Shown one piece after another: positions 1 through 64,000 of a DNA stretch of 64,000 bases. This stretch comes from Mesodorylaimus sp. YZB2_4. Its lineage: Eukaryota; Nematoda; Enoplea; Dorylaimida; Dorylaimidae. Below the pieces are notes generated by a model. It had not been told where the DNA came from, did not search any database, and saw only the letters and a list, made by a program, of their open reading frames with translations. The position numbers and the translations under genes are program-made. Numbering within the stretch: the first letter of the stretch is position 1; the number at the start of each line of letters is the position of its first letter. The stretch lies in the NCBI GenBank assembly GCA_030248295.1, contig JASANH010000715.1:124001-188000 (forward strand), given 5' to 3'.

Positions 1-606
1 AAATCGCTCGATGCGCCCAGAAAACGCGATGATAATTCTAAATCTTGCAAACGTAAAATGACCAGGGCATTGCGATGATATCTTCTGAAAAGAAAGTCTT
101 TTTGAAAAAACCGTCAAGAAACTTGTGGCAAGATAATTTGTAGAAACTCTAAAAAACGTTTAGTAGTTGCTAAAAGCTACAAATCGCTGTGCTTTTATTC
201 GCGAAGGTAGATGAAACAAATTATCGAAAAAATACGAAACGTACTCTTCGTCCTTTTTCGGTCTTTTACAAACGCACCAAAATTTCCCTCCGAAATCGAT
301 ATATAAATCATCGGACATTGTGTACACGATTCGTCCAATCACAATTCGACCTTTCGGATCGCCGATTTGCATTAATTTCGAATTCCGTAGCAATGTCGCA
401 AATGGCGGATCTTGCGTTTGTTCTTTCACAGTAAAATCTACTTCTCCACCCGGACCAGTGGTTTTAATAAACGATTCTGATTCTGAGGATGATGCGGTTG
501 TCGACGACGAGAGACGAAATAACGAAATCGGTGGCATGAATTTTGACCGAAAGGAAGAATTAACTGCAAATTGAATGGATGATCGTGAAAGTATCGATAA
601 AATCAT
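1..606 (-). CDS. MRPS28: Mitochondrial ribosomal protein mS28 (MRPS28), 5' part
   Basis: Small-subunit mitoribosome protein. Exon 1 is 606..245, starting at an ATG, and exon 2 is 84..1 and continues off the window. The intron 244..85 has donor GA|GTACGT and acceptor CTTTTCAG|A, and the codon phase (2) joins correctly. The first ~45 residues are rich in Ser, Arg and Phe and poor in acidic residues, as expected of a mitochondrial presequence. Then come VIGRIV, DDLYIDFGGKFWCVCKRP and, after the splice, a stretch ending LRLQDLELSSRFLGASSD. These are the conserved blocks of animal MRPS28. An unspliced reading would end in an unrelated tail (SYFFDNLFHL), which argues that the intron is real. Only the C-terminal end is missing. 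Confidence 0.93.
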
Positions 607-1008
607 AGTTTCAGCGCGAATCAGCCTGGTTCAGATTGAGTTTTTCGAATTTGGATATTGCTTCGGTGAAAAATGCGAATGAGTTAAGATTGATTGCGAT
701 ACAGAGTGAGATCCCTCAGTTTAGCGCTCGCAGCAGACAAAAGAGCTGTACAGCGGAAAAGAGCGCGAGATTCAATTTTTATTTCTTGTTGAACAAAATT
801 TTAGGGAAAATACAGTGCTGACCTATTTTTTGCTGTCACAAAAAGAATTTTGAAGAGGAGCCTCGACATTTTCATGTCTGAGCTCTGAATATCAACTTCG
901 TCGAGGTCAGCAACCTGTGGATGGGAGGAAGGATGTGAATTTGTGGCGTGAGAGCAGTATTGTTGCCAACTGCATTACGAAACCTGAGATTCCGCCCCTG
1001 AATCCTTC
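607..1008. other. Intergenic, upstream of MRPS28
   Basis: No ATG-initiated gene is recognised. An open frame on the plus strand from about 636 to 818 lacks an ATG and has no recognisable motif. The stretch may contain the MRPS28 promoter, but no TATA box is evident. Confidence 0.4.
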
Positions 1009-1215
1009 CGCGATTGAACGCTTCGCTTGGCCGCTGGTTTTTTGTGGATGTGTCAATGCTACTGTAGCTCAGTACTCTGATACAACACTGGTGACGCGAG
1101 TTCGACTCCCACCCAGGGCAAAAATTTTTGATTATATACCAGCCAGCATCTCTGGAGTCCATACCGCTTATTTTTTCAGATTTTACATGTGCTTATTGTG
1201 CGACATCAAGATCAG
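1009..1215 (+). repeat. tRNA-like dispersed repeat, copy A
   Basis: Contains a degenerate A-box-like stretch (GTAGCTCAGTACTCTG) and a B-box-like GAGTTCGACTCCCAC, followed by AGGGCAAAAATTTTTGAT. The same order recurs at 2712..2934. The copies share the downstream TTTTTTCAGATTTTAC and GTGCGACATCAAGATCAGT, so both carry the same splice-acceptor-like segment. It is either a tRNA-derived SINE or a partial tandem duplication of the intron/exon boundary of the downstream gene. It cannot fold into a full tRNA. Confidence 0.6.
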
Positions 1216-1305
1216 TTAGAGTCGGGTGATTATCTGAAGCTTAATTTTACCCCTATGCTTATCATGTATAAAGTGATGTAACATGCCAAAGTCAGTTTCA
1301 GTTCA

Positions 1306-1620
1306 TATCTCCCGTCACGTACAGTCTATCCTTCCACAGACTGTACTTGCCACGCTTTTTCATTCTTGAGTAAAATGTGGTTTCAGATATATGTATCTTT
1401 TTACGACTTTTCAAACAATCTCCAAAACTTTTTTAACTTTTTCATCCTCCTCTCCAGGCATATACTTGCAGTTTTTAGTTCAATCTCTTTGCATGTACAG
1501 TACAGTAAATCCTTTCACAGGCTGTAATTGCTTGATATCTTCATTCTTGAGTGAAATATGGTTTCAGATCTATATAGGTATGTGCTGTATTTTTACAACT
1601 TATTAAAGATTTTTCAGAAC
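1306..1620 (+). repeat. Diverged direct duplication (~175-bp offset)
   Basis: Two units share, in order, a CACAGRCTGTA block, TTCATTCTTGAGT, AAATRTGGTTTCAGAT and a TTTTTACRACTT stretch, at about 1306-1430 and 1481-1610. The core TAAAATAYRGTTTCAGAT also occurs in the tandem repeat at 57.7-58.06 kb, so this is a dispersed family. Confidence 0.6.
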
Positions 1621-2711
1621 TTTTCTCACTTTTGCGGCCACTAGCCATAATGCCGGGCATAGCAAAAATGACTTCATAAACCTATGCTCCCTATGCTTAG
1701 CATTGTTTGCGCACTGTTTTTTTTCAAGCAAGCTGAATGGACAAATATTCTGTTCATGTTTATGCCCTTACGTCCTTGCTTATTTGCACACACTTTGAAC
1801 GGGATATAGAAAGGGGATGGTGTGTTCATTGTCGTACAAGACACGCCTATCAGAGGCCCCATTCTCCACGTACCCCCTATGTTCTACACGCCCCCCCCCG
1901 TGTCATTCGATGCAGTGCTGGTTGGAATGGTAATTCTATACACGTCTTCCAAACCAGTATCCAAACGCCGACTAAGGCCATCCATTGCCCTTTTCTGTTA
2001 TTGTCGGCCTTTCGCCAGTCCGATGCTCGCGCGTATCACCGAGGCCGTCATACATTGACTGGTGACTGTGCACACATCGGCCTCCTCTACACTGCATATA
2101 CCGACTGGCTGAGGTGACAAACGGGCCTTGTTGTAAATGGATCTCAGAATTATTTTCAATTATTTTACTTTTTTTATTATTTTCGAGACGATTTTTGGTT
2201 ACGATGATGATACTGTCGCTAAAACCAAAACGCCAGGTAATCAAATAAAATAGTGTGGGAAAATATCTAGTCATTGAAAAAATACAACAGTTTGCTATTC
2301 ACTTTCTAAATTGCACTTTACACTGAAGATTCTGATAGCTAGTTTTGTTTTTCTGTTAGCCGTGCTTTCCACACTATTTCATAGCAAACTTTAAAGAAAT
2401 TATGACAGTTAGAGGCGGGAATTTATCTGTTTTTGTGGCTTAAGTAACATGCTTAAATCTCATGCTCTCAGCCTTGCCTTGTAAAGAAAATCAGTTCAGA
2501 AGCTTCAAGCGGCACGGCTAATGGAAGAAATCATAAAAATTCAGATATGGCATCAGAGGATGAGTAATTATAAAAAAGGTCACTTGCTATATTAATCTTA
2601 GCAGCACGTGACTGATCGATAAAAATATTCGGTGTTTTCTAAACTGTGGTTAAACTTTTTCTCATTAATCATCATATGCCATATCACAGCCAGAAAACCA
2701 TTCTAAACGCT
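1621..2711. other. Intergenic, no gene seen
   Basis: Stop-rich on both strands. Open frames at 1737-2117 have no recognisable domain and no splice context. A first exon (signal peptide) for the cysteine-rich gene at 2891 may lie here but I could not identify it. Confidence 0.35.
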
Positions 2712-2934
2712 CTGAATTGAACGCATGGCTTGGCTTTGCCACTGTTATTTTGCATGTAGTCAATGCTACTATTGCTTAGTACACTGTACTCTGGCACAAC
2801 TCTGGTGACGCGTGTTCGATTCCAGCCCAGGGCAAAAATTTTTGATAATCATCACTGGCTTTTTTGCAATTTATTCTCTTATTTTTTCAGATTTTACTTG
2901 TGCTCATTGTGCGACATCAAGATCAGTCACTAAT
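2712..2934 (+). repeat. tRNA-like dispersed repeat, copy B
   Basis: Second copy of the 1009..1215 repeat, same orientation. Its B-box-like TGTTCGATTCCAGCCC is followed by AGGGCAAAAATTTTTGAT. Its right end overlaps the splice acceptor and the first ~44 bases of the exon at 2891. Confidence 0.6.
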
Positions 2935-3426
2935 CAGCGAGAAGTCGTACAGGCGTTGGAACAATTTTTGGACGTACGGGGTGGTGTTCATTTTCCTTAC
3001 GATGCTATTGATCCAAATTGCAACAGGCCAAGAAATATTTCGGCTATCAAATACAGGCGAACATGCATGTCCGATTTTTGTTATTCAATCACATTTAGAG
3101 ACAATCAAGGTAAAAAATTTCGAAGTTTGCGCCAAAAATTACGCAGCTGTAAAATACCGCGAAATTGCTGGAAATTTAACTTTATCTGAATTCTAGGTAC
3201 CCCTTTAACACTACGGGGATGCGCCGAATATTATATTGCTGTTGCCAGTTTAAAAACGAGCTATTGTAAAAAATTACCAACCAGTCTAGACGTTGTGGAA
3301 TGCGTATGTAAAGGCGGTGATTCGTGTTCATCCTCGTCATCGTCAAGCATGACTGGAACTTTTTCATTAAATCATATTCTCATGGTTTTCTTCATTCTTT
3401 TCACATTAAGACCACTATGGCAGTGA
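2891..3426 (+). CDS. Small cysteine-rich surface protein, ET-module/Ly6-like, GPI-type tail (3' exons)
   Basis: Two exons, 2891..3109 and 3197..3426, with acceptors TTTTTTCAG and GAATTCTAG and donor CAAG|GTAAAA. The phases (1 in, 1 out) are consistent. The product has a CxxC near the start, RTCMSDFCYSITF, then RGCAEYY, CKK, VECVCKGGDSC, a Ser run and a hydrophobic end (ILMVFFILFTL). Spaced cysteines with a GC step and a terminal CxC..D.C are typical of nematode ET modules and more loosely of Ly6/uPAR three-finger proteins. Ser-rich spacer plus hydrophobic tail suggests GPI anchoring at the cell surface. The first exon with the signal peptide was not found. The family assignment is by cysteine pattern only. 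Confidence 0.62.
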
Positions 3427-5437
3427 AAACTCGACAGAAACATTTTCTGGATTTCACATAAAATTTGCTCGAATTTCAATAATTTTTTGGTAAACAAAAT
3501 TTACCAATGATTCAGTTCGAAAAATGCCTTTGTCTACATTTTTGTGTTGCACAAATTAATAATCGTCTTAGTTTTCTTGAAGAATTTTAAGATTCTGCGA
3601 ATTATTTTTTGTGAAAGTGCCTTGCCTTTGAAAATGTTATAAGTTCTGCGTATTTTTTCTGGTTTTATTACTAAAAATGCATTGAAAGTAGAGCTTCAGC
3701 CCTTGAGCACTATCGATGCAGAGTAGTGCACTTTAATTCAATAGTTTCCAGTATTTCATGCATGGTCAGTTTTGAATAGAATGGCTACCAGAATAAATAC
3801 AATAATGGACCGGATTCCGGTTCTACCTATTTTGTGAGGAGACAAGTTTGGATTCGTGCCATTAGACCTGGATTTCGTTGCTGTTTTGAAGGAAATGATT
3901 GGAAATTTTCGTGAAATGACCACAGCTCTGCTCTGTAACGCAATTTAGCGCCGAAACTGGAAAAACGATTTCGCGCAATTTTAATTAGTTTTGCTGCTTA
4001 CCTCAAATTTAAATTCAAAATATCTTTATAATTTAAAGTTTTGGTTGTGCAAAAAGGGTTTTTCTCTGAGTTCTGATCATTCATGGATCTCATTTCGTGG
4101 CATTTTTTCTGCTCGATAGGATAGGCTACCGTATACTTGGTTTTTATTTTTATCTGATGTGAAACGACGCCAGACCCTGTAATTTCTGGTAAAAATTGAG
4201 GGGCTCCATCAATTTGACGCTAAAAGTTATTAAAAAGTTCTGCCTGACATAAACATTGCAGCGGTCTGTTTTACGTATTGAGCTATATCTGCAACAAGAG
4301 CACAAAATTCGAATTTCAGATTTTGGCGGGAATATCTCACAAATTGTGAGAGCTCACAGTTTTAAAAAGCGATTGAAAAAGTATCGACTTGCGTTGATTT
4401 TGGTATGTTTTAGATCAACGAATCGATGGATAGGGTAATACTCCTGCGAGCAATATCACCAGAGGCCCTCATTTTTAAATTTTTTCGAAGATGGTGAAAA
4501 AAAGCGTTCACTTTTGCATCGCGATATACCCATTGGGTGCTCACAAATCAGCGCAGAAACTAATAAGTGGGAACTTTTACCTGCGGCCTCACAGATAGCC
4601 AACGTAAGAAAAAAGCAATCCATTTTGTTGTGCGGTTGTCATTCAAACTGCAACATTGCAGAAATTTAAAATTCGCGCGCTTCGCTGGTGGGCCCACATA
4701 CTTCCTATAACAGAGTGCGCGGATACTGATCGTGAGTGCGATAAACTTGTTTTTTTGGCATTGTTAGCGTGGAAGTGCAGAATTCCCACCTCCCTCACTG
4801 TAATTAGATCAGAGTATCTGTATGTTTCTTGTGCAAATTTTGCCTCTGAACGCTGGTCACGTTGTTTTTACTAGCAACAGCTAAAGGCGCCTGCAGGTAC
4901 TTCGATGACACTCCTTCCCAAGTGATCTTAAAGTACCTAAGTTTTTGAATTCCCGCCATGTCCATTCGCAGGGGTGAGGCTCTGATTTTTCTACCAGCGT
5001 TTCACTGAGTTCATACAGAAATGCATTCATGAACCTGCGAGCCATTGCGGAGAAATTTGCGGCAGTTTGAAAGTCAGATACGAGTATTACCCACCGACTC
5101 CGTCAACGCTCTGTGAAGTTGTAAAAGTGCCAACATTTCCTGATGGTTTAGCCAGAATTTAGACAGGTCTGGAAGCCACTACCAATGGGGCATCCATAAA
5201 GACGTCCACCCTTGCCCGGGGGGAGGCTGCTGCCAAGTGGACGTCCGCTTCTTAAAATTGGCGTGAGATGTCTCGAAAAATAGCACAATAATCAGTAGTT
5301 TAACCGTCGATCCAAAGACTCCTCGTCCGATAACTCAGATCGATTATAGTTCAGGTACCCAAAGCATTTTTATCTTTCAGATTTTTTTTTCTGAGGCTGA
5401 TAAAACGATTTTAGTGCTGCTGCCAGTGTTTTCGCCG
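3427..5437. other. Intergenic, no gene seen
   Basis: AT-rich sequence without a convincing exon. The longest frames (4256-4438, 4656-4874) show no domain and no splice context. Around 5200-5250 two GACGTCCAC-type words face each other. No recognised RNA gene. Confidence 0.4.
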
Positions 5438-5524
5438 CTCAAATCAGGTGCCTTGTGTGCAACTGATCGCCTTGTACGTTGTGTGCTTGTATAACAGATG
5501 ACCATGCAAGGCACCTGATTTGAG
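5438..5524. repeat. Perfect 18-bp inverted repeat (hairpin)
   Basis: Arm 5438..5455 is the exact reverse complement of 5507..5524 (core CAAATCAGGTGCCTTG), with a 51-base spacer. It looks like a small fold-back element. No terminator or RNA gene function is implied. Confidence 0.75.
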
Positions 5525-5734
5525 CAAGAGCCTTCGCAGGCGCAGGAGAGCAGGTCAGCCATGTACCATGCTTCCTAGCACCCTCAAAAACCTCAGAAAC
5601 CTGATCAAATTTCAAGGTGCTCCTCAAGATCCACAAAGCCGACTAAAATTACTAGAAATTTCTGGAATCTCTTCAAAAATCAAAAAGTGTGATTGCTTAT
5701 TGATTGCTCAAAAAATTACCAGTATTTGACATGG

Positions 5735-5945
5735 TCCGATCCGAAACTTATCCGATCCAGTCGTGACCGACTGGTTGACGTTCCCAGCCAGAGGGGCCCG
5801 ATACTGCCGCCTACTCGCCATGGTCCACTTGCGACATGGCTACATTATTCGTTCCGTCACTGGGATGTCAGCATCGACCGATCCGACACTATAGGCCTGG
5901 ATTCCATCCTGATCTGATCTGGCCGATCCGCTTCAATAATCCGCT
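5735..5945. repeat. GATCCG-rich degenerate repeat
   Basis: Dense in CCGATCCG / GATCTGATC words. Similar GATCCG- or GATCGGGTC-rich stretches occur at 24.09-24.16 kb and 49.37-49.64 kb, so this is a dispersed low-complexity family. Confidence 0.55.
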
Positions 5946-6765
5946 TGACGCCATTGGCTCCACGCCCTCAACAACCAGCACTGTTCGCTGTCACTGTCAA
6001 TGATCAATCCAAAATATTCGGAAGAACTAACCTGCACCAATTTGGGAGAAAAATTGTGATTTTTAGAATTACATCGTGGATATTCTTATTTGCAAGCAGA
6101 AACAGTGCGACAAATTTTAGCTGCCTATTCGACTGATGCAGCAATCGGATTGGATTGAACCGATCCACCCCATCATTCCAGCACAGCTGATCGATCGATG
6201 ATGGGAGCCATGCTATTTCGGAGTGAAGATGTGCTATTCGGGGGGGGGGGGGGGCTGAGGGAGTCAAGGCAACGCGTTTTTTTTGGTGGGCGGTCTTTCA
6301 TGGATGGTCCCCAAGTGTAAAGACGGTGTGTAAAGTGGTGGTGGTGGAGGAATTTTCTTCTGCTCCTTCTTCCCTGGGATATCGATTATTAGCTCGGTGA
6401 TATCGATCGACCCTTTATCAGTTTCCAGCGAAAATATGAGACTGAAAAATCCAAAATTTTTTCAAAAATGAAGGAGCGTCGAATGCTTTTTAAAATTTCA
6501 ACCATTAATTTAAAATCTTGATTAATCGACCCGTGAACATTTATCTCTGACATTTTTCTCTTCCAAATCCTGGAAAACTGTGCCTTGGCTGGCCCCTACA
6601 GTTCAAAAAATTTATCAGCAATCATGACTAGGACTGTATTATGAAAATTTTTTACTTTCGAGAACATTGAACCAAAATTTTATCAAGTAGCAAAAACAGT
6701 GTTAAATATGATAATCAAACGTATCACAAAATCAAAAAAAAAAAAAAATTCTATCATCAAAAATC
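5946..6765. other. Intergenic with G homopolymer
   Basis: No gene is seen. A run of about 14 G at 6241-6254 and the TGG repeats near 6338 are low complexity. This is the 3' flank of the elongase at 6766. Confidence 0.4.
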
Positions 6766-7692
6766 TCATTGCACCTTCTTTGCTTCTCCATTTTGGCCAA
6801 TTCGACCATTTTCCACTTTCTCTTTATTTTTTCCAACCTCACCATTTTGAATTTGTTGATTTTGCATTTGAAATTTCTTTTGATGCTGTTGATATCGATT
6901 ACCCTTCTTTAAATAGACATCATAGAAGAATTGAGCAAATAATAAGAAATAACTGAAATAAATAGCGAAAGAAAAATATAAATTTTCGTCCGTTTGTTGA
7001 CAAAATTGGCCCTTAGACTTGGTATAATAAGCTTGGAATGCCACAGCGCAGCCGACGATCATTTGTGTCAGTTGCATAGTCGTAATTGACATGGGTATCC
7101 ATTTTGGGAAACGCCATCCGCACGACCTGAGGGCGTAATAAGAGTACATGAAAGCGTGCACGTGATAGTTCATCCAAATGAACCAACGACCAGCCGCTGT
7201 GTGGTCCTTGTACGCGTGCCAGGTGTAAACCAGCACGGTGATATGATGGTACCAGTGCAAAAAGATTAGTGACTTCTTTCGCAACACAATAAATATGGTA
7301 TCGATTAATTCTAATGCTTTACTAAAAACGAATAATTGCGTCCAGAAACCCGATGTCATAATATATTCGTATCCACCAGTGCACACGCTGTATTCGAACC
7401 CGTGCTTGCTCAGCACGTATATGAACTCTGGTGACATACGCAGTGCGCCCATGATGCTGAACACGGCCAGGATCGCATTCCAAACGGTCAGCAATGTGTC
7501 CAGTTCGAAGGCTGATCGACGAGACATGACTTTTTGGCCGAAATATATGCAAATGGCGTAGACGAGGCTGAGGGTGAGCGAATGGTACCAGTTTTCTTGC
7601 ATCCATTGAGTGGATGGCACCGGAGTGAAGCCCTCTTCGAATGGGAGCAGGAGGGAATAGTTGTACAGTTCGTCTCTTGGTGGTGCTGCCAT
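6766..7692 (-). CDS. ELOVL6-type very-long-chain fatty acid elongase (paralogue A)
   Basis: Endoplasmic-reticulum 3-ketoacyl-CoA synthase that condenses malonyl-CoA with an acyl-CoA. The 308-residue single-exon product has the family signatures: KALELIDT (125-132), the histidine box HWYHH (146-150), NYHVHAFMYSYYAL (175-188) and TMQLTQM (205-211), with several hydrophobic membrane segments. HxxHH plus the NxxHxxMYxYY motif and the N-terminal YNYSLLLPFE match the ELOVL3/6 branch, which includes C. elegans elo-3/5/6. The C-terminus is Lys/Gln/Asn-rich; a LKKGN stretch precedes it. The start ATG is at 7692 and the length is normal for the family. Absence of introns is unusual for this family in animals and suggests an ancient retrocopy. 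A close tandem paralogue lies at 13257-14150. Confidence 0.95.
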   Translation of the reverse strand: MAAPPRDELYNYSLLLPFEEGFTPVPSTQWMQENWYHSLTLSLVYAICIYFGQKVMSRRSAFELDTLLTVWNAILAVFSIMGALRMSPEFIYVLSKHGFEYSVCTGGYEYIMTSGFWTQLFVFSKALELIDTIFIVLRKKSLIFLHWYHHITVLVYTWHAYKDHTAAGRWFIWMNYHVHAFMYSYYALRSCGWRFPKWIPMSITTMQLTQMIVGCAVAFQAYYTKSKGQFCQQTDENLYFSFAIYFSYFLLFAQFFYDVYLKKGNRYQQHQKKFQMQNQQIQNGEVGKNKEKVENGRIGQNGEAKKVQ

Positions 7693-7712
7693 ATTTGGTC
7701 GAGTTCGGATGC

Positions 7713-7768
7713 TTCGATCAGTGATCAGATGCAGGTGATCAATGATCAGGCGAGTGATTAGTGATCAC
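7713..7768. repeat. TGATCA/TGATTAG clustered motif upstream of elongase A
   Basis: Within 25-75 bases upstream of the elongase ATG the words TGATCAG, TGATCAAT, TGATCAGG and TGATTAGTGATCAC follow each other. They could be a 5'UTR microsatellite or clustered protein-binding sites. No function is established. Confidence 0.5.
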
Positions 7769-8799
7769 ACCTCGCAAATTGGTGGTCAAAGTAGCTTGAT
7801 CCACTTGAACTGCGACGACGTAGCTTTGACTGGGATCTTTGCAAACCGACTGATAAGTGACGGACGAGGCGGTTTATAACGGCTGTCAATCTATCGAGGA
7901 CGTCGGCTGAAGTTGGGATATGAGATAAGAAAATATGAAAAAAGTATGTCAATAAAACACCAATTCCTTCGCACTGCTCCCTTTGTCCAGGACAAGATGG
8001 ATTATGCACGCGATGATGGCCTGATACTCGCCGTTGATAGAACCTGCTAGAATGCCATGCGCACGTGAACACAGCACCTGCACCTTGTCCAGTGCACGTG
8101 ATCAAGGCCTATGTATGTTCAAATATCACTGCCCCCATTCAGCCGCGCCACGAAGCGGCAGACTGTGATTAATTCTCACGCCATATTTTATAAAAAGCTA
8201 GGCTAACAGAAGCCCGAGCAAAGTTGGCAAAAGGTTGAGCCATCTGTGTTTTAATAGAACACGCTCTTTCCAGCCCATTCGTCCAAGCAGCAGTGCACTT
8301 GCACTTTAGTACACGCACGTGGACTCCAGACTCGCCACTCCTTATCTTTCAGGATATGGAAGACTCTAGACTCTAAAAGCGAAATTTGTCCCGTAGACAC
8401 CACAAAAAGAGTATTCTTTTCCAAACTTCAAACGCCTGACGAGCCTAAAATAAGAAATAGCCAGAAACGCGAGGACAAAGGACGATTTAGTTGCGGTGAG
8501 CTTTGCGCACCCTATAAAAAAGTTTATAGCGCAGATACTGGGATCTAAGCTAGTTTATATACACTACGTAGAAATAGCACCAAAAAACCAAGAAATCAGC
8601 GTTAAAAGAGCAACTAGGAACCGACATTATAAACCAAATCTCACTTGTTAGTTGGACAACACAGCTGTTTTGCCAGGCGCCAGGCTCGAGGAACTGGGAT
8701 ACTGAAGAGGTTTACCAACTCTCTGTTTGAAAAATAAAAGGCGGAAGAAAAAGCAACGTTTCAGCGTCAGAATAACGATGATTTCTAGTATGTTCACAA
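7769..8799. other. Upstream flank of elongase A
   Basis: No gene is recognised. The minus-strand frame 8105-7758 has no domain. Probably contains the elongase promoter, but no TATA box is evident near the gene. Confidence 0.35.
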
Positions 8800-9083
8800 G
8801 CCTCGCACATTGCAAAATTTGAATTTCCCGCCGCCAAGCCGCCTATGCCAGCTCTAAAAGTCGCGCAATGCAAAGCCTGTTTTTCGTGCAAAGTCAACAA
8901 CTATTGGCCTCTTTTTTTGTAAGTACAGCGATAAATTAAAATTATAAAGCAATGGAATATCCACAGAACACAGAATTTCGGCGAGACAACCAGCGCAGGA
9001 TTTGAAATGAGACACTTTTTATCTATGTAAAACTGGCATAGGCCGCTTATAGCGGGAAATTCAAATCTTGCAATGTGTGAGGC
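8800..9083. mobile_element. MITE-like element with ~50-bp terminal inverted repeats
   Basis: Left arm 8800..8851 (GCCTCGCACATTGC, TTTGAATTTCCCGC, CGCCTATGCCAG) pairs with the right arm 9032..9083 read in reverse complement (GGCCTCACACATTGC, TTTGAATTTCCCGC, GGCCTATGCCAG). About 180 bases lie between and have no coding capacity. The arms contain the TTTGAATTTCCCGCC word shared with the larger fold-backs at 16.15 and 62.14 kb. Confidence 0.75.
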
Positions 9084-9312
9084 CGGTGAAATGGACTAAA
9101 ATGTGCATTTTGCAGCACCATCAGCGAGATCTGTGGCGGAGAACACCTTGTTCGGTTGCTCAGCATGATGTGCATCTGACAATGCACCACCATGTAGTTT
9201 TCTTCCTCTGCCAAAACAGATAGCTATTCTTGTTTCAGGTTCCTTCATTGGTTCTACGCATTTGATTTTAGCTCATCAATTATGAATGTTACCCACACAT
9301 AAAAAAAGTCTT

Positions 9313-9384
9313 TCAATGCCGGGAATCGAACCAGGGCCACGTGGGTGAAAGCCACGAATCCTAGCCACATTAGACCACATGGGA
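9313..9384 (-). tRNA. tRNA-Glu(TTC)-like sequence, probably a pseudogene
   Basis: On the minus strand it reads TCCCATGTGGTCTAATGTGG, GGATTCGTGG, CTTTCAC with anticodon TTC, then GGTTCGATTCCCGG. These are the A box, anticodon loop and B box of eukaryotic tRNA-Glu. The 3' acceptor strand pairs only partly with TCCCATG (two mismatches) and the D region has an insertion. It is therefore a decayed gene or a tRNA-derived repeat. Confidence 0.6.
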
Positions 9385-10771
9385 CACAAAGTTGAGGTGA
9401 CCAAAGTAGGACACCGGTGTGCAAGAGGCATCAGAGATTCGGGTTTTACAGTGTTATAAAGCGACTATTGTAAAGGGATAAATCTTACTGGGGCGCTTGT
9501 TCAGCAGCTCTATGCAAGATTTGAACTGTAAATGTCTCTGTGCCTCTTTTTTTAGCAGATAAAATGTGGTCTCACTGATCACAACCAATAGAGGAGCCAA
9601 AAATCAAACAAAATATTCAGACAAGTCAGGGATTTTTCGAATAATTGCCACCTTTAGAACTTCTTTTGGGCCTGAGGCTGCGGTCTGGCAGAAGCACGAA
9701 TGCAGAAAATGAAAAAAAACGGTTTTTTTAAAAATGCATCCAAAAAGTGCGAGTCCATGAATTTGCAGCAATATCTGGTCCTGGTGAATTAATAGGAATG
9801 ACTACATTATTTCCGGAAATAGCTGAGAAAACAACGCATGTTGAACAAAAAACACATGACCAAATGTGAACAAAAGATACGACGAGGTCAGAGAAAGACC
9901 AAGCAGTATGACTGACGTCATTTGGGTCTTTTCTGGGTCACTAAATAGTATATTAGGGAATTGAAAAACCAAGCTGACATTAACGAGGTAGTCACCACCA
10001 CAATTACGATGTGCGGTTGCGGGTGCAGCAAGAGTGCTTGGTATCAAATTTATAAGTCTTCGCGAGCTGAATGATAGGAAATGGTATATTTTAATGGACA
10101 ATTTTGGCTGTGCTTGCAGTTGTGTCGACCATGCCTCGCAGAAATCAGATCGTGGCATATTCGATGCAGCTGCAGTCATGCTGATTATCGGCTGCTACTG
10201 TACCTGTCATAGGAAAAGGCTTGTATAGTTGACATGCATGAAATAAGTGCTGCATAATTCTGTAAAATAGGTACTTATGTCATTGAAAAAATTATTTTGT
10301 ATATCTCAATTATTTGGAACTTTCACTTCAGCATGGAGCTTACCATTCTTCAAGATGCATCCCCAAATTTTGTATTCCACATCCCATTCACCATAGCTGT
10401 ATATCGTATTACTGTAGACAGTTATCAGCAGTGCCATTGACCTACCCAGCCATCCGCTCTTGGAAACTACAGTGAGGGTTAGGTGGCAGCCCAAAATTTT
10501 GATTCTGCGATGTGGAGTTGGAAATTATTTTCTTGACACATTTTTGTTTAGCCGCACTAATTCTAGAGAAAGAGGTATTGCTGGAGGCGGTGAAAGATGG
10601 CATTCGGTCATTCTACAGGATTAAGGGGATTGTGCTTGGGGGAGGGGGGGATTAACGAGGACGACATTTTTGAACGCATTTTCACTAAGAATGGCTGGCG
10701 TGATAATACTGTTTTGGCACACTCAACACACTAGTCTTATTGGACACGACAATAGAAGCCGTCACTCGCAA
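9385..10771. other. Intergenic, no convincing gene
   Basis: A minus-strand frame at 10494-10306 and another at 10179-9802 are open, but they lack an assigned domain, signal or splice partners. A GGGGGAGGGGGGG tract lies near 10640. Confidence 0.35.
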
Positions 10772-11338
10772 TCACACATAATCATAATGATAGCAAGAGG
10801 GTTTCTGTGACGTCGCTGGTCCTTTCCTCGCATCGAAACTGCTATCAGTGACGGATCTCGCGAAGAGCTGGCATGAATTGCCGACTTGCAAACACAGATA
10901 ATTGAAACTGCGACACCAAACGCGCTCGCTGCAAGCCTGTGCGCACTGGAACGGCTCAGTCGCGCCAAAAGTTTCGATGGGCGTGTCATCCATGCAGGCT
11001 GATGACAGGTTATAATCTTGGAAATTCGCTGCTGCAAGAAAAATGCCCTGTGCATGCTGTTGATCAAAGGGGCTCCTGCTACCTGGAAATTGACAAAGGG
11101 GATAGTAGTTTCCAGCGCACGGCATATCTGTCCAGTCCATCGAGAAACACCTCGGCCCAGAGGGAAGGCCCACCGAATCTGCGCATTTGTAGTGTTTGGC
11201 CATTGTGTTAGCAGCTAGCAGCATCGGGGAAGGGGTTGCCTCGTTTTCGTACCAGCCTGCTGTTGCTGAGTCGATCGCGCATCCCTCGGTTCCGTTTTCA
11301 TCTCGCAAAGCGATGATTGTTTCCGAAATCGGCACGAC
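10772..11338 (-). CDS. Secreted C-type lectin / PAN-Apple domain protein, last exon
   Basis: A 567-base terminal exon that starts after acceptor CAAAATTTTAG at 11339 and ends at TGA. The first third resembles the C-terminal half of a C-type lectin-like fold: CADSVGLPSG, then DWTDMPCAGNYYPLCQF with the usual W...C...P.C order. The last ~75 residues have the PAN/Apple pattern: CMDDTPIE, FQCAQACS, WCRSFNY, CQL, and a final C. Such proteins are extracellular and bind carbohydrate or protein partners. The upstream exons holding the signal peptide and the front of the lectin fold were not found, so the gene may be incomplete or a relic. Confidence 0.6.
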   Translation of the reverse strand, partial: VVPISETIIALRDENGTEGCAIDSATAGWYENEATPSPMLLAANTMAKHYKCADSVGLPSGPRCFSMDWTDMPCAGNYYPLCQFPGSRSPFDQQHAQGIFLAAANFQDYNLSSACMDDTPIETFGATEPFQCAQACSERVWCRSFNYLCLQVGNSCQLFARSVTDSSFDARKGPATSQKPSCYHYDYV

Positions 11339-12130
11339 CTAAAATTTTGAGTGCCAGAAGAACTTTTTGTCGAGCATACCTGACTCGCATGTATGGCTGG
11401 TGGGTCAAAGCGGCTACCACTATAAAAACTTGAACTGCTGGAAAGTCACTGAAGTCATTCTATAGTCATACTGTACAGGATCTGTGCAGGTTCACTTCAT
11501 AGGCCCATCCGTGTAAGTATAGCTAAGCACTTACGCTGATGACTTGTGCGCTCACAGCCGCAATTTCTCGCGCAGTGTGCAGTTGTGCCAACACTGCCCC
11601 GTGCCGTCTAAAATATGCCTGATCTTGAGCGGTGACCTACTGACTCACTTGGTCGACAAAATCCTCCATCAGTACAGATATGAGCATTCTTCTAGTCAAA
11701 AGGCGGTATTGTCTGCTGGGATTACTCGTAACTAAGGCGAACGGTATCGATTTTTGAAAGGCGAGATTCAGGCTGGCTGTGCACCAAAATATTTCGCTAT
11801 TGGTTGGTGACAGCTCCATCTTTCCAAACCATTTGTATTTATTCAAGAAAAATAATGCGAAACGTACATCTGGTGGGACCGAAGTCGTGTATTTTGAATG
11901 CAAAAAGTGCTGCGAAATTGGTGGAGGATCAAGTAGTAGAGTCACGGTCAGAGATGATCGAACTATATCGAATCCAGATGCTGGACACAATGCCCTCTGC
12001 GCGCCCCTGGACAAGGCGACTGTTGAAGGAATGCGATGCCAGCGGCTCGTGGTATCAGAAGCTGCACGCGGAGTCCCACCCCACCCCCCCTCCCCCCCAA
12101 TACAGGCTCACCGAGAGGGCTTAGCTGCAG
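11339..12130. other. Unresolved region between two opposite-strand genes
   Basis: A TATA-like CTATAAAAACTTG lies at about 11421 on the plus strand. The plus-strand frame around 11890-12090 (contains SEMIELYRIQMLDT) could be an upstream exon of the gene at 12131, but no donor of the right phase is visible. A CCCCACCCCCCCTCCCCCCC tract at 12070-12098 may be poorly read. Confidence 0.35.
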
Positions 12131-12409
12131 TTGGCCAGCAATTTCCAGATGAACAAGAAAGAAGTGCTGTTGAGGAAATGGTTCCTCTTTTCAAAAAGCT
12201 ACGTTCTGCTCTATATCGGTGAGTGAGAGTGGGAGTGGGAGTGAGAGCGGTGTGTCAGAGTCGATCAGCAGATTGTTGATGCAAAGGTCAGAAAACGTGC
12301 GCTGCTCCCAACAAATAAGGCCATGCTGCCTTTGGTTATGAAAATCGATCAATATCTGCGCCGTATCAAGTTCGTGTTAAAAACACTGCGAGAGCGTTCA
12401 TACGCTTGA
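12131..12409 (+). CDS. Unrecognised gene, two 3' exons
   Basis: Exon 12131..12218 (acceptor TTAGCTGCAG, donor CG|GTGAGTG) and exon 12259..12409 (acceptor GTGTGTCAG, ends TGA) join in phase 2. Together they read a charged, helix-prone C-terminus containing ERSAVEEMVPLFKKLRS, KVRKRALLPTNKAMLPL, KIDQYLRRIKFVLKTLRE and SYA. The amphipathic pattern and clean splice phase suggest real coding sequence. I do not recognise the family. The 5' part is unresolved and the gene may be broken. Confidence 0.42.
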
Positions 12410-12654
12410 ATTTACTTGTAGGAATCCGACTAGGAGATGTCCAGTTTCTGTGCCTGAACAAATGGCATTGTCAGAAGCACATTTAAAAAAGTACATACAG
12501 GGTTGCTGACGTATCCTACAGGATTGTTGGTCTTGTCGTTAGACGGTGAAGTAAGACGGCCAGTCATCTCATCCGATAATTGAGGAGGTGACGTCATATT
12601 CTTAACATCATTTATACATTGTACAGCCGAGTAAGAAAGTCGGGCGCCCACCTG

Positions 12655-12925
12655 AGACAGGTTGGAAGTGGAGGGCACCTTCACCTTTGGCGCCCAGTAT
12701 CGCGAGATAGGTGAAAGGTAAAAACGTTTCGCGACAAGCATTCGATTTCTCATTCATTTGCGAACACGCTGATGTGTCGTTGATCGAGAAAGACCAAAAG
12801 ATTAGTGAGTTATGGCCAAAATCCAAAAAAGGTTTTTGCGATGATTCCATGAAAATCGAGTTTGCGCAAAAAAGATCGTTGCGTCACCGTCACCATTCAT
12901 GGGTGCATCGAACTCACACAAAAAC
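12655..12925 (+). repeat. Dispersed repeat, copy 1 of 2
   Basis: Shares with 62690..62975, in order and orientation, GGCGCCCA, GATAGGTGA, ACAAGCATTCGAT, CATTTGCGAACACGCTGATG, GTGAGTTATGGCCAA and CATGGGTGCATC. It has no coding capacity and is likely an old transposon family. The two copies are 50 kb apart. Confidence 0.75.
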
Positions 12926-13256
12926 TTTTGCGGATGGTCAAATATTGAATCTTGGGCAATCCTCTGGGTCGACCCTTACAGAAGGCCAGTCCTTGAAAGA
13001 AACCAGTTGAAAAGCACTGCATTTAGTGTGAGGAATTTCGATTACAGTACGCATGAATCTGATAGCCTTTTTGTAGTACACAGTGTCGCCTATCAATCAC
13101 GAAGAAGAGCGCGAATTTAAAATTTTTGACTTCACAGAGAAAAACAATTTTTCAGTATTGTATATGGTTTATTAACGTTGTTTGAAGCCAACCTAGAAAA
13201 AAGCTGACACGACCACCCCTGTCAACGCATCCACAATCCCAAACAATTAAATCATT

Positions 13257-14150
13257 TTAATCACTTTTCACATTCCCATTTTTCTCAACCCCATTTTTTT
13301 CCTTCTCTACTTTCTTCTTCTGATGTTGCTGAAATCGATTGCCTTTTTTCAAATACGCATCATAAAAAAATCGAAGGAACAATAAAAAGTAAGTGGAATA
13401 TATTCCAAATGCCAGTGCCATATTTTCATAAGTTTGCTGACAATATTGACCATTGAGTCGAGTTCGGAGCGATTGAATTGTGATGAGGCACCCGAAGAAC
13501 ATTTGCACTAACTGCATGCCCGTAATGGACATGGGGATGAATTTGGGGAATCGGAGTCCGGCTGATCGCAGAGCATAGTAGGAGTACATGACAGCGTGCA
13601 CTGTGTAGTTCATCCAAATCACCCATCGTCCATTGGCCGTGTGCCCCTTGTACGCGTGCCAGGCCACGATCAGCACGGTGATATGGTGATACCAATGTAG
13701 AAAGATTAGCGGTCGTTTTCGCAAAATTATAAACGCCGTATCGAACAATTCTATTACTTTACTGAAAACGAATAATTTTACCCAAAAACTTGTACTTTCG
13801 ATTTGCATATAACCAGCCGTACATATGCTATATTGGAATCCACGGGTGGTCAGGGTATGAAAAAATTCTGGACTAACTCGCAATGAACCCATGATACTGA
13901 AAATCGCTAGAAAACCATTCCAGATTGTCAGCGAATTATCTAATTGGAATGCTGATCTTTTGGACATGATTTTTTGACCCAAAAAAATAAAGATAGCATA
14001 AAATAGACTGATTGTCAAAGAATGGTGCCAATTTTGTTGCATCCATATTGTGGAGTCGACAGGCGAAAAACCTTTTTCGAATGGTAGGACCACACTGTAA
14101 TTATACAATTCTTGAGACGGTGTTTGAAGTAAGTCGCCGAGTTGAGACAT
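13257..14150 (-). CDS. ELOVL6-type very-long-chain fatty acid elongase (paralogue B)
   Basis: A 297-residue single-exon elongase, tandem paralogue of the gene at 6766-7692 and in the same orientation. Signatures are KVIELFDT (131-138), HWYHH (152-156), NYTVHAVMYSYYAL (181-194) and GMQLVQM (211-217), and the C-terminal LKKGNRFQQHQKKK is basic. The frame is open further upstream, but the ATG at 14150 is preferred because the next residues (YNYSVVLPFEKGF) align with the N-terminus of paralogue A. The upstream extension (to 14372) has no similarity there. Shared lack of introns implies that duplication followed intron loss. Substrate is not determinable from the sequence. Confidence 0.94.
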   Translation of the reverse strand: MSQLGDLLQTPSQELYNYSVVLPFEKGFSPVDSTIWMQQNWHHSLTISLFYAIFIFLGQKIMSKRSAFQLDNSLTIWNGFLAIFSIMGSLRVSPEFFHTLTTRGFQYSICTAGYMQIESTSFWVKLFVFSKVIELFDTAFIILRKRPLIFLHWYHHITVLIVAWHAYKGHTANGRWVIWMNYTVHAVMYSYYALRSAGLRFPKFIPMSITGMQLVQMFFGCLITIQSLRTRLNGQYCQQTYENMALAFGIYSTYFLLFLRFFYDAYLKKGNRFQQHQKKKVEKEKNGVEKNGNVKSD

Positions 14151-14837
14151 TTGCGACTGCAACGAAATCGAACAAAATCGCAACTGACAGGATTGAGCGA
14201 AAATTGTGGTGGAATGGTGGCTAAAAGGAAATAACCAAAGATAAGGAGTTGATAGACGGTTTTTATTTTTGACCTGGACGCGCGTACTCGATAGCTCTAG
14301 CCGCCATGCCAATACAAACAATAGCGAGGGAAGAAGATGCGTGGCACGTGAACAAATAATTGCCTTTCTCAAAGCATGTGAAATTCACGTACAATAGAAA
14401 TGATTCACACGCCTGTTTCAAATTTCTGCTCACGCCACCTCGCCTGGGTGCGAAGTTGGGAGCGATAAGAAACCCGACAGCGCAGAACTTCCTTCAGGAC
14501 TTTGCTATTTGCTGTAAAAATAGACCTAAAATAAATGTTCTAGTTTTTAAAACATTGATGAAATAGATAGAAAATGTTGAGTGCGTTCAGTACTCTTACA
14601 AATAGTTTCAAGGCCTAGTACGAGATGTCGATTTTTTGCGAGGTCGCCGTATGAATGTCTGCATTCTATATGACACTGTTACAAACTATCAACAAAGAAA
14701 ACCACCATGAAAACCACCACCTGGAAATTTTAAATTTCCCGCCTGATTCATACTCTGTAAAGCGCGATGTATACTCGAAATGGAGAACGTGCGCACATCC
14801 AAAGTCCATTTCAAAAAAGACAGAAAACAGGGTCCTT
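14151..14837. other. Upstream flank of elongase B
   Basis: No gene is seen. Contains one TTTAAATTTCCCGCC word at about 14729, part of the dispersed fold-back family. A poly(T) tract begins at the right border. Confidence 0.4.
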
Positions 14838-15311
14838 TTTTTTTTTTTTTTTTTACTCCACAATCCCTCACTCCCCTCTCCCCAATTATTTTTTTTCTTT
14901 TTTTTTTTTTTATTCTTTCTTTTACCTTCTTTTTTATTTATTAAAACCTTTTTTTTTTTTTGATTTTTTTTTTTTTTTTATTTTTATAAACCCTCCCCTC
15001 CCCTTTTTTTTTTTTTTTTCTTCTCCTCCTCTTTTTTATATTTTTTTTTTTTTATTTATTATTTTATATTTAATTTTATTTTTCTCTTTTTATTTTTTTT
15101 TTTTTTTTTTTATATTTTTTTTTTTTCACAATATTTATTTCTTCAACAAAAAAACACACAAAAAAAAAATACTTTCATTATACAATTCTTTTTTCTCTCC
15201 TATTATTGTTTTAAACAAAAAAAAAAAAATAAAAAATAATAATTACTATTTATCAATTTTTTCTCTTTTTTTTTATTTTATTATTTTATTTTTTTTTTTT
15301 TTTTTTTTATT

Positions 15312-15353
<42 letters not shown>

Positions 15354-15460
15354 TTTTTTTTATTTTTAATTTCTTTTTCACATCCTTTTTTTTTTTTTTT
15401 TTTTTAATATTTTTTATATTTATATTTTTTATTATATTTTAATATATAAAATATAAAACC
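14838..15460. repeat. ~620-bp poly(T)-dominated block, probable consensus artefact
   Basis: Almost wholly T with a few C and A interruptions; it switches to AT-only words at 15405-15450. The composition is unlike the flanks and unlike a real microsatellite because no unit repeats. Open frames across it are low-complexity translations (F/L/I runs) and are not genes. Confidence 0.75.
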
Positions 15461-16151
15461 TAAAAGAGACCACCTCACAAATGTCTGCCAGAAAGCGGTC
15501 ACATTCCGCAGCGAGTTGAAAGGATCCCTGACGTGGTAGGCGATAGCCTATCGGAGAAGCAGATGCTGTGACCCTGACCTTCGCTGATATAAAAAAATGC
15601 TCACTTGGTCAGACCCGTTCTAAATACACGTTGTCAGACCGTTGACTCCAAGGTGTATTTGCAAGAAGACACCAGTCCGGTTTCAGAGTCCGATCGTGAC
15701 TGACGATTCAGAAAATAGTATAGAGTGCTGGTGAAACAGGCCCCTGGCCCGCTTGTGAGCAGCTGCAAGTCAGTGCACCCCTGTGTCTTCGCACAAGCCA
15801 TATCGTACTGACCATGACTATTTCTGTCAGAGCAGTCAAGGGATCGAAACGACATGCAAACGGTCTCATGGGCAGCCCAGACAAGAATTGATGGCGACAA
15901 TGTCATGTTCTCATTGCCTGCAACCGACTGACCATCACCATATTTGCTCGTCAGTGAGTGCGAAATCAGGCCTCGCCTACTGCTCCGCATTTTCATCGAC
16001 TTTGCTTCACTGCAGTGTAATGTAGAGTCGTCGCGATGGAAAGGCGGTAAATTTGAAATTTATCACCCTGTGTTGTGGGACTGTGCGTTCTTCTTGGCGT
16101 GAGCACAGTAAAGCTCATCGAGAAAATGTGGACTGCATGCGTTTGTTCCTG
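15461..16151. other. Intergenic, no gene seen
   Basis: Open frames at 15634-15996 and 15783-16025 overlap on opposite strands without a domain or splice context. Nothing else recognised. Confidence 0.35.
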
Positions 16152-17575
16152 TGGCTTAAAAGAGGGTTTCTGAGAGACTCGATCCATACGCAATATACTT
16201 GACCAGTCGACTTTTTTGACCCCCTTTTTTGTGCTCTATCGAAAGTACTCACAAAACTGATTGTCCTAGCCGGAGTAAATTTTTTTTAAATGGTCATATG
16301 TGTGAGTATAGCACATTCAAGGTAAAAAGTGGTCACTTTTGGTCAAAAAATCATAACTTGCTTACTTTAGGGCCTAAAACAGTTTTAAAAATACAGAAAT
16401 GACCGCTACATTCTGAGGAATCCGAATCTTCATTCAAAATTAGCTCAGCTATAACCGCGTATGACATATTTGAAGAAAAAATCAATGATCAGCCGTAATC
16501 AATCATTATGGGCAAATTAATAAAAAAGTCCAGCCCTGTTTTTTTCACTGAAATAGCAGCCTAAGGCCACTACATCACAAAACAGCACGAAATTCCACCC
16601 TACGAGCATGGATTATTGTGCACTTGTGAGATAACTGAACCCCATAAAGGCAATTTTAGCCGGAACTGATCAATAATTTTAGTTGTTGATCAGTTCCGCT
16701 GATCAGTGATAGCCTAACTTGTAGCCCTTGAAAAAAGCTTTCATATAGTTTTTTCTACGTCAAAATTCATTGAATTTTACCCGAGATATTGAAGAAAACT
16801 CAAATTCAGTAGAAGTGCCCATAGAATGCACCTTTTGAATTTCCCGCCAGCGAGCTGCTTATGACATAAGAGCGACTTTGTCTGTTTACTCTGGGAATCA
16901 ACAGTAAATTTAAGACCCTTTTCACTTTTCTTACTACGAGTCGGTCAAACTCTGTGCTGGAGTATCTGTCTTGCATGAAAAAAAAAGAAGTTATAAATCT
17001 ATTGTTGATTCCAAGAGAAAGCAGCCAGAGCCGCTCTTATGTCATAAGCGGTACGCGGGCGGGAATTCAAAAGTAGCGTCCCGCAGCCACATATTGCCGA
17101 ATTCGAGTTTTCTTCGATATCTCATGTGATAAATTAGGTAGGTTTTATGATGCTGTGACCCAAGGCTACTATTTCATTAAACAAAACAGGGTCGGACTGT
17201 TTTAATAATTTGCCCGTAATCAATTCGTGATTGATCACGGCTGATCACTGACGGTTTTTGTTGAATATCAAATGAAAGCTTATAGCAATACTCATTTTAA
17301 AAAAAAATCCGACTCGTCAGAATGTGGCGGTCATTTCTGTATTTAAAAAAATTTTTAAGGCACAAAAATAGGCAGTTATGATTTTTTGACCAAAAGTGAC
17401 CACTTTTTACCTATAATGTGCTATATTTCCATATCAAAGTATTTTTAAAAAATTTTACTCTTGCCAAGACAATCAGTTTTGTGAGTACTTTCAAAAGAGC
17501 GCATAAAAAAGGGGGGTCAAAGATGTCGACTGGCCAGCCCCAGGTTGAGTCTCTCAGGAACCCTCTCTTACGCCA
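16152..17575. mobile_element. Long fold-back element (~1.4 kb, nearly a full palindrome)
   Basis: The left half reads in reverse complement as the right half from end to centre. Matched blocks include AGAGGGTTYCTGAGAGACTC, CAGTCGAC, TGACCCCC, AGTACTCACAAAACTGATTG, GTAAAAAGTGGTCACTTTTG, ACAGAAATGACCGC, GATCAGCCGT, GGCAAATTA, GAAGAAAACTC and GCTTATGACATAAGAGCG. The centre lies near 16.96 kb. No transposase is encoded. The inner GAATTTCCCGCC plus GCTTATGACATAAGAGCG unit is shared with the small fold-back at 62.14 kb. Confidence 0.82.
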
Positions 17576-17841
17576 TCCTCTGGTCAGCCTAGCCTGTTCT
17601 AAAGCGAGCCAAGGATTTCATATTCGTTGATCTCTAGTTATGATGTTAAATCAAAGCATTCTGATGGCTTATTTTCCTAAAAGGACTCATTTTCAACTGA
17701 TATCAATGCGTACCCAGATAAACGCACATTTTCATTTTTCTAATGAGTGAATGAATTGAACTGATCAAAAATCCATTAAAAGTACAGACGTTGAACTAAA
17801 AGAATATAAAGCTTTAATCGGCAATTAATCTGGGAAATAAC

Positions 17842-18984
17842 CAGGGTTCCCACCACCCTTTAAATCCTCTAAATCCTCTAAAACCTCCTCTGATTCCAAT
17901 GCCCTCCCCTAAATCCTCTAATCCTCCTTAAATTTGGCGGGTCCTCCTCTTAAATTTGGCTTCTCTCTTATGAGCATGATCTCTGTGACAAAAGTTCTGA
18001 ATTGACGCCAGAGACCAGAGAGAGATTAGTTGCAAAGGGAAATATAAGAAATAAACAAGGAGCCTTACCGATAGGTCAGGAGAACTTTTTTGGAATTAAG
18101 GTCTGGATTTTTGCCTTTTTTCGCATATTACTCTATTTTATCTGCTGATGGACGCTTTTCAGGCGTTCAGTTTTTTGAAATTTGCCTTCCCGATTTATCA
18201 TTTAGTATATACAGTATAAGCGGAAATTGGGCGCATTCCGGCGATACAGGCCCAAACATAGGTACCTGAGCCATGTCAGCATTCCTCCCGCCCCTAGAAT
18301 TGCTATTGCTGTACCTATACATGCGATTGTAACACCTTCGGACAGTACCTTCAATCGAGCATGCTTTCGCCTCATGATTAATGCAGGGTCTTGATGCCTA
18401 AACGTCGGCATCGGGATCGAGATCTCCTGTTAAGGAGCATGCGAAGAAACGACCTTGCCTGGAATCTCGCTTTGCCGGCTTGAAGGGATTAGTAGGCAGG
18501 ATATACTTTATAGTAGCCGCGGTGGCTCAGCTGGTAGGTTGGTTAGCGACCTCCCTTCTCAGCCAGTATCATCCGGGGCTGGGACGCTGGTGCTTGCACA
18601 GGATGCTCCCTCGTGTGGACGTGCTCCTAGTGGAGACACACAGGGAAGCTGCCGTGAGAGGTGATCACCTCATGGCCTAGCTTATCATATCAGGACTGCT
18701 GGCCTAGGCAAAACGGGTTGGAAGCCAGTGGGGAACTGGGCCCTACCCACAAAAATTAAAAAAGGATTTACTTTGTGCGGCCTAGTAATAACTTTTCCAT
18801 TGCGTTGATTTTGTGTCAGGATGATATGTAGCCTGCAGCGGTTGAGCATTAAGACTTCATGCCAGAAAATGTACCTTTGTGACCGGTTTGGCAAAAAGTA
18901 TGGTCAAAATCTCCTTTAAGAATTCTGCTTTAAATCCTCTAAAACCTCCTTTGAATTCATCGTGTCAAGCTGATGGGAACCCTG
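17842..18984. mobile_element. Non-autonomous hAT-like DNA element
   Basis: Starts CAGGGTTCCCA and ends TGGGAACCCTG, an 11-bp terminal inverted repeat of the CAGGG type common in hAT elements. It is flanked by ATAAC on both sides (17837-17841 and 18985-18989), a partial target-site duplication. Subterminal TAAATCCTCTAAAACCTCC occurs near both ends in the same orientation, and the left end has tandem AAATCCTCT units. No transposase is seen. A SINE-like unit sits inside. Confidence 0.66.
18515..18760 (+). repeat. tRNA-derived SINE-like repeat, family S, copy 1
   Basis: Begins CCGCGGTGGCTCAGCTGGTA (A-box-like), then CATCCGGGGCTGGGACGCTGG, GTGGAGACACACAGGGAAGC, TGATATG-type words and AAAACGGGTTGGAA. 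The same blocks occur in reverse orientation at 52325..52610. It lies inside the hAT-like element. Confidence 0.62.
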
Positions 18985-19966
18985 ATAACGGAATTGATGC
19001 CGGACGGTTCATCGTACTCTGATGGGCGGAACACCCGCACAAAAACTGCCAATTGCCAATACTGCACTTGCGAAACCTGCGCACAAAACATACAAACTGT
19101 ATAAGCCGTCGTCCAAGAAACAGACTTATAATATAGAGATTCCAAGATTGACAATAAAACTCAAAGAACCCAACTACGTACTCTTTACGCACTTACTTTT
19201 TTATTTGTTTTTACACAAAACCCTGACCTGTTTTTAAATTTTAATCAAGCAGCAATTAAAATCAGCCAAAAAAAGTCGAATGCCACTTCTCTGCAAATTT
19301 CGCTTTAGAAAATTTGTTGAAATCTGAATTTCGAAGCACTTCGATCAACGAAATTATGTGGATGCGGATATTTGCACGGAATACATGTGAGATTTTGTGA
19401 GGAATAGAACGGTTTTTTTGTAAATTTGTTGTCATATTTCATATCTACCCTATGATTCATTCTCTGAGTTTGTCCTCTCTCCACGACTGACTCGACTGAC
19501 CGAGGTAACTTCCTCAATATCCCGTAGTTTAGCAGATTTCAGTGCAAATAGGATGTCCGCAGTCAGGATGAAGGTTGGAGAGAAGCGGAAAGGGGAAATG
19601 GAAAGAAAAGACTCGCCCTTAATCGCGAATTCCTCGCAAATAAGCAAAATGCCCGAGAGTGCTGTCAGTTTTCGAAGAAGCCTTTCGACAGCATGCCAAC
19701 GTTATCGCCACTGATTCCGTTGGATGCTGTTGCTGCTCGAACAGCGCAAAATTCCAAAAGTTTTCACTGAGGACCAGGATGCGTAACCCGCAGTCGAGGG
19801 TCTGTATTATAAGTATTCGTGGGCTTCTCACTCTGCTGAATTGGTTATCACATTCGGCACCACATATCTGTTCTATTCTGAGCCTCTTTCTATTCCAAAA
19901 TTAAAGATAAGGAACAGAAAGTATCATCCTTTTTGCACTTATTCATTTTCACCACTATCGGCCAAG
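18985..19966. other. Intergenic, no gene seen
   Basis: Open frames on both strands lack domains. No recognised repeat. It is the 3' flank of the minus-strand secreted-protein gene at 19967. Confidence 0.35.
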
Positions 19967-20410
19967 CTATTTGCCATATCGCTTCTGTGGCATTTGAAAT
20001 TCTTTCCAATCACAGACGTTTGTCAGCAACGGCTTCCTTATTTGTTTCTCATTGTTTGATACCACAGTCACTCTCCAACGGTATTTTGTCCTAGGGGTGT
20101 CGTCTGGACAATACGCATACGCTGTACCTTCCGGCAACCCGCCTTGCTTGGCTCCAACCTTTAAAATTGGCTGATATTCTCCAGGATTTTGCCCAGCTTT
20201 TTCTATCTCGACTTGCATTGGATTATAGTCAGAAGAGATATGATAACGAAAGACGCAAGTTTTTCCCGTGACACCCGTTTTTCCAGGCCCTAAGATCTCG
20301 ACATTATCGCCAGTGGGGTGTGTCAGATTGCAGGCTTGTCCAGTTACAGAAGTGAGAAAGAAAAGTGGCAAGCTCAAAAAGAAGGCACATAGATGTGGGG
20401 GCATAGTCAT
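19967..20410 (-). CDS. Small secreted protein, CDWKE family, member 1
   Basis: 147 residues from the ATG at 20410, single exon. Residues 1-25 form a signal peptide (LCAFFLSLPLFFLTSVTGQA). The mature part has cysteines at 27, 52, 101 and 133, the shared CNLT (27-30), NPGEYQP (75-81), KYRWRV (109-114) and a CDWKEFQ end (133-139). Alternating hydrophobic/polar strands and the RWRV signature suggest a compact beta-sandwich, with the first and last cysteine likely bonded because they are the only ones kept in all members. I do not recognise a named domain. A TATA box (TATAAAA) is at 20488-20494 and the family upstream module at 20671-20723. Member 2 at 25301 is a near-identical inverted copy. Confidence 0.85.
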   Translation of the reverse strand: MTMPPHLCAFFLSLPLFFLTSVTGQACNLTHPTGDNVEILGPGKTGVTGKTCVFRYHISSDYNPMQVEIEKAGQNPGEYQPILKVGAKQGGLPEGTAYAYCPDDTPRTKYRWRVTVVSNNEKQIRKPLLTNVCDWKEFQMPQKRYGK

Positions 20411-20487
20411 GGATTCACTGGCGTCCAATGAACGATCACGAGGATGAGACAAGCCGCAAAACTGTTGAGTTAATGAAGAGAAGTTGC

Positions 20488-20494
20488 TTTTATA
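20488..20494 (-). promoter_or_regulatory. TATA box of secreted-protein member 1
   Basis: ACTATAAAAGC on the minus strand, about 78 bases upstream of the ATG. The same word sits at the equivalent place in member 2 (25217-25223). Confidence 0.65.
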
Positions 20495-20670
20495 GTTTTC
20501 GTCCACCAGCATCCTCACTCGCGGATTTCCTAATTTGTATACTTTTCTCAAATTCCCAGCATCCATGAATTCAAAAAACCCTTGAATATCAAAGTGGTAC
20601 TTTGCATTTTCGGGTTTTTAAATTTCCTTCATGCTTTCGTGAATGCCAAAGGACTTTTTTGCGCAAACAT

Positions 20671-20723
20671 GCATATCAAGCGGCAACTCTGACAGTCATT
20701 TCTGGCCAGCATTACAGCAGCTG
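20671..20723 (-). promoter_or_regulatory. Upstream module of secreted-protein member 1
   Basis: On the minus strand reads CAGCTGCTGTAATGCTGGCC, then TGTCAGAGTTGCCGCTTG. This is a diverged version of the ATCAAAGGTGCCGCTG module that precedes each member of the family. Confidence 0.55.
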
Positions 20724-20757
20724 TCACCACAAATTATAAAAAATTCGTCACCACTTT

Positions 20758-20875
20758 TATGATCACCCCCCACCCCCCACCCCGTACAGATGATAAGAAA
20801 AAGACAATTTTTTTCCAAACAAGGAAAAATCCCCCTTCTTTTCTTTTTCCCGCACCCCCCACCCTTACCCACACC
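20758..20875. other. C/A homopolymer-rich block, doubtful sequence
   Basis: CCCCCCACCCCCCACCCC followed by A-, T- and C-runs. Composition differs sharply from both flanks. Probably a low-quality consensus stretch. Confidence 0.5.
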
Positions 20876-21530
20876 GACCAGACCCGAAATTTCGGTTTAC
20901 GAGTACCGAGAATAGATAGGATCATCAATGGAAGGGTTTTTGAGATGATTTGTATTTATCGAATAGATCCTCTACTTTTCAATCTTTTAAAGAATTGTAC
21001 AACATTACGATTTGCTTCGAACACACGCATTCATTTGTGCGAGCATACTGCAGGTCGCAGTGAATTTTTTGAGCAGTAATTCTGATTTGACATTTCTTGA
21101 AGAAAGCTGGCGTGAGTACAACTGTATATTTTCTACTATTGGGTGATCTGTTTATCTGACTCACTCGGCTCACGTCAGATTCAATCGTCCCATGTGAAAT
21201 ACCTTTACTTGTCATTTTTCTTGACCAATCACAAATGCATCATCATTGTCAAAAGATTGTTTACCATGACAAATAGTTTTTAAATGTCGTTTTTATAAAG
21301 GCATGATTGCCAACGTCACTCTTTTTTTTAAAGCAAGAACAAGCGATCCCTTGGAAAAATGTCGAGCAACAAGTCAATATTCTGTTTGTAAAAAATGCAA
21401 CATTAAATAATAGAAAAAAAAAATTTAAAAAAAAATACACCCCCTCTTTTTCTCTCTCTTTTTATATTTTTTTATTTTTTAACCCCCCCCACCACATCAT
21501 ATTCTCTCCCCCCCCACTCCATAATATATT
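20876..21530. other. Intergenic, ends in a doubtful homopolymer block
   Basis: No gene is seen in 20876-21400. From about 21410 the sequence is runs of A, T and C (for example CCCCCCCCC and CCCCCCCC), ending exactly where the channel pseudogene loses homology at 21531. The block may hide the true end of that gene. Confidence 0.5.
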
Positions 21531-23250
21531 ACGATAATTCCACTTATATCACGCCTAATTTCACTGAAACCGCTCTCCGTTACGCGAATAAAGTCAGCCA
21601 AATCTTGCTTGATCTGATCGACAACAGATCGATTCTGTTCCGAATTTTGGCCATTCGAGACATTTTCTCCGAAATTTCGAACAGAATATTGGATTGGAAA
21701 TTGGAACCAGCTCGTTAATGTATTTACAGTATGCTTGCCGCTTGTTCCAGAGCCGTCTCTCGTTTCTTTTGATGGATGTGATATATGAAAAGAAGGAGTT
21801 GGAGAAGACTGATCATACTGAATCCGATGTACAATCCCAAATCACCGCCGACTTGGAAAATCATTTGTTGCAAAGTGAACTGCTGCTTCTCTTCGAACAA
21901 AATATAATCTCTGTCCTCGCATATAAACGTGACTTGAATTGGATATTCGCTTTCATTGTTTGTTGGATGAATTTTAAACCTATAATCATTTTTTGCAGTC
22001 AAACAGGGTGCGAAATGATTGTTGTAATTATCTGGCGATTTGTCTATCCATTCTTCCTGAGCCTTATACCAACAGGACGAATAAAATTTGCTTGCGCAAA
22101 ATGGCAATGTATCTTCGGTTAGATTATGATTTTTATCCCTAATTAAAAATGATTTTTGCAATTCTGAGCTAAAGGGAATGCATGCGCATTGTTCTCTGAC
22201 CAATTTAGTGCGTAAATATTTTGAATAATCAAATTGATTTTTATAATCTCGATCGCACGCTGGAAATTTACTTGATCGATCAAAAATGCCAGAATTTACA
22301 ATGCGCATAACTAAATTGCCTGGTTCGTGATTTGTTGAAAGAGATGATTCTGACAGTGCATTACCCCTAGGTGGTCTCACTTTTGAGACAAAGAAGAACT
22401 TACGACCCTAAAAAAAATCTTCCTTAAAGGGGGGCCAAACCCACCAAAAAAAAACCCCACCCCTTAATGCTCCATTCTCTAATTGCAACGTGCATGTATA
22501 GTTTGTTCAGATTCGGGCGAGCAGCACTGAGGCCGTTGAGAATGAATTATAAAATCAGAAAAATCTTTTATGCGACTAGACAATGGTATTCTGGCACATG
22601 CGATTAATATCGTCGAGGTTCTCCCACCTGACATCATAAAGAATAGGTATCCAAAAATCAGACTTTGCCTGGGGACGAATAATAGAATTGCCAGAATCGA
22701 ATACTGGTAACCCAAGCATCTCTGACAAATGCTAAGATAAGCGCATAACATTTATGCTCATAGGATGTTCAATTATGGAATCCAAAATTTCCAAGACATC
22801 TTGCGAACTAATATTCAGAAATCTCTGCAACGACCACGAATTGATCCCATTTTCCTCAAGATCGTGAATCCAAACAGAGGCCAGCAGTGCTTGGAGTCGA
22901 AGCTTGCGAATTTTGGGATCACAGAACTGCTCAGGATCTGTTCCAAACTTATCCAATGTCCAATCATCTTGCGGCCGCCAGTCTGCGGTCATCAAATTCT
23001 GCAACTCTGTTTCACTGCATGGAAATAAGGGATTCAAGTTAAAGCCATAATCAGATCTTATGCATATTTGCACGTCTGCAAGGAAATTGTGGCCACTGGC
23101 GTTGGCGCTCATCACTTTGACGACGGTAAGTTGATTGTCATTTATGTAATCGTTGATAATAAGGACCACATCGAAGATGCCTATTGAAGTCAACATAACA
23201 AAGAGGGACATATACAAGCCAAAAATAGATCGCTTGCTGATAATGCTCAT
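21531..23250 (-). pseudogene. DEG/ENaC channel pseudogene (array copy 1)
   Basis: Start ATG at 23250, followed by the same TM1 region as the intact copies (SKRSIFGLYMSLF). Broken in several places: a TAG replaces the Trp of the SWRLS motif near 22735, a one-base shift follows near 22580, about 90 bases at 22380-22470 are replaced by homopolymer-rich sequence, and another shift occurs near 21720 after the second membrane segment. The GGDLGLYIGFS pore segment and the FCASKFYSSCW cysteine block are still readable in 22380-21724. The coiled-coil tail continues in another frame to 21531, where homology stops. Some breaks may be assembly faults, but the TAG lies away from the doubtful blocks, so a true pseudogene is likely. 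Confidence 0.85.
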
Positions 23251-23287
23251 GATGACTGATATCACCAAATACGATTAATACTCTAGT

Positions 23288-23417
23288 TCAACTAAGGTCT
23301 GCGTGGGATCGTTCTGCCTCGAAAGTCTAGCGATGTCCTTTATATACAGACAAAACAGAAGTGGTTGCAGCGATTAATTGCATAGAATTCCCTCTTATTG
23401 GATAATAAGAAGTTGAT
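23288..23417 (-). promoter_or_regulatory. Channel-family promoter module (copy 1)
   Basis: On the minus strand, in order: CAACTTCTTATTATCCAA, GGAATTC, CAATTAATCGCTGCAA (23365-23380), TATA box TGTATATAAAGG (about 23337-23348), then GAGGCAGAACGATCC (23306-23320) and GACCTTAGTTG. All parts recur upstream of the other channel genes. Confidence 0.7.
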
Positions 23418-25002
23418 AGTCGCATGAGCTATGGACATATTTACTCGATTGCTACAATCACCCAGAGGAGAAGCAACAAAGGAACCGAAACTAATTTACT
23501 TGAAATGTTGCACAACGTCGGCGACCATTTTTTGTGTGTTTTGAGTCTACAAATGGTTTTTATAGCTTTTTTGTTCTTCGAATTCATCTATCAAACAGGA
23601 TTGTCATCGAAAGGACATAAATCAATAGTCTCTAAGACTTAAAAAATATATATCTTCTACATTTTTAAAATTTTTTGTCCAGAATTCCACGAAGTTCAAA
23701 TACGAGCAGCACAATATTGTTTCTGTTCTTATCATCTCAACACAAAACGCACTCGCACTCGAGGGCGAAAGGAGACATTACACAACATAATTCACAAACC
23801 CGCAAAGTCGAATCCGCAGACCCACTGTTTCGAGGTGCCAAATTATAGTCAGTCCCTCTCCTGTGAATTTCATGGAGGTGACTTTTCTCGAAATCAAGCG
23901 GATAACCTACAGTAAGTTTCAGCAGGAATATATACAATTGTACTCAGGTCCGGTTTTTCAAGAACATTGTAAGAAAAAACAAAAACTCAGAATTACTGCG
24001 CAATAAATTCACTGCGACCTAGAGTATTCACGCACAAATGAGTGCTTGTGTTGCAAGCAAAGTCGTGATTTAATATGATTCTTTCGATAGGCCCCAGATC
24101 GGGTCGGATCGGGTCATTTTTTTAATCAATCGGGTCAAACCGATCGAAAATCAACAGTTTTGTAAGTTTCTGCTATTAGCAGTTACATAAACCTCCTCAT
24201 ATCTGATTAACTCCAGGATTTGCGGAATTCGCTTTACCACGATTTAATTCTGTGTAGCTTCTAAGAATGCCCGACAAATTGTAAGGTGACGATGGCCAAT
24301 TTTTCTTAGTAATTTCTGCATAAAAAGAATCCATGTGTGTGTAGGCACGATAGGATTGTTGGATCTGGGCAGTGTACAATTTCGTGGCTTCGGCTCATGT
24401 GCAAGGTGCGCAGCTAAATTTTTTAAACTCCCTATGTATTTCTGGTGGGATATTTGACACCCTTCCAATAGAATCTTACGAGATAAACCAGACTAGTTTT
24501 CTCTGCTGATCAAGGCAGGGTTCGAACTGCAAATGCAAAGTTTCGCAACACTGAGAATCAATTAGAAGAAATGCATTTAGGGCTTAATGAGGAGTTTATT
24601 TTAATTGACCAGTACGGCAGTTGCAGACTCGTGAAGCGTTGTTCTTGGACCAGGCGAGAGGCGAGAGTGGTCCAACCAGCGAAGGCGAAGCAAGCGTTTT
24701 AGGACGCTATTGCATCGCGGCATTAGTGCATGGCTCGAATGATGATTCAACAAAATCATGGATTATTTGAGGCATATTTCATATCTTCAAGGATAAGTGA
24801 TGACGATTTGTACATGAGCACTTGTTCCTAGGCGGAGGCTCAAAATTTAAATAGTCGCAGTTTCTTTACACTGACGGTGGAAGGGGAGAGGAATGGTGAT
24901 TTTTATCATCCGCAATCGTGATATGCACTCGATTGGGTGCAAATTCAGTCATCATTAAGAATGGTAACCACGACAATTTTTATGATAATCTGTTTTAATG
25001 AC
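23418..25002. other. Intergenic in the array, no gene seen
   Basis: Open frames at 23424-23642 and 23937-23737 have no domain. A GATCGGGTC-rich stretch lies at 24092-24160. No RNA gene is recognised. Confidence 0.35.
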
Positions 25003-25060
25003 AGCTGCCGTAATGATGGCCAGAAATAAATATCAAAGGTGCCGCTGGATATGCGCATTT
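25003..25060 (+). promoter_or_regulatory. Upstream module of secreted-protein member 2
   Basis: Reads CAGCTGCCGTAATGATGGCC then TATCAAAGGTGCCGCTGG, the best-conserved form of the family module, about 250 bases before the ATG. Confidence 0.65.
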
Positions 25061-25216
25061 GTGCAGAAAAGTTTCTTGGCTCAAAGCAAACTAAAAAATG
25101 CAAAATGCAAAATACCGTTTTGATATTTAAGGGTTTTTTTGAATTCATGAATGCTAGGTATTCGAAAATAAACGAAATCAGATAGTCCGCGAGTGAGAAT
25201 GCTGGTGGACGAAAAC

Positions 25217-25223
25217 TATAAAA
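25217..25223 (+). promoter_or_regulatory. TATA box of secreted-protein member 2
   Basis: ACTATAAAAGC, 78 bases before the ATG, same spacing as in member 1. Confidence 0.65.
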
Positions 25224-25300
25224 GCAATTTCTCTTCAGTAACTCAACAGTTTTGCGGCTTGTCTCATCCTCGTGATCGTTCATTGGACGCCAGTGAATCC

Positions 25301-25702
25301 ATGACTATGCCCCCACATCTATGTGCCTTCGTTTTGAGCTTGCCACTTTTCTTTCTCACTTCTGTAACTGGACAAGCCTGCAATCTGACACACCCCACTG
25401 GCGATAATGTCGAGATCTTAGGGCATGGAAAAACGGGTGTCACGGGAAAAACTTGCGTCTTTCGTTATCATATCTCTTCTGACTATAATCCAATGCAAGT
25501 CGAGATAGAAAAAGCTGGGCAAAATCCTGGACAATATCAGCCAATTATAAAGGTTGGAGCCAAGCAAGGCGGGTTGCCGGAAGGTAAAGCATATGCGTGT
25601 TGTCCAGACGACACCCCCGGGACGAAATACATTTGGAGAGTGACTGTGATATCGGAGAATGAAAAAAAAATTAAGGAAGCCGTTGCTGACAAACGTCTGT
25701 GA
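25301..25702 (+). CDS. Small secreted protein, CDWKE family, member 2 (C-terminal frameshift)
   Basis: Start ATG at 25301. The signal peptide and first ~120 residues are almost the same as member 1 (CNLTHPTGDN, NPGQYQP, KYIWRV). One extra T just after an A9 run at 25662-25670 shifts the frame, so the product ends ADKRL and loses the CDWKEFQ end with its cysteine. The lost end (NVCDW) is still readable in the next frame to 25741. Either a recent pseudogene or a consensus error at the homopolymer. TATA box TATAAAA at 25217-25223 and AATAAA at 25887 are intact. Confidence 0.75.
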   Translation: MTMPPHLCAFVLSLPLFFLTSVTGQACNLTHPTGDNVEILGHGKTGVTGKTCVFRYHISSDYNPMQVEIEKAGQNPGQYQPIIKVGAKQGGLPEGKAYACCPDDTPGTKYIWRVTVISENEKKIKEAVADKRL

Positions 25703-25745
25703 TTGGCAAAAATTTCGAATGCCACAGAGACGATATTGCAATTAA

Positions 25746-26640
25746 CTTGACCAAAAGTGGTGAAAATGAATAAGTGGGAAAATGATGATACGTTCCCCCA
25801 TCCGATTCAGTCGTGAATTGTGTACAGTATACTTTAAATATATATAGGACCTCTTCTACTGTACTATGTACTAAATGTTATATTGCAATAAAGTGCTGGG
25901 TCTGTGATTCCGAATGTTTCCCTCAACCTCTTGTAGTGTGAGTATGGCCTGAGGAAATTTCAGCGTAGTACACCGTGTTTGACTGCGAAAAATCATTATC
26001 GGTTTAACAGTACATAGTAGTACAGAATACCTGGAAAATGCTGGCTTTATACCCAGGTTCTTGACAGAAAAAGAATGCTTTTTATATTTTTATGTTCATT
26101 TTAGCAGCCCCTATGACCTTCGTCGGAGATAAAAATCAAAAATGCCGCTGCGCATGAATTCCTTGGATTTTCAAAGAAACGCGAAGGGGGTATATAAATT
26201 GTCGCATTACTTCAACCCCCTCCGCTGTAACGTTCGTTCAACAGTGGCCTGAATAATTTAGTTTCAGGGCTGAAGAATACAAAAACTTTATTCTGGGCTC
26301 CATAATCTCATTAAATTCTTATCTTTAAAATATTATATATATTTAAATCTTAAAATATTTTCGTGGCAGATGTAGTTATGTTGGAATATCAAAGATGCTG
26401 CAACATATAAATACGTTTGGGGAAAACGTTTTCTCGAAAATTCATGAAAGCACAAAAGAAAATGGAAATGAAAATATGGCATTTCTGGCACTTTTGGAAT
26501 TCCTTAAAAATCATGAATGGGGGAGATACGAAAAACATATGCAAATCGGGGAGTTCAGCAATACACACAGTGCACAAACCTATACTTTAAATGATAAAAC
26601 AGTCCTGTGGTTGGTTTTTTGAACGCCGGTCAAACTAAAT
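25746..26640. other. Intergenic with upstream module of member 3
   Basis: An AATCAAAAATGCCGCTGCGC word at 26134-26153 is the family module of the broken member 3. A frame at 26395-26622 is open but has no signal peptide and no domain. Confidence 0.45.
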
Positions 26641-27055
26641 ATGCCTTTACAATTTATATGCGTATTGGGGTTTGGCTTGCTTCTTTCTTCCCCGACTCCG
26701 ATAACTGGAAAAGTCTGTAACCGAACACACCCAAGTGGCGGGAAAGTACAGATTTCAATGGACAAAGTCTCGCATGGTTACTTACTCGAATTGTTCAGAG
26801 TACTATCCGGTGAAAATTGAGATGGAAAAAGGCGGCCAGAATCCTTGAGAATATCGACCATTTTTGAAGGTGGACCTTTACAATAAGGGACCAGGCCCGA
26901 AATATTGGAACAATGCAGACGACATTTCTGGGACGAAATATCTCTGGAAAGTAAATGTGATGAAGAAAAACCAACAAAAAGGAGAAGGGATGATGACAAG
27001 CGTCTGTAATTGGGAAGAATTTCAAATACCGCAAAGGGAAAAATGGGGGAAATAA
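26641..27055 (+). pseudogene. Small secreted protein, CDWKE family, member 3 (broken)
   Basis: The ATG at 26641 is followed by a signal peptide (CVLGFGLLLSS) and CNRTHPSGGKVQI. The frame shifts near 26800, and the GEYQP motif carries a TGA in place of its Gly codon at 26847-26849. After that the frame is intact, with KYLWKVNV and SVCNWEEFQIP up to TAA at 27055. Two independent lesions make a pseudogene likely. Confidence 0.8.
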
Positions 27056-27740
27056 GAGGAAAAATGATTTGGCGAAATAGTGTCTCGTATTGATCGTAAT
27101 TCTTTTCTGAGACCTGTCCACTAACACGGAACCGTTTCGTTTTCAAATCGACCATATCCATGGAGAGTGTAAAGCTGCGCAAAGTCCGGCTTGAGACACG
27201 CTTAGACAGAATCCAGTCTTACACTGCCTGAAGCAGTCTCGTCCTAACAAAAGTAAGCAGTCCTTGAAATTCGACCAGAATATGTATATTTGATACAAAG
27301 GAGACATGACAGTCTTTATTAATAGCGCATTCCCCGAATGTCTGCGTAGGCTTATTCGATGCAAATAAGGTGCCTGATCTGCTCCTCGTGCTTGATTATC
27401 TCACGATAGCGTCAAGCAGAAATACATGCAACATCCGTTGTTTCCTGAACAATCACTTATGGAATCAGCGCTGTTTAGGGTTTAATGAGTATCACCCAGC
27501 GTGGACAGCGCATAAATGAGGATAGTCGTTATGTTCTACTTAACAACCCTAAGACCGCGATGCTACTTAATATTTTCATGAAGGCAGTCTGAAGTTGGCG
27601 CGTTAATCCCAGCTTCATCTCATGACGACTTTTATTCGTTTACTGGTTCATGGTGGACTTATTGCTGTTGGTGCTGCTTGTGCTGCTCTGATTGAAGATA
27701 CTACAAATGCAAAAGTGCTGCCGAAAATATTTTTTTGCTT
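27056..27740. other. Intergenic, no gene seen
   Basis: No domain in either strand. Confidence 0.35.
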
Positions 27741-27900
27741 TTTTTAAAATGAGATCAAAGTATACCGCTGCGAGCGACGACACACCAGTAAATTCACATA
27801 TCACGGTGACAAATGCTGGTGTTTTTAATCAATCAAGTAATTTGTTATCGAGCTCTCTTTTTTTGTCTTATAACCACACAACTCATTCCATTCTCTGATT
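27741..27900 (+). pseudogene. DEG/ENaC channel relic (copy 2)
   Basis: Reads ITVTNAGVFNQSSN, matching the VRITNSGVFDRSSN block that sits mid-extracellular in the intact channels. A CC pair upstream corresponds to their RPKCC. The rest of the gene is gone. Confidence 0.55.
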
Positions 27901-28040
27901 GCGACTGCCACCCAAGCAGAATTCAACTCGGTCAATGGCCTGCTTTAATTAGCCAGAATCTTCTCACGAGCAGAAAGCTCTTCAGGACATTTTCATGTGA
28001 TAATTTTTCGTGGCAGCTGTTATTATATGGTCGTCCGAAA

Positions 28041-28052
28041 TAGGTGCCGCTG
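28041..28052 (+). promoter_or_regulatory. Orphan copy of the secreted-family upstream module
   Basis: TAGGTGCCGCTG preceded by CAGCTGTTATTATATGG, about 200 bases before the secreted-family relic. Confidence 0.45.
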
Positions 28053-28224
28053 TACCTAAATATGTACTGTATGTCAGCGTATAGTATTCATAAATTCATA
28101 CATTTTTTTGGAATTTATGGAAACTCAATAAAAAAATTCCGAATTTCTTTTTCAACTTGAAAAAATTGAATTTAATTATGTCGAAGATTTTTATCCTCGT
28201 GACGGTTTTATGAATATGTCTTTA

Positions 28225-28310
28225 TGAACGTGAGATCAAAAAATCTAAAAGACGGAGAAGGGGTGTTGACGAACATTTGCAATTGGAAGGAATTTCAAAT
28301 GCCACTTTAA
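28225..28310 (+). pseudogene. Small secreted protein relic (CDWKE family)
   Basis: Only the 3' end remains. It reads GVLTNICNWKEFQMPL followed by a stop, equal to the C-terminus of members 1 and 3. No signal peptide is left. Confidence 0.65.
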
Positions 28311-28669
28311 AGAAAAGTGGAGGAAAATAGGGGAAAAGAGGCGACTTATAATTTGCGTTCTGTTCTTCGAAAAGACGAAGGAAGGATAAAAATAAAATGC
28401 TATGAATAAATATGAATATGTCAGCGAGGCTATTCGACAGTTCCTTTTATGCCGGGGTAGATTCTGTGTTCTACATCCTCAACGAGAATTAGCCAATCCA
28501 GAAATCCAACAACGAATATTAAAAACTTTTTTCAGCAGTGAGATGACATCGTATAACTAAAAAAAAACAAAGGAGCTGGACATATAATAGACGAAAAAGG
28601 TGACAAGGCCTATACCAATGTCGATTATTTCCAAAAAAGTCTGTTGTGACAGACTCAAAATTTTTAGAC

Positions 28670-28860
28670 CAGCCAATGCACAGGGTGGATAACCAGGGCT
28701 AGGATGGCTGGTCTACTGGGCCATTGCTAAACGCAACCACGGCGATTAGGAAACGTGCTCAAGCAGATTTTCCTGCATGCACATCGGAAGCACACCTGAT
28801 CGTGGGTACACGAGCAGAGGATCACGTGAAGATCCAGCTGGTGGTCCACATTATGTAATT
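28670..28860 (+). repeat. Dispersed repeat, family C, copy 1
   Basis: Shares CCAGCCAATGCACA, CTAGGATGG, GTCTACT and GGGCATTG-like words in the same order with 36466..36600. No coding capacity. Confidence 0.6.
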
Positions 28861-29075
28861 GGAAAATTTTTGTTTTTTAATACATGATATTTTTTAATAA
28901 ATAATAAATATTTTTTTAATACGTAATATATCTTTTCTAAAACGTAATATATATTTTTCATTACATAGTATACGGTATATTCCAGACGCCCAACCACGAG
29001 CGCAATGTTCTCACATTTTTATGCTGATCAATTGCAGCAGCTGTTGTTTCAGCACTGGCTCTTTTGATAAATATT

Positions 29076-29090
29076 AATGGTGGCGCTGTG
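29076..29090 (+). promoter_or_regulatory. Upstream module of secreted-protein member 4
   Basis: TAATGGTGGCGCTGTGC, a one-base variant of the GGTGCCGCTG core, about 200 bases before the ATG. A CAGCAGCTGTTGTTTCAGC word precedes it. Confidence 0.5.
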
Positions 29091-29230
29091 CATGAATACG
29101 AACAGGTTTTTTGTAAATGATGGGGAGACTTGGAAAATCTTTTCATGGTATTCTAGGCAAAAAAGCCGGATCATCTGAGAAAGGTATGCATATCGTGATT
29201 ATTATAAATAAGCTACCAGACCGGGACACC

Positions 29231-29237
29231 TATATAG
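29231..29237 (+). promoter_or_regulatory. TATA box of secreted-protein member 4
   Basis: CACCTATATAGTGCC, 54 bases before the ATG. Confidence 0.55.
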
Positions 29238-29284
29238 TGCCTCCCGTTGAAATGGACAGTTCTTGGTGTGCCAATACACACAAA

Positions 29285-29680
29285 ATGTCTACTAAATTTA
29301 CTTTCGCCTTAAGCCTAGGGCTGATGTTTTTTTACCCAGCCGTTACAAGTGTTCCGAAGTGTGTCCTTCTCGAACCAAGGGGAGAGAATTTTACTATAAA
29401 GGACAACAAGATTGTCTATCGTTGGCTTATCCATTCTGACTACATTGCGGAGAAAATTGTGATAGAAAGGGAGGGACCTAAGCCTGGAGAATATCAACCC
29501 CACGATTCATTTTATTTGGCTATTAACAGCGAAGGAATTGCTGGAGTGTCAAAACCGGTTGTATATTATCCAACAAAATTCCGTTGGCGCCTGAATTTGA
29601 TGACGAAAGTCGGGCGAAAAGATGTGGACCCAAATCCATGTGATTGGAAAGAATACCTAGTACCGGAATGGAAACTATGA
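29285..29680 (+). CDS. Small secreted protein, CDWKE family, member 4
   Basis: 131 residues from the ATG at 29285, single exon. The signal peptide is FALSLGLMFFYPAVTS, followed by a mature protein with only two cysteines (26 and 119). Family marks: KPGEYQP (66-72), KFRWRLN (98-104), CDWKEY (119-124). Only the first and last family cysteine are kept, which supports one essential bond between the N- and C-terminal strands. TATATAG lies at 29231 and AATAAA at 29730. The upstream in-frame ATGs are disfavoured because the signal peptide must be N-terminal. It lies 830 bases before an intact channel gene on the same strand. Confidence 0.82.
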   Translation: MSTKFTFALSLGLMFFYPAVTSVPKCVLLEPRGENFTIKDNKIVYRWLIHSDYIAEKIVIEREGPKPGEYQPHDSFYLAINSEGIAGVSKPVVYYPTKFRWRLNLMTKVGRKDVDPNPCDWKEYLVPEWKL

Positions 29681-29796
29681 GAAAAACGGTGAATAGTATG
29701 TTACTTATTGAGTAGAATGCGAAAAATGAAATAAAGTGACACACTTTACCCACCCACTCGACTCATCGTCAGTCGATATCACATAAATTGTGCCCG

Positions 29797-29905
29797 AGAC
29801 ACGTGCAACGTCACGCAATGTGCATTGTCGTGTGGACTCCGAGTGGCATTTCTTCCATAATCTCAAAATGGAAAGAATATAACTCCGATGCAACTTATTT
29901 CCAGT
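29797..29905 (+). repeat. Dispersed repeat, inverted partner of 32790-32885
   Basis: Shares GTGTGGACTCCGAGTGG-, CTTCCAT-, AATGGAAA- and GATGCAACTTATTTC-type blocks with the reverse complement of 32790-32885. In the other copy a SINE-like unit abuts the end at the same point. Confidence 0.65.
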
Positions 29906-30329
29906 TAGTCAGGGGTACTGAAGCTTTTTTTAAGCCCAGTCGAATCCGATGGCGAATGTCGGATAGGTTCATACTGCAGGTCAAAGTAGAGCTCGTGCCG
30001 CTGTGCTAAATCACCCAGCTCTACCTTGACAGAATGATTAGTGGTGATGCTGGTCGTGCAATTGGTTCTTCAGGCTTTACATAAAAAATAAAAAGACGGA
30101 GGAAAAAAAAATCAGGCATTTAGAAGATGAGACGAAATGTACCTAAGAACAGAATAATTGTAAAAACTCTCTTTAGACACAGAACATAAAAAGCGGAATC
30201 GGCGCCTATGCTATGTAACATTAAGTTGATTAGTTTAGAAATCACTTTTTAACTACCCGCATCCATAAGCAGATAGGCTGGTGGGTGAGTGAGTGCGCCA
30301 ATTATATAAATATATGTTCTACTCACTTC

Positions 30330-30475
30330 CAACTTCTTATTATCCAACTCATCAAAGAAAGAAAAGAGAATTCTAACCAATATATCTCTTTGATAATTTT
30401 TTTTTCTTTTTGCTGTATATAGAAGGGGACTAGAGCTTGAGTCAGAATGACATGGAAACAGACCTAGTTTCAATA
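30330..30475 (+). promoter_or_regulatory. Channel-family promoter module (copy 3)
   Basis: CAACTTCTTATTATCCAACT, ATCAAAG, GAATTCTAACCAATATATCT (core 30378-30393), TATA word TGTATATAGAAGG (about 30414-30426), GAGTCAGAATGA (30439-30450) and GACCTAGTTTC (30461-30471). Confidence 0.7.
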
Positions 30476-30510
30476 AAGTATTGTCCACGTTTGCTGTGGT
30501 TCAAGTCGTC

Positions 30511-32256
30511 ATGAGCATTATCAGCAAGCGGTCCATTCTTGGTTTGTATATGACCCTGTTCATTATGTTCACTTCAATAGGCATCTACGATGTGGTCCTT
30601 ATTATCAACGATTACATAAATGACAATCAACTCACCGTCGTCAAAGTGAAGAGTGCCAATGGCAATGGCTCTGCACTCCTTGATGATGTCCAATTGTGCC
30701 TGTTCGAGTATCCGAACAGGGAGCCTTTGTTGCCATGTAACAAGAGTGAGCTACTGACTTTGATAAATAAGGACTGGAGGCCGAAAGACGACTGGGCATT
30801 ACACAGGTTTGGAACAAATGCTGAGCAGTTCTGCGAACCCCAAATTCGAAAGCTTCGTCTCCTAGCCCTTCTTGCTTCTGTATGGATTCAGGCACTGGAT
30901 GAAAATAAAATGGGCTCAATGTCATTATGGGATACCCAGTACGTTCTTGGTCTGACCCAAGAAGATTTTTTACCAATTCTGGATGCAGTGATTGAACATC
31001 CTTCAAGCATTGATGTTATGCGTTTCTCATGGCGTCTTTCACACATACTTGGCATTCCTTTCCTTGACAACCACCCGCTTTCACAATATTACTGGCCGCC
31101 TCCTGATATTTCGCAAGTTTTTTATCCTATGCTTGAGCCTTACATAATCGATGATCACGCTTCGTGGTTCGACCTTACGACCCCCAAAAACAGCATTTGC
31201 ACAATAATCCCACTATCCTCCTTTTCATTACCATTAACTGTCAGAATTCTTTCACGACGACCCCAATGTTGTTCGTCTGTTGAGGGGGAAGGGACGACAA
31301 ATGCACAAAATATGGCGAAGAAGTTGACAATTAATGCGCCACCAAAATTATCTTGGAATGACAATCCACTTGTAAGTCGTGAACCGGGTGCTCTATCTGT
31401 GCGCATCATAAATTCTGGTATTTTCGATCGATCTCGCAATTTGCCAGGGTGTAGAAACAAATATAAAAACCAATTTGAGTATTTTCAAGAGATGAGCACT
31501 AGATCTGTCGAAGAAAAATGCCAATGCATACCATTCAGCTCAGAATTGCGAAAAGCATTTCTGATCAAAGAAGAATACAAAAAATCGAATGATTCATTGC
31601 CATTTTGCACAAGTGAAATTTATTCTTCCTGCTCGATAGAAAACAGTGATGGATTGATGCAAAAATTGGAAGCAAATTCTTTCACACCCTGCGTCACTGC
31701 AAAAAATGATTACAGGTTCGAATTTCATCCAACAGACAACGAGAGCGGATATCCAATTCAAGTCACATTCCAATGCGAGGACAGATATTATATACTTTTC
31801 GAAGAGAAACAGCAGTTTACTTTGCAACAAATGATTTCCCAAGTCGGTGGTGATTTGGGACTGTACATCGGATTCAGTATGATCAGTCTTCTCCAATTTC
31901 TACTTTTCATATATCATATTTATCAAAATAAACGCGATGCGGCACTGGAACAAGCGACAGGCATCAGTGCACTGACAAACTGGTTCCGATTCCTGATTCA
32001 ATATTCTGTTCGCAATTTTGGAGAAGATGGTCCAGAAAGGCATAGTTCGAGGCAGAATTTATCAACTTATGATCATATTACACAAAATTTGGTTGAGCAC
32101 AAAGGTGAAATAAATGAGATAAGACGTGACATAAGTGGAATCATCGAAGAGCAGGTTAAACTGAATCAGGCTTTGAAGGAGATCGACCTGAAACTGGACA
32201 CACGCTTGCGCAATGGAATGAGAAAATCAAGAATACCAAGGTATACATATAAATAA
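30511..32256 (+). CDS. DEG/ENaC-type cation channel (array copy 3)
   Basis: 581 residues, one exon. The ATG at 30511 is chosen because the upstream frame opens with TTG and the aligned copies start there. TM1 is about residues 8-33 with only a seven-residue cytosolic head. A cysteine-rich extracellular domain follows (ICTIIPLSS, RPQCCSS, INSGIFDRS, CQCIPFSSEL, FCTSEIYSSC, TPCVTAKNDY, FQCED). FEEKQQFTLQQM leads into the pore/TM2 signature GGDLGLYIGFS (446-456), equivalent to the GG..GLF.G.S motif of the family; GFS is the selectivity filter. The C-terminus (~130 residues) has a predicted coiled coil (RRDISGIIEEQVKLNQAL) and a basic end RKSRIPRYTYK. The conserved N-terminal His-Gly gating motif is absent. 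Probably a sodium-permeable channel, ligand unknown. Confidence 0.9.
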   Translation: MSIISKRSILGLYMTLFIMFTSIGIYDVVLIINDYINDNQLTVVKVKSANGNGSALLDDVQLCLFEYPNREPLLPCNKSELLTLINKDWRPKDDWALHRFGTNAEQFCEPQIRKLRLLALLASVWIQALDENKMGSMSLWDTQYVLGLTQEDFLPILDAVIEHPSSIDVMRFSWRLSHILGIPFLDNHPLSQYYWPPPDISQVFYPMLEPYIIDDHASWFDLTTPKNSICTIIPLSSFSLPLTVRILSRRPQCCSSVEGEGTTNAQNMAKKLTINAPPKLSWNDNPLVSREPGALSVRIINSGIFDRSRNLPGCRNKYKNQFEYFQEMSTRSVEEKCQCIPFSSELRKAFLIKEEYKKSNDSLPFCTSEIYSSCSIENSDGLMQKLEANSFTPCVTAKNDYRFEFHPTDNESGYPIQVTFQCEDRYYILFEEKQQFTLQQMISQVGGDLGLYIGFSMISLLQFLLFIYHIYQNKRDAALEQATGISALTNWFRFLIQYSVRNFGEDGPERHSSRQNLSTYDHITQNLVEHKGEINEIRRDISGIIEEQVKLNQALKEIDLKLDTRLRNGMRKSRIPRYTYK

Positions 32257-32639
32257 TGAATTGTAGAAATCGCCCACATTTCTATCCACGTAAGCATGAA
32301 ATTTTTTTATTGATTTTTGCCTGAGTATTTCATTACATATTTTTATGACCAACAATACTATATTTTTCGGTTGTAAAGCTTCTCCTACATTGTGTTACTC
32401 GAAAGCGCTTGCATTAAAAGTAACGTTTCTTTTATATCAGCAATCAGAACTTTGCTATGCGTCAAAAATTTTAAGCATATCAATTTTTCAAATCTTAACG
32501 TTGTTTTAGGGGTAGGAGAACCAACATATATAATTTGAAAATGTCACAGCGCTTAGTACGGTACACTCACCGACCTGCAGTACCTCCGCACTGGGAGATA
32601 GGAGAAGCAATAAACGATATCGGAACTAGTGTACCCACG
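32257..32639. other. Intergenic, no gene seen
   Basis: 3' flank of the channel gene. AT-rich, nothing recognised. Confidence 0.4.
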
Positions 32640-32789
32640 GCTTGGCGCGCGGTGTCAGCGGGGGTTTATGGTTCGCTAACCTACAGTACGTACATCCGTC
32701 ACCAGGGATAAAACCGAGGACGAGCCCAGCCACTCGCTCCCAAGCAAGTCGGAGAAACAAGTGCTGCACCACCGCGGCTGGGATCGAAA
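32640..32789. repeat. SINE-like unit abutting a second repeat
   Basis: Contains GGGATAAAACCGAGGACGAG, CCCAGCCAC, AAGCAAGTCGGAGAAACAAG and GCACCACCGCGGCTGGGATC, shared with 49690..49870 (GGGACGAGCCCAGCC, AAGCAATACGGGGAGACGAA, GGGCCGCACC). Confidence 0.6.
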
Positions 32790-32885
32790 TAAGTTGCATT
32801 CGAGTGTCATTGTTTCCATTGTTGAAATATGGAAGGATACCACTTGGAGTCCACATGTCAATGCAAAATGTGTAAGGCTGCACGT
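32790..32885 (-). repeat. Dispersed repeat, inverted partner of 29797-29905
   Basis: Reverse complement of the unit at 29797-29905 over about 95 bases. Confidence 0.65.
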
Positions 32886-32999
32886 TATTTCTGCGCAATT
32901 TGTATTACAATAACTGAGTTTCCAGATTAAGTGTGGGTAAGGAGTATTACTTTATTTCATCCTTTTCGTCCGCATTTTCGTGCCCAATAATCTAACTAT

Positions 33000-33658
33000 T
33001 CACCACTTTTCTACTTTTTTTCCTAACTCTGTTCTCAGTATTTGGAATTCTTTCCAACCACAGGGTTTTGCGTCAGCATTTTTTCGCTCTTTCGTTACCA
33101 GGTGCATGTTGCAACGGAATTTTCTTCCATAATATACAGCTGCCTTTTGCAATCCAAAACATTCTCGATTATTTAGGCCCATAACGAAAAATTGCAACAT
33201 GTTCCTGGGTGCAAAAGAATGATATGTGCAAAATATTGAAGGCCCGGCCAGCTGGTCAGCAGTGATCAGCGTCCAAATTTCCTGGGTGGTGAGCCGAGCG
33301 TTGAGGAAAACATGCAGAGTTCTTTTTAAACTCGGTTTTTGTGTCCCGAGTTCGAGTTTCCAACGCTCTCTTTTGGGGTTCTTTTCAGGAAAAACCTAAA
33401 AAATCCAGTAGAATTGAAAAATTTCGTTTGTATTCCAAGCGCTGACCACTGCTGACCAGTTGGCCAGACGCCTCTAATATTTGCATTTTGCGCTTTTTCA
33501 CCCAAGAACATGTACAATTTTTCTTCTCCTACAGTTTGACTTAACGGCAGGCGAGCTTCCCTTTTCAGTTCAATAATGGTACACTTCTAACCGCTTGGAA
33601 GAGCACGTTGAAAAAGCATAAGCCCTAGACATAGAGCGCACGTAAATTTAGAAGACAT
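33000..33658 (-). pseudogene. Small secreted protein, CDWKE family, member 5 (split by an insertion)
   Basis: Signal peptide at 33658 (FTCALCLGLMLFQRALPSG), then an in-frame TAG just before KCTIIEL. About 340 bases of fold-back repeat then intervene. The C-terminal half resumes at about 33190 (FVMGLNN, VYYGRKFRCN) and ends CGWKEFQ, where the usual Asp is Gly. Both the nonsense codon and the insertion inactivate it. The closest relative by motif is member 4. Confidence 0.8.
33198..33513. mobile_element. Fold-back MITE inserted in secreted-protein member 5
   Basis: Outer arms begin ACATGTTCYTGGGTG. Inner arms GGCCAGCTGGTCAGCAGTG (33246-) and its counterpart (33440-33465) are near-perfect complements. 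The loop holds about 170 bases. The element sits between the two halves of a coding region. Confidence 0.78.
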
Positions 33659-33926
33659 TTTGAGTTTATTCGCAGTCCAAAAATTTTCCGTTTGAACGAG
33701 CGAGACACACAATAATATATCCTGTTTTATGGGAATGGTCGCGTGTGCATTCTCATAGAAAACAGATAGCAGGTGTCGCGGTTTGGTAGCTTGTTTTATA
33801 AAAAAAACCATGATTTGCACTTTTCTCAAATCATCTGCCCTTTTTTGCCCTGGAATACCATGAAATGATTTTTCGAGTTTTCCCGTCATTTCAATAGATT
33901 TACAATAAAAACGGACAGTATTTCTG

Positions 33927-33942
33927 CAGCGGCACCTTTGAT
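33927..33942 (-). promoter_or_regulatory. Upstream module of secreted-protein member 5
   Basis: Exact ATCAAAGGTGCCGCTG on the minus strand, about 270 bases before the pseudogene ATG. A CAACTGCAGCAATGTACC word precedes it. Confidence 0.6.
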
Positions 33943-34328
33943 ATTAAACAAAAGGTACATTGCTGCAGTTGCAAGGAGGGGCCGAACTGGCGAAATTTGT
34001 CATTAATACACATATATATATATATAAACCAATTACAGTAGAGTCCGCTTAGTATCACCAGCTCCGGACGGGAAGAAAGTGTGTTAATATCCGGATTGTG
34101 ACTAAAACCGAAGTACACTCTAAAACGGCCAAAACATTACTTTTATGCGTTTTATCGCCATTTCTTATCACTTTCATATATCCCTCGCGTTTTAAACTAT
34201 AAGTGGACTCCACTGTAGCAAGTTTCATCAATTCGTCATCACATTTTTTTATCTCTTGGTATTCTTGATTTCTTTAATCTATCGCATAATTTTGCATCCC
34301 GCAGTGCCTGATTTAATTTGATCTGCTC

Positions 34329-35942
34329 TTAAATGATTCCACTTATATCGCGTCTCATCTCACCGATTACGCATTTCTGATCAGCCAAATCTTGTTTGAC
34401 CTGATCCAAAATGCCAAATTGATTCTGCTTTGAATCATTGCCGTTCGAGCCATTTCTTCCAGAATTTCGAAAAAAATATTGAATTAAAACTTGAAGCCAG
34501 CTTCTTAGTGCGCTAACATCTTGGGGTTGTTCTAGTGCAGCATCGCGTTTATTTTGATAAATGAAAAGCAGGAATTGCAGGAAGCTGATCATACTGAATC
34601 CGATGTACAGTCCCAAATCACCACCGACATGGGATATCATTTGTTGCAGAGTAAACTGTTGTTTTTCTTTAAACAGTATATAATCCATGTCCTCGCATAT
34701 GAACGTGACTTGCATTGGATATTCGCTCGTGCTGTCCATTGGACTAAATGTGGCCCAATAATTATTCCTCGCAGTCACACAGGGTGTGAAAGAATTTGCT
34801 CCTAATTTCCGCGTCAACTCTTTATCCTTTTCCATCGAGCAAGATGAATAAATTTTATTTGTGCAAAATGGCGATTCTGTCGGTTTTTTATACTTTTTAT
34901 CTGCAACTAAAAATGCATTCCGCAAATGCGAGCTAAATGGAATACATTTACATATTTCTTTAATAGTTTGCTCAGATATCTTCTGAGAAAACTCAAACTC
35001 GTTTCGATAATTTTGATCACACGATGGCAAATTACTTGACCGATCAAAAACACCAGAATTCGTAATTCGCACGAGTATATTGCCCGCCTCGCTACTTGAA
35101 ACCGGATTAAGATTCCAAGATGATTTGGGCGGGGCATTAATTAAAATCTTTGCCCAGCTTTGTGCCTCTGCAATCTCTTCTCCCTCCGACCAGCAGCATT
35201 TGGGCCTTTGTGAAACAATTTTGATGTTTAATGGTAAGGAATAAGAAGACAATGGAATCGTGCTACAAATCCTACTTATTCGGTCATACACCCAATCAGC
35301 GCTATAAATAATCGGGGCGAATATTGGTCTAGAACGCAGGAAAATATCACGAGGCGGCAAGTCTTTAAGACTAGGTGAAAGCGGGTATGGAGCAACAAGT
35401 GGAAATCCAAGCATTTTCGACATACGCCAAGACGAGCGCATAATATTTATGCTCATAGGATGTTCAATTACCGCATCCAAAATAGCGAAAAAATCTTGTG
35501 TACTAATATTAAGTGAAACCTGGGCGAACCATAATTCCCACGGTGTAGCTCCGTATTTATCCAAAGCCTCAATCCAAACAGAGGCCAGCAGTGCTTGGAG
35601 TCGAAGCTTTCGAATTTTGGGATCACCGATCTGCTCAGGATCAGTCCCAAACTTATCCAATGTCCAGTCATCTTGCGGCCGCCAGTCTGCATTTATTAAT
35701 GTCTGGAACTCGCTCTCGTTGCATGGGAATAAGGGATTTTTGAAAAGGTCTAAGCACACTTGGACATCATCAAGGAATGCAGAGCCATTGGCGTTGGCGT
35801 TCTTGACTTTGACGACGGTGAGTTCATTGTCATTTATGTAATTTTTTAAAATTAATACCACATCGTGGATGCCTATCGAGGTGAGAATAACGGAGAGAGC
35901 CATAAACAAACCAAAAATTGACCATTTGCTGATAATTCTCAT
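34329..35942 (-). CDS. DEG/ENaC-type cation channel (array copy 4), truncated tail
   Basis: 537 residues from ATG 35942 (the frame upstream opens with TTG). Same plan as the copy at 30511: TM1 SIFGLFMALSVILTSIGIHD, extracellular cysteine blocks (ICSTIPLSS, RPKCCW, ITNSGVFDRSS, CKCIPFSS, FCTNKIYSSC, TPCVTARNNY, FICED), pore GGDLGLYIGFS (440-450). The segment after TM2 is three residues shorter than in the other copies. The ORF stops at RRDISGII because one Glu codon of the family is TAA here. The following ~30 codons (EQIKLNQAL, KKSRIPR) are still in frame up to TGA at about 34236, so the loss is recent. The pore is intact, so the channel may still work without the end of its coiled coil. Confidence 0.87.
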   Translation of the reverse strand: MRIISKWSIFGLFMALSVILTSIGIHDVVLILKNYINDNELTVVKVKNANANGSAFLDDVQVCLDLFKNPLFPCNESEFQTLINADWRPQDDWTLDKFGTDPEQIGDPKIRKLRLQALLASVWIEALDKYGATPWELWFAQVSLNISTQDFFAILDAVIEHPMSINIMRSSWRMSKMLGFPLVAPYPLSPSLKDLPPRDIFLRSRPIFAPIIYSADWVYDRISRICSTIPLSSYSLPLNIKIVSQRPKCCWSEGEEIAEAQSWAKILINAPPKSSWNLNPVSSSEAGNILVRITNSGVFDRSSNLPSCDQNYRNEFEFSQKISEQTIKEICKCIPFSSHLRNAFLVADKKYKKPTESPFCTNKIYSSCSMEKDKELTRKLGANSFTPCVTARNNYWATFSPMDSTSEYPMQVTFICEDMDYILFKEKQQFTLQQMISHVGGDLGLYIGFSMISFLQFLLFIYQNKRDAALEQPQDVSALRSWLQVLIQYFFRNSGRNGSNGNDSKQNQFGILDQVKQDLADQKCVIGEMRRDISGII

Positions 35943-35977
35943 AACTGATATATCAAATACAGTATATGCACGATGCT

Positions 35978-36116
35978 CCAATCAACTAGGTCTATCATAG
36001 GATCGTTCTGACTCAATTTTCTGGGTCTGCTCTAATATAGAACAAAACCAACCCGATTGTAGAGATTAATTGGGTCAGAATTCCTTTTTGATGAATTGGA
36101 TAACAAAAAGTTGGCA
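35978..36116 (-). promoter_or_regulatory. Channel-family promoter module (copy 4)
   Basis: On the minus strand: CAACTTTTTGTTATCCAAT, TCATCAAAAAGGAATTC, CAATTAATCTCTACAA (36057-36072), TATA-like TTCTATATTAGAG (about 36030-36042), GAGTCAGAACGATCC (36000-36014), AGACCTAGTTG. Confidence 0.7.
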
Positions 36117-37224
36117 ACGCTCTTCTCTTTGATAATTGTATAACAAAAATCTGGCAATCGCTATCGGACATGTTCATTTTAATTGGCCTACTCACCCATC
36201 CACCAGGGCTCTTTGTGGACAGAGGAAGCTGAAAACGTTTGAAAAGTAGATAATATGGATGCACTAGGGATATATTTTTACATGGGTAGCTATATCTAAT
36301 ATATACCATCACATGGGTAGGTTGTTTTTCGTTTTGTTTTGTGTGCATGGCATGTGAATGTCCACGAATGGTTTTCCACAGTTTCTCTTCGATCCTTACG
36401 TACTTTTTGTCAAACATGCCTGAATCAATTCATTTTATAAAATTTATCATCGACTTCTTCACACCAGCCAATGCACACAGTGGCTTGCCCCGACCTAGGA
36501 TGGGATGTCTACTCGGGCATTGTAACAATGAAATACGTTCGATGAGAAAATGTGCTAAAGAAGCAGCTTTTTCTGTGAGCTTCCAGGGGGGGCAGGTCAA
36601 ACGAGCAAAGAAGGCCCGTGGTCCAGGTTTCTGCTCTGTCTTCTTACTGTAATCCTAAACAGCCGAAGAGCAAGAAGGCTGACATGACAAATATTTTCCC
36701 GCTGGGCGCACACAATCAGCTCTGCAGGGTGAATCAATTGGTGTCATGTGTCTTTTGACCCTTAAATGGCTTTCTGCGCTATTTGATGCGATAAAACATG
36801 AGGCGGCTCGAGGTCTCCCCGCGAGTCTTTTTGCCGCAAGATGTTTTGACACAAATGTGCGCAAAATGTAACCTCCGCCTGGTAGGCTATGACGGGTGGG
36901 AGAGAGCAATTGATACTTCCCCCTGGCTGGCAGACGTCAACCGCTCGGGTTGATGTTTCAGCCGTAGTCGCGAGGCTTACATGGCTCCAGTCGAGGTTTT
37001 GTCGTGCCGACTACGGTCGGCTACCTTCCTCCTACGCCTGCCAGGCTTGGTTACATTGGCGTCATCGAACTCGCATAAGTATAGTTTTTTAAAAATTGTG
37101 TATTCGCGCGTGTGTATTTGACATGCGTGGGGTGGCGTTTCATCAGGGTAACAGGTTGAGGCGGCTGCCTCTCACGATGGGTGCGCACTTAGAGGGAAGG
37201 GCTTGACTCCCGTCTGGGTCAAAA
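36117..37224. other. Intergenic with dispersed repeat C
   Basis: Copy 2 of repeat family C lies at 36466-36600. No gene is seen. The 37140-37210 stretch has tRNA-like words (GGCTGCCTCTCACGATGGG, GGCTTGACTCCCG) without a full tRNA fold. Confidence 0.4.
36466..36600 (+). repeat. Dispersed repeat, family C, copy 2
   Basis: CCAGCCAATGCACACAGTGG, CTAGGATGG, TGTCTACT and GGGCATTG in the order seen at 28670-28800. Confidence 0.6.
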
Positions 37225-37260
37225 ATGATTGTAAAATATGTGTGTGTTCCTTGGCCCCGA

Positions 37261-37690
37261 GTGCGCTGCATAGTGGAAAGGATTGTGGACAGGACTCTGC
37301 GCCAATTCCTGCTTATTTCTGATCGGCAGCATGGATTCGTGAAGAGGCGTGGGACCAACAGTGCATTGATAAGCTCTAGTCAAATCATTCATAATGCTTT
37401 AAATTCCAGAAAGTACGGCTTCGTTGTTGGTCTATATTTGGACATACGAAAAGCATTCGATACGGTCCAACATCCGCTACTGCTGCGTGCTCTCCATAAT
37501 GACCATCGTGTGCCCCAAAAAATTATCTGATGGTTATCATCCTACTGAACGCAGCGGGTTGTGATCAATGGATCCTGTCGAACACCCCCCCCCCCCCCAG
37601 TCGCCAGTGGTATACCGCAGGGAAGTGTCCTTGGGCCATCGTTGTATATTTCGTTCGTGGACAGCTTATTGCGGCAATTTCGAGCTAGCC
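37261..37690 (+). mobile_element. Non-LTR retroelement reverse transcriptase, N-terminal half (decayed)
   Basis: Reads ISDRQHGFVKRRGTNSALI, then GLYLDIRKAFDTVQHPLLL and, after two TGA codons near 37530-37550 and a 14-C run that shifts the frame, GIPQGSVLGPSLYISFVD. These are the conserved fingers/palm blocks of LINE reverse transcriptases of the jockey/CR1 type. The protein is cut at about 37690. The catalytic ADD block is found about 1 kb downstream. Confidence 0.85.
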
Positions 37691-37699
37691 CATGTTCTA

Positions 37700-37930
37700 G
37701 TTCCATGCCAGTCCACATTGGATCTGTGTGGAAACCACGTGGAAGTCAGAAGTCCGCGTGGTTCCAGGTATTCCCACGTGGAATTGAAATGGATCCACGT
37801 TTCCATGGAATCCATGTGGAAGTGCATGGCTACATGTGGTTCCAGGATAGCCACGATGGATCCACCATGGGCTTCCTATGGATCCACCGTGGGCTTCCCG
37901 TGGATCCATACTAGAATATCATGGATCCAT
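37700..37930. repeat. CCACGTGG / GGATCCA palindrome-rich tandem block
   Basis: Short palindromic words (CCACGTGGAA, CCATGTGG, CATGGATCCATGG) recur every 15-30 bases. The unit GGATCCACCRTGGGCTTCC occurs twice in tandem at 37858-37904. It lies in the ~1-kb insert that splits the reverse transcriptase. Confidence 0.6.
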
Positions 37931-38086
37931 GGATCAAAGAAGGAATTTTTCTGATAGATAAGTCAACTTCAAACTTTCCGTTATGTATCTAAGAACCCCT
38001 TCCCTGGATCTTTGACGTTAGGGTTGCTGCATTGCTGGTTATTCGTCAGTGCCCTGGTCTGGTACAAACAGTGGTAGTCTTTTCAG

Positions 38087-38539
38087 AAATTTTTCGACGC
38101 TTTTTTGACACCTGCGTGTGGCCTCAAGATATCGCCTATATCGAAAAACTAGCGGCTTCCAATGGTCAGAAGACACCGAGCGAAATATCGAAAGAATTGC
38201 AAGTTCAAATGACTCTCGCGTGGAAAGCGTTTGAGAGACAGGCCAGAGAATGGTTCAATGATTGGGGAAACGATACCAGAAATAGGACGTAAGTCTGATC
38301 CTGTGCTAGCACAATATATGTTTTATAAGTCGAACTCAAGCTCGTCTTTAACTTTTTGAAGATCTGATCACCCCTGGAAAGATTCGCTTTTCGGTCGGAC
38401 AATATATGGAAACGATTCAATCAAGCCAGCTGGATATTACGCTGAGAAAGAAAGAGAGTGGCGAAAGAAATGTTTGAACGAAAAAAGCCGCCCGAAGAAG
38501 CCAGATTTCGAACTGTCAGCATCGGAAGAAGAAGACTAA
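38087..38539 (+). CDS. Unrecognised spliced gene, last two exons, inside the retroelement
   Basis: Exon 38087..38288 (acceptor TAGTCTTTTCAG, donor GGAC|GTAAGT) and exon 38362..38539 (acceptor TTTTTGAAG, ends TAA) join in phase 2. The predicted end holds a helix-rich stretch with WPQDIAYIEKLAASNGQ, TPSEISKELQVQMTLAWKAF, REWFNDWGNDTRNR, then SDHPWKDSLFGRTIYG, REWRKKCLNEK and an acidic SASEEED end. The clean splice and compositionally normal protein argue for genuine coding sequence. I recognise no family. Upstream exons are missing. It lies between the two halves of a reverse transcriptase, so it may be a captured or stranded 3' end. Confidence 0.5.
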
Positions 38540-38666
38540 TAATGATCAGCAGAGTTGTGATTGTCAGGGGCTGGATGATTAAGGAATTTCCTGCTGTTTT
38601 TCCATTATCTCCATGGAATTCTCAGAATTTGGAATGTGGGAGCTTCCCTGACTTTTTGCTTTAGAA

Positions 38667-39306
38667 TTTTGCGGACGATTGCTTGCCGGGGTGGCCCCCC
38701 CACCCCGGCAAGCGGGTCGATGACGTCGTCCAATTAGTTCAACCTGCTGTAAATTTCATAGCAGATTGGGTGAGGTCAGCAGGTCTCGAATTTAATATGT
38801 CGAAAACGCAGTTAATAATCTATCGATATGATCGACGTAAACTCGCCATTGTTCCAGATCTTAGACTGTGTGGTTCAAGCATACCTCTACTAAGCCGAAT
38901 CAACTATCTTGGCATGACTTTCTCCGAGGATCTATCTTTTTCGGATCACATTTCGAATGCGTCGGAAATGGCTACATCTATGATTGGCCCCAATAATCGG
39001 CAGTTGGGCAAAGGCGTCCCCAACTCGCTTTTGGGTACTCTTTATGATTCCTGCGTTCGTGCCACGTTGGACTATGGATGTGCCACTTGGAACCCAGTAC
39101 GAAAAAATGATATTGAATTTCTGGAACGTGCTCACAAATTTGCCCTTCGGTTGTACCTAAGTGATTTCCGAATTTCCTATCGGGTGACAAAAGCCAATTG
39201 GACGCCACTACACGATCGACGAAAACGTCTCATGCATTCATCGCTTGAAAAGAGTCCTATAAATGCCATGAATTCATTTAGCATTTGTGCCCTTTTGAAT
39301 TCTTGA
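38667..39306 (+). mobile_element. Non-LTR retroelement reverse transcriptase, C-terminal half
   Basis: Starts at the catalytic FADD (38669-38680) and continues through an open frame to TGA at 39306: GLEFNMSKTQLIIYRY, PLLSRINYLGMTFSEDLSFS, DSCVRATLDYGCATWNP, FLERAHKFALRLYL. This is the thumb and connection region of a LINE reverse transcriptase and continues the half at 37261-37690. A perfect 14-bp hairpin (38681-38713) follows FADD directly. Confidence 0.85.
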
Positions 39307-39910
39307 GAAAAACGTATTCAGGACTACAGCGGCACGTTCGATGTCTATTCCTGACGAAAATCACAGCAGCAGCTACATACTCTCGAATAAATATACAAAA
39401 GAATATTTTGAAGATTCTCCCAAGAAGATCCTACTGAATAGGTGTTTTTCAGCAACAGTAATGAATATGTGTCGCCCCAGACTAAATGCAGTGTTTGAGA
39501 GCGTTTCCTAAATCGACTGTATGTTTTTTTCAGAGGCTAAATAGACCAACTATGCTAGCTACTGCTGTCTGTATGAGTTCTAACCTTTTCTCGTTTGGTA
39601 TAACATGCTTTTTTGAAAATTATAAAACAAAGCGAATCGTTCAACTGAACCCTGAGGTTTTCGGCTGAAACCTAAAAAAATGTCTCTCCATTTTCAATTT
39701 TACAGAAAAAACTGGCTATGCCTGGCGCCTAAGCAGAGAATGCAAAAAGCCCTTCCTAGGCTTAAACAGAGCAGAAAAGCGTCTATCCACGTTATAGCGT
39801 AATATTTCATGTGGTGTATCCATATTATTTGTAAATGGGTAGCTTCCTTTGTCTGCAAGTAGAGATGTGGGTGACTAATCATGTGAATAGGAGTGCCCAT
39901 TCGAGGCTAC
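39307..39910. other. 3' flank of the retroelement, no gene seen
   Basis: No coding frame with a domain. 39790-39910 resembles the distal upstream sequence of the channel gene at 35942 (TATCCATATTAT, AGCTTCCTYTGTC, TGGGTGA). Confidence 0.4.
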
Positions 39911-40063
39911 CAGTTTTTATTGTTTGATTAAGCAACCGAGAGGACTACAGCAATTAATTTCTGCAATCTTTCTCCGTTATATTATAGCCAGAAAAGGGTT
40001 AGCCTTCAACGACAGAGGGATATCGCATTCGTTCAACTAGCCTCTTTGATGTGATCTGTCGTC
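39911..40063 (+). promoter_or_regulatory. Channel-family promoter module (copy 5)
   Basis: CAGTTTTTATTGTTTGATTA, CAATTAATTTCTGCAA (39951-39966), TATA-like TTATATTATAG (39977-39987), ACGACAGAGGGATATCGC (diverged GATCC box), TTCAACTAG. It ends at the ATG. Confidence 0.65.
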
Positions 40064-41788
40064 ATGGGCATTACCAGCAGGCGGTCTATCCTCAGTTTGT
40101 ATGTGGCCTTATTCGCTATCTTCACCTCGATAGGCATCTACGATGTGGTCCTGATTATCAGCGATTACATAAGTGACAACAAGCTTACCGTTGTGAAAGT
40201 GATGAGCGTCAATGCCACTGGCTACAACTTCCTTGATGATGTAGAAATATGTCTGATATCAGAATATGGCTCTAGCGCACGACCATTATTGCCATGTGAT
40301 GAAAGAGATTTGCTGACATTAATAAATGATTGGCGGGAAAAATACGATTGGGAATTCGAAAAATTTAAATCAAGTTTTGAGCAGCCTTGCGATCCGGAAG
40401 TTCGAAAGCTCCGCCTACAAGCCCTCTTCTTTTCTGCGTGGATCAGCTTTCTTGATAAAAATAGACTTTTTGAAGGATTATTCTCGCGCTCGTTTGAAAA
40501 ACTCAACATAAGTTCTGAAAGCTTGTTGGAAATTTTAGATGTAATAATTAAACATCCTATGAGTATTAATATAATGCGGTTATCTTGGCGTCTGTCAGAG
40601 ATGTTTGGTATCCCTGTATTTGATGTTTATAACTCTCCGCTTCGTCCCTGGACTGATTTTCGAGATCCGAAAATAGACCAGAATCATATTATTCAAGATG
40701 TCAGTTTGGAAGACATTCACAAAATAAAAAGCATTTGCACAACGATACCATTGTCGTCATATATGAATACATTTTCTGGTGTCACAGTTAGTTCGCGGCG
40801 GTCTCAGTGCTGCTCGTCTGAGAAATATAAAGTAACAACTGATGCGCGCACAATGGCTAGTGAATTGATCATTTATTCACCACCGCAAGTATTTCGATAT
40901 TCTAATCGAATTACAAGCAGCAAGTCAGGCAATTTAGTTGTGCGCATTGTAAATTCTGGCATTTTCGATCGTTCGCATACTTTGTCATCTTGCAATCGAA
41001 ATTATCCAAACAGTGTTCAGTATTCCCAAGATATGTATGCGATAGTTGTTGAAGAAATATGTCGATGCACTCCATTCAGCTCAGAATTGCGAAAAGCATT
41101 TTCAAACGATGAAAATTATAAAAGACCAGAAGATCAATTGCCATTTTGCACCAGTAGGAATTATTCATCCTGCTGGGAAGAAAAAGGCGAAGAATGGGTA
41201 AAAAAATTAGAAGCCATTTCTTTCACACCATGCGTGACCTCAAAAAATGATTATAAGTTTTCATTCACTCCTACTGATAACGAGAGCGCATACTTACTTA
41301 AAGTCACGTTTGAGTGCGAGGACACGGATTTTATATTGTTCGAAGAAAAACAGCAGTTTACTTTGCAACAAATGATATCCCAAGTCGGTGGTGATTTGGG
41401 ATTGTACATCGGATTCAGTATGATCAGTCTTCTCCAATTTCTACTTTTCATATATCATATTTATCAAAATAAACGCGATGCGGCACTGGAACAAGCAGGC
41501 ATAACTGCATCGACGAGCTGGTTCCGATTTTTAGTTCAATATCTTGTTCGAAGTTTCAGAGAAAATAGCTCGAATGGCCATGATTTAAAGCAGAATCTAT
41601 CAGCTATAAATCAGGTCAAACAAGATTTGACTGACTTCATTCGCGTAACGGAGGATGGATTTAGTGAAATGAGGCGTGATATTATTGTAATCATGGAAGA
41701 GCAGATTAAATTAAAACAGGCGTCGCGGGAAACACGATTATGCAATGTAGTGAGAAAATCAAAGATACCAAGATATAAAAATAAGTGA
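40064..41788 (+). CDS. DEG/ENaC-type cation channel (array copy 5)
   Basis: 574 residues, one exon. TM1 SILSLYVALFAIFTSIGIYD (8-28), extracellular cysteines in ICTTIPLSS, RSQCCSS, IVNSGIFDRS, CRCTPFSSEL, FCTSRNYSSCW, TPCVTSKNDY and FECED. Pore/TM2 GGDLGLYIGFS at 442-452. The tail of ~125 residues carries QVKQDLTDFIRVTEDGFSEM, a coiled coil EEQIKLKQASRE and the basic end RKSKIPRYKNK. It is the fullest intact copy and lies 1.4 kb before secreted-protein member 6 on the same strand. The DEG/ENaC assignment rests on TM topology, pore motif and cysteine blocks; ligand and ion selectivity cannot be read from the sequence. Confidence 0.92.
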   Translation: MGITSRRSILSLYVALFAIFTSIGIYDVVLIISDYISDNKLTVVKVMSVNATGYNFLDDVEICLISEYGSSARPLLPCDERDLLTLINDWREKYDWEFEKFKSSFEQPCDPEVRKLRLQALFFSAWISFLDKNRLFEGLFSRSFEKLNISSESLLEILDVIIKHPMSINIMRLSWRLSEMFGIPVFDVYNSPLRPWTDFRDPKIDQNHIIQDVSLEDIHKIKSICTTIPLSSYMNTFSGVTVSSRRSQCCSSEKYKVTTDARTMASELIIYSPPQVFRYSNRITSSKSGNLVVRIVNSGIFDRSHTLSSCNRNYPNSVQYSQDMYAIVVEEICRCTPFSSELRKAFSNDENYKRPEDQLPFCTSRNYSSCWEEKGEEWVKKLEAISFTPCVTSKNDYKFSFTPTDNESAYLLKVTFECEDTDFILFEEKQQFTLQQMISQVGGDLGLYIGFSMISLLQFLLFIYHIYQNKRDAALEQAGITASTSWFRFLVQYLVRSFRENSSNGHDLKQNLSAINQVKQDLTDFIRVTEDGFSEMRRDIIVIMEEQIKLKQASRETRLCNVVRKSKIPRYKNK

Positions 41789-42831
41789 TGACGAAGTGAT
41801 AAGGCTTGACTGTGTTCTTTATTTTTTAGCAGCTAGTAAAAAGTTTTGAAATTGAAATTGGGAGGCGTGCCAATGATTTAGCAAGTATATTTCCATCACA
41901 AATTCGAGTTAAACTGCAGAATTGAAAGTCTAGTTACGGCTGTTCATAGCGTCTTTAGAGATCATGTCAAAATAGTTTAAATTCGCGCCAAAATTCTAAA
42001 CCGATTCGAGCGGATGTGCGCTTTTTAAAGTTTGACGCGTTTTCAATTTTGGCGGAAATTCGAATGTAATGAGTGCGTTTTTTCCAAAAACATTCTTAGC
42101 ACGAACTTGGAAAAAATATTGATGCCGTTATCTCTATAGAGAATGAAAAAAAATTACCCTACTGATATGTTTATGGCCTTTAGATACTATAGTAGAATAT
42201 TTAAAAAGCACGCAAAATTTTTAAACCTTCTTCCGCGGATGCGCGCTTTTTAAACTGGGCCGCCTTTACCGTTTGGCGGGAATTCAAGTGTTAAATCTTT
42301 GTTTCTAAAAAGCAGTGGAAACTCATTTAATTAATTAAAAAGTGTTAATTTCTTAATCTGACTAAAAATACTGGGAGTGAAAAAGTTCAATTTTTCCTTA
42401 TCCGCTTACTTTTCCTTGACTTGGCTTTCCTCGTTTGTTATTGGCTTAAAAACTGACGGCTTTCTAGCTCACCTGCAGCCGTGCGGCCGACGAGCAAGAT
42501 ATCGAATATATTTTGGTAAGTCGACCATTGGAATAAAAATTTACTCGACACTACATATATTTTGCACATTCTGCAAGGTGTGCCCAAAATCCAAAATTTT
42601 GGCGGGACCATTCTCTAACATTCATGTCTTGCTGGCTGGCCTAGGGTACCTTACTCGCCCGTCACGCCTTCCTTGTCAATGCCGCTGCCAGATTCCGATG
42701 CTAGAGAGATTTCCAATTGTCAGGGCGAAAGTATATTTTGACCCTTATTCTATAGCTACAACTTACTTAGTCAATCCTTTCAGTCCTTTCAGTCGATTCT
42801 TTGTAACATTCTTATGTTAATTCATTTGAGT
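41789..42831. repeat. Intergenic with inverted dispersed repeat (partner of 63450-63830)
   Basis: From 41938 to about 42325 the sequence matches the reverse complement of 63450-63830: AGATCATGTC, GGTTTAAATTCGCGCCAAAA, GCGGATGTGCGCTTTTTAAA, GTAATGAGTGC. Within each copy the unit is itself duplicated. 42326-42831 holds no recognised gene. Confidence 0.65.
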
Positions 42832-42880
42832 AGTTGCTGCCGTAATTTTCGTCGGAAAACATGAAAGGTGCCGCTGTAGT
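42832..42880 (+). promoter_or_regulatory. Upstream module of secreted-protein member 6
   Basis: TTGCTGCCGTAATTTTCG then ATGAAAGGTGCCGCTG at 42861-42876, about 330 bases before the ATG. Confidence 0.6.
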
Positions 42881-43155
42881 GTGCTCTTGAATACGTTTCG
42901 ATCTCGTTGAGTCCACAATCATTCTTTGCTCTATTTGCCAACACTGCTACGGCGGCTGTCACAAGATACTTTTGTGTGCGCAAATAATGAGACTTACATA
43001 GATGGTATACGAACGTGATAAGATTTCCTCGAGAATTCTAGAGAGCGCAAATGCTATGCATTCACGGCATTTATAGGACATTTTTGAATTGATGAATGCT
43101 GGAGATCCGACAAAAAAAATGCAAATCAGTCCGTGGAATTAATGGGTGACTTCAC

Positions 43156-43163
43156 TATATATA
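43156..43163 (+). promoter_or_regulatory. TATA box of secreted-protein member 6
   Basis: CACTATATATACTC, 47 bases before the ATG. Confidence 0.55.
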
Positions 43164-43202
43164 CTCACTTTCTCACATAATCCGTTTGCCAATTACTGGA
43201 AC

Positions 43203-43667
43203 ATGGATAAGCTGACTATGGCTTTACAATTGACATATGTCTTTAGTTTTTATATGCTTTTATTTTTTCCCCCTCCCATAAGCGGACAAGCTTGCAACCT
43301 GACTGAACCAGTCGGCCAGGTTACAGTTCTTCCCGATGCTTCCAATCAGAAGCAAGTGATTCGTTTCAATTACTCCATTTCCTCCAAGTATGTGCTAAAA
43401 GAAATTGAGATCGAGAAAGTCGGAACAAAGCCTGGAGAATATCAAACTTTCAAAAAAATTCCTTTGCAATTTTGGCCACAAACGTCATCGACTCAATGGA
43501 CGCCGGAAGGCGATTCTCCAGGGACAAATTACCGTTGGCGAGTCAATGTGTTGCAGTGGAGGCCGCATGCAGATAAATATATGCGATTGAGTCTGGGAGG
43601 AAAATACGTGAATGTGCCAAACGTCTGCGATTGGAAAGAATTCCAGATCTCCCAAAAGAAGCCATGA
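43203..43667 (+). CDS. Small secreted protein, CDWKE family, member 6
   Basis: 154 residues from the ATG at 43203, single exon. The signal peptide ends near SGQA (27-30). Only two cysteines are in the mature part, 31 and 142. Family marks are CNLTEPVG (31-38), IEIEKVGTKPGEYQ (68-81), NYRWRVNV (109-116) and CDWKEFQIS (142-150). It is longer than members 1 and 4 because of an insertion between RWRV and the terminal cysteine, in a loop position. The upstream ATG at 43146 would put 19 residues before the signal peptide and is disfavoured. It lies downstream of an intact channel gene on the same strand. Confidence 0.83.
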   Translation: MDKLTMALQLTYVFSFYMLLFFPPPISGQACNLTEPVGQVTVLPDASNQKQVIRFNYSISSKYVLKEIEIEKVGTKPGEYQTFKKIPLQFWPQTSSTQWTPEGDSPGTNYRWRVNVLQWRPHADKYMRLSLGGKYVNVPNVCDWKEFQISQKKP

Positions 43668-43821
43668 AACGAGACGAGTTTTATTCTTTGCAGCGTGCGA
43701 AATAAGGAAAGTAAAAATTACTGTGTGATCGTGTCGGCTCACAGTTAACGCCTTTAGCCTGTTCCTATTACCACATCACCAAGCGAACCAAGCGAAGAGG
43801 TTAAATGAACACATTCAAACT

Positions 43822-43893
43822 CGTGGCCTGGCGGGCTAAGCGTCTGCCTCTCACGCAGTTACGGGCGAGTGTTCGACTCGCGGCCCGGTAAAT
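43822..43893 (+). repeat. tRNA-like pseudogene or SINE head
   Basis: TGGCGGGCTAAGCGTCTGCC, TCTCACGCAG and GAGTGTTCGACTCGCGGCCC recall the A and B boxes of a tRNA gene. The acceptor stem does not close. A related word set occurs near 37140-37210. Confidence 0.45.
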
Positions 43894-44934
43894 AAAGTCT
43901 TGTATAATGTCCCCTATAAGAAGCCAAAACACTGTTAAAAGCAGGTAAAGTTTAAAAAAATTAAAACAAAACTCAAAGATTCAAAGATTTTACTTTCACA
44001 CAAATCGAAACTACCGCATTCCGCACCGAGTAGATGGAAGATCTTGACAGTGTTTCCCTGTGTAATGGGACAAGTTTAAGCTCCTGCATGCTGTGGTTAA
44101 GTATTCAGGATGTACAGTATGACCTAACGAGATAAATGCACAATATGACTAGCACAACAGAACACCCAAGTACGACATAAAAACATACCAGGTTATGGAA
44201 TATGGATTTTGAAAAGATACAAAAGGATCCTGAACGAATTCGTTTAAAAACGATTCGAAGATTCAAAAGCCCCCAATATGATCGTGAAAGTGGTTTTGGG
44301 GGCGGCATTGGGCAAGGTTGCCGCTCTGGTACAATTTCCGCTAAATATATCTTTATTAGAACCACACCCCTGGATTCTCCTCCCCCGTCATATCACAGAA
44401 GCTGAAATATCATCTATTATCTTCGCCATTTGATTTTGGAGTTAATCAAGTAGAGATCGCGTGGTTTTATCTCGAAGACATGAATTTCTACCTCCGGATT
44501 CAGGTTTTGCACATCATTCAATTTTTGTTCCTTGCATTTTGGAGTAATTCTGTCACTACAGTGATAGAACCTAGAGCAAAGCAAAAAGTCTTGTCTACTC
44601 CTCTTTTCCGTCTGCTATCAAATATATGCGCACATTGATGATTTGGAAAAGATACTTTGCAAAGCGTCTCTTGAGAACATTCAAAAGTGAACATGTATTG
44701 GAGTCCACCATTCACTTGCTGGACGTCCTTTATGCATGGCACTTGAGCATTTTTCTGGCATTACCAAGTTTTTTGCAAAAAACGGCAATTTTCGTCAATA
44801 TCAAACTCATATATTTTTCAGCCTGTGCGCTAGTCGTATTAAAAAAATTTTGGCGACAGCTTTCCTGATTTATGGCTTTAATTAGTTTTCTTTTGAAAAA
44901 GTGGCGTGATGTTGATGCTATTCTGCTGAAAAGA
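43894..44934. other. Intergenic, one possible coding remnant
   Basis: On the minus strand, 44742-44518 reads VQQVNGGLQYMFTFEC, CKVSFPNHQC and VDKTFCF, which could be the tail of a secreted cysteine-containing domain. No start, signal peptide or splice partner was found. Confidence 0.25.
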
Positions 44935-45035
44935 AATTTCGAACAGAATATTGGATATCGAATTATCTTCTCCGAAATTTCGAACAGAATATTGAATTAG
45001 AGCGGGCTTTCAAGAGCTGGCTTTGAAGTGAGGAA
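44935..45035 (-). pseudogene. DEG/ENaC channel relic (C-terminal, tandemly duplicated)
   Basis: On the minus strand, the word CAATATTCTGTTCGAAATTTC occurs twice, followed in one copy by GGAGAAGAT. It is the same as the IQYSVRNFGE tail of the channel copies. Nothing else of the gene remains. Confidence 0.6.
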
Positions 45036-46375
45036 CTTTTCTTACAGCTTGAAGGCGGGAAATTCAAATTTTGCGTCGTTCAAGATGTGTGAAATCGTCA
45101 TCAAATATGAATCTAAGACGATAAGTGAAAAATATCGATATCTTTATCTGTATCAATATTATGCACCTAACGTTCCACCGGAATGTTAAACCTCTCTTAC
45201 GATTAGGTGCATCTCACTGCAGAAACTTCAATCGGCAAGCAGCTAGACTTTGTATGCGCAGCGCACAACGTCCGTGAATGCACATTTACGCGGGAACCAG
45301 ACAATCATGCCAAATGCGACAAAAGACAAAACGAATGCCGAATTAGCCTGCCTAAGCTCACTTCAAGAGCGATTGTACAAACCTGAAGGCGGGATAGGAA
45401 AGAGTCTTTGAGCGGTACAACAGCCTTAGGCGACACCTTCTCAGAAATTCATCATCTCCCATGTCCCAGCCAATGCTCCGCCCACTCAGCACAATCCAAT
45501 ACCGAAACAGCCTCATCTTCCTTCTCTTCGTTCAGAACAAGACCGCGCTTTCCTCAGCTTATGTCCCACACTTTTATCAACCATATATCATCCTGAATAA
45601 TTCCAGATGACTGAATAGCGCCCACGCTCAGATTGCATCAATTTCTCTGTTTGCTCATTTCTTCTGAGAACTATAGGCCCGCTATATTATTGGCCATAAG
45701 AAAAGACCCTTTTCGAATTCTATTTCCACTCAAAACCTAGTGAATCGTTTTGGATGGGTTTCATTGGCATCCATTGCCTCTCGCTATCACCTCCTCACCC
45801 ACGTCATTGTCAATATTCCCATCGCCTCGACGTCGAGCCGACCGGGCAAGCTTTGGCAGCTACTCGCAGCTAACAGCTGCCGAGCACGCAAGGCCTATCA
45901 CCAGGGGGGGGGGGGGGCTAGGAGAAGCAGAGTTGCCAGCGCGAGTTGGCAAGAAGACTAGAATATGCGCCGAGTCTTTCTTTCTCGCTCCGAGCCCTAC
46001 TTGGAGCCTAACTAGTGCATATTGGCACGAACTCGTACCTGGCGCATACAGCCACGTGTTCGAGGGCAGGCCCGGAACGAACGACCCAGTCAAAATCCAG
46101 TTTTCGAAAGAAACCAGCCGACACGTGGAAAAGTGAAAAAGTCCTGTTTTTCATCTTTCTAACGAATACATTCAGTTTTCTCTCTTTAAAATAATCTTTT
46201 TCAAAATATTCTATTTGTGACCTAAACGAAATTGGGAACTTTCCATTTTTGTCCGCCAAAAAAATTCTACACTTTTTTACGATACGTCGAAGAAATACTC
46301 TGAAACTTTTGACTTCAAGACCCGTGCCGTAAGGAAGGCGGCAAATACCTATTTGGCGACCTCAACGAAATCGAC
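45036..46375. other. Upstream flank of the phosphatase gene
   Basis: Contains one GGCGGGAAATTCAAAT word at 45053 and a run of about 13 G near 45905. Open frames have no domain. No TATA box is obvious before 46376. Confidence 0.35.
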
Positions 46376-46939
46376 ATGACAGCTCCATATTTCTCATTAT
46401 TGACTAGCATAAGCGAAATCAACGATTATTTGTACATTAGCGGTTTCGCTCCAGTTCGCGAGGATAATCTTCGTCGTTTAGGAATCACATGCGTGGTCGA
46501 TGCCACCAACGTACCGAAAAAACCCTGGGATGGTGTCGATTTCGTGAAAGTGACAGTAGAAGATCAGGAAAGTGCAAAATTGGATACATATTTCGATCAT
46601 GTCGCCGATAAAATCCATCAACATCGAAAAGATGGTGGTAAGACATTGGTTCATTGTGCAGCTGGTATCAGTCGAAGTGCCTCTTTATGCATTATTTACT
46701 TCGTCAAATATGAAAATATAAGCTTAAGAGAAGCTTATTTATTGGTCCATGAAAAACGGCGTATTATTTCTCCAAATATGGGATTTTGGCGACAAATGAT
46801 CGAGTATGCGAAACGTGAAAAACATGATTACAGTGTCAAATTAGTTAGGACCAAATATCGTGAAATACCCGACGTATATTTGCCAAGTTTACATCGCAGT
46901 GATAAAGAAAATGCTGATGATAAAGTGGCTAAATATTGA
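46376..46939 (+). CDS. Atypical dual-specificity phosphatase, DUSP14/18/21-like
   Basis: 187 residues, one exon, ATG at 46376. Protein phosphatase acting on phospho-Tyr and phospho-Ser/Thr, probably cytosolic. The catalytic loop is VHCAAGISRSAS with Cys94 as nucleophile and Arg100 of the HCxxGxxR signature. Asp63 in VTVEDQES is the likely general acid. The core YISGFAPVREDNLRRLGITCVVDAT and the IISPNMGFWRQM helix match small DUSPs of the 14/18/21/28 group. There is no MAPK-binding domain. The C-terminal ~30 residues are charged and unassigned. Lack of introns parallels mammalian DUSP14/18/21, which are also intronless or nearly so. Confidence 0.95.
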   Translation: MTAPYFSLLTSISEINDYLYISGFAPVREDNLRRLGITCVVDATNVPKKPWDGVDFVKVTVEDQESAKLDTYFDHVADKIHQHRKDGGKTLVHCAAGISRSASLCIIYFVKYENISLREAYLLVHEKRRIISPNMGFWRQMIEYAKREKHDYSVKLVRTKYREIPDVYLPSLHRSDKENADDKVAKY

Positions 46940-48512
46940 TTTGATCAGAAGACGGGTTTGATTTTCGAATTCCCCGCCTTTTGAGTATTTGAATTTTGTG
47001 TAAAGTATTATTTGTGTGTGGCAATGTGTAAAGGGTTGCAATATTTGTCTGCTATTTTACTGTATGCTGTATGTGTGGTGCGCGTTGGTGGACACTTTTA
47101 TAGCTTGCTGGAAACAAGGTTTTAGACTGGATTTGTGATCGCAATTTCCTGGATATAGTGTAGTACAGTGATTGATTCTGCGCTTAGGCTGTATATTAGT
47201 GTCAAATTTACCATGTAAAAGATTTCTAGTGATATTTGAATTTGGCGCCTCGTAACAATCTTTGATTAGGCGTTTGGACGGAATAAAATTGTAGGATGAA
47301 TCATTAGAGCTAGTTGGTTAGAATTTAGACCACAGCCTTGGTTTTTTGGTTGGAAATGGGCAGTGTCCTGGATTTTGATGAGATGACCAGCGGCCCAGTG
47401 TGCCTGGTTGGGCACAGCAGATCCCCTCATTTTTGGTTTAGACCGGAAAAGTGCATGAAGAGTGCCCCGAGTGGACTTGGAAAAATGACATCTGCAAGGG
47501 CCACATTTTAAGGGTCTGCCTGACAAATTATCGATGCCCCTGGCTGATTGTGAGAATCGCTATGAGATGTGAGACCTTATGGACGGGGTCAGACTCTGCA
47601 CACTGACAGACCTGGAATACCATCCATATCTACAGTCATGCTAAAAGTTTGTTACGGTATCATTTGATCAGTTAGTTCATTTATGATTCACTCGAGGCCC
47701 ACGAGCTTCCACTCAATAGTATCATAGATTCATCTCTTAGAGTCTGGATTTTCACGCAGACTGCCCCCTGGATCGACATGTGTAACTCAAATCCTGTGGT
47801 GGGTCCGCGCAGGTGTGCCCTTGCTGACCCTAGCACCTCCGCACCCCCAGAGACCCAGACCCCTAGAGACCCAGACAGTAGATGTCCAGAGGTAGGGAGG
47901 ATAAGTATGTATATTGCAATAACGTGCGCGTGATTCTTACAGCGAGTATGAGGTTGTAAAACGTCATGGTGTACAATACTACATTTGGTCACTAATGGTT
48001 TGCAGAAGACTGTCCCGCGGGCTCATAAGCTCTTGGTGAGTCTTCTGGTACCAGTGTCCCCACATTCCTGTCCTAGAAGAACCTGGGTGATTGGTAGATC
48101 ACAATCGCCATTACTGAACTCAAGCACAATGCAGAGCGTGCATCCCACGCAGTAGGTGAGAGCGCTTTTTGAAAAAGCTGTGTGTTGCCACTGCACCAAC
48201 AAGTACTCGCTCGTGCGTGAAGCATCCCAACTCACCGACAAATTTGCAGTCAATCAGTTCTCATCAGTCCCGCACACAGTCACATGTTTTTTACACATTG
48301 CATGTCAAAAGGGATAAAGCAAGGATTTCACTCAAATGGTACCATATCCTACTCACACAAACGTGTTCATTGCTGGTGTAACCCGCCTGGCAAGTGTACA
48401 GTACATGCACAATATCAACCAACCATTGCACGAAACGGCTACACGTAAAATAGCTGCACTATACACAGCATCCAGGAAGACACACCAGACACAATCTAAT
48501 CACACCACACCG
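46940..48512. other. Convergent intergenic region
   Basis: Holds the 3' ends of the phosphatase (plus) and the LZTS-like gene (minus). A short AGAGACCCAGAC direct repeat lies at about 47849-47877. No other gene recognised. Confidence 0.45.
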
Positions 48513-49139
48513 TTAAACTTCCAATTCGGGTTCAGAGTGCACCGCATTACTGCCATTATGAAAAGGTGGTGGTGCGTGTTGGAGATTGCCGTAAGGATGG
48601 GCATTGAATTCCTTGTTATTCTTCAAAGTACCAGTCGGAGTCGAATGGGCGCTCAATCTTTGTTCTTGTTGTTGCTGCTGCATACAATTTACTTGATAGG
48701 CGTCTTCTAATAATTTCTGGTACTGCAATACTCGTTGTTTCTCAGCTTCCCATCGCCTTCGCTCGGCATTGAATGCGGACACTTGATCGTGCAGCGATTG
48801 CCTTAATCCGGACACTTCCGTTTTCAATGACTCTACCTCGGATCGCAATGCGTGGTCATTGGTGGCAGATTGTTCATCGTCGATTAAGGCTGGTTGCGGT
48901 GATCGCCTGTATCGAACACGGGGCGACTGCGATCCGGCCGGCGGGTAGGGAGGGTCGGGTAAATGTTGACTATCACGACTCGACACCATTTCGTCATCGG
49001 GCGTCGTTGCTGATGCTGCATTTGGACGAGATTCGAACGTAAGCACACATCCACATTGTTTGCATACCACCCAATTAGTTTGACGACGTTCATCCAAACG
49101 TGCTTTGGCCGCAAATAGTTCCGTTTCGAGTTCTTTGCA
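48513..49139 (-). CDS. LZTS-like gene, last exon
   Basis: Acceptor TTACTTTTCAG, stop TAA at 48513, 208 codons. CKELETELFAAKARLDERR, a CKQCGC cluster, a disordered spacer, then the Fez1-type terminal helix LRSEVESLKTEVSGLRQSL to LQYQKLLEDAY and a low-complexity tail. Confidence 0.86.
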   Translation of the reverse strand, partial: CKELETELFAAKARLDERRQTNWVVCKQCGCVLTFESRPNAASATTPDDEMVSSRDSQHLPDPPYPPAGSQSPRVRYRRSPQPALIDDEQSATNDHALRSEVESLKTEVSGLRQSLHDQVSAFNAERRRWEAEKQRVLQYQKLLEDAYQVNCMQQQQQEQRLSAHSTPTGTLKNNKEFNAHPYGNLQHAPPPFHNGSNAVHSEPELEV

Positions 49140-52100
49140 CTGAAAAGTAATAGAAACATCTTAGACACTTTTGCTCTAGCGATAACCTTCCTGGACCTTT
49201 ATCTTTTGGATAGAAGCCAATAGCCCGCCGCAGTCAAAACTTATAAGCTAGCCTGTGCGGCACGCATCAGCGTTCCTCTGCTCTGCCTCCAGTAGAAGCC
49301 TCTCCAGCATCTCAACGCCAGGGCATCCTAGACTTCCTTGGACGATGGCGGGGGAGGGGGGCTTTGAACCCAGCAACGACCGATCCACCGATCCGACTGC
49401 TGGATCGGCCGGATCGGCATTTTAAATTTGCTGCGCACTACCTGTTTGAAAAACACGCGTATGTTACACTTTCTGCGATACCATCGGAAAGCAGGGTTCC
49501 CTGCACCCTAAAAATCTTGCGCAGAATTTTGTACATAGTTCTGGCTTGGGATCGGTTAGGATCGGATCAGGGCCGATCCAGAGCATGAGTCGGATCGGGA
49601 TCGAGATCCGGGCTGAGGGTCGGATCAGTCGATGCTGGCTTTGAAGCCTGTCTGCGTTGGTTTCCATCTTTACTTGGAGCACCTCGAAAGTTCTGATTGA
49701 GCCACCCACGCCGTCAAGGCCAGCGAGGGCTTGCGGGTCGCAAGGCAGCCTCCTTCACGGGATTGAACTCGGGACGAGCCCAGCCGCGTTATCAAGCAAT
49801 ACGGGGAGACGAATACAAGGGCCGCACCTAGACCCTTTGTAGCACAGCTAAGCTAAGGACAGTCTCATTTCTACAACACACGTACCTTTCTTTGCAATCC
49901 TTGTTTTTCCGCCATCAAAGTTTGAACTCGATCATGCAAATCAGCTCGTTCGTTTTGCAGTTGATCAACTTCCAGCAAAAATCGTTGTTCAGTGGTGACA
50001 GCATGTTCGAGGCGCATGGCCCATTCTCTGAGCTTGTCTTGCCATCGTTGTTCTTTCTCCTGATATACTCGTACGATTGCTTGTTCGTTGTGCTCCATCG
50101 TCTGACGCAAGTGAACCAGTTCATTCTCTTTTTCACGCAGTGCTAACTAAAATGGAAAAGTGTTTCAGAAAATTTGCTAACTTTGGGTATCTGCACGCAC
50201 AAAAACATGGGATTGTCCTGGCAATTGGTAACGGTCAGCTGAAAGGTGCTACGTTGGGCCTGGTCGGGTCGAAATCATGATGATATTCTCTGCAACTACC
50301 GTAGCTACTGCAGATCAATCAAATGCTTGTTAGGAAGCTGACCAGTCAGAAGCATTTTGTTTTTACCCACTTCGGACAGCAAATTCTTTGTGCTGCATGG
50401 CGAATGCCGCTGTACTTCCTACAAGATGCTACAGTACCCACAGTAGAGGTTAGAATGCTTTACTGTGTGCACAAATTATATGCAACACCTTATTAGGGCA
50501 TTCTGAGTCCGCTATTTAATACTGCATCGCGTGTATGTGCGGCAAAAAAAATGTCCAAATCATTCAAAAAGTAGCAATCAGCTAATTTAGCTGCTCCTCA
50601 GCTAATTAGCTAATTATTTAGTGACTTGGCACTAAATCATTCGAAGCGGGCCCAGCCTGTGATTTGGACACTGTAGGCGCCCAGACAATGGGCAACCTGC
50701 TTGAAGGTCACAAGCCCCACTCGCTGAATCAGCCAGATCAGTGTGTACTGTATCACTGCGTCACTGTACCTATGAGATGGTGTGGCCGTAATCACTACAC
50801 TAACGCCAGCTAGTCTCTCATAGTGCATTGTTCTGGAGGCAAAGCAGCGCTAGATCACCTGGTCTCCTAACTGCTTTCTGTTTTTTGTTCCATTCCGAGT
50901 CAGCCTTTCAGTTAACTTAAACGACTGAAAGGCTGACTAAAGCGAGGCGAGTCTACGGTCCAGCACATTAGGCACAAACTAGCCGCCCAGCCAATCCCAT
51001 CAGTCTCACAAGTCACCTCATACCAATTACAGCCCAGTGACCTATCTACCTTTCCGCCAGCACATCCTTGCAAGCACAAGTTCGCATCCTACAGCACTGC
51101 ACACTATACAGGTACCTTGGGCAGCAATCAGCAGAGTATGAGCACAAGTTCGCTATCCTGGTAACCCAGACTGGAAGACCTGACGTGGTCCAACTCTGGC
51201 TCCCATCGCCATCACTAACCAGCTTCACTTACCTCTAACTCAGCCACACCACTATCGGACGGTGAAGGCGTAACATGGATTCCAGACGAGTTTCGACTAC
51301 CCAAAGAACCATAATTCTGATTGCCACCACCTTCAGTCGGAGCAGCCTGTTGTTGCGGATGCAAGGTGAATTGTTGTGGCTGATGCTGATGATGACCAGT
51401 AGGGAAGGACGCAGTGGTCCTGACTGGTGGCACTGGATGTTGTGACGAAGACGTCTTCTTTTGAGGAGCCGCATTGAAATCGAATGATCGATTTCCAGTG
51501 GGCGTGACAGGAAAGTTGGATCGATTAGGTGGTTGTGGTCTGACATCGGCCACCATATCGTACTCATTTTGCACTTGTCCGCCATTGGCTACATTCTGCT
51601 TAGTATGACCCATCTGCTGCGCCAAATGCTGTTGACTGTGACGAAGATACTCCTGATAGGAGATTGGGTGAGGGCGTTGTTGAGGCGGTGGCGGCTGAGC
51701 TACACGAATCTGCCATCCATTCGCTCCACTTTCACTTGGCTGCCACGCTTGCTGTTGATTGTGGGTTTGCACAGTCCTGGCTGGCGTCATGCTATGTGCA
51801 TCCCGACCACGGCTGCAACTGCTCAATCGATCCTCGTCTTCAGGCATCGATTGCGAGTCGGCATTGGCCGCGTTTGCTGCGAGGCTCAAGTGATGAGTCA
51901 TACGTCTGACGGCGGGTGGTGTAAAGGCGGATAAATTATGGGCACTTTTATGCATTTGACTAGGCTCGTTATTGGCATTTGTATTATCGTAATTAGAATG
52001 AGTTAATTCGGTGGATGGCGATGAGTGGCGATAAGTCGTAATTTGGGCTTGTTTCATCGGCGAAATGACCACTATTTCGTTGGATGCAGAGACAGGATTC

Positions 52101-55100
52101 GAAATGCTGTGACTTCGTGTTCCATTTGCGCCCGACGATGCTGCACTTGGTCGAAAAGCTATCGGCTTAACGATTTCACCATCCTAAAAGACCATATTGG
52201 TGATGAAGCAAAGCAAAGTGAGCAAACGACAGATAACCCTATTTTAAAAAAGCATTTCGACATTTTGGAATTTTAAATTTCTATGACATTGACCATACAG
52301 TTTTTGAATTTTTTGTGGGTTAGGCCCCGCGCCACGCCAGTTTCCCCATGGGATTTCCAACCCGTTTTGCTTATAGCCGGCCAGCAGTCATGATATGATA
52401 AGGGAGGCCGTGAGGTGACCAGCTCTCATGATGGCAGCTTCCCTGTATGTGTCTCCACTGGGAGCACCTCCAAACCAGCGTCCCAGGATGATACTGGGCG
52501 AGAAGGGACCTTCCCGGCTGGTGTTCGAGGGCCAGTTTCCTAATCCTCTCGTTCCGCCACTTATCGGCGCTGGGTGAGTCACCCAGCGCCGTCAAGGTGT
52601 TCATTGCACATCTTGCTGACCATGGGGATTTTTACTATGCAACACCACGCTAACTGAAAAATCCATCACAAAAATTGACAGCAAATCAAACTATGCATTT
52701 CTGCTTTTAAAAAGCCACCATGACTAAAAAATTTGATAACTTTGGTATCTTGTACATATAACCCAATTAAAAACCGAAAAAGCAGAATTATAGTCAACCT
52801 GCCGAAAAACTTTCATGACAGGGTCAATCAAGGACTAAGTTTTTAAATGCGAAGTTTGACGAAAATCTCTGGACATATATACTGTACTTACCACAAATAT
52901 ATATGTGAGAGTAACTATACTTGTATATATATATATATATACGTATACATATATATGTATTCGCACATATTTATACATATAACGTATATATATATTTAAT
53001 GTAATGTATTGTACATATGTATATATAATAAATATGCATGAACCAGAAATTATATATATGTAGAGGTATACATATTTTACATATGCACCAGCTATGCATA
53101 TTTTATATATGTAACAGGTATTCATATTTGTTATATAAAACAGGTGTAAATATTATGTATATGTATATATATACATACATATAGCCCACACAAGTTGTAA
53201 ACGCTAACATCAAAGAGCAAAGCTAAATAATAGCGCGAGTTTGAAAAACTAAAGTTTGAAGTGTGTACAAATTAAACAGATAACAAATTTAGAAGAAACT
53301 TTATGAAAATTTAAATGAATGAAACATTAAGGATCCTATTTAATCTCCCAATAAGACGTGGCCAGGTTAAAAATACAGAGAGATGGGTTAAGAAAATTTA
53401 ATATGGCAAGATGGATATATGGTAGTGGAATACTGTACAGTAAATTGGTAAACATGATCTACAGTACATAAATATACTGTATATACATGAATAAATAAAT
53501 AAACTAAATGTGCATAATGTATACACGTGTACGCATATATATACATTTTCATGTATAGTCAATATTTGGAAAAAATTGATTTTCCAAAACAGTTTTTAAA
53601 TGTGTTTAAGTTATCTCCCGCATAATCCAAAAAATCTTCACTATAACTCACTGTGTAATGCACTAAGATATTTACCACAGCTCCAAAATTGAAACATAGA
53701 GTATTTAAAACAGAACACCAAAATTCTTTTTCTGAAACCATTTTTATCATGCTTTGGACATGGAAGAAAATGAACATCCTGTCTGACCATGCGTTTCATT
53801 CATGTTGGGAACTTGTCCCGAGGCAGCGGAATCTCTCGCATGCCAAATATGGCCTGAGTGCACACGACCGCCGGGGTCGCACGACTATATTTAATCAAAT
53901 GGAAGAAATATTTTCAAAAATTCAAACCATTCGGCCTTGCTCGAAGATACGCGCCACGATAAGATAGAGTTGACAAGATTGAATTGAATGTCCCTCGAGG
54001 CCGCACTATTTTGGCAAAAACATGTCAAATCCTCTACTTATTTTCTTTACACTCATGAGTTATAGAATTTTTCGTTTAAATATGCGTCGCATAGTTTTAA
54101 ATTGGGTGGTGCACGACCTTGACTCAGGACACGGCGACCCGAAAAGACTGGTCAATTTGGATGAAGGAAAGTAAAAGTAGACATTTTTTGTGAATTCGAG
54201 ACTGTCAAAAGTGAACGTAAAACGATATATTTGTTTGGATAAATAAATTTCAACCTGAAATTGCATAAAAAATTGTTTAATTTTTTAAAAATTGACAAAA
54301 ATTAAAGATTCGAAAAAAATTGAAGAATGAAAAAAGTTAGAAAATATTTGCGAGAATTGAAAAAGTTTAAAAATTTTAGTTTGGAACAACTTGAAAAATT
54401 AAAAAAAAACTTTGAATTATATTACAAATTCATCAACTAATTTTTGTTCATGATAGAGAATATTGTGTGATTTTTTGATTTGCCTCTAAAATCTGTCGCC
54501 CAAGCCGAAGACAGTGAATCCAAGAGAAAGAATGGATTTTGAGGGATACTTGTTCACGAATTCCTCCAGTCTCGTCTCATTTCTCACCACTTTCATACAA
54601 AGAAAATGAGGAGCAGCTGTTGCGCGCGCGACACAGATGGAGGGCGGATGGTGGTATTACTGTGTTGAAAGAAAAGATTTCCCGACGCGACGGGGACAGG
54701 AAATATCAGGCCGAGAACAAATGAGTTCTTTGATTACCTAAGCGTGAAAACGGGCCCAGCCTTATAAGGCCTTTGTTCTACGACGGGAAAACGGATTTTG
54801 GATGTGAGGGAGGAAAAGAAGGGGCACAAGTGGCAAGTAATCAATGCTCTGAGTACTGCAAATATTGAACACATTTTCCATCAGGTTTCATACAAGGAGC
54901 GAAAAGCAAAAAATTCTCCCTGATTTTTCCAGGTTTTCCTGACAAAAATTTGATTCTTCCTTTGATTACTTTTACACTGACTTCCAGCACGCTCAACAGG
55001 TGCATATAAAAGGCGGGCGGATATTCTCTCAGTTTTCCCAGACTTTTCCAGGATTTCCAGCCCTGTATGAACTACGGGTCCAGCCAAGGGCGAAAAACGA

Positions 55101-58100
55101 CAAAACACCGTCAGGATAACCAGGCTAATATGCTTTGGTGAAAATCGACAATCCGTATCATCTGTACAAAATTGTTTAACAACCTGTTTTTCCAGTTTTC
55201 ACAAGAACGTAACGTGCCAAAATCAGGGACTAGCAATAAGCCATTTTACAGACCCTTTAACGCTGTATTTTACATGCACACAATTTCACGTTCAAAAAAA
55301 CAAATTGTTGCACTAGTGTAAAATATGGTTGCAGACTGAGTTTCTTCAAAACAAATTTGGGAGGGGATATAATTTCAATAGATTTATACCCTGTAGCTTA
55401 TAACTTTTCAGCTGTAGATCTGTTCAAAACCCTGCACTGGCACACAACACAAGTGTTTTCAAATTTATACTTCTAACTTCAGAATTCAAAAATTCAAATT
55501 TTCAAAAACCATGAGTTTGAAAATTCAAAAATTTAGTTTCTAAAACTATTATAGCTTTCAAATTTAAACTAATATTCTACATTTCAAATTAAACAGTTAT
55601 ATCTTAAAATTGCAGAAATAAGCTTTAAAGTGTAATATCTTACCTTAGCTTGTGGTATCCCGCTGTAAGGTGTAATTCTTGTGGGAGGTGGTAATGCCAA
55701 GTCATCACTGGCAAACGAGCTTTGCATGTTGGCGGGATTTTGTGGAGGTACTGGGGGCAAATGATGCCCCGCGGCCGACAAATCATTAGTTGATGGATGT
55801 TTTTGTTGATTAAAGCCCGCGTGAGGTTGTTGAACATGATAGACACCAGAATTGTGTGTTGGTTGATATTGATAATGATACGGATGATGGCAATCCATAT
55901 TTACAAATGATTCATTTGGATGATCCTCCCAATTTAATTTTGCTAAATCGATTTCTTCGTAATGTTTGCTCGATTCGTCAACGAATAATTTATCTGTGCT
56001 CGATAATTTCGTTCCTTCTGGCGCAACGATTGAAGACGAAGGAAAATGAGGCGCGACTCGATTCGATCTCTGTTGGAGAAGACTACCACCTCGAATACCA
56101 CCGCCTCCACTCGTACTGCCAGCCGCCGTCGTCGTCGTGCCCGCGGCCGTTGTCGTTGCGGCTGTCGTCATCAACGAAGAATCGCCTGCGAAAAGTTGCG
56201 GAGAAGAGAAAGTAAAGACGCTAGTTCTTTCCTTGCGCACATTTAAAACTTACGCTCACTTTCTATGTACACTAGAGCAACATGAAAAGATTACCTCTCC
56301 TATGTCATATGTTTGGCAGACGAGTCGACTAAACCCACATTCAGTGGAATAGAGATATACACACCTGGAACTGATGGACACTTCGACGATTGACGACTGG
56401 CCGCGGGAACAACTGGCCAACTGTTGCTAACTTCTGGCTGCATATTACGATGCAGAGGAAACGAGGATGACAAAGGCTGCCTTCTCGACTGACCAACAAG
56501 AATCTGATCCGATGTTGACTCACCAGAAATTTGAACTTTATTTTCCATTATTCTCATCTGTTGTTGAGCCAAGTCGGCATGTTCAATCGACGAGGTCAAA
56601 TTTGAAGTCGAATTATCATTTTTATTTGAATTATTGTTTCGATCTATGTTTGATGAAGAAACGACATTTTTAGCTTTCCTCACTAATCGTTTCATCTCGA
56701 CGCTAGAATCTATGAATAGTGTCGACGGAAAAATGCACTCCTTTTATGGCAATGCCCGATCTCAAATACAAAACGACAGGAAATAGGCGTCAAATAAGAG
56801 AAACCTCGGCCATGAAATACTCTCCTAGCGTACAAGGCCGATCGGCCACCCAAGAGAGAAGACCATCCGTTAAACAGCTGCCGCTCCCCCCAGCACGCCC
56901 TAGTCTGGTCACGAATGACAATAGTCCATCATTTTTTTCTTCCATAACAATTTCGAGTAAAATGCACGCGTCGAGCAATGGACACGAATAGGCCAGCCAA
57001 CACGAGCACACGCTGATCCTAAATACTCGACTCTCCTATTTGGTCCTGTCCGTTGTTGACATTGGCGAAAAGGACGCCTATTTCGCTCCTGTTACTAACC
57101 TAGTCCAAAACAAGACACTCGGCCATTCTTCGACCATTGGCTCTGTGTCTTAGGACTCGAATGTGGGCCTGAGTCAATTACCAATCGAGCAAACCCTTCC
57201 TATTAGCCTTGCACCCGGTTCGTTTACACACGAAACCATTGGCCAAGAAGGATGCGCATTCCGGCGCCCACTCTCGTTTTACGCTTCGAGTGTATGCAAT
57301 TCAAATCGAGTCAGGCAGAGTTTTTCCTCGTCTAATCACGATTCATGAATTCACGTGACTTAAATAATACTCTTTTATTTACTTATTTTGCAAAAAACAT
57401 CTCGAAAACGGACGTGAGCAGTCGTTTTCCATTTACTCTTGGCACGGACACGGCTTTTACTCGATCTGAAACTATATTTTACACATCACGACGAGGATGT
57501 GGCGATTCCAGTCTTAGAGCAAGCCGAATACATTCACAGTTGGTGAAACCACGGATTCCATATTCAGGGTGGTCTGGTGGACATGACAGAACATTTTACA
57601 TAGACTTTGATACAGATCACAGCGTAAAAAGAAGTGCAACTGATCAGAAACACACACAAATGCAGCATCCTGGACAGTTGAGTAAAATATGGGTTCAGAT
57701 TAGGGGTAACCCATTAAGGAGTGGATCCTCTACTCGACACGCTACCAGCACAGTCCGACGTCAGTCTGTCTTGCTTAGCATCAGAAATAGCAGGAATGCG
57801 TAAAATATAGTTCTAGATGTAGTTTTCGAAAAAGCAGAGAAAACGCCACGTCATGTGTCTTGCTTGCGGTATACTGCACCGCCTTGCGTAAAATACGGTT
57901 TCAGGTACGAGTCACATAGATACCCAGTCCAGATGGTGGTTTTCAAAAGAACAGACAAGACGCCACGCCATGCGTCTTCCTTGCGGCAGAAACAGATCAA
58001 CACACAGCATGCGTAAAATACAGTTTCAGATATGAGTCGCATAGGTACCCAGAAGACACAAAAAGGCTGGTTTCGACGCTGCCAGGCACTTTTTTCTTCA

Positions 58101-61100
58101 CGATTCACTGAACTGAATCGAAAGAGCACAATTCGAAACCGTCGAGCTTAACTTAAATTTCTAAACGAGCCATTCCTAAACTATTCTATGTCGGCGTAGT
58201 TTGTTTTTACGATTCGCCCTTGCCTCTGCTCCTGAGTAAACCTACTCGTTTCCTATTTCCCTTTTCCCAAATGCCACGTTGTGTCTACGAACGAAGATGA
58301 AGTCTGGCCTAGGAAGTTAAAAAAGATGAATAGCATGCATTGACGCAAAGAAAAGTCCAGCGTTGTTGTAAAAACTAAGTGGGCAAAAGCAAATTGGTTA
58401 GTTGGGGTTTTTTTACTGAAAAACAGGGTTCGAGTAAAAAAGGTGAGTGCCGTACCCACGATCTAATAGATAGGAGGGATAATTTCAAGGAACCTCGAGT
58501 CTGGCTGGCTGAATAGGTTGCAACAATAAATCCATAATGACCCTATTTGCGACTTCTTATCTCTAGAAATTGTGTGTCCTTCGATGGGGCTCATCGTCAT
58601 TCGATCATTTCAGACAAATCCTAGAGGCTTGATGGAGAAAATTCGAGACGTCCTTGTCTACTTTTCGCCACATTGGCCTGAACCCTGTGCTTCGAGCAGA
58701 AACGAAAATAAATATGTAAACACTCGAAAAGCCGCAGCGAGTGGTCGATGATGGAAGGTGGCTTAGGCATCTATTTTGATTGTGTTCACTCGAGGCTTTG
58801 GAAAGTGAAAAGTAAATATGAAAGAAAATTGAAGTTGCATGAGTCAGAATAGGATGAGTGGATGTGACGTGAGTCAGAGTCTGCGAGGGATGAATTGTTT
58901 GGACATGAAAAAGTAATGGCTCTGCTGGATTTGTGTCTTGGAGCTCTAATCTCAAGGAAGCTCGAGTCTGACTCTCTGTCAGATGTCATTGTTAAAAAAA
59001 TCCCAAATTTATTATGAAGAAAGTCAGTCTGCAACCATATTTTACACTAGCGCAACAATGTGTTTTTTGAACGTGAAATTGTGTGCATGTAAAATATAGC
59101 GTTCAAGGGTCTGTCAAATGGCTTATTGCTAGTCCCTGATTTCGGCACGTTACGTTCTTGTGAAAACTGGAAAAACAGGTTGTCAAACAATTTTGTGCAG
59201 ATAATACGGATTGTCGATTTTCACCAAAGTTTATAAGCCTGGTTATCCTGATAGTGTTCTTTTGTTTTTCGCCTTCGGCTAAAGTTTCTCTTTCTTTGTT
59301 TCGAATAGCTAAAACATTACGGGTAGCTGCGGATAGCAACCATGAAGGGCGCTTTTGCCGTTTGGTCCCCAGGCAAAGGCTAGTAGAAGGCTGGCTGAAG
59401 CCTGATATTAGCCTAAGCTTAAGTCTTATACCAGACGAAGCCTAAGCCTACGCCTAGGCCTAGTATCAGTCTAAGCCTAAGTCATATGCCAGCCTAAGGC
59501 TAATACCAGCCTGCTAACCCATCTTGGGGACCAAACAGCCTGTAGGTACAGTACATGTACGGTTCTTGTACATGACGGTTCTTTGTGCAGGCTCGGTTCC
59601 CGCGGCGTCTGATGCAGTCGTAATTTGCCGCCAAATTTTAAAATTTTAATATTTGGCAAAAAACCTCTCTGCTTAAATTTAAAAAGACTAAAGCTAAAGA
59701 TGATTCGACAACACTTTGTATTTTTGGAATCAGTGAATGGGTGGCGGTGAAGCACGCTTGACCATGAGCCCTAGGAGGGGGGGTGCCCCAAAACCGAACC
59801 CATATGCATCTACTACATCGTTCCACGTACCGTAGGTTGACGAGAAAGGAACCGAAGCAGCCGCAGTCACCTTATTGGCCTGCAGAAAGAAATGTGCCAA
59901 GAGAGTTCGGCCTCCTATTCCGTTCATTGCCGATCACCCGTTCATCTACGTACTCACGCACGAGCCTACGTCCGCCATTGTGTTCATGGGAAAGGTTATT
60001 TCAGTGGAACAATCATAAGACGATGCTGGACGATTTTTGACAAGTTTCCCGCCTAATTATCTTCTGATTACGTAAATATTAATCGCAAATCATCCACACA
60101 ACCCAGGAAACTGGCACTCTCCACAGTTACGACACACTATCAGCTGAGGGACCAAATCACACAGCTTAGCAAAGTGTATCCACACGTTGGTGCCGGCAAC
60201 CAAAAACATGGACATGGGGCCCATGTGAGCATGGCTTGGTTGACCGTTTTGTAAGTCTCACAATCAGGGTCGGAACCAAGTTGCTAGGAACGGAGCCAGC
60301 AGTGCGGCGTGCCACCCGTCAGTGTGATGTTTCAGCTGGACTAGGTCGGAAGACATGGTTAGTCGCCCTGAGGTTTTGACTTGTCAGTACCTCCAGTAAT
60401 ATGGGACAAGTCGTATTACACAGGAAAGCTAACTATGAATTCAAATTTGAGAACATTCAGTTTCACAATGACTAATGTCCTCTGGTTCGGGGATAGAAAA
60501 CTGAAGAGTCCAGGTGGGCGTAAGCTGTCGACCTGAGATCAGTCCAGACCTAGTTCTGCTATGATTTGTCATGGCTGTGCTGAAGCACAATGCACAGCTC
60601 TGCATGGGTTTCCGATCAATGCAAACAGCAGAAAGATGGAATTGACTAGAAGGCAAAGACGGTGCAGCAGAAAATGGGATTTTTCAACAATTTTTGTGAG
60701 CGTCGCGCAGAGAATGAGATGATGGAACGATGAAATTCCCGCCTTTTGGATATATGCAACATGAAATATTCATCGTACTCTCGAGCTCTAGTACCCACTT
60801 GACCAACTCGAAGTCTCACCATGCAATTTGTGTCTTACATCCACCCTTCCTAAAAAAAGTTGCTTACCAGAATTTGGAAAATACACACCACTCGTATCCG
60901 TGACGACACTACTTTCCGATTCAGTAGCTCCAGTATTCACCAGGGTCAAACCGACATAAAATCCATCGGGACGTGTCGTGGTCAATATGCCCCCTGGTCT
61001 TCTCTGACCCATAACCCAGTGGTGTTGATTGTGATGCAACTGGCCATCCACTTGTTCCACAACGTTCTCACCAATTTCATACGAACCCATGGCCATATCG

Positions 61101-61810
61101 TAGTTAGAATCCATAGAATTAGTTTTATAAACATATTTTGGCGCTCTGGGCAAAGGATCAGTTTTAGCTGATGTAAAATCAACTAAATTTTGTCTTTCGA
61201 ATATATCGGAATTTTGTGTGACTGTTTGTATTCGATCATCATCATTGCTATCTTCTTCCCCTTCATCCGTACATTGACCCGACATAATATTGTCTTGCTT
61301 AGTCTTTTTCAATTTAGCTTTCCACGACATTAAACGTTCGCTACTGCTAGCGAATTCTTGAATAATGCCACGGCTAATTTTACTAGCTAAACCCCCACTG
61401 CCCGAACCGACTGCACTTTTCGAAATCGATCCACTGCTACCGCTAATACTAGCGCCTAGGTCAGCCTTCTTGGCACTGGTTGTTGCTGAACGTTGCGCCA
61501 ACGAGGAACTACTAATTAAGGACTTGGACTTTTTATTAGTTTCTTCATTCCCACGAGGCGCCTTGCTCGTCGTCGACACGGCGAACCCACCGAACGCCTT
61601 GTTCGTCGAGATGCCACTACGAGCAGCTGCAGCAGCCGCCGCTGCTCCTAGCGAGCTAATAAAGCTACGACGCTGATAATCGTCGTTCGATTCTGCTGGC
61701 TCTGTTTGACTTTGCACAATGGAGCCGCTCGACTGGATAGCGCACAAATCGCTCTCACTCCCTGCGCCTGATTTTAACTCACGTTTCGCCGCTGATAATT
61801 GTGATAAGGT
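48513..61810 (-). CDS. LZTS/Fez1-family leucine-zipper protein (gene span)
   Basis: Five exons in consistent phase, 61810..60868, 56185..55644, 52183..51233, 50146..49886 and 49139..48513, plus an alternative first exon 56695..56365. The product is at least 1107 residues (903 with the alternative start). Long Ser/Gln/Pro-rich disordered N-terminus; VKPIAFRPS at the start of exon 3 corresponds to the short AFKPV motif of vertebrate LZTS. Exon 3 ends SDSGVAELE, where the coiled coil begins. The coiled coil spans the last two exons. It ends FNAERRRWEAEKQRVLQYQ, matching the conserved end of the LZTS Fez1 domain (QHERLVWKEEKEKVIQYQ). In vertebrates LZTS proteins act in postsynaptic scaffolds and microtubule/cell-cycle control. 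A CKQCGC cluster near the start of the last exon is not known to me in LZTS. Confidence 0.82.
49370..49640. repeat. GATCCG-rich degenerate repeat in LZTS intron
   Basis: CCGATCCACCGATCCGACTG, GGATCGGCCGGATCGGC and similar words, as at 5.7 kb. It lies in the intron between the last two exons. Confidence 0.55.
49690..49870. repeat. SINE-like unit in LZTS intron
   Basis: GGGATTGAACTCGGGACGAG, AAGCAATACGGGGAGACGAA and GGGCCGCACC are shared with 32640-32789. GGGATTGAACTCGGG resembles a reversed B box. Confidence 0.55.
49886..50146 (-). CDS. LZTS-like gene, exon 4 (coiled coil)
   Basis: Acceptor TCCATTTTAG, donor AAG|GTACGT, 87 codons, phase 0. Continuous heptad-like helix (LREKENELVHLRQ, QRWQDKLREWAMRLEHAV, LLEVDQLQNERADL). 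Confidence 0.85.
50147..51232 (-). other. LZTS-like gene intron
   Basis: No exon is seen. A perfect hairpin lies at 50898-50938 (arms AGTCAGCCTTTCAGT and its complement, 11-base loop). Confidence 0.5.
51233..52183 (-). CDS. LZTS-like gene, exon 3
   Basis: Acceptor GTCTTTTAG, donor GAG|GTAAGT, 317 codons, phase 0 both sides. Holds the VKPIAFRPS motif, Gln/Pro/His-rich disorder and a SDSGVAELE end. Confidence 0.82.
52325..52610 (-). repeat. tRNA-derived SINE-like repeat, family S, copy 2
   Basis: Reverse orientation copy of 18515-18760: AACCCGTTTTGC, TGATATGATAAG, GCTTCCCTGTATGTGTCTCC, CCAGCGTCCCAGGATGATAC. Confidence 0.62.
52870..53185. repeat. AT microsatellite region in LZTS intron
   Basis: Long runs of TATATA / TACATATA / ATATGTATA words. 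A frame at 53125-52835 is translated low complexity. Confidence 0.75.
53186..55080 (-). other. LZTS-like gene intron, no exon seen
   Basis: AT-rich, no coding frame with a domain, no splice-bounded exon recognised. Confidence 0.4.
55081..55360. repeat. Inverted intronic repeat, left copy
   Basis: Reverse complement of 59013-59260. Shared blocks are GGTGAAAATCGACAATCCGT, TTTTCACAAGAACGTAACGT, CAGGGACTAGCAATAAGCCA, TTTACATGCACACAATTTCA and TGTAAAATATGGTTGCAGAC. It lies in the intron just 3' of exon 2 of the LZTS-like gene. Confidence 0.8.
55644..56185 (-). CDS. LZTS-like gene, exon 2
   Basis: Acceptor CTTTTCGCAG, donor AAG|GTAAGA. Phase 1 in, phase 0 out. Thr/Ala-rich start, then His/Gln/Pro-rich sequence ending YSGIPQAK. 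Confidence 0.78.
56365..56695 (-). CDS. LZTS-like gene, alternative first exon
   Basis: Opens with ATG at 56695 (MKRLVRKAKNVV) and ends at donor CCAG|GTGTGT in phase 1, so it joins exon 56185..55644 in frame. An acceptor-like TTCTAG lies 9 bases upstream of the ATG, but neither possible acceptor there fits the phase-1 end of exon 60868..61810. An alternative promoter is therefore the simplest reading. Confidence 0.6.
57660..58060 (+). repeat. Imperfect tandem repeat (~110 bp)
   Basis: GCGTAAAATAYRGTTTCAG followed by a GAGTCRCATAGRTACCCAG stretch occurs in units near 57798, 57894 and 58011, with a diverged start near 57681. AACGCCACGTCATGTGTCTT and ACGCCACGCCATGCGTCTTC mark the second half. 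It shares its core with 1306-1620. Confidence 0.65.
58061..59012 (-). other. LZTS-like gene intron, no exon seen
   Basis: Open frames without domains. Confidence 0.35.
59013..59290. repeat. Inverted intronic repeat, right copy
   Basis: Partner of 55081-55360, opposite orientation, in the intron 5' of exon 2 and of the alternative first exon. Confidence 0.8.
59291..60867 (-). other. LZTS-like gene intron, no exon seen
   Basis: 59384-59510 is a short tandem of AGCCTAAG / TAGGCCTAG words. No exon with a matching phase was recognised here. Confidence 0.4.
60868..61810 (-). CDS. LZTS-like gene, upstream exon
   Basis: Acceptor AATTTTTCTAG at 61811, donor TCTG|GTAAGCA at 60867. Phase 0 in, phase 1 out. 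Encodes LSQLSAAKRELKSG, a poly-Ala tract, Ser-rich low complexity and an acidic GEEDSNDDD patch. Because it begins at a splice acceptor, at least one more exon must lie upstream; none was recognised in 61811-64000. Confidence 0.75.
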
Positions 61811-62142
61811 CTAGAAAAATTGAGAAAATAATTAAAGAGTTGGAAAACAAAGAAAATTAGCTTTCGAGGCCTTTCGAGGATGTTTGGCCTGCTAATTGGC
61901 TTTTAAAAATGGAGATTGATAAGCTTTTTAGATCTTCTAAGACAAGCTTTGAGAAGGCTCGACACGTAAAAACCATGGATGACCAAGCTTAAATTTATGA
62001 CCACATCCCACTTTTATGAGTGAATTCGATGGTGCTAGTGGTTGCTTTTTTTGCAACCTCGATTTTCACAAACATATCACAAAAAAGGTTTTTTCCAAAA
62101 TAATTGGGCGATATCAACCATAACTTATTCGATCACTAGTAC
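61811..62142. other. Upstream of the LZTS-like exon
   Basis: No exon is recognised. The intron that ends at acceptor 61811 starts further upstream, possibly outside the window. Confidence 0.35.
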
Positions 62143-62395
62143 GTAAACTTTGAATTTCCCGCCCGCGCGCCGCTTTTGACATTAGCGATTTGGGCGGGTC
62201 ACTCTGGGAACCCGCAAAAAATGTTGACCTTTTTACATTAAGAAAAAGGAATATATCAGTACAAATAAGACCAAAAAATAAAAAAGGTGGATATTTTTTT
62301 TTGCGGTTTCCACAGAAAGTCCGCCCAAACTGCTCCAATGTCATAAGCGACGTGCGGGCGGGAAATTTAAAAGTGCGCACTTGGCACTTGGTGAC
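62143..62395. mobile_element. Small fold-back element of the CCCGCC family
   Basis: Left half (TTTGAATTTCCCGCCCGCG, TTTGACATTAGCG, TTTGGGCGG, AACCCGCAAAAAA) matches the reverse complement of the right half. It shares TTTCCCGCC and CGCTTATGACAT with the core of the 16.15-kb element. Confidence 0.75.
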
Positions 62396-62689
62396 CTGCG
62401 CTATCTTCGCATCTGTTTCCAACAAAAAAAATTCAAATTTTATCCGAAAAGAAAACCATTTTGATGTTATTTTTATACGAAAATGAATGTCTTTTCGTCA
62501 TATGTTCTACAATATTTTCAAAAATGGAGTTTTTTGGGTAACCCTTCATGGTTGGCTGCAGCTTTTGCATAGTTCGATATCAAAAGTATGGACAGGAGAG
62601 GGCAGGGTTGCGTTAAAAGCTAGATGGTCGGGGGGAAGCATATTCCAAGCTGGGCAAACCTAGTCTTGTCGTTACCTTACAAAAGGCCT

Positions 62690-62975
62690 GAAAGTCCTCA
62701 ACTTGAGGGGCACGTTCAACTTCGGCGCCCAATATCTCTAGATAGGTGAGAGATAGACACTTTTAAAAACAAGCATTCGATTCTCCATTCATTTGCGAAC
62801 ACGCTGATGTGTCGCTGATTGTATAAGACCTAAAGATCAGTGAGTTATGGCCAATATCGCCCAACCACACTAAAAAAACGCGTTTCCGATAACTCTGTGG
62901 GAATGGAGTTTGCAGCAAATAGGCACTGTTGCATCACTATCACCCCTCATGGGTGCATCATATTCACACATAAAA
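62690..62975 (+). repeat. Dispersed repeat, copy 2 of 2
   Basis: Partner of 12655-12925 in the same orientation. Confidence 0.75.
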
Positions 62976-63449
62976 GTCGGGTGAGAAGTTAAAAATTCAA
63001 GCTTGCCTAAAAATTTTACCGCATTAACGTAACTTTTACCATTTTCTTTCTTTAAAAAAACCAAAATGCTGATAAAACCTAATTCAAGTCGTAAAATCGA
63101 AAGTTTTCAGGAAAAAAGGCCTACATTAAGCCACAACGAAATCTGGTACTGAAGAAAAGAAAATCAGGATCTACAAATTCGAGGTTCTTTCGGAAACTGC
63201 GAGCTGTAAGTGCTGCTGGGAGACTTTTGTCAAAAATACTTCACTTTGACAGTAGCACCAGCGTGGAAGACGGAATGCGAAAGCCTGACTTTAGGACTCA
63301 TAGTGGCGGAAAATTTATCTGCGAAGTTAACAGACAAGGGAAGCCAAGCGGATAAAGAAAAATAGAGCTTACCCTCTAGCTTCAAGATTCTTAGTCAGAT
63401 TAACAAAAAAAACAGTTTTTAGTCAATTAAATAAGTTTTTACTTTTTTC

Positions 63450-63830
63450 GAAGCGAAGAACTCCCTACATTTAAATTCCCGCCAAAAACTTAGAGCGCCC
63501 AAGTTTAAAAAGCACACATCCGCGCAAGTAGGCTAAAAAATTTGGCGCGATTTTAAACTCTCTAAAGGCAAAAAAACAATAAAAAATGTTTTTTAAGGTG
63601 CACAATTTTTTACGCTACTTTTACACAGAGAATTGCAGCAATATTTTTCCCAAGCTCATGTCAAGGTTCTTTTTAGAAAAGAAGCACTCATTACATTTGA
63701 ATTCCCGTCGAAAGTTAAAAATGCGCCACCAAAAAGCAAACATCCGCGCAAGTATGTTTACAATTTTGGCGCGAATTTAAACCATTTAGACATGATCTCT
63801 CGTGACGCTATGAGTAGCCAAAAATATTAC
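63450..63830 (-). repeat. Dispersed repeat, inverted partner of 41938-42325
   Basis: Contains TTTAAATTCCCGCC and TTTGAATTCCCG words and two internal copies of the GCAAACATCCGCGCAAGT-type unit. No coding capacity. Confidence 0.65.
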
Positions 63831-64000
63831 AAAGAAATTTTGTCAATGCGCACAATTATTGCCCTCCCTTTTACACAGAGAACTGGCGTCAATATTTTAC
63901 TGAAGTTCATGGCAATCAATCCTTGAACTTCAATTAACCTTTTCCACTCCAAACGGTTTTTTTATCAAGACTCACTTTGAACATGTTTTCGTCGATTTTA

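Follow-up and report, generated by a model that had tools for sequence, protein, structure and literature searches.

Analysis of a 64,000-nucleotide window of the Mesodorylaimus sp. YZB2_4 genome (contig JASANH010000715.1, positions 124,001 to 188,000) revealed that DEG/ENaC-type channel genes and genes of a second family, designated S, form an interleaved array at about positions 19967–45035 of the window. This arrangement probably arose through local co-duplication and hitch-hiking, followed by inversions, transposon insertions and gene conversion among the channels, and not through a shared function of the two families. With 133 matches to the cuticle-collagen N-domain, the genome is that of a nematode; an arthropod host was rejected, as Chitin_bind_4 had no match, although the control of that search was likewise without one.

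Gene content of the array

All genes listed in the original prediction, which described intronless channels interleaved with S genes, were found, and the intact copies of both families each occupy a single reading frame without introns. The array contains four channel genes, six S genes and five short relics, given here in order together with one inserted element:

S1, 19967..20410, minus strand: intact secreted-type protein, 147 aa
CA, 21533..23250, minus strand: channel pseudogene, PF00858 in the C-terminal piece
S2, 25301..25736, plus strand: near-copy of S1 in inverted orientation, reading frame lost close to the 3' end
Channel relic, 25955..26020, plus strand: scores up to 57 (shuffle maximum 41)
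S3, 26641..27055, plus strand: disrupted, with a frame change and a stop
Channel relic, 27791..27856, plus strand: scores up to 53 (shuffle maximum 41), no nhmmer match
S relic (3' end), 28249..28305, plus strand: nhmmer E 0.0024
S4, 29285..29680, plus strand: intact, 131 aa
C3, 30511..32256, plus strand: intact divergent DEG/ENaC-type channel, 581 aa
S5, 33024..33658, minus strand: broken S copy, split by an inverted-repeat element
Inverted-repeat (MITE-like) element, 33186..33523, no strand assigned: 338 bases, splits S5
C4, 34329..35942, minus strand: channel, 537 aa
S relic (5' flank only), 39228..39407, minus strand: absent from the list of the original prediction
C5, 40064..41788, plus strand: intact channel, 574 aa
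S6, 43203..43667, plus strand: intact, 154 aa
Channel relic, 44933..45001, minus strand: nhmmer E 3.2e-6 for 44958–45001, only E 1.4 for 44933–44957

Channels C3 and C5 and the genes S1, S4 and S6 are intact; S2, S3 and S5 are broken, the frame loss of S2 falling in an A run. C4 has a shortened tail, its frame ending about 25 codons before homology to C3 runs out, and the pseudogene CA carries an in-frame stop and a first frame change, both outside homopolymer-rich stretches, and is also cut by such stretches. The window has six homopolymer-rich stretches, three of which fall in or beside CA and S1. An Rfam search of positions 19000–46000 gave no match.

The two channel relics scored against shuffles were located by channel 15-mers starting at 25955–25976 and 27791–27812 (12 shuffles of 23901–30400), and the former shares 37 bases with CA at 89%. 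On the minus strand, a stretch at about 28985–29038 scored 44, above the shuffle maximum, and was excluded from the relic count. The S relic at 28249–28305, to which the remains of an S-type 5' element at 28040–28052 belong, and the channel relic at 44958–45001 were controlled with 10 Markov-shuffled windows, which yielded 0 nhmmer hits. The S relic at 39228–39407 adjoins a fragment that by eye resembles a reverse transcriptase, for which Pfam gave no match. The MITE-like element recurs at 39 other places with 75–79% identity, among 40 scored of 841 candidates, and the 5' flank of S6 contains a repeat of about 110 bases that is also present on two other contigs (C378 and C420).

The ten genes alone form 7 runs of the two families (p=0.31), the genes with four relics 12 runs (p=0.016), and, once the relic at 27.8 kb is added, the 15 elements fall into 14 runs (p=0.0023), p values that serve as a guide only, since duplicated elements are not independent. 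According to the element order, 10 of the 14 neighbouring pairs share their orientation.

The dispersed channel family and its pore

C3, C4, C5 and the C-terminal piece of CA match PF00858 with E-values of 1.8e-10 to 1.1e-8 and scores of 35–41 bits, against a curated cut-off of 23.6, the match spanning no more than the final third of the profile (positions 301–455); the N-terminal piece of CA gave no PF00858 match. A search of PDB sequences with the channel returned weak matches to ASIC1, FaNaC1 and a centipede channel (E about 1e-3). Genome-wide, channel relatives occupy 68 places in 42 clusters, and 41 of them are open single frames of at least 500 aa; the array channels are members of a large, dispersed, intronless family.

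The array channels resemble known DEG/ENaC proteins (ASIC, ENaC, degenerins) in their PF00858 match, a G-x-S filter and two hydrophobic ends, but the family differs in a match limited to the final third of that profile, its single-frame genes, its C-terminal tail and several pore positions. Of 25 ORFs taken from the first Met, upstream of which an unseen exon is possible, 24 have no His-Gly motif ahead of the TM1 centre, including C3, C4 and C5; the one ORF with a pre-TM1 HG is L031. The TM2 filter reads GFS in C3, C4, C5 and CA, as against GAS, with E at 18', in two ordinary channels of the same genome (L004 and L006). Position 11' is F in 29 of 30 rows, position 12' is S in 21 of 25 and otherwise C or N, and position 18', which is Q in C3, C4 and C5, is acidic in 6 of 25 and without acid in 19 of 25.

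C. elegans DEGT-1d is described in PMC8536179 as without both the pre-TM1 HG motif and the conserved 12' serine, so HG, although highly conserved, is not strictly defining for DEG/ENaC channels. Compared by this description, DEGT-1d and the present family both lack HG, whereas the 12' serine is largely kept here. The intact channels are most likely subunits of putative trimeric cation channels, sensory or epithelial in type and unusual in their pore. Mites possess large lineage-specific ENaC/ppk sets, and the family is similar, as compared by description, to the arthropod (mite, insect) ENaC/ppk chemoreceptors in being a large lineage-specific DEG/ENaC set, but belongs to a nematode and has another pore signature. 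ENaCs are treated as candidate chemoreceptors in PMC7738191.

The S family and its distribution

S is an orphan family, for which no relatives were found in Pfam, NCBIfam or PDB sequences. Its members are most likely putative secreted proteins with one conserved cysteine pair, a signal peptide being predicted by eye; it is likewise only by eye that they recall single-domain secreted beta proteins of FN3-like or ML type. A foreign origin was considered and discarded, as none of the pattern stretches on the contigs scanned (13 viral, 59 prokaryote) was confirmed. The S genes have a common 5' element, AAAGGTGCCGCTG. With up to two mismatches it matches the window 7 times, always in an S 5' flank; the S1 copy differs at three positions, and at that tolerance 22 matches occur against 13.5 expected. 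Channels and S each carry their own conserved 5' flank, and a regulatory element common to both families was rejected, the channel 5' flanks matching the S element only at short, chance-level stretches.

Eight of the nine S places found in the genome sit in the array. Searches with S6, S4, S1 and the remaining copy gave E<0.01 only on the array contig (C138) and at that copy (contig C1:85136), which is interrupted by an in-frame stop; the 14 kb read around it holds no channel. In a midpoint-rooted tree this copy branches among the array S copies, so that the tree does not demonstrate one local origin for S. S was found within 25 kb of one of the 42 channel clusters and not found at the other 41, although remote copies near channels could be missed, since S evolves fast and the search scores first-look candidates only. 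Outside these two contigs, the S profile gave nothing above 6.6 bits in the fetched loci, which included 25 other channel loci together with flanks of about 1.5 kb, as well as four 10-kb channel regions; four channel regions outside the array were read directly.

The pattern C-x-W-[KE]-E-[FY] occurred at 11 places, against 2 for a reversed-pattern control. Among the four of these outside the two S-bearing contigs (on contigs C2, C176, C333 and C372), three gave no S-profile match and the fourth (L072) 6.6 bits with E 3. Two weak S-search places lie on contig C195 (E 0.26), and the sequences found on contigs C49 and C24 (E 0.07) were read and are not S-like.

Divergence and origin of the S-channel neighbourhood

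Third-position identity is 0.40–0.43 for the pairs among S1, S4 and S6, whereas for the C3/C4/C5 pairs it ranges from 0.36–0.60 in codons 181–300 to 0.75–0.87 in codons 421–480, an unevenness that points to gene conversion; the divergence of S matches that of the unconverted channel part. Over codons 61–180, CA is closest to C4. Whole-gene dS is 0.86–1.07 among C3, C4 and C5 and above 2 or saturated for the S1/S4/S6 pairs, a mismatch which conversion can account for and which independent duplication would also give; an apparent dS-based refutation of simple unit duplication lost its force with the windowed third positions, after which the balance for that duplication is even to favourable. The dN/dS among C3, C4 and C5 is about 0.31–0.32. 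S1–S2 is the youngest duplication (813 bases at 89%, dS 0.04) and carried no channel; its dN/dS of 1.0 on 13 changes fits neutrality. In the trees, S4/S5 group together (95/94), as do C3/C4 in the channel N part (82/84), giving the same quartet topology, although such agreement has a 1-in-3 chance with four tips, and neither the full-length nor the C-part channel tree is resolved.

The tandem duplication of an S-channel unit put forward in the original prediction is partly supported. Alternation with relics, co-directional neighbours, comparable third-position divergence and a weak quartet match agree with duplication of a mixed block, but the channel-free S1–S2 event indicates that this is not the whole story. 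That the families instead duplicated independently in one recombination-prone region, with partly accidental alternation, is fairly unlikely: it would suit the whole-gene dS mismatch, S1–S2, the non-significant alternation without relics and a self-comparison in which whole-unit intergenic homology between S-channel pairs was not seen, but accords poorly with the regularity gained with relics, the shared orientations and the equal third-position divergence of S and unconverted channel sequence. It is quite unlikely that the array is a decaying relict in which no gene matters now and some breaks are assembly errors. The broken half of the S genes, the broken channel, the homopolymer-rich stretches at CA and S1 and the neutral S1–S2 changes fit such decay. 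Speaking against it are the open frames of C3 (581 codons) and C5 (574 codons), with a dN/dS of 0.32, and the position of the CA stop and first frame change away from the homopolymer-rich sequence.

The original prediction had also suggested a functional link, in which S would serve this channel clade specifically, as ligand, antagonist or auxiliary subunit, with the linkage of the pairs maintained by selection. Such a partnership could draw on the alternation with relics, the like grouping of S4/S5 and C3/C4, the intact copies retained in both families, the concentration of S with this channel clade and the accessory and matrix partners of C. elegans degenerin channels described in PMC10148893. 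We nevertheless consider it very unlikely, given the 41 channel clusters at which no S was found, the channel-free S copy on contig C1, the omission of the channel from the S1–S2 duplication, the chance level of a four-tip match and the separate 5' elements. Mostly unlinked copies, named in advance as evidence against a link, were indeed found for the channels but could not be for S, nearly all of which lies in one array. Most improbable is that the channels form a separate nematode-expanded, DEG/ENaC-derived receptor class whose non-canonical pore has a bulky filter residue and lacks both the HG lower gate and the 18' acidic ring, and for which S was recruited here as gating ligand or auxiliary subunit.

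Under the preferred explanation of co-duplication with hitch-hiking, we infer that one channel of the dispersed family would have come to adjoin the small, putatively secreted orphan gene S, and that blocks with both genes would have been copied by local segmental duplication, mostly head to tail. Inversions, the MITE-like insertion, retroelement sequence and nonsense and frame changes would later have broken this order, while gene conversion may have kept the TM1 and TM2 ends of the channels similar; S1–S2 would have duplicated later and alone, the neighbourhood itself being hitch-hiking.

The array would then be a clean case in which a lasting neighbourhood of unrelated families is explicable without common function, and a caution for guilt-by-association. 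More notable than the array itself is the channel family, with no His-Gly, a GFS-type filter and usually no 18' acid. Should members of this family conduct, at least 41 open genes in one animal would form a natural test of how far a DEG/ENaC pore can do without its HG gate, filter residue and acidic ring.

Content and order of the array

The array of interleaved channel and S genes is real. The four genes of a divergent DEG/ENaC-type channel (CA, a pseudogene; C3 and C5, intact; C4, with a shortened tail) and the six genes of a small secreted-type orphan protein, S (S1, S4 and S6 intact; S2, S3 and S5 broken), were all recovered at their predicted coordinates by tblastn against the window. Of five channel pieces run against Pfam, four matched PF00858; the four S proteins tested had no Pfam match.

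Features of the window and order of the array (lower-case c and s, channel and S relics)
6769-7692 and 13260-14150 (-): ELO fatty-acid elongases, both with intact frames
10775-11224: PAN-domain frame, between the ELO frames
16152-17575: inverted repeat (~440 bases, 76%) flanking a 340-base palindrome-like stretch, probably another mobile element
~19967-45035: array, S1- CA- S2+ c+ S3+ c+ s+ S4+ C3+ S5- C4- s- C5+ S6+ c-
46376-46939 (+): dual-specificity phosphatase, intact single frame, immediately past the array

Relics were checked against shuffled sequence (10 Markov shuffles, and 12 shuffles for 23901-30400 only), and the S 5' flank relic at 39.2-39.4 kb was based on blastn E values and a genome DNA search. 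A minus-strand stretch at ~28985-29038, scoring 44 vs a shuffle maximum of 41, was excluded from the count. In a runs test for alternation, p was 0.31 when only the ten genes were counted, 0.016 when four relics were included and 0.0023 with all five; 10 of 14 neighbouring elements share orientation.

S proteins comprise 131-154 aa; a hydrophobic stretch at the N terminus was read as a putative signal peptide. S1, S4 and S6 share two conserved cysteines, the first N-terminal and the second C-terminal; the second lies within C-[DN]-W-K-E across the array's readable copies, with the variants C-D-W-Q (S2), C-N-W-E (S3) and C-G-W (S5 and a copy on contig C1). Searches of Pfam, NCBIfam and PDB sequences gave no relatives; the sole profile match, a ribosomal protein (E 0.37), was taken as chance.

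Genome-wide distribution of the two families

The window corresponds to C138:124001-188000. The assembly searched (145 Mb, 1067 contigs) contains 133 matches to Col_cuticle_N, a domain that marks nematodes, and none to Chitin_bind_4, for which the control of the same search was likewise unmatched. Queries with C3 and with a channel from contig C134 gave 79 and 78 matches, respectively. Merging 90 rows (E up to 1e-8) yielded at least 68 channel places in at least 42 clusters on at least 35 contigs, at least 41 of them with an open single frame of ≥500 aa without a stop; these are lower bounds because only part of the candidates was scored. Ordinary DEG/ENaC channels may make up the more distant rows. 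The PF00858 profile had at least 114 matches (93 of 1085 candidates scored). Two near-identical channel pairs (L014 and L016 on C111; L019 on C74 and L021 on C195) are either recent duplicates or uncollapsed haplotypes.

S queries (S6, S4, S1 and the C1 copy; E <0.01) found places only on the array's contig, C138, and at C1:85136. The latter copy (C1:85136-85552; L056 7136-7552) has one in-frame stop, and rhodopsin-type receptor-like and acetylcholine-receptor-like frames, both named by eye, lie nearby. No channel was found in C1:78001-92000, and no S in four further channel regions of 10 kb each. S was thus found near one of 42 channel clusters, and the predicted linkage of S to channels was not seen beyond the array.

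Duplication and damage

S2 is an inverted duplicate of S1 (813 bases, 89%), and the duplicated stretch itself contains no channel; dS is 0.038 and dN/dS 1.0 (13 changes). Pairs among S1, S4 and S6 have dS >2 or are saturated. Channel pairs among C3, C4 and C5 show dS 0.86-1.07 and dN/dS 0.31-0.32. Third-position identity between C3 and C5 is 0.72 at TM1, 0.36-0.43 over codons 121-300 and 0.87 around TM2, and CA is closest to C4 across codons 61-180; this mosaic suggests gene conversion among the channels. Third-position identity of the S pairs is 0.40-0.43, so the unconverted channel part would be of similar age to them. Trees group S4 with S5 (95/94) and, for the channel N part, C3 with C4 (82/84); C3, C4 and CA are unresolved in full-length trees, as are all four in the C part. 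Agreement between the families is weak because only three quartets are possible and this is one of them.

A 338-base inverted-repeat element interrupts S5 and is present in at least 39 other places at 75-79% identity (40 scored of 841 candidates), and a ~110-base repeat in the S6 5' flank recurs on two other contigs in the genome DNA search. Stretches between 36.6 and 39.3 kb were judged by eye to be reverse-transcriptase-like; one ORF tested from there had no Pfam match. CA carries one stop and one frame change; two of its stretches, 22411-22470 and 21391-21520, are rich in homopolymers. Homopolymers dominate these and 14841-15170, 15211-15450, 20791-20860 and 62421-62480; all but the last look like poor assembly consensus.

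An ordinary mechanism most likely lies behind the array. The functional pairing of S with the channel proposed in the original prediction is possible but found no support.

Pore and N terminus of the channel family

A TM2 pattern leaving pore position 11' free was applied to loci L009-L038, giving 30 rows (L012 and L013 are the same gene; L032 gave none), with F at 11' in 29 and V in one. Three of eight loci taken from the PF00858 search fit the pattern, with filter motif GAS in L004 and L006 and GAG in L008. Among 25 ORFs of ≥400 aa, chosen for F or V at 11', S occupies position 12' in 21 and an acidic residue occupies 18' in six, while 21' is never acidic. E at 18' is retained in L004 and L006, but there too 21' is not acidic, so the latter position does not distinguish the family. 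In 19 of these ORFs the TM1 centre falls within the first 23 residues, starting at the first Met, and, counted from that Met, the His-Gly (HG) motif before TM1 is missing in 24.

Among the papers listed by literature searches, no title or displayed abstract described an intronless, HG-less nematode DEG/ENaC expansion, which does not prove its absence. According to excerpts of two papers (PMC8536179, PMC10148893), HG forms a lower gate in ASIC, adjoining the GAS belt, E18' is held to control Na/K selection, and DEGT-1d, like the 24 ORFs, lacks HG. Given these roles in known channels, the family may have altered selectivity or a non-conducting role, and it merits follow-up.
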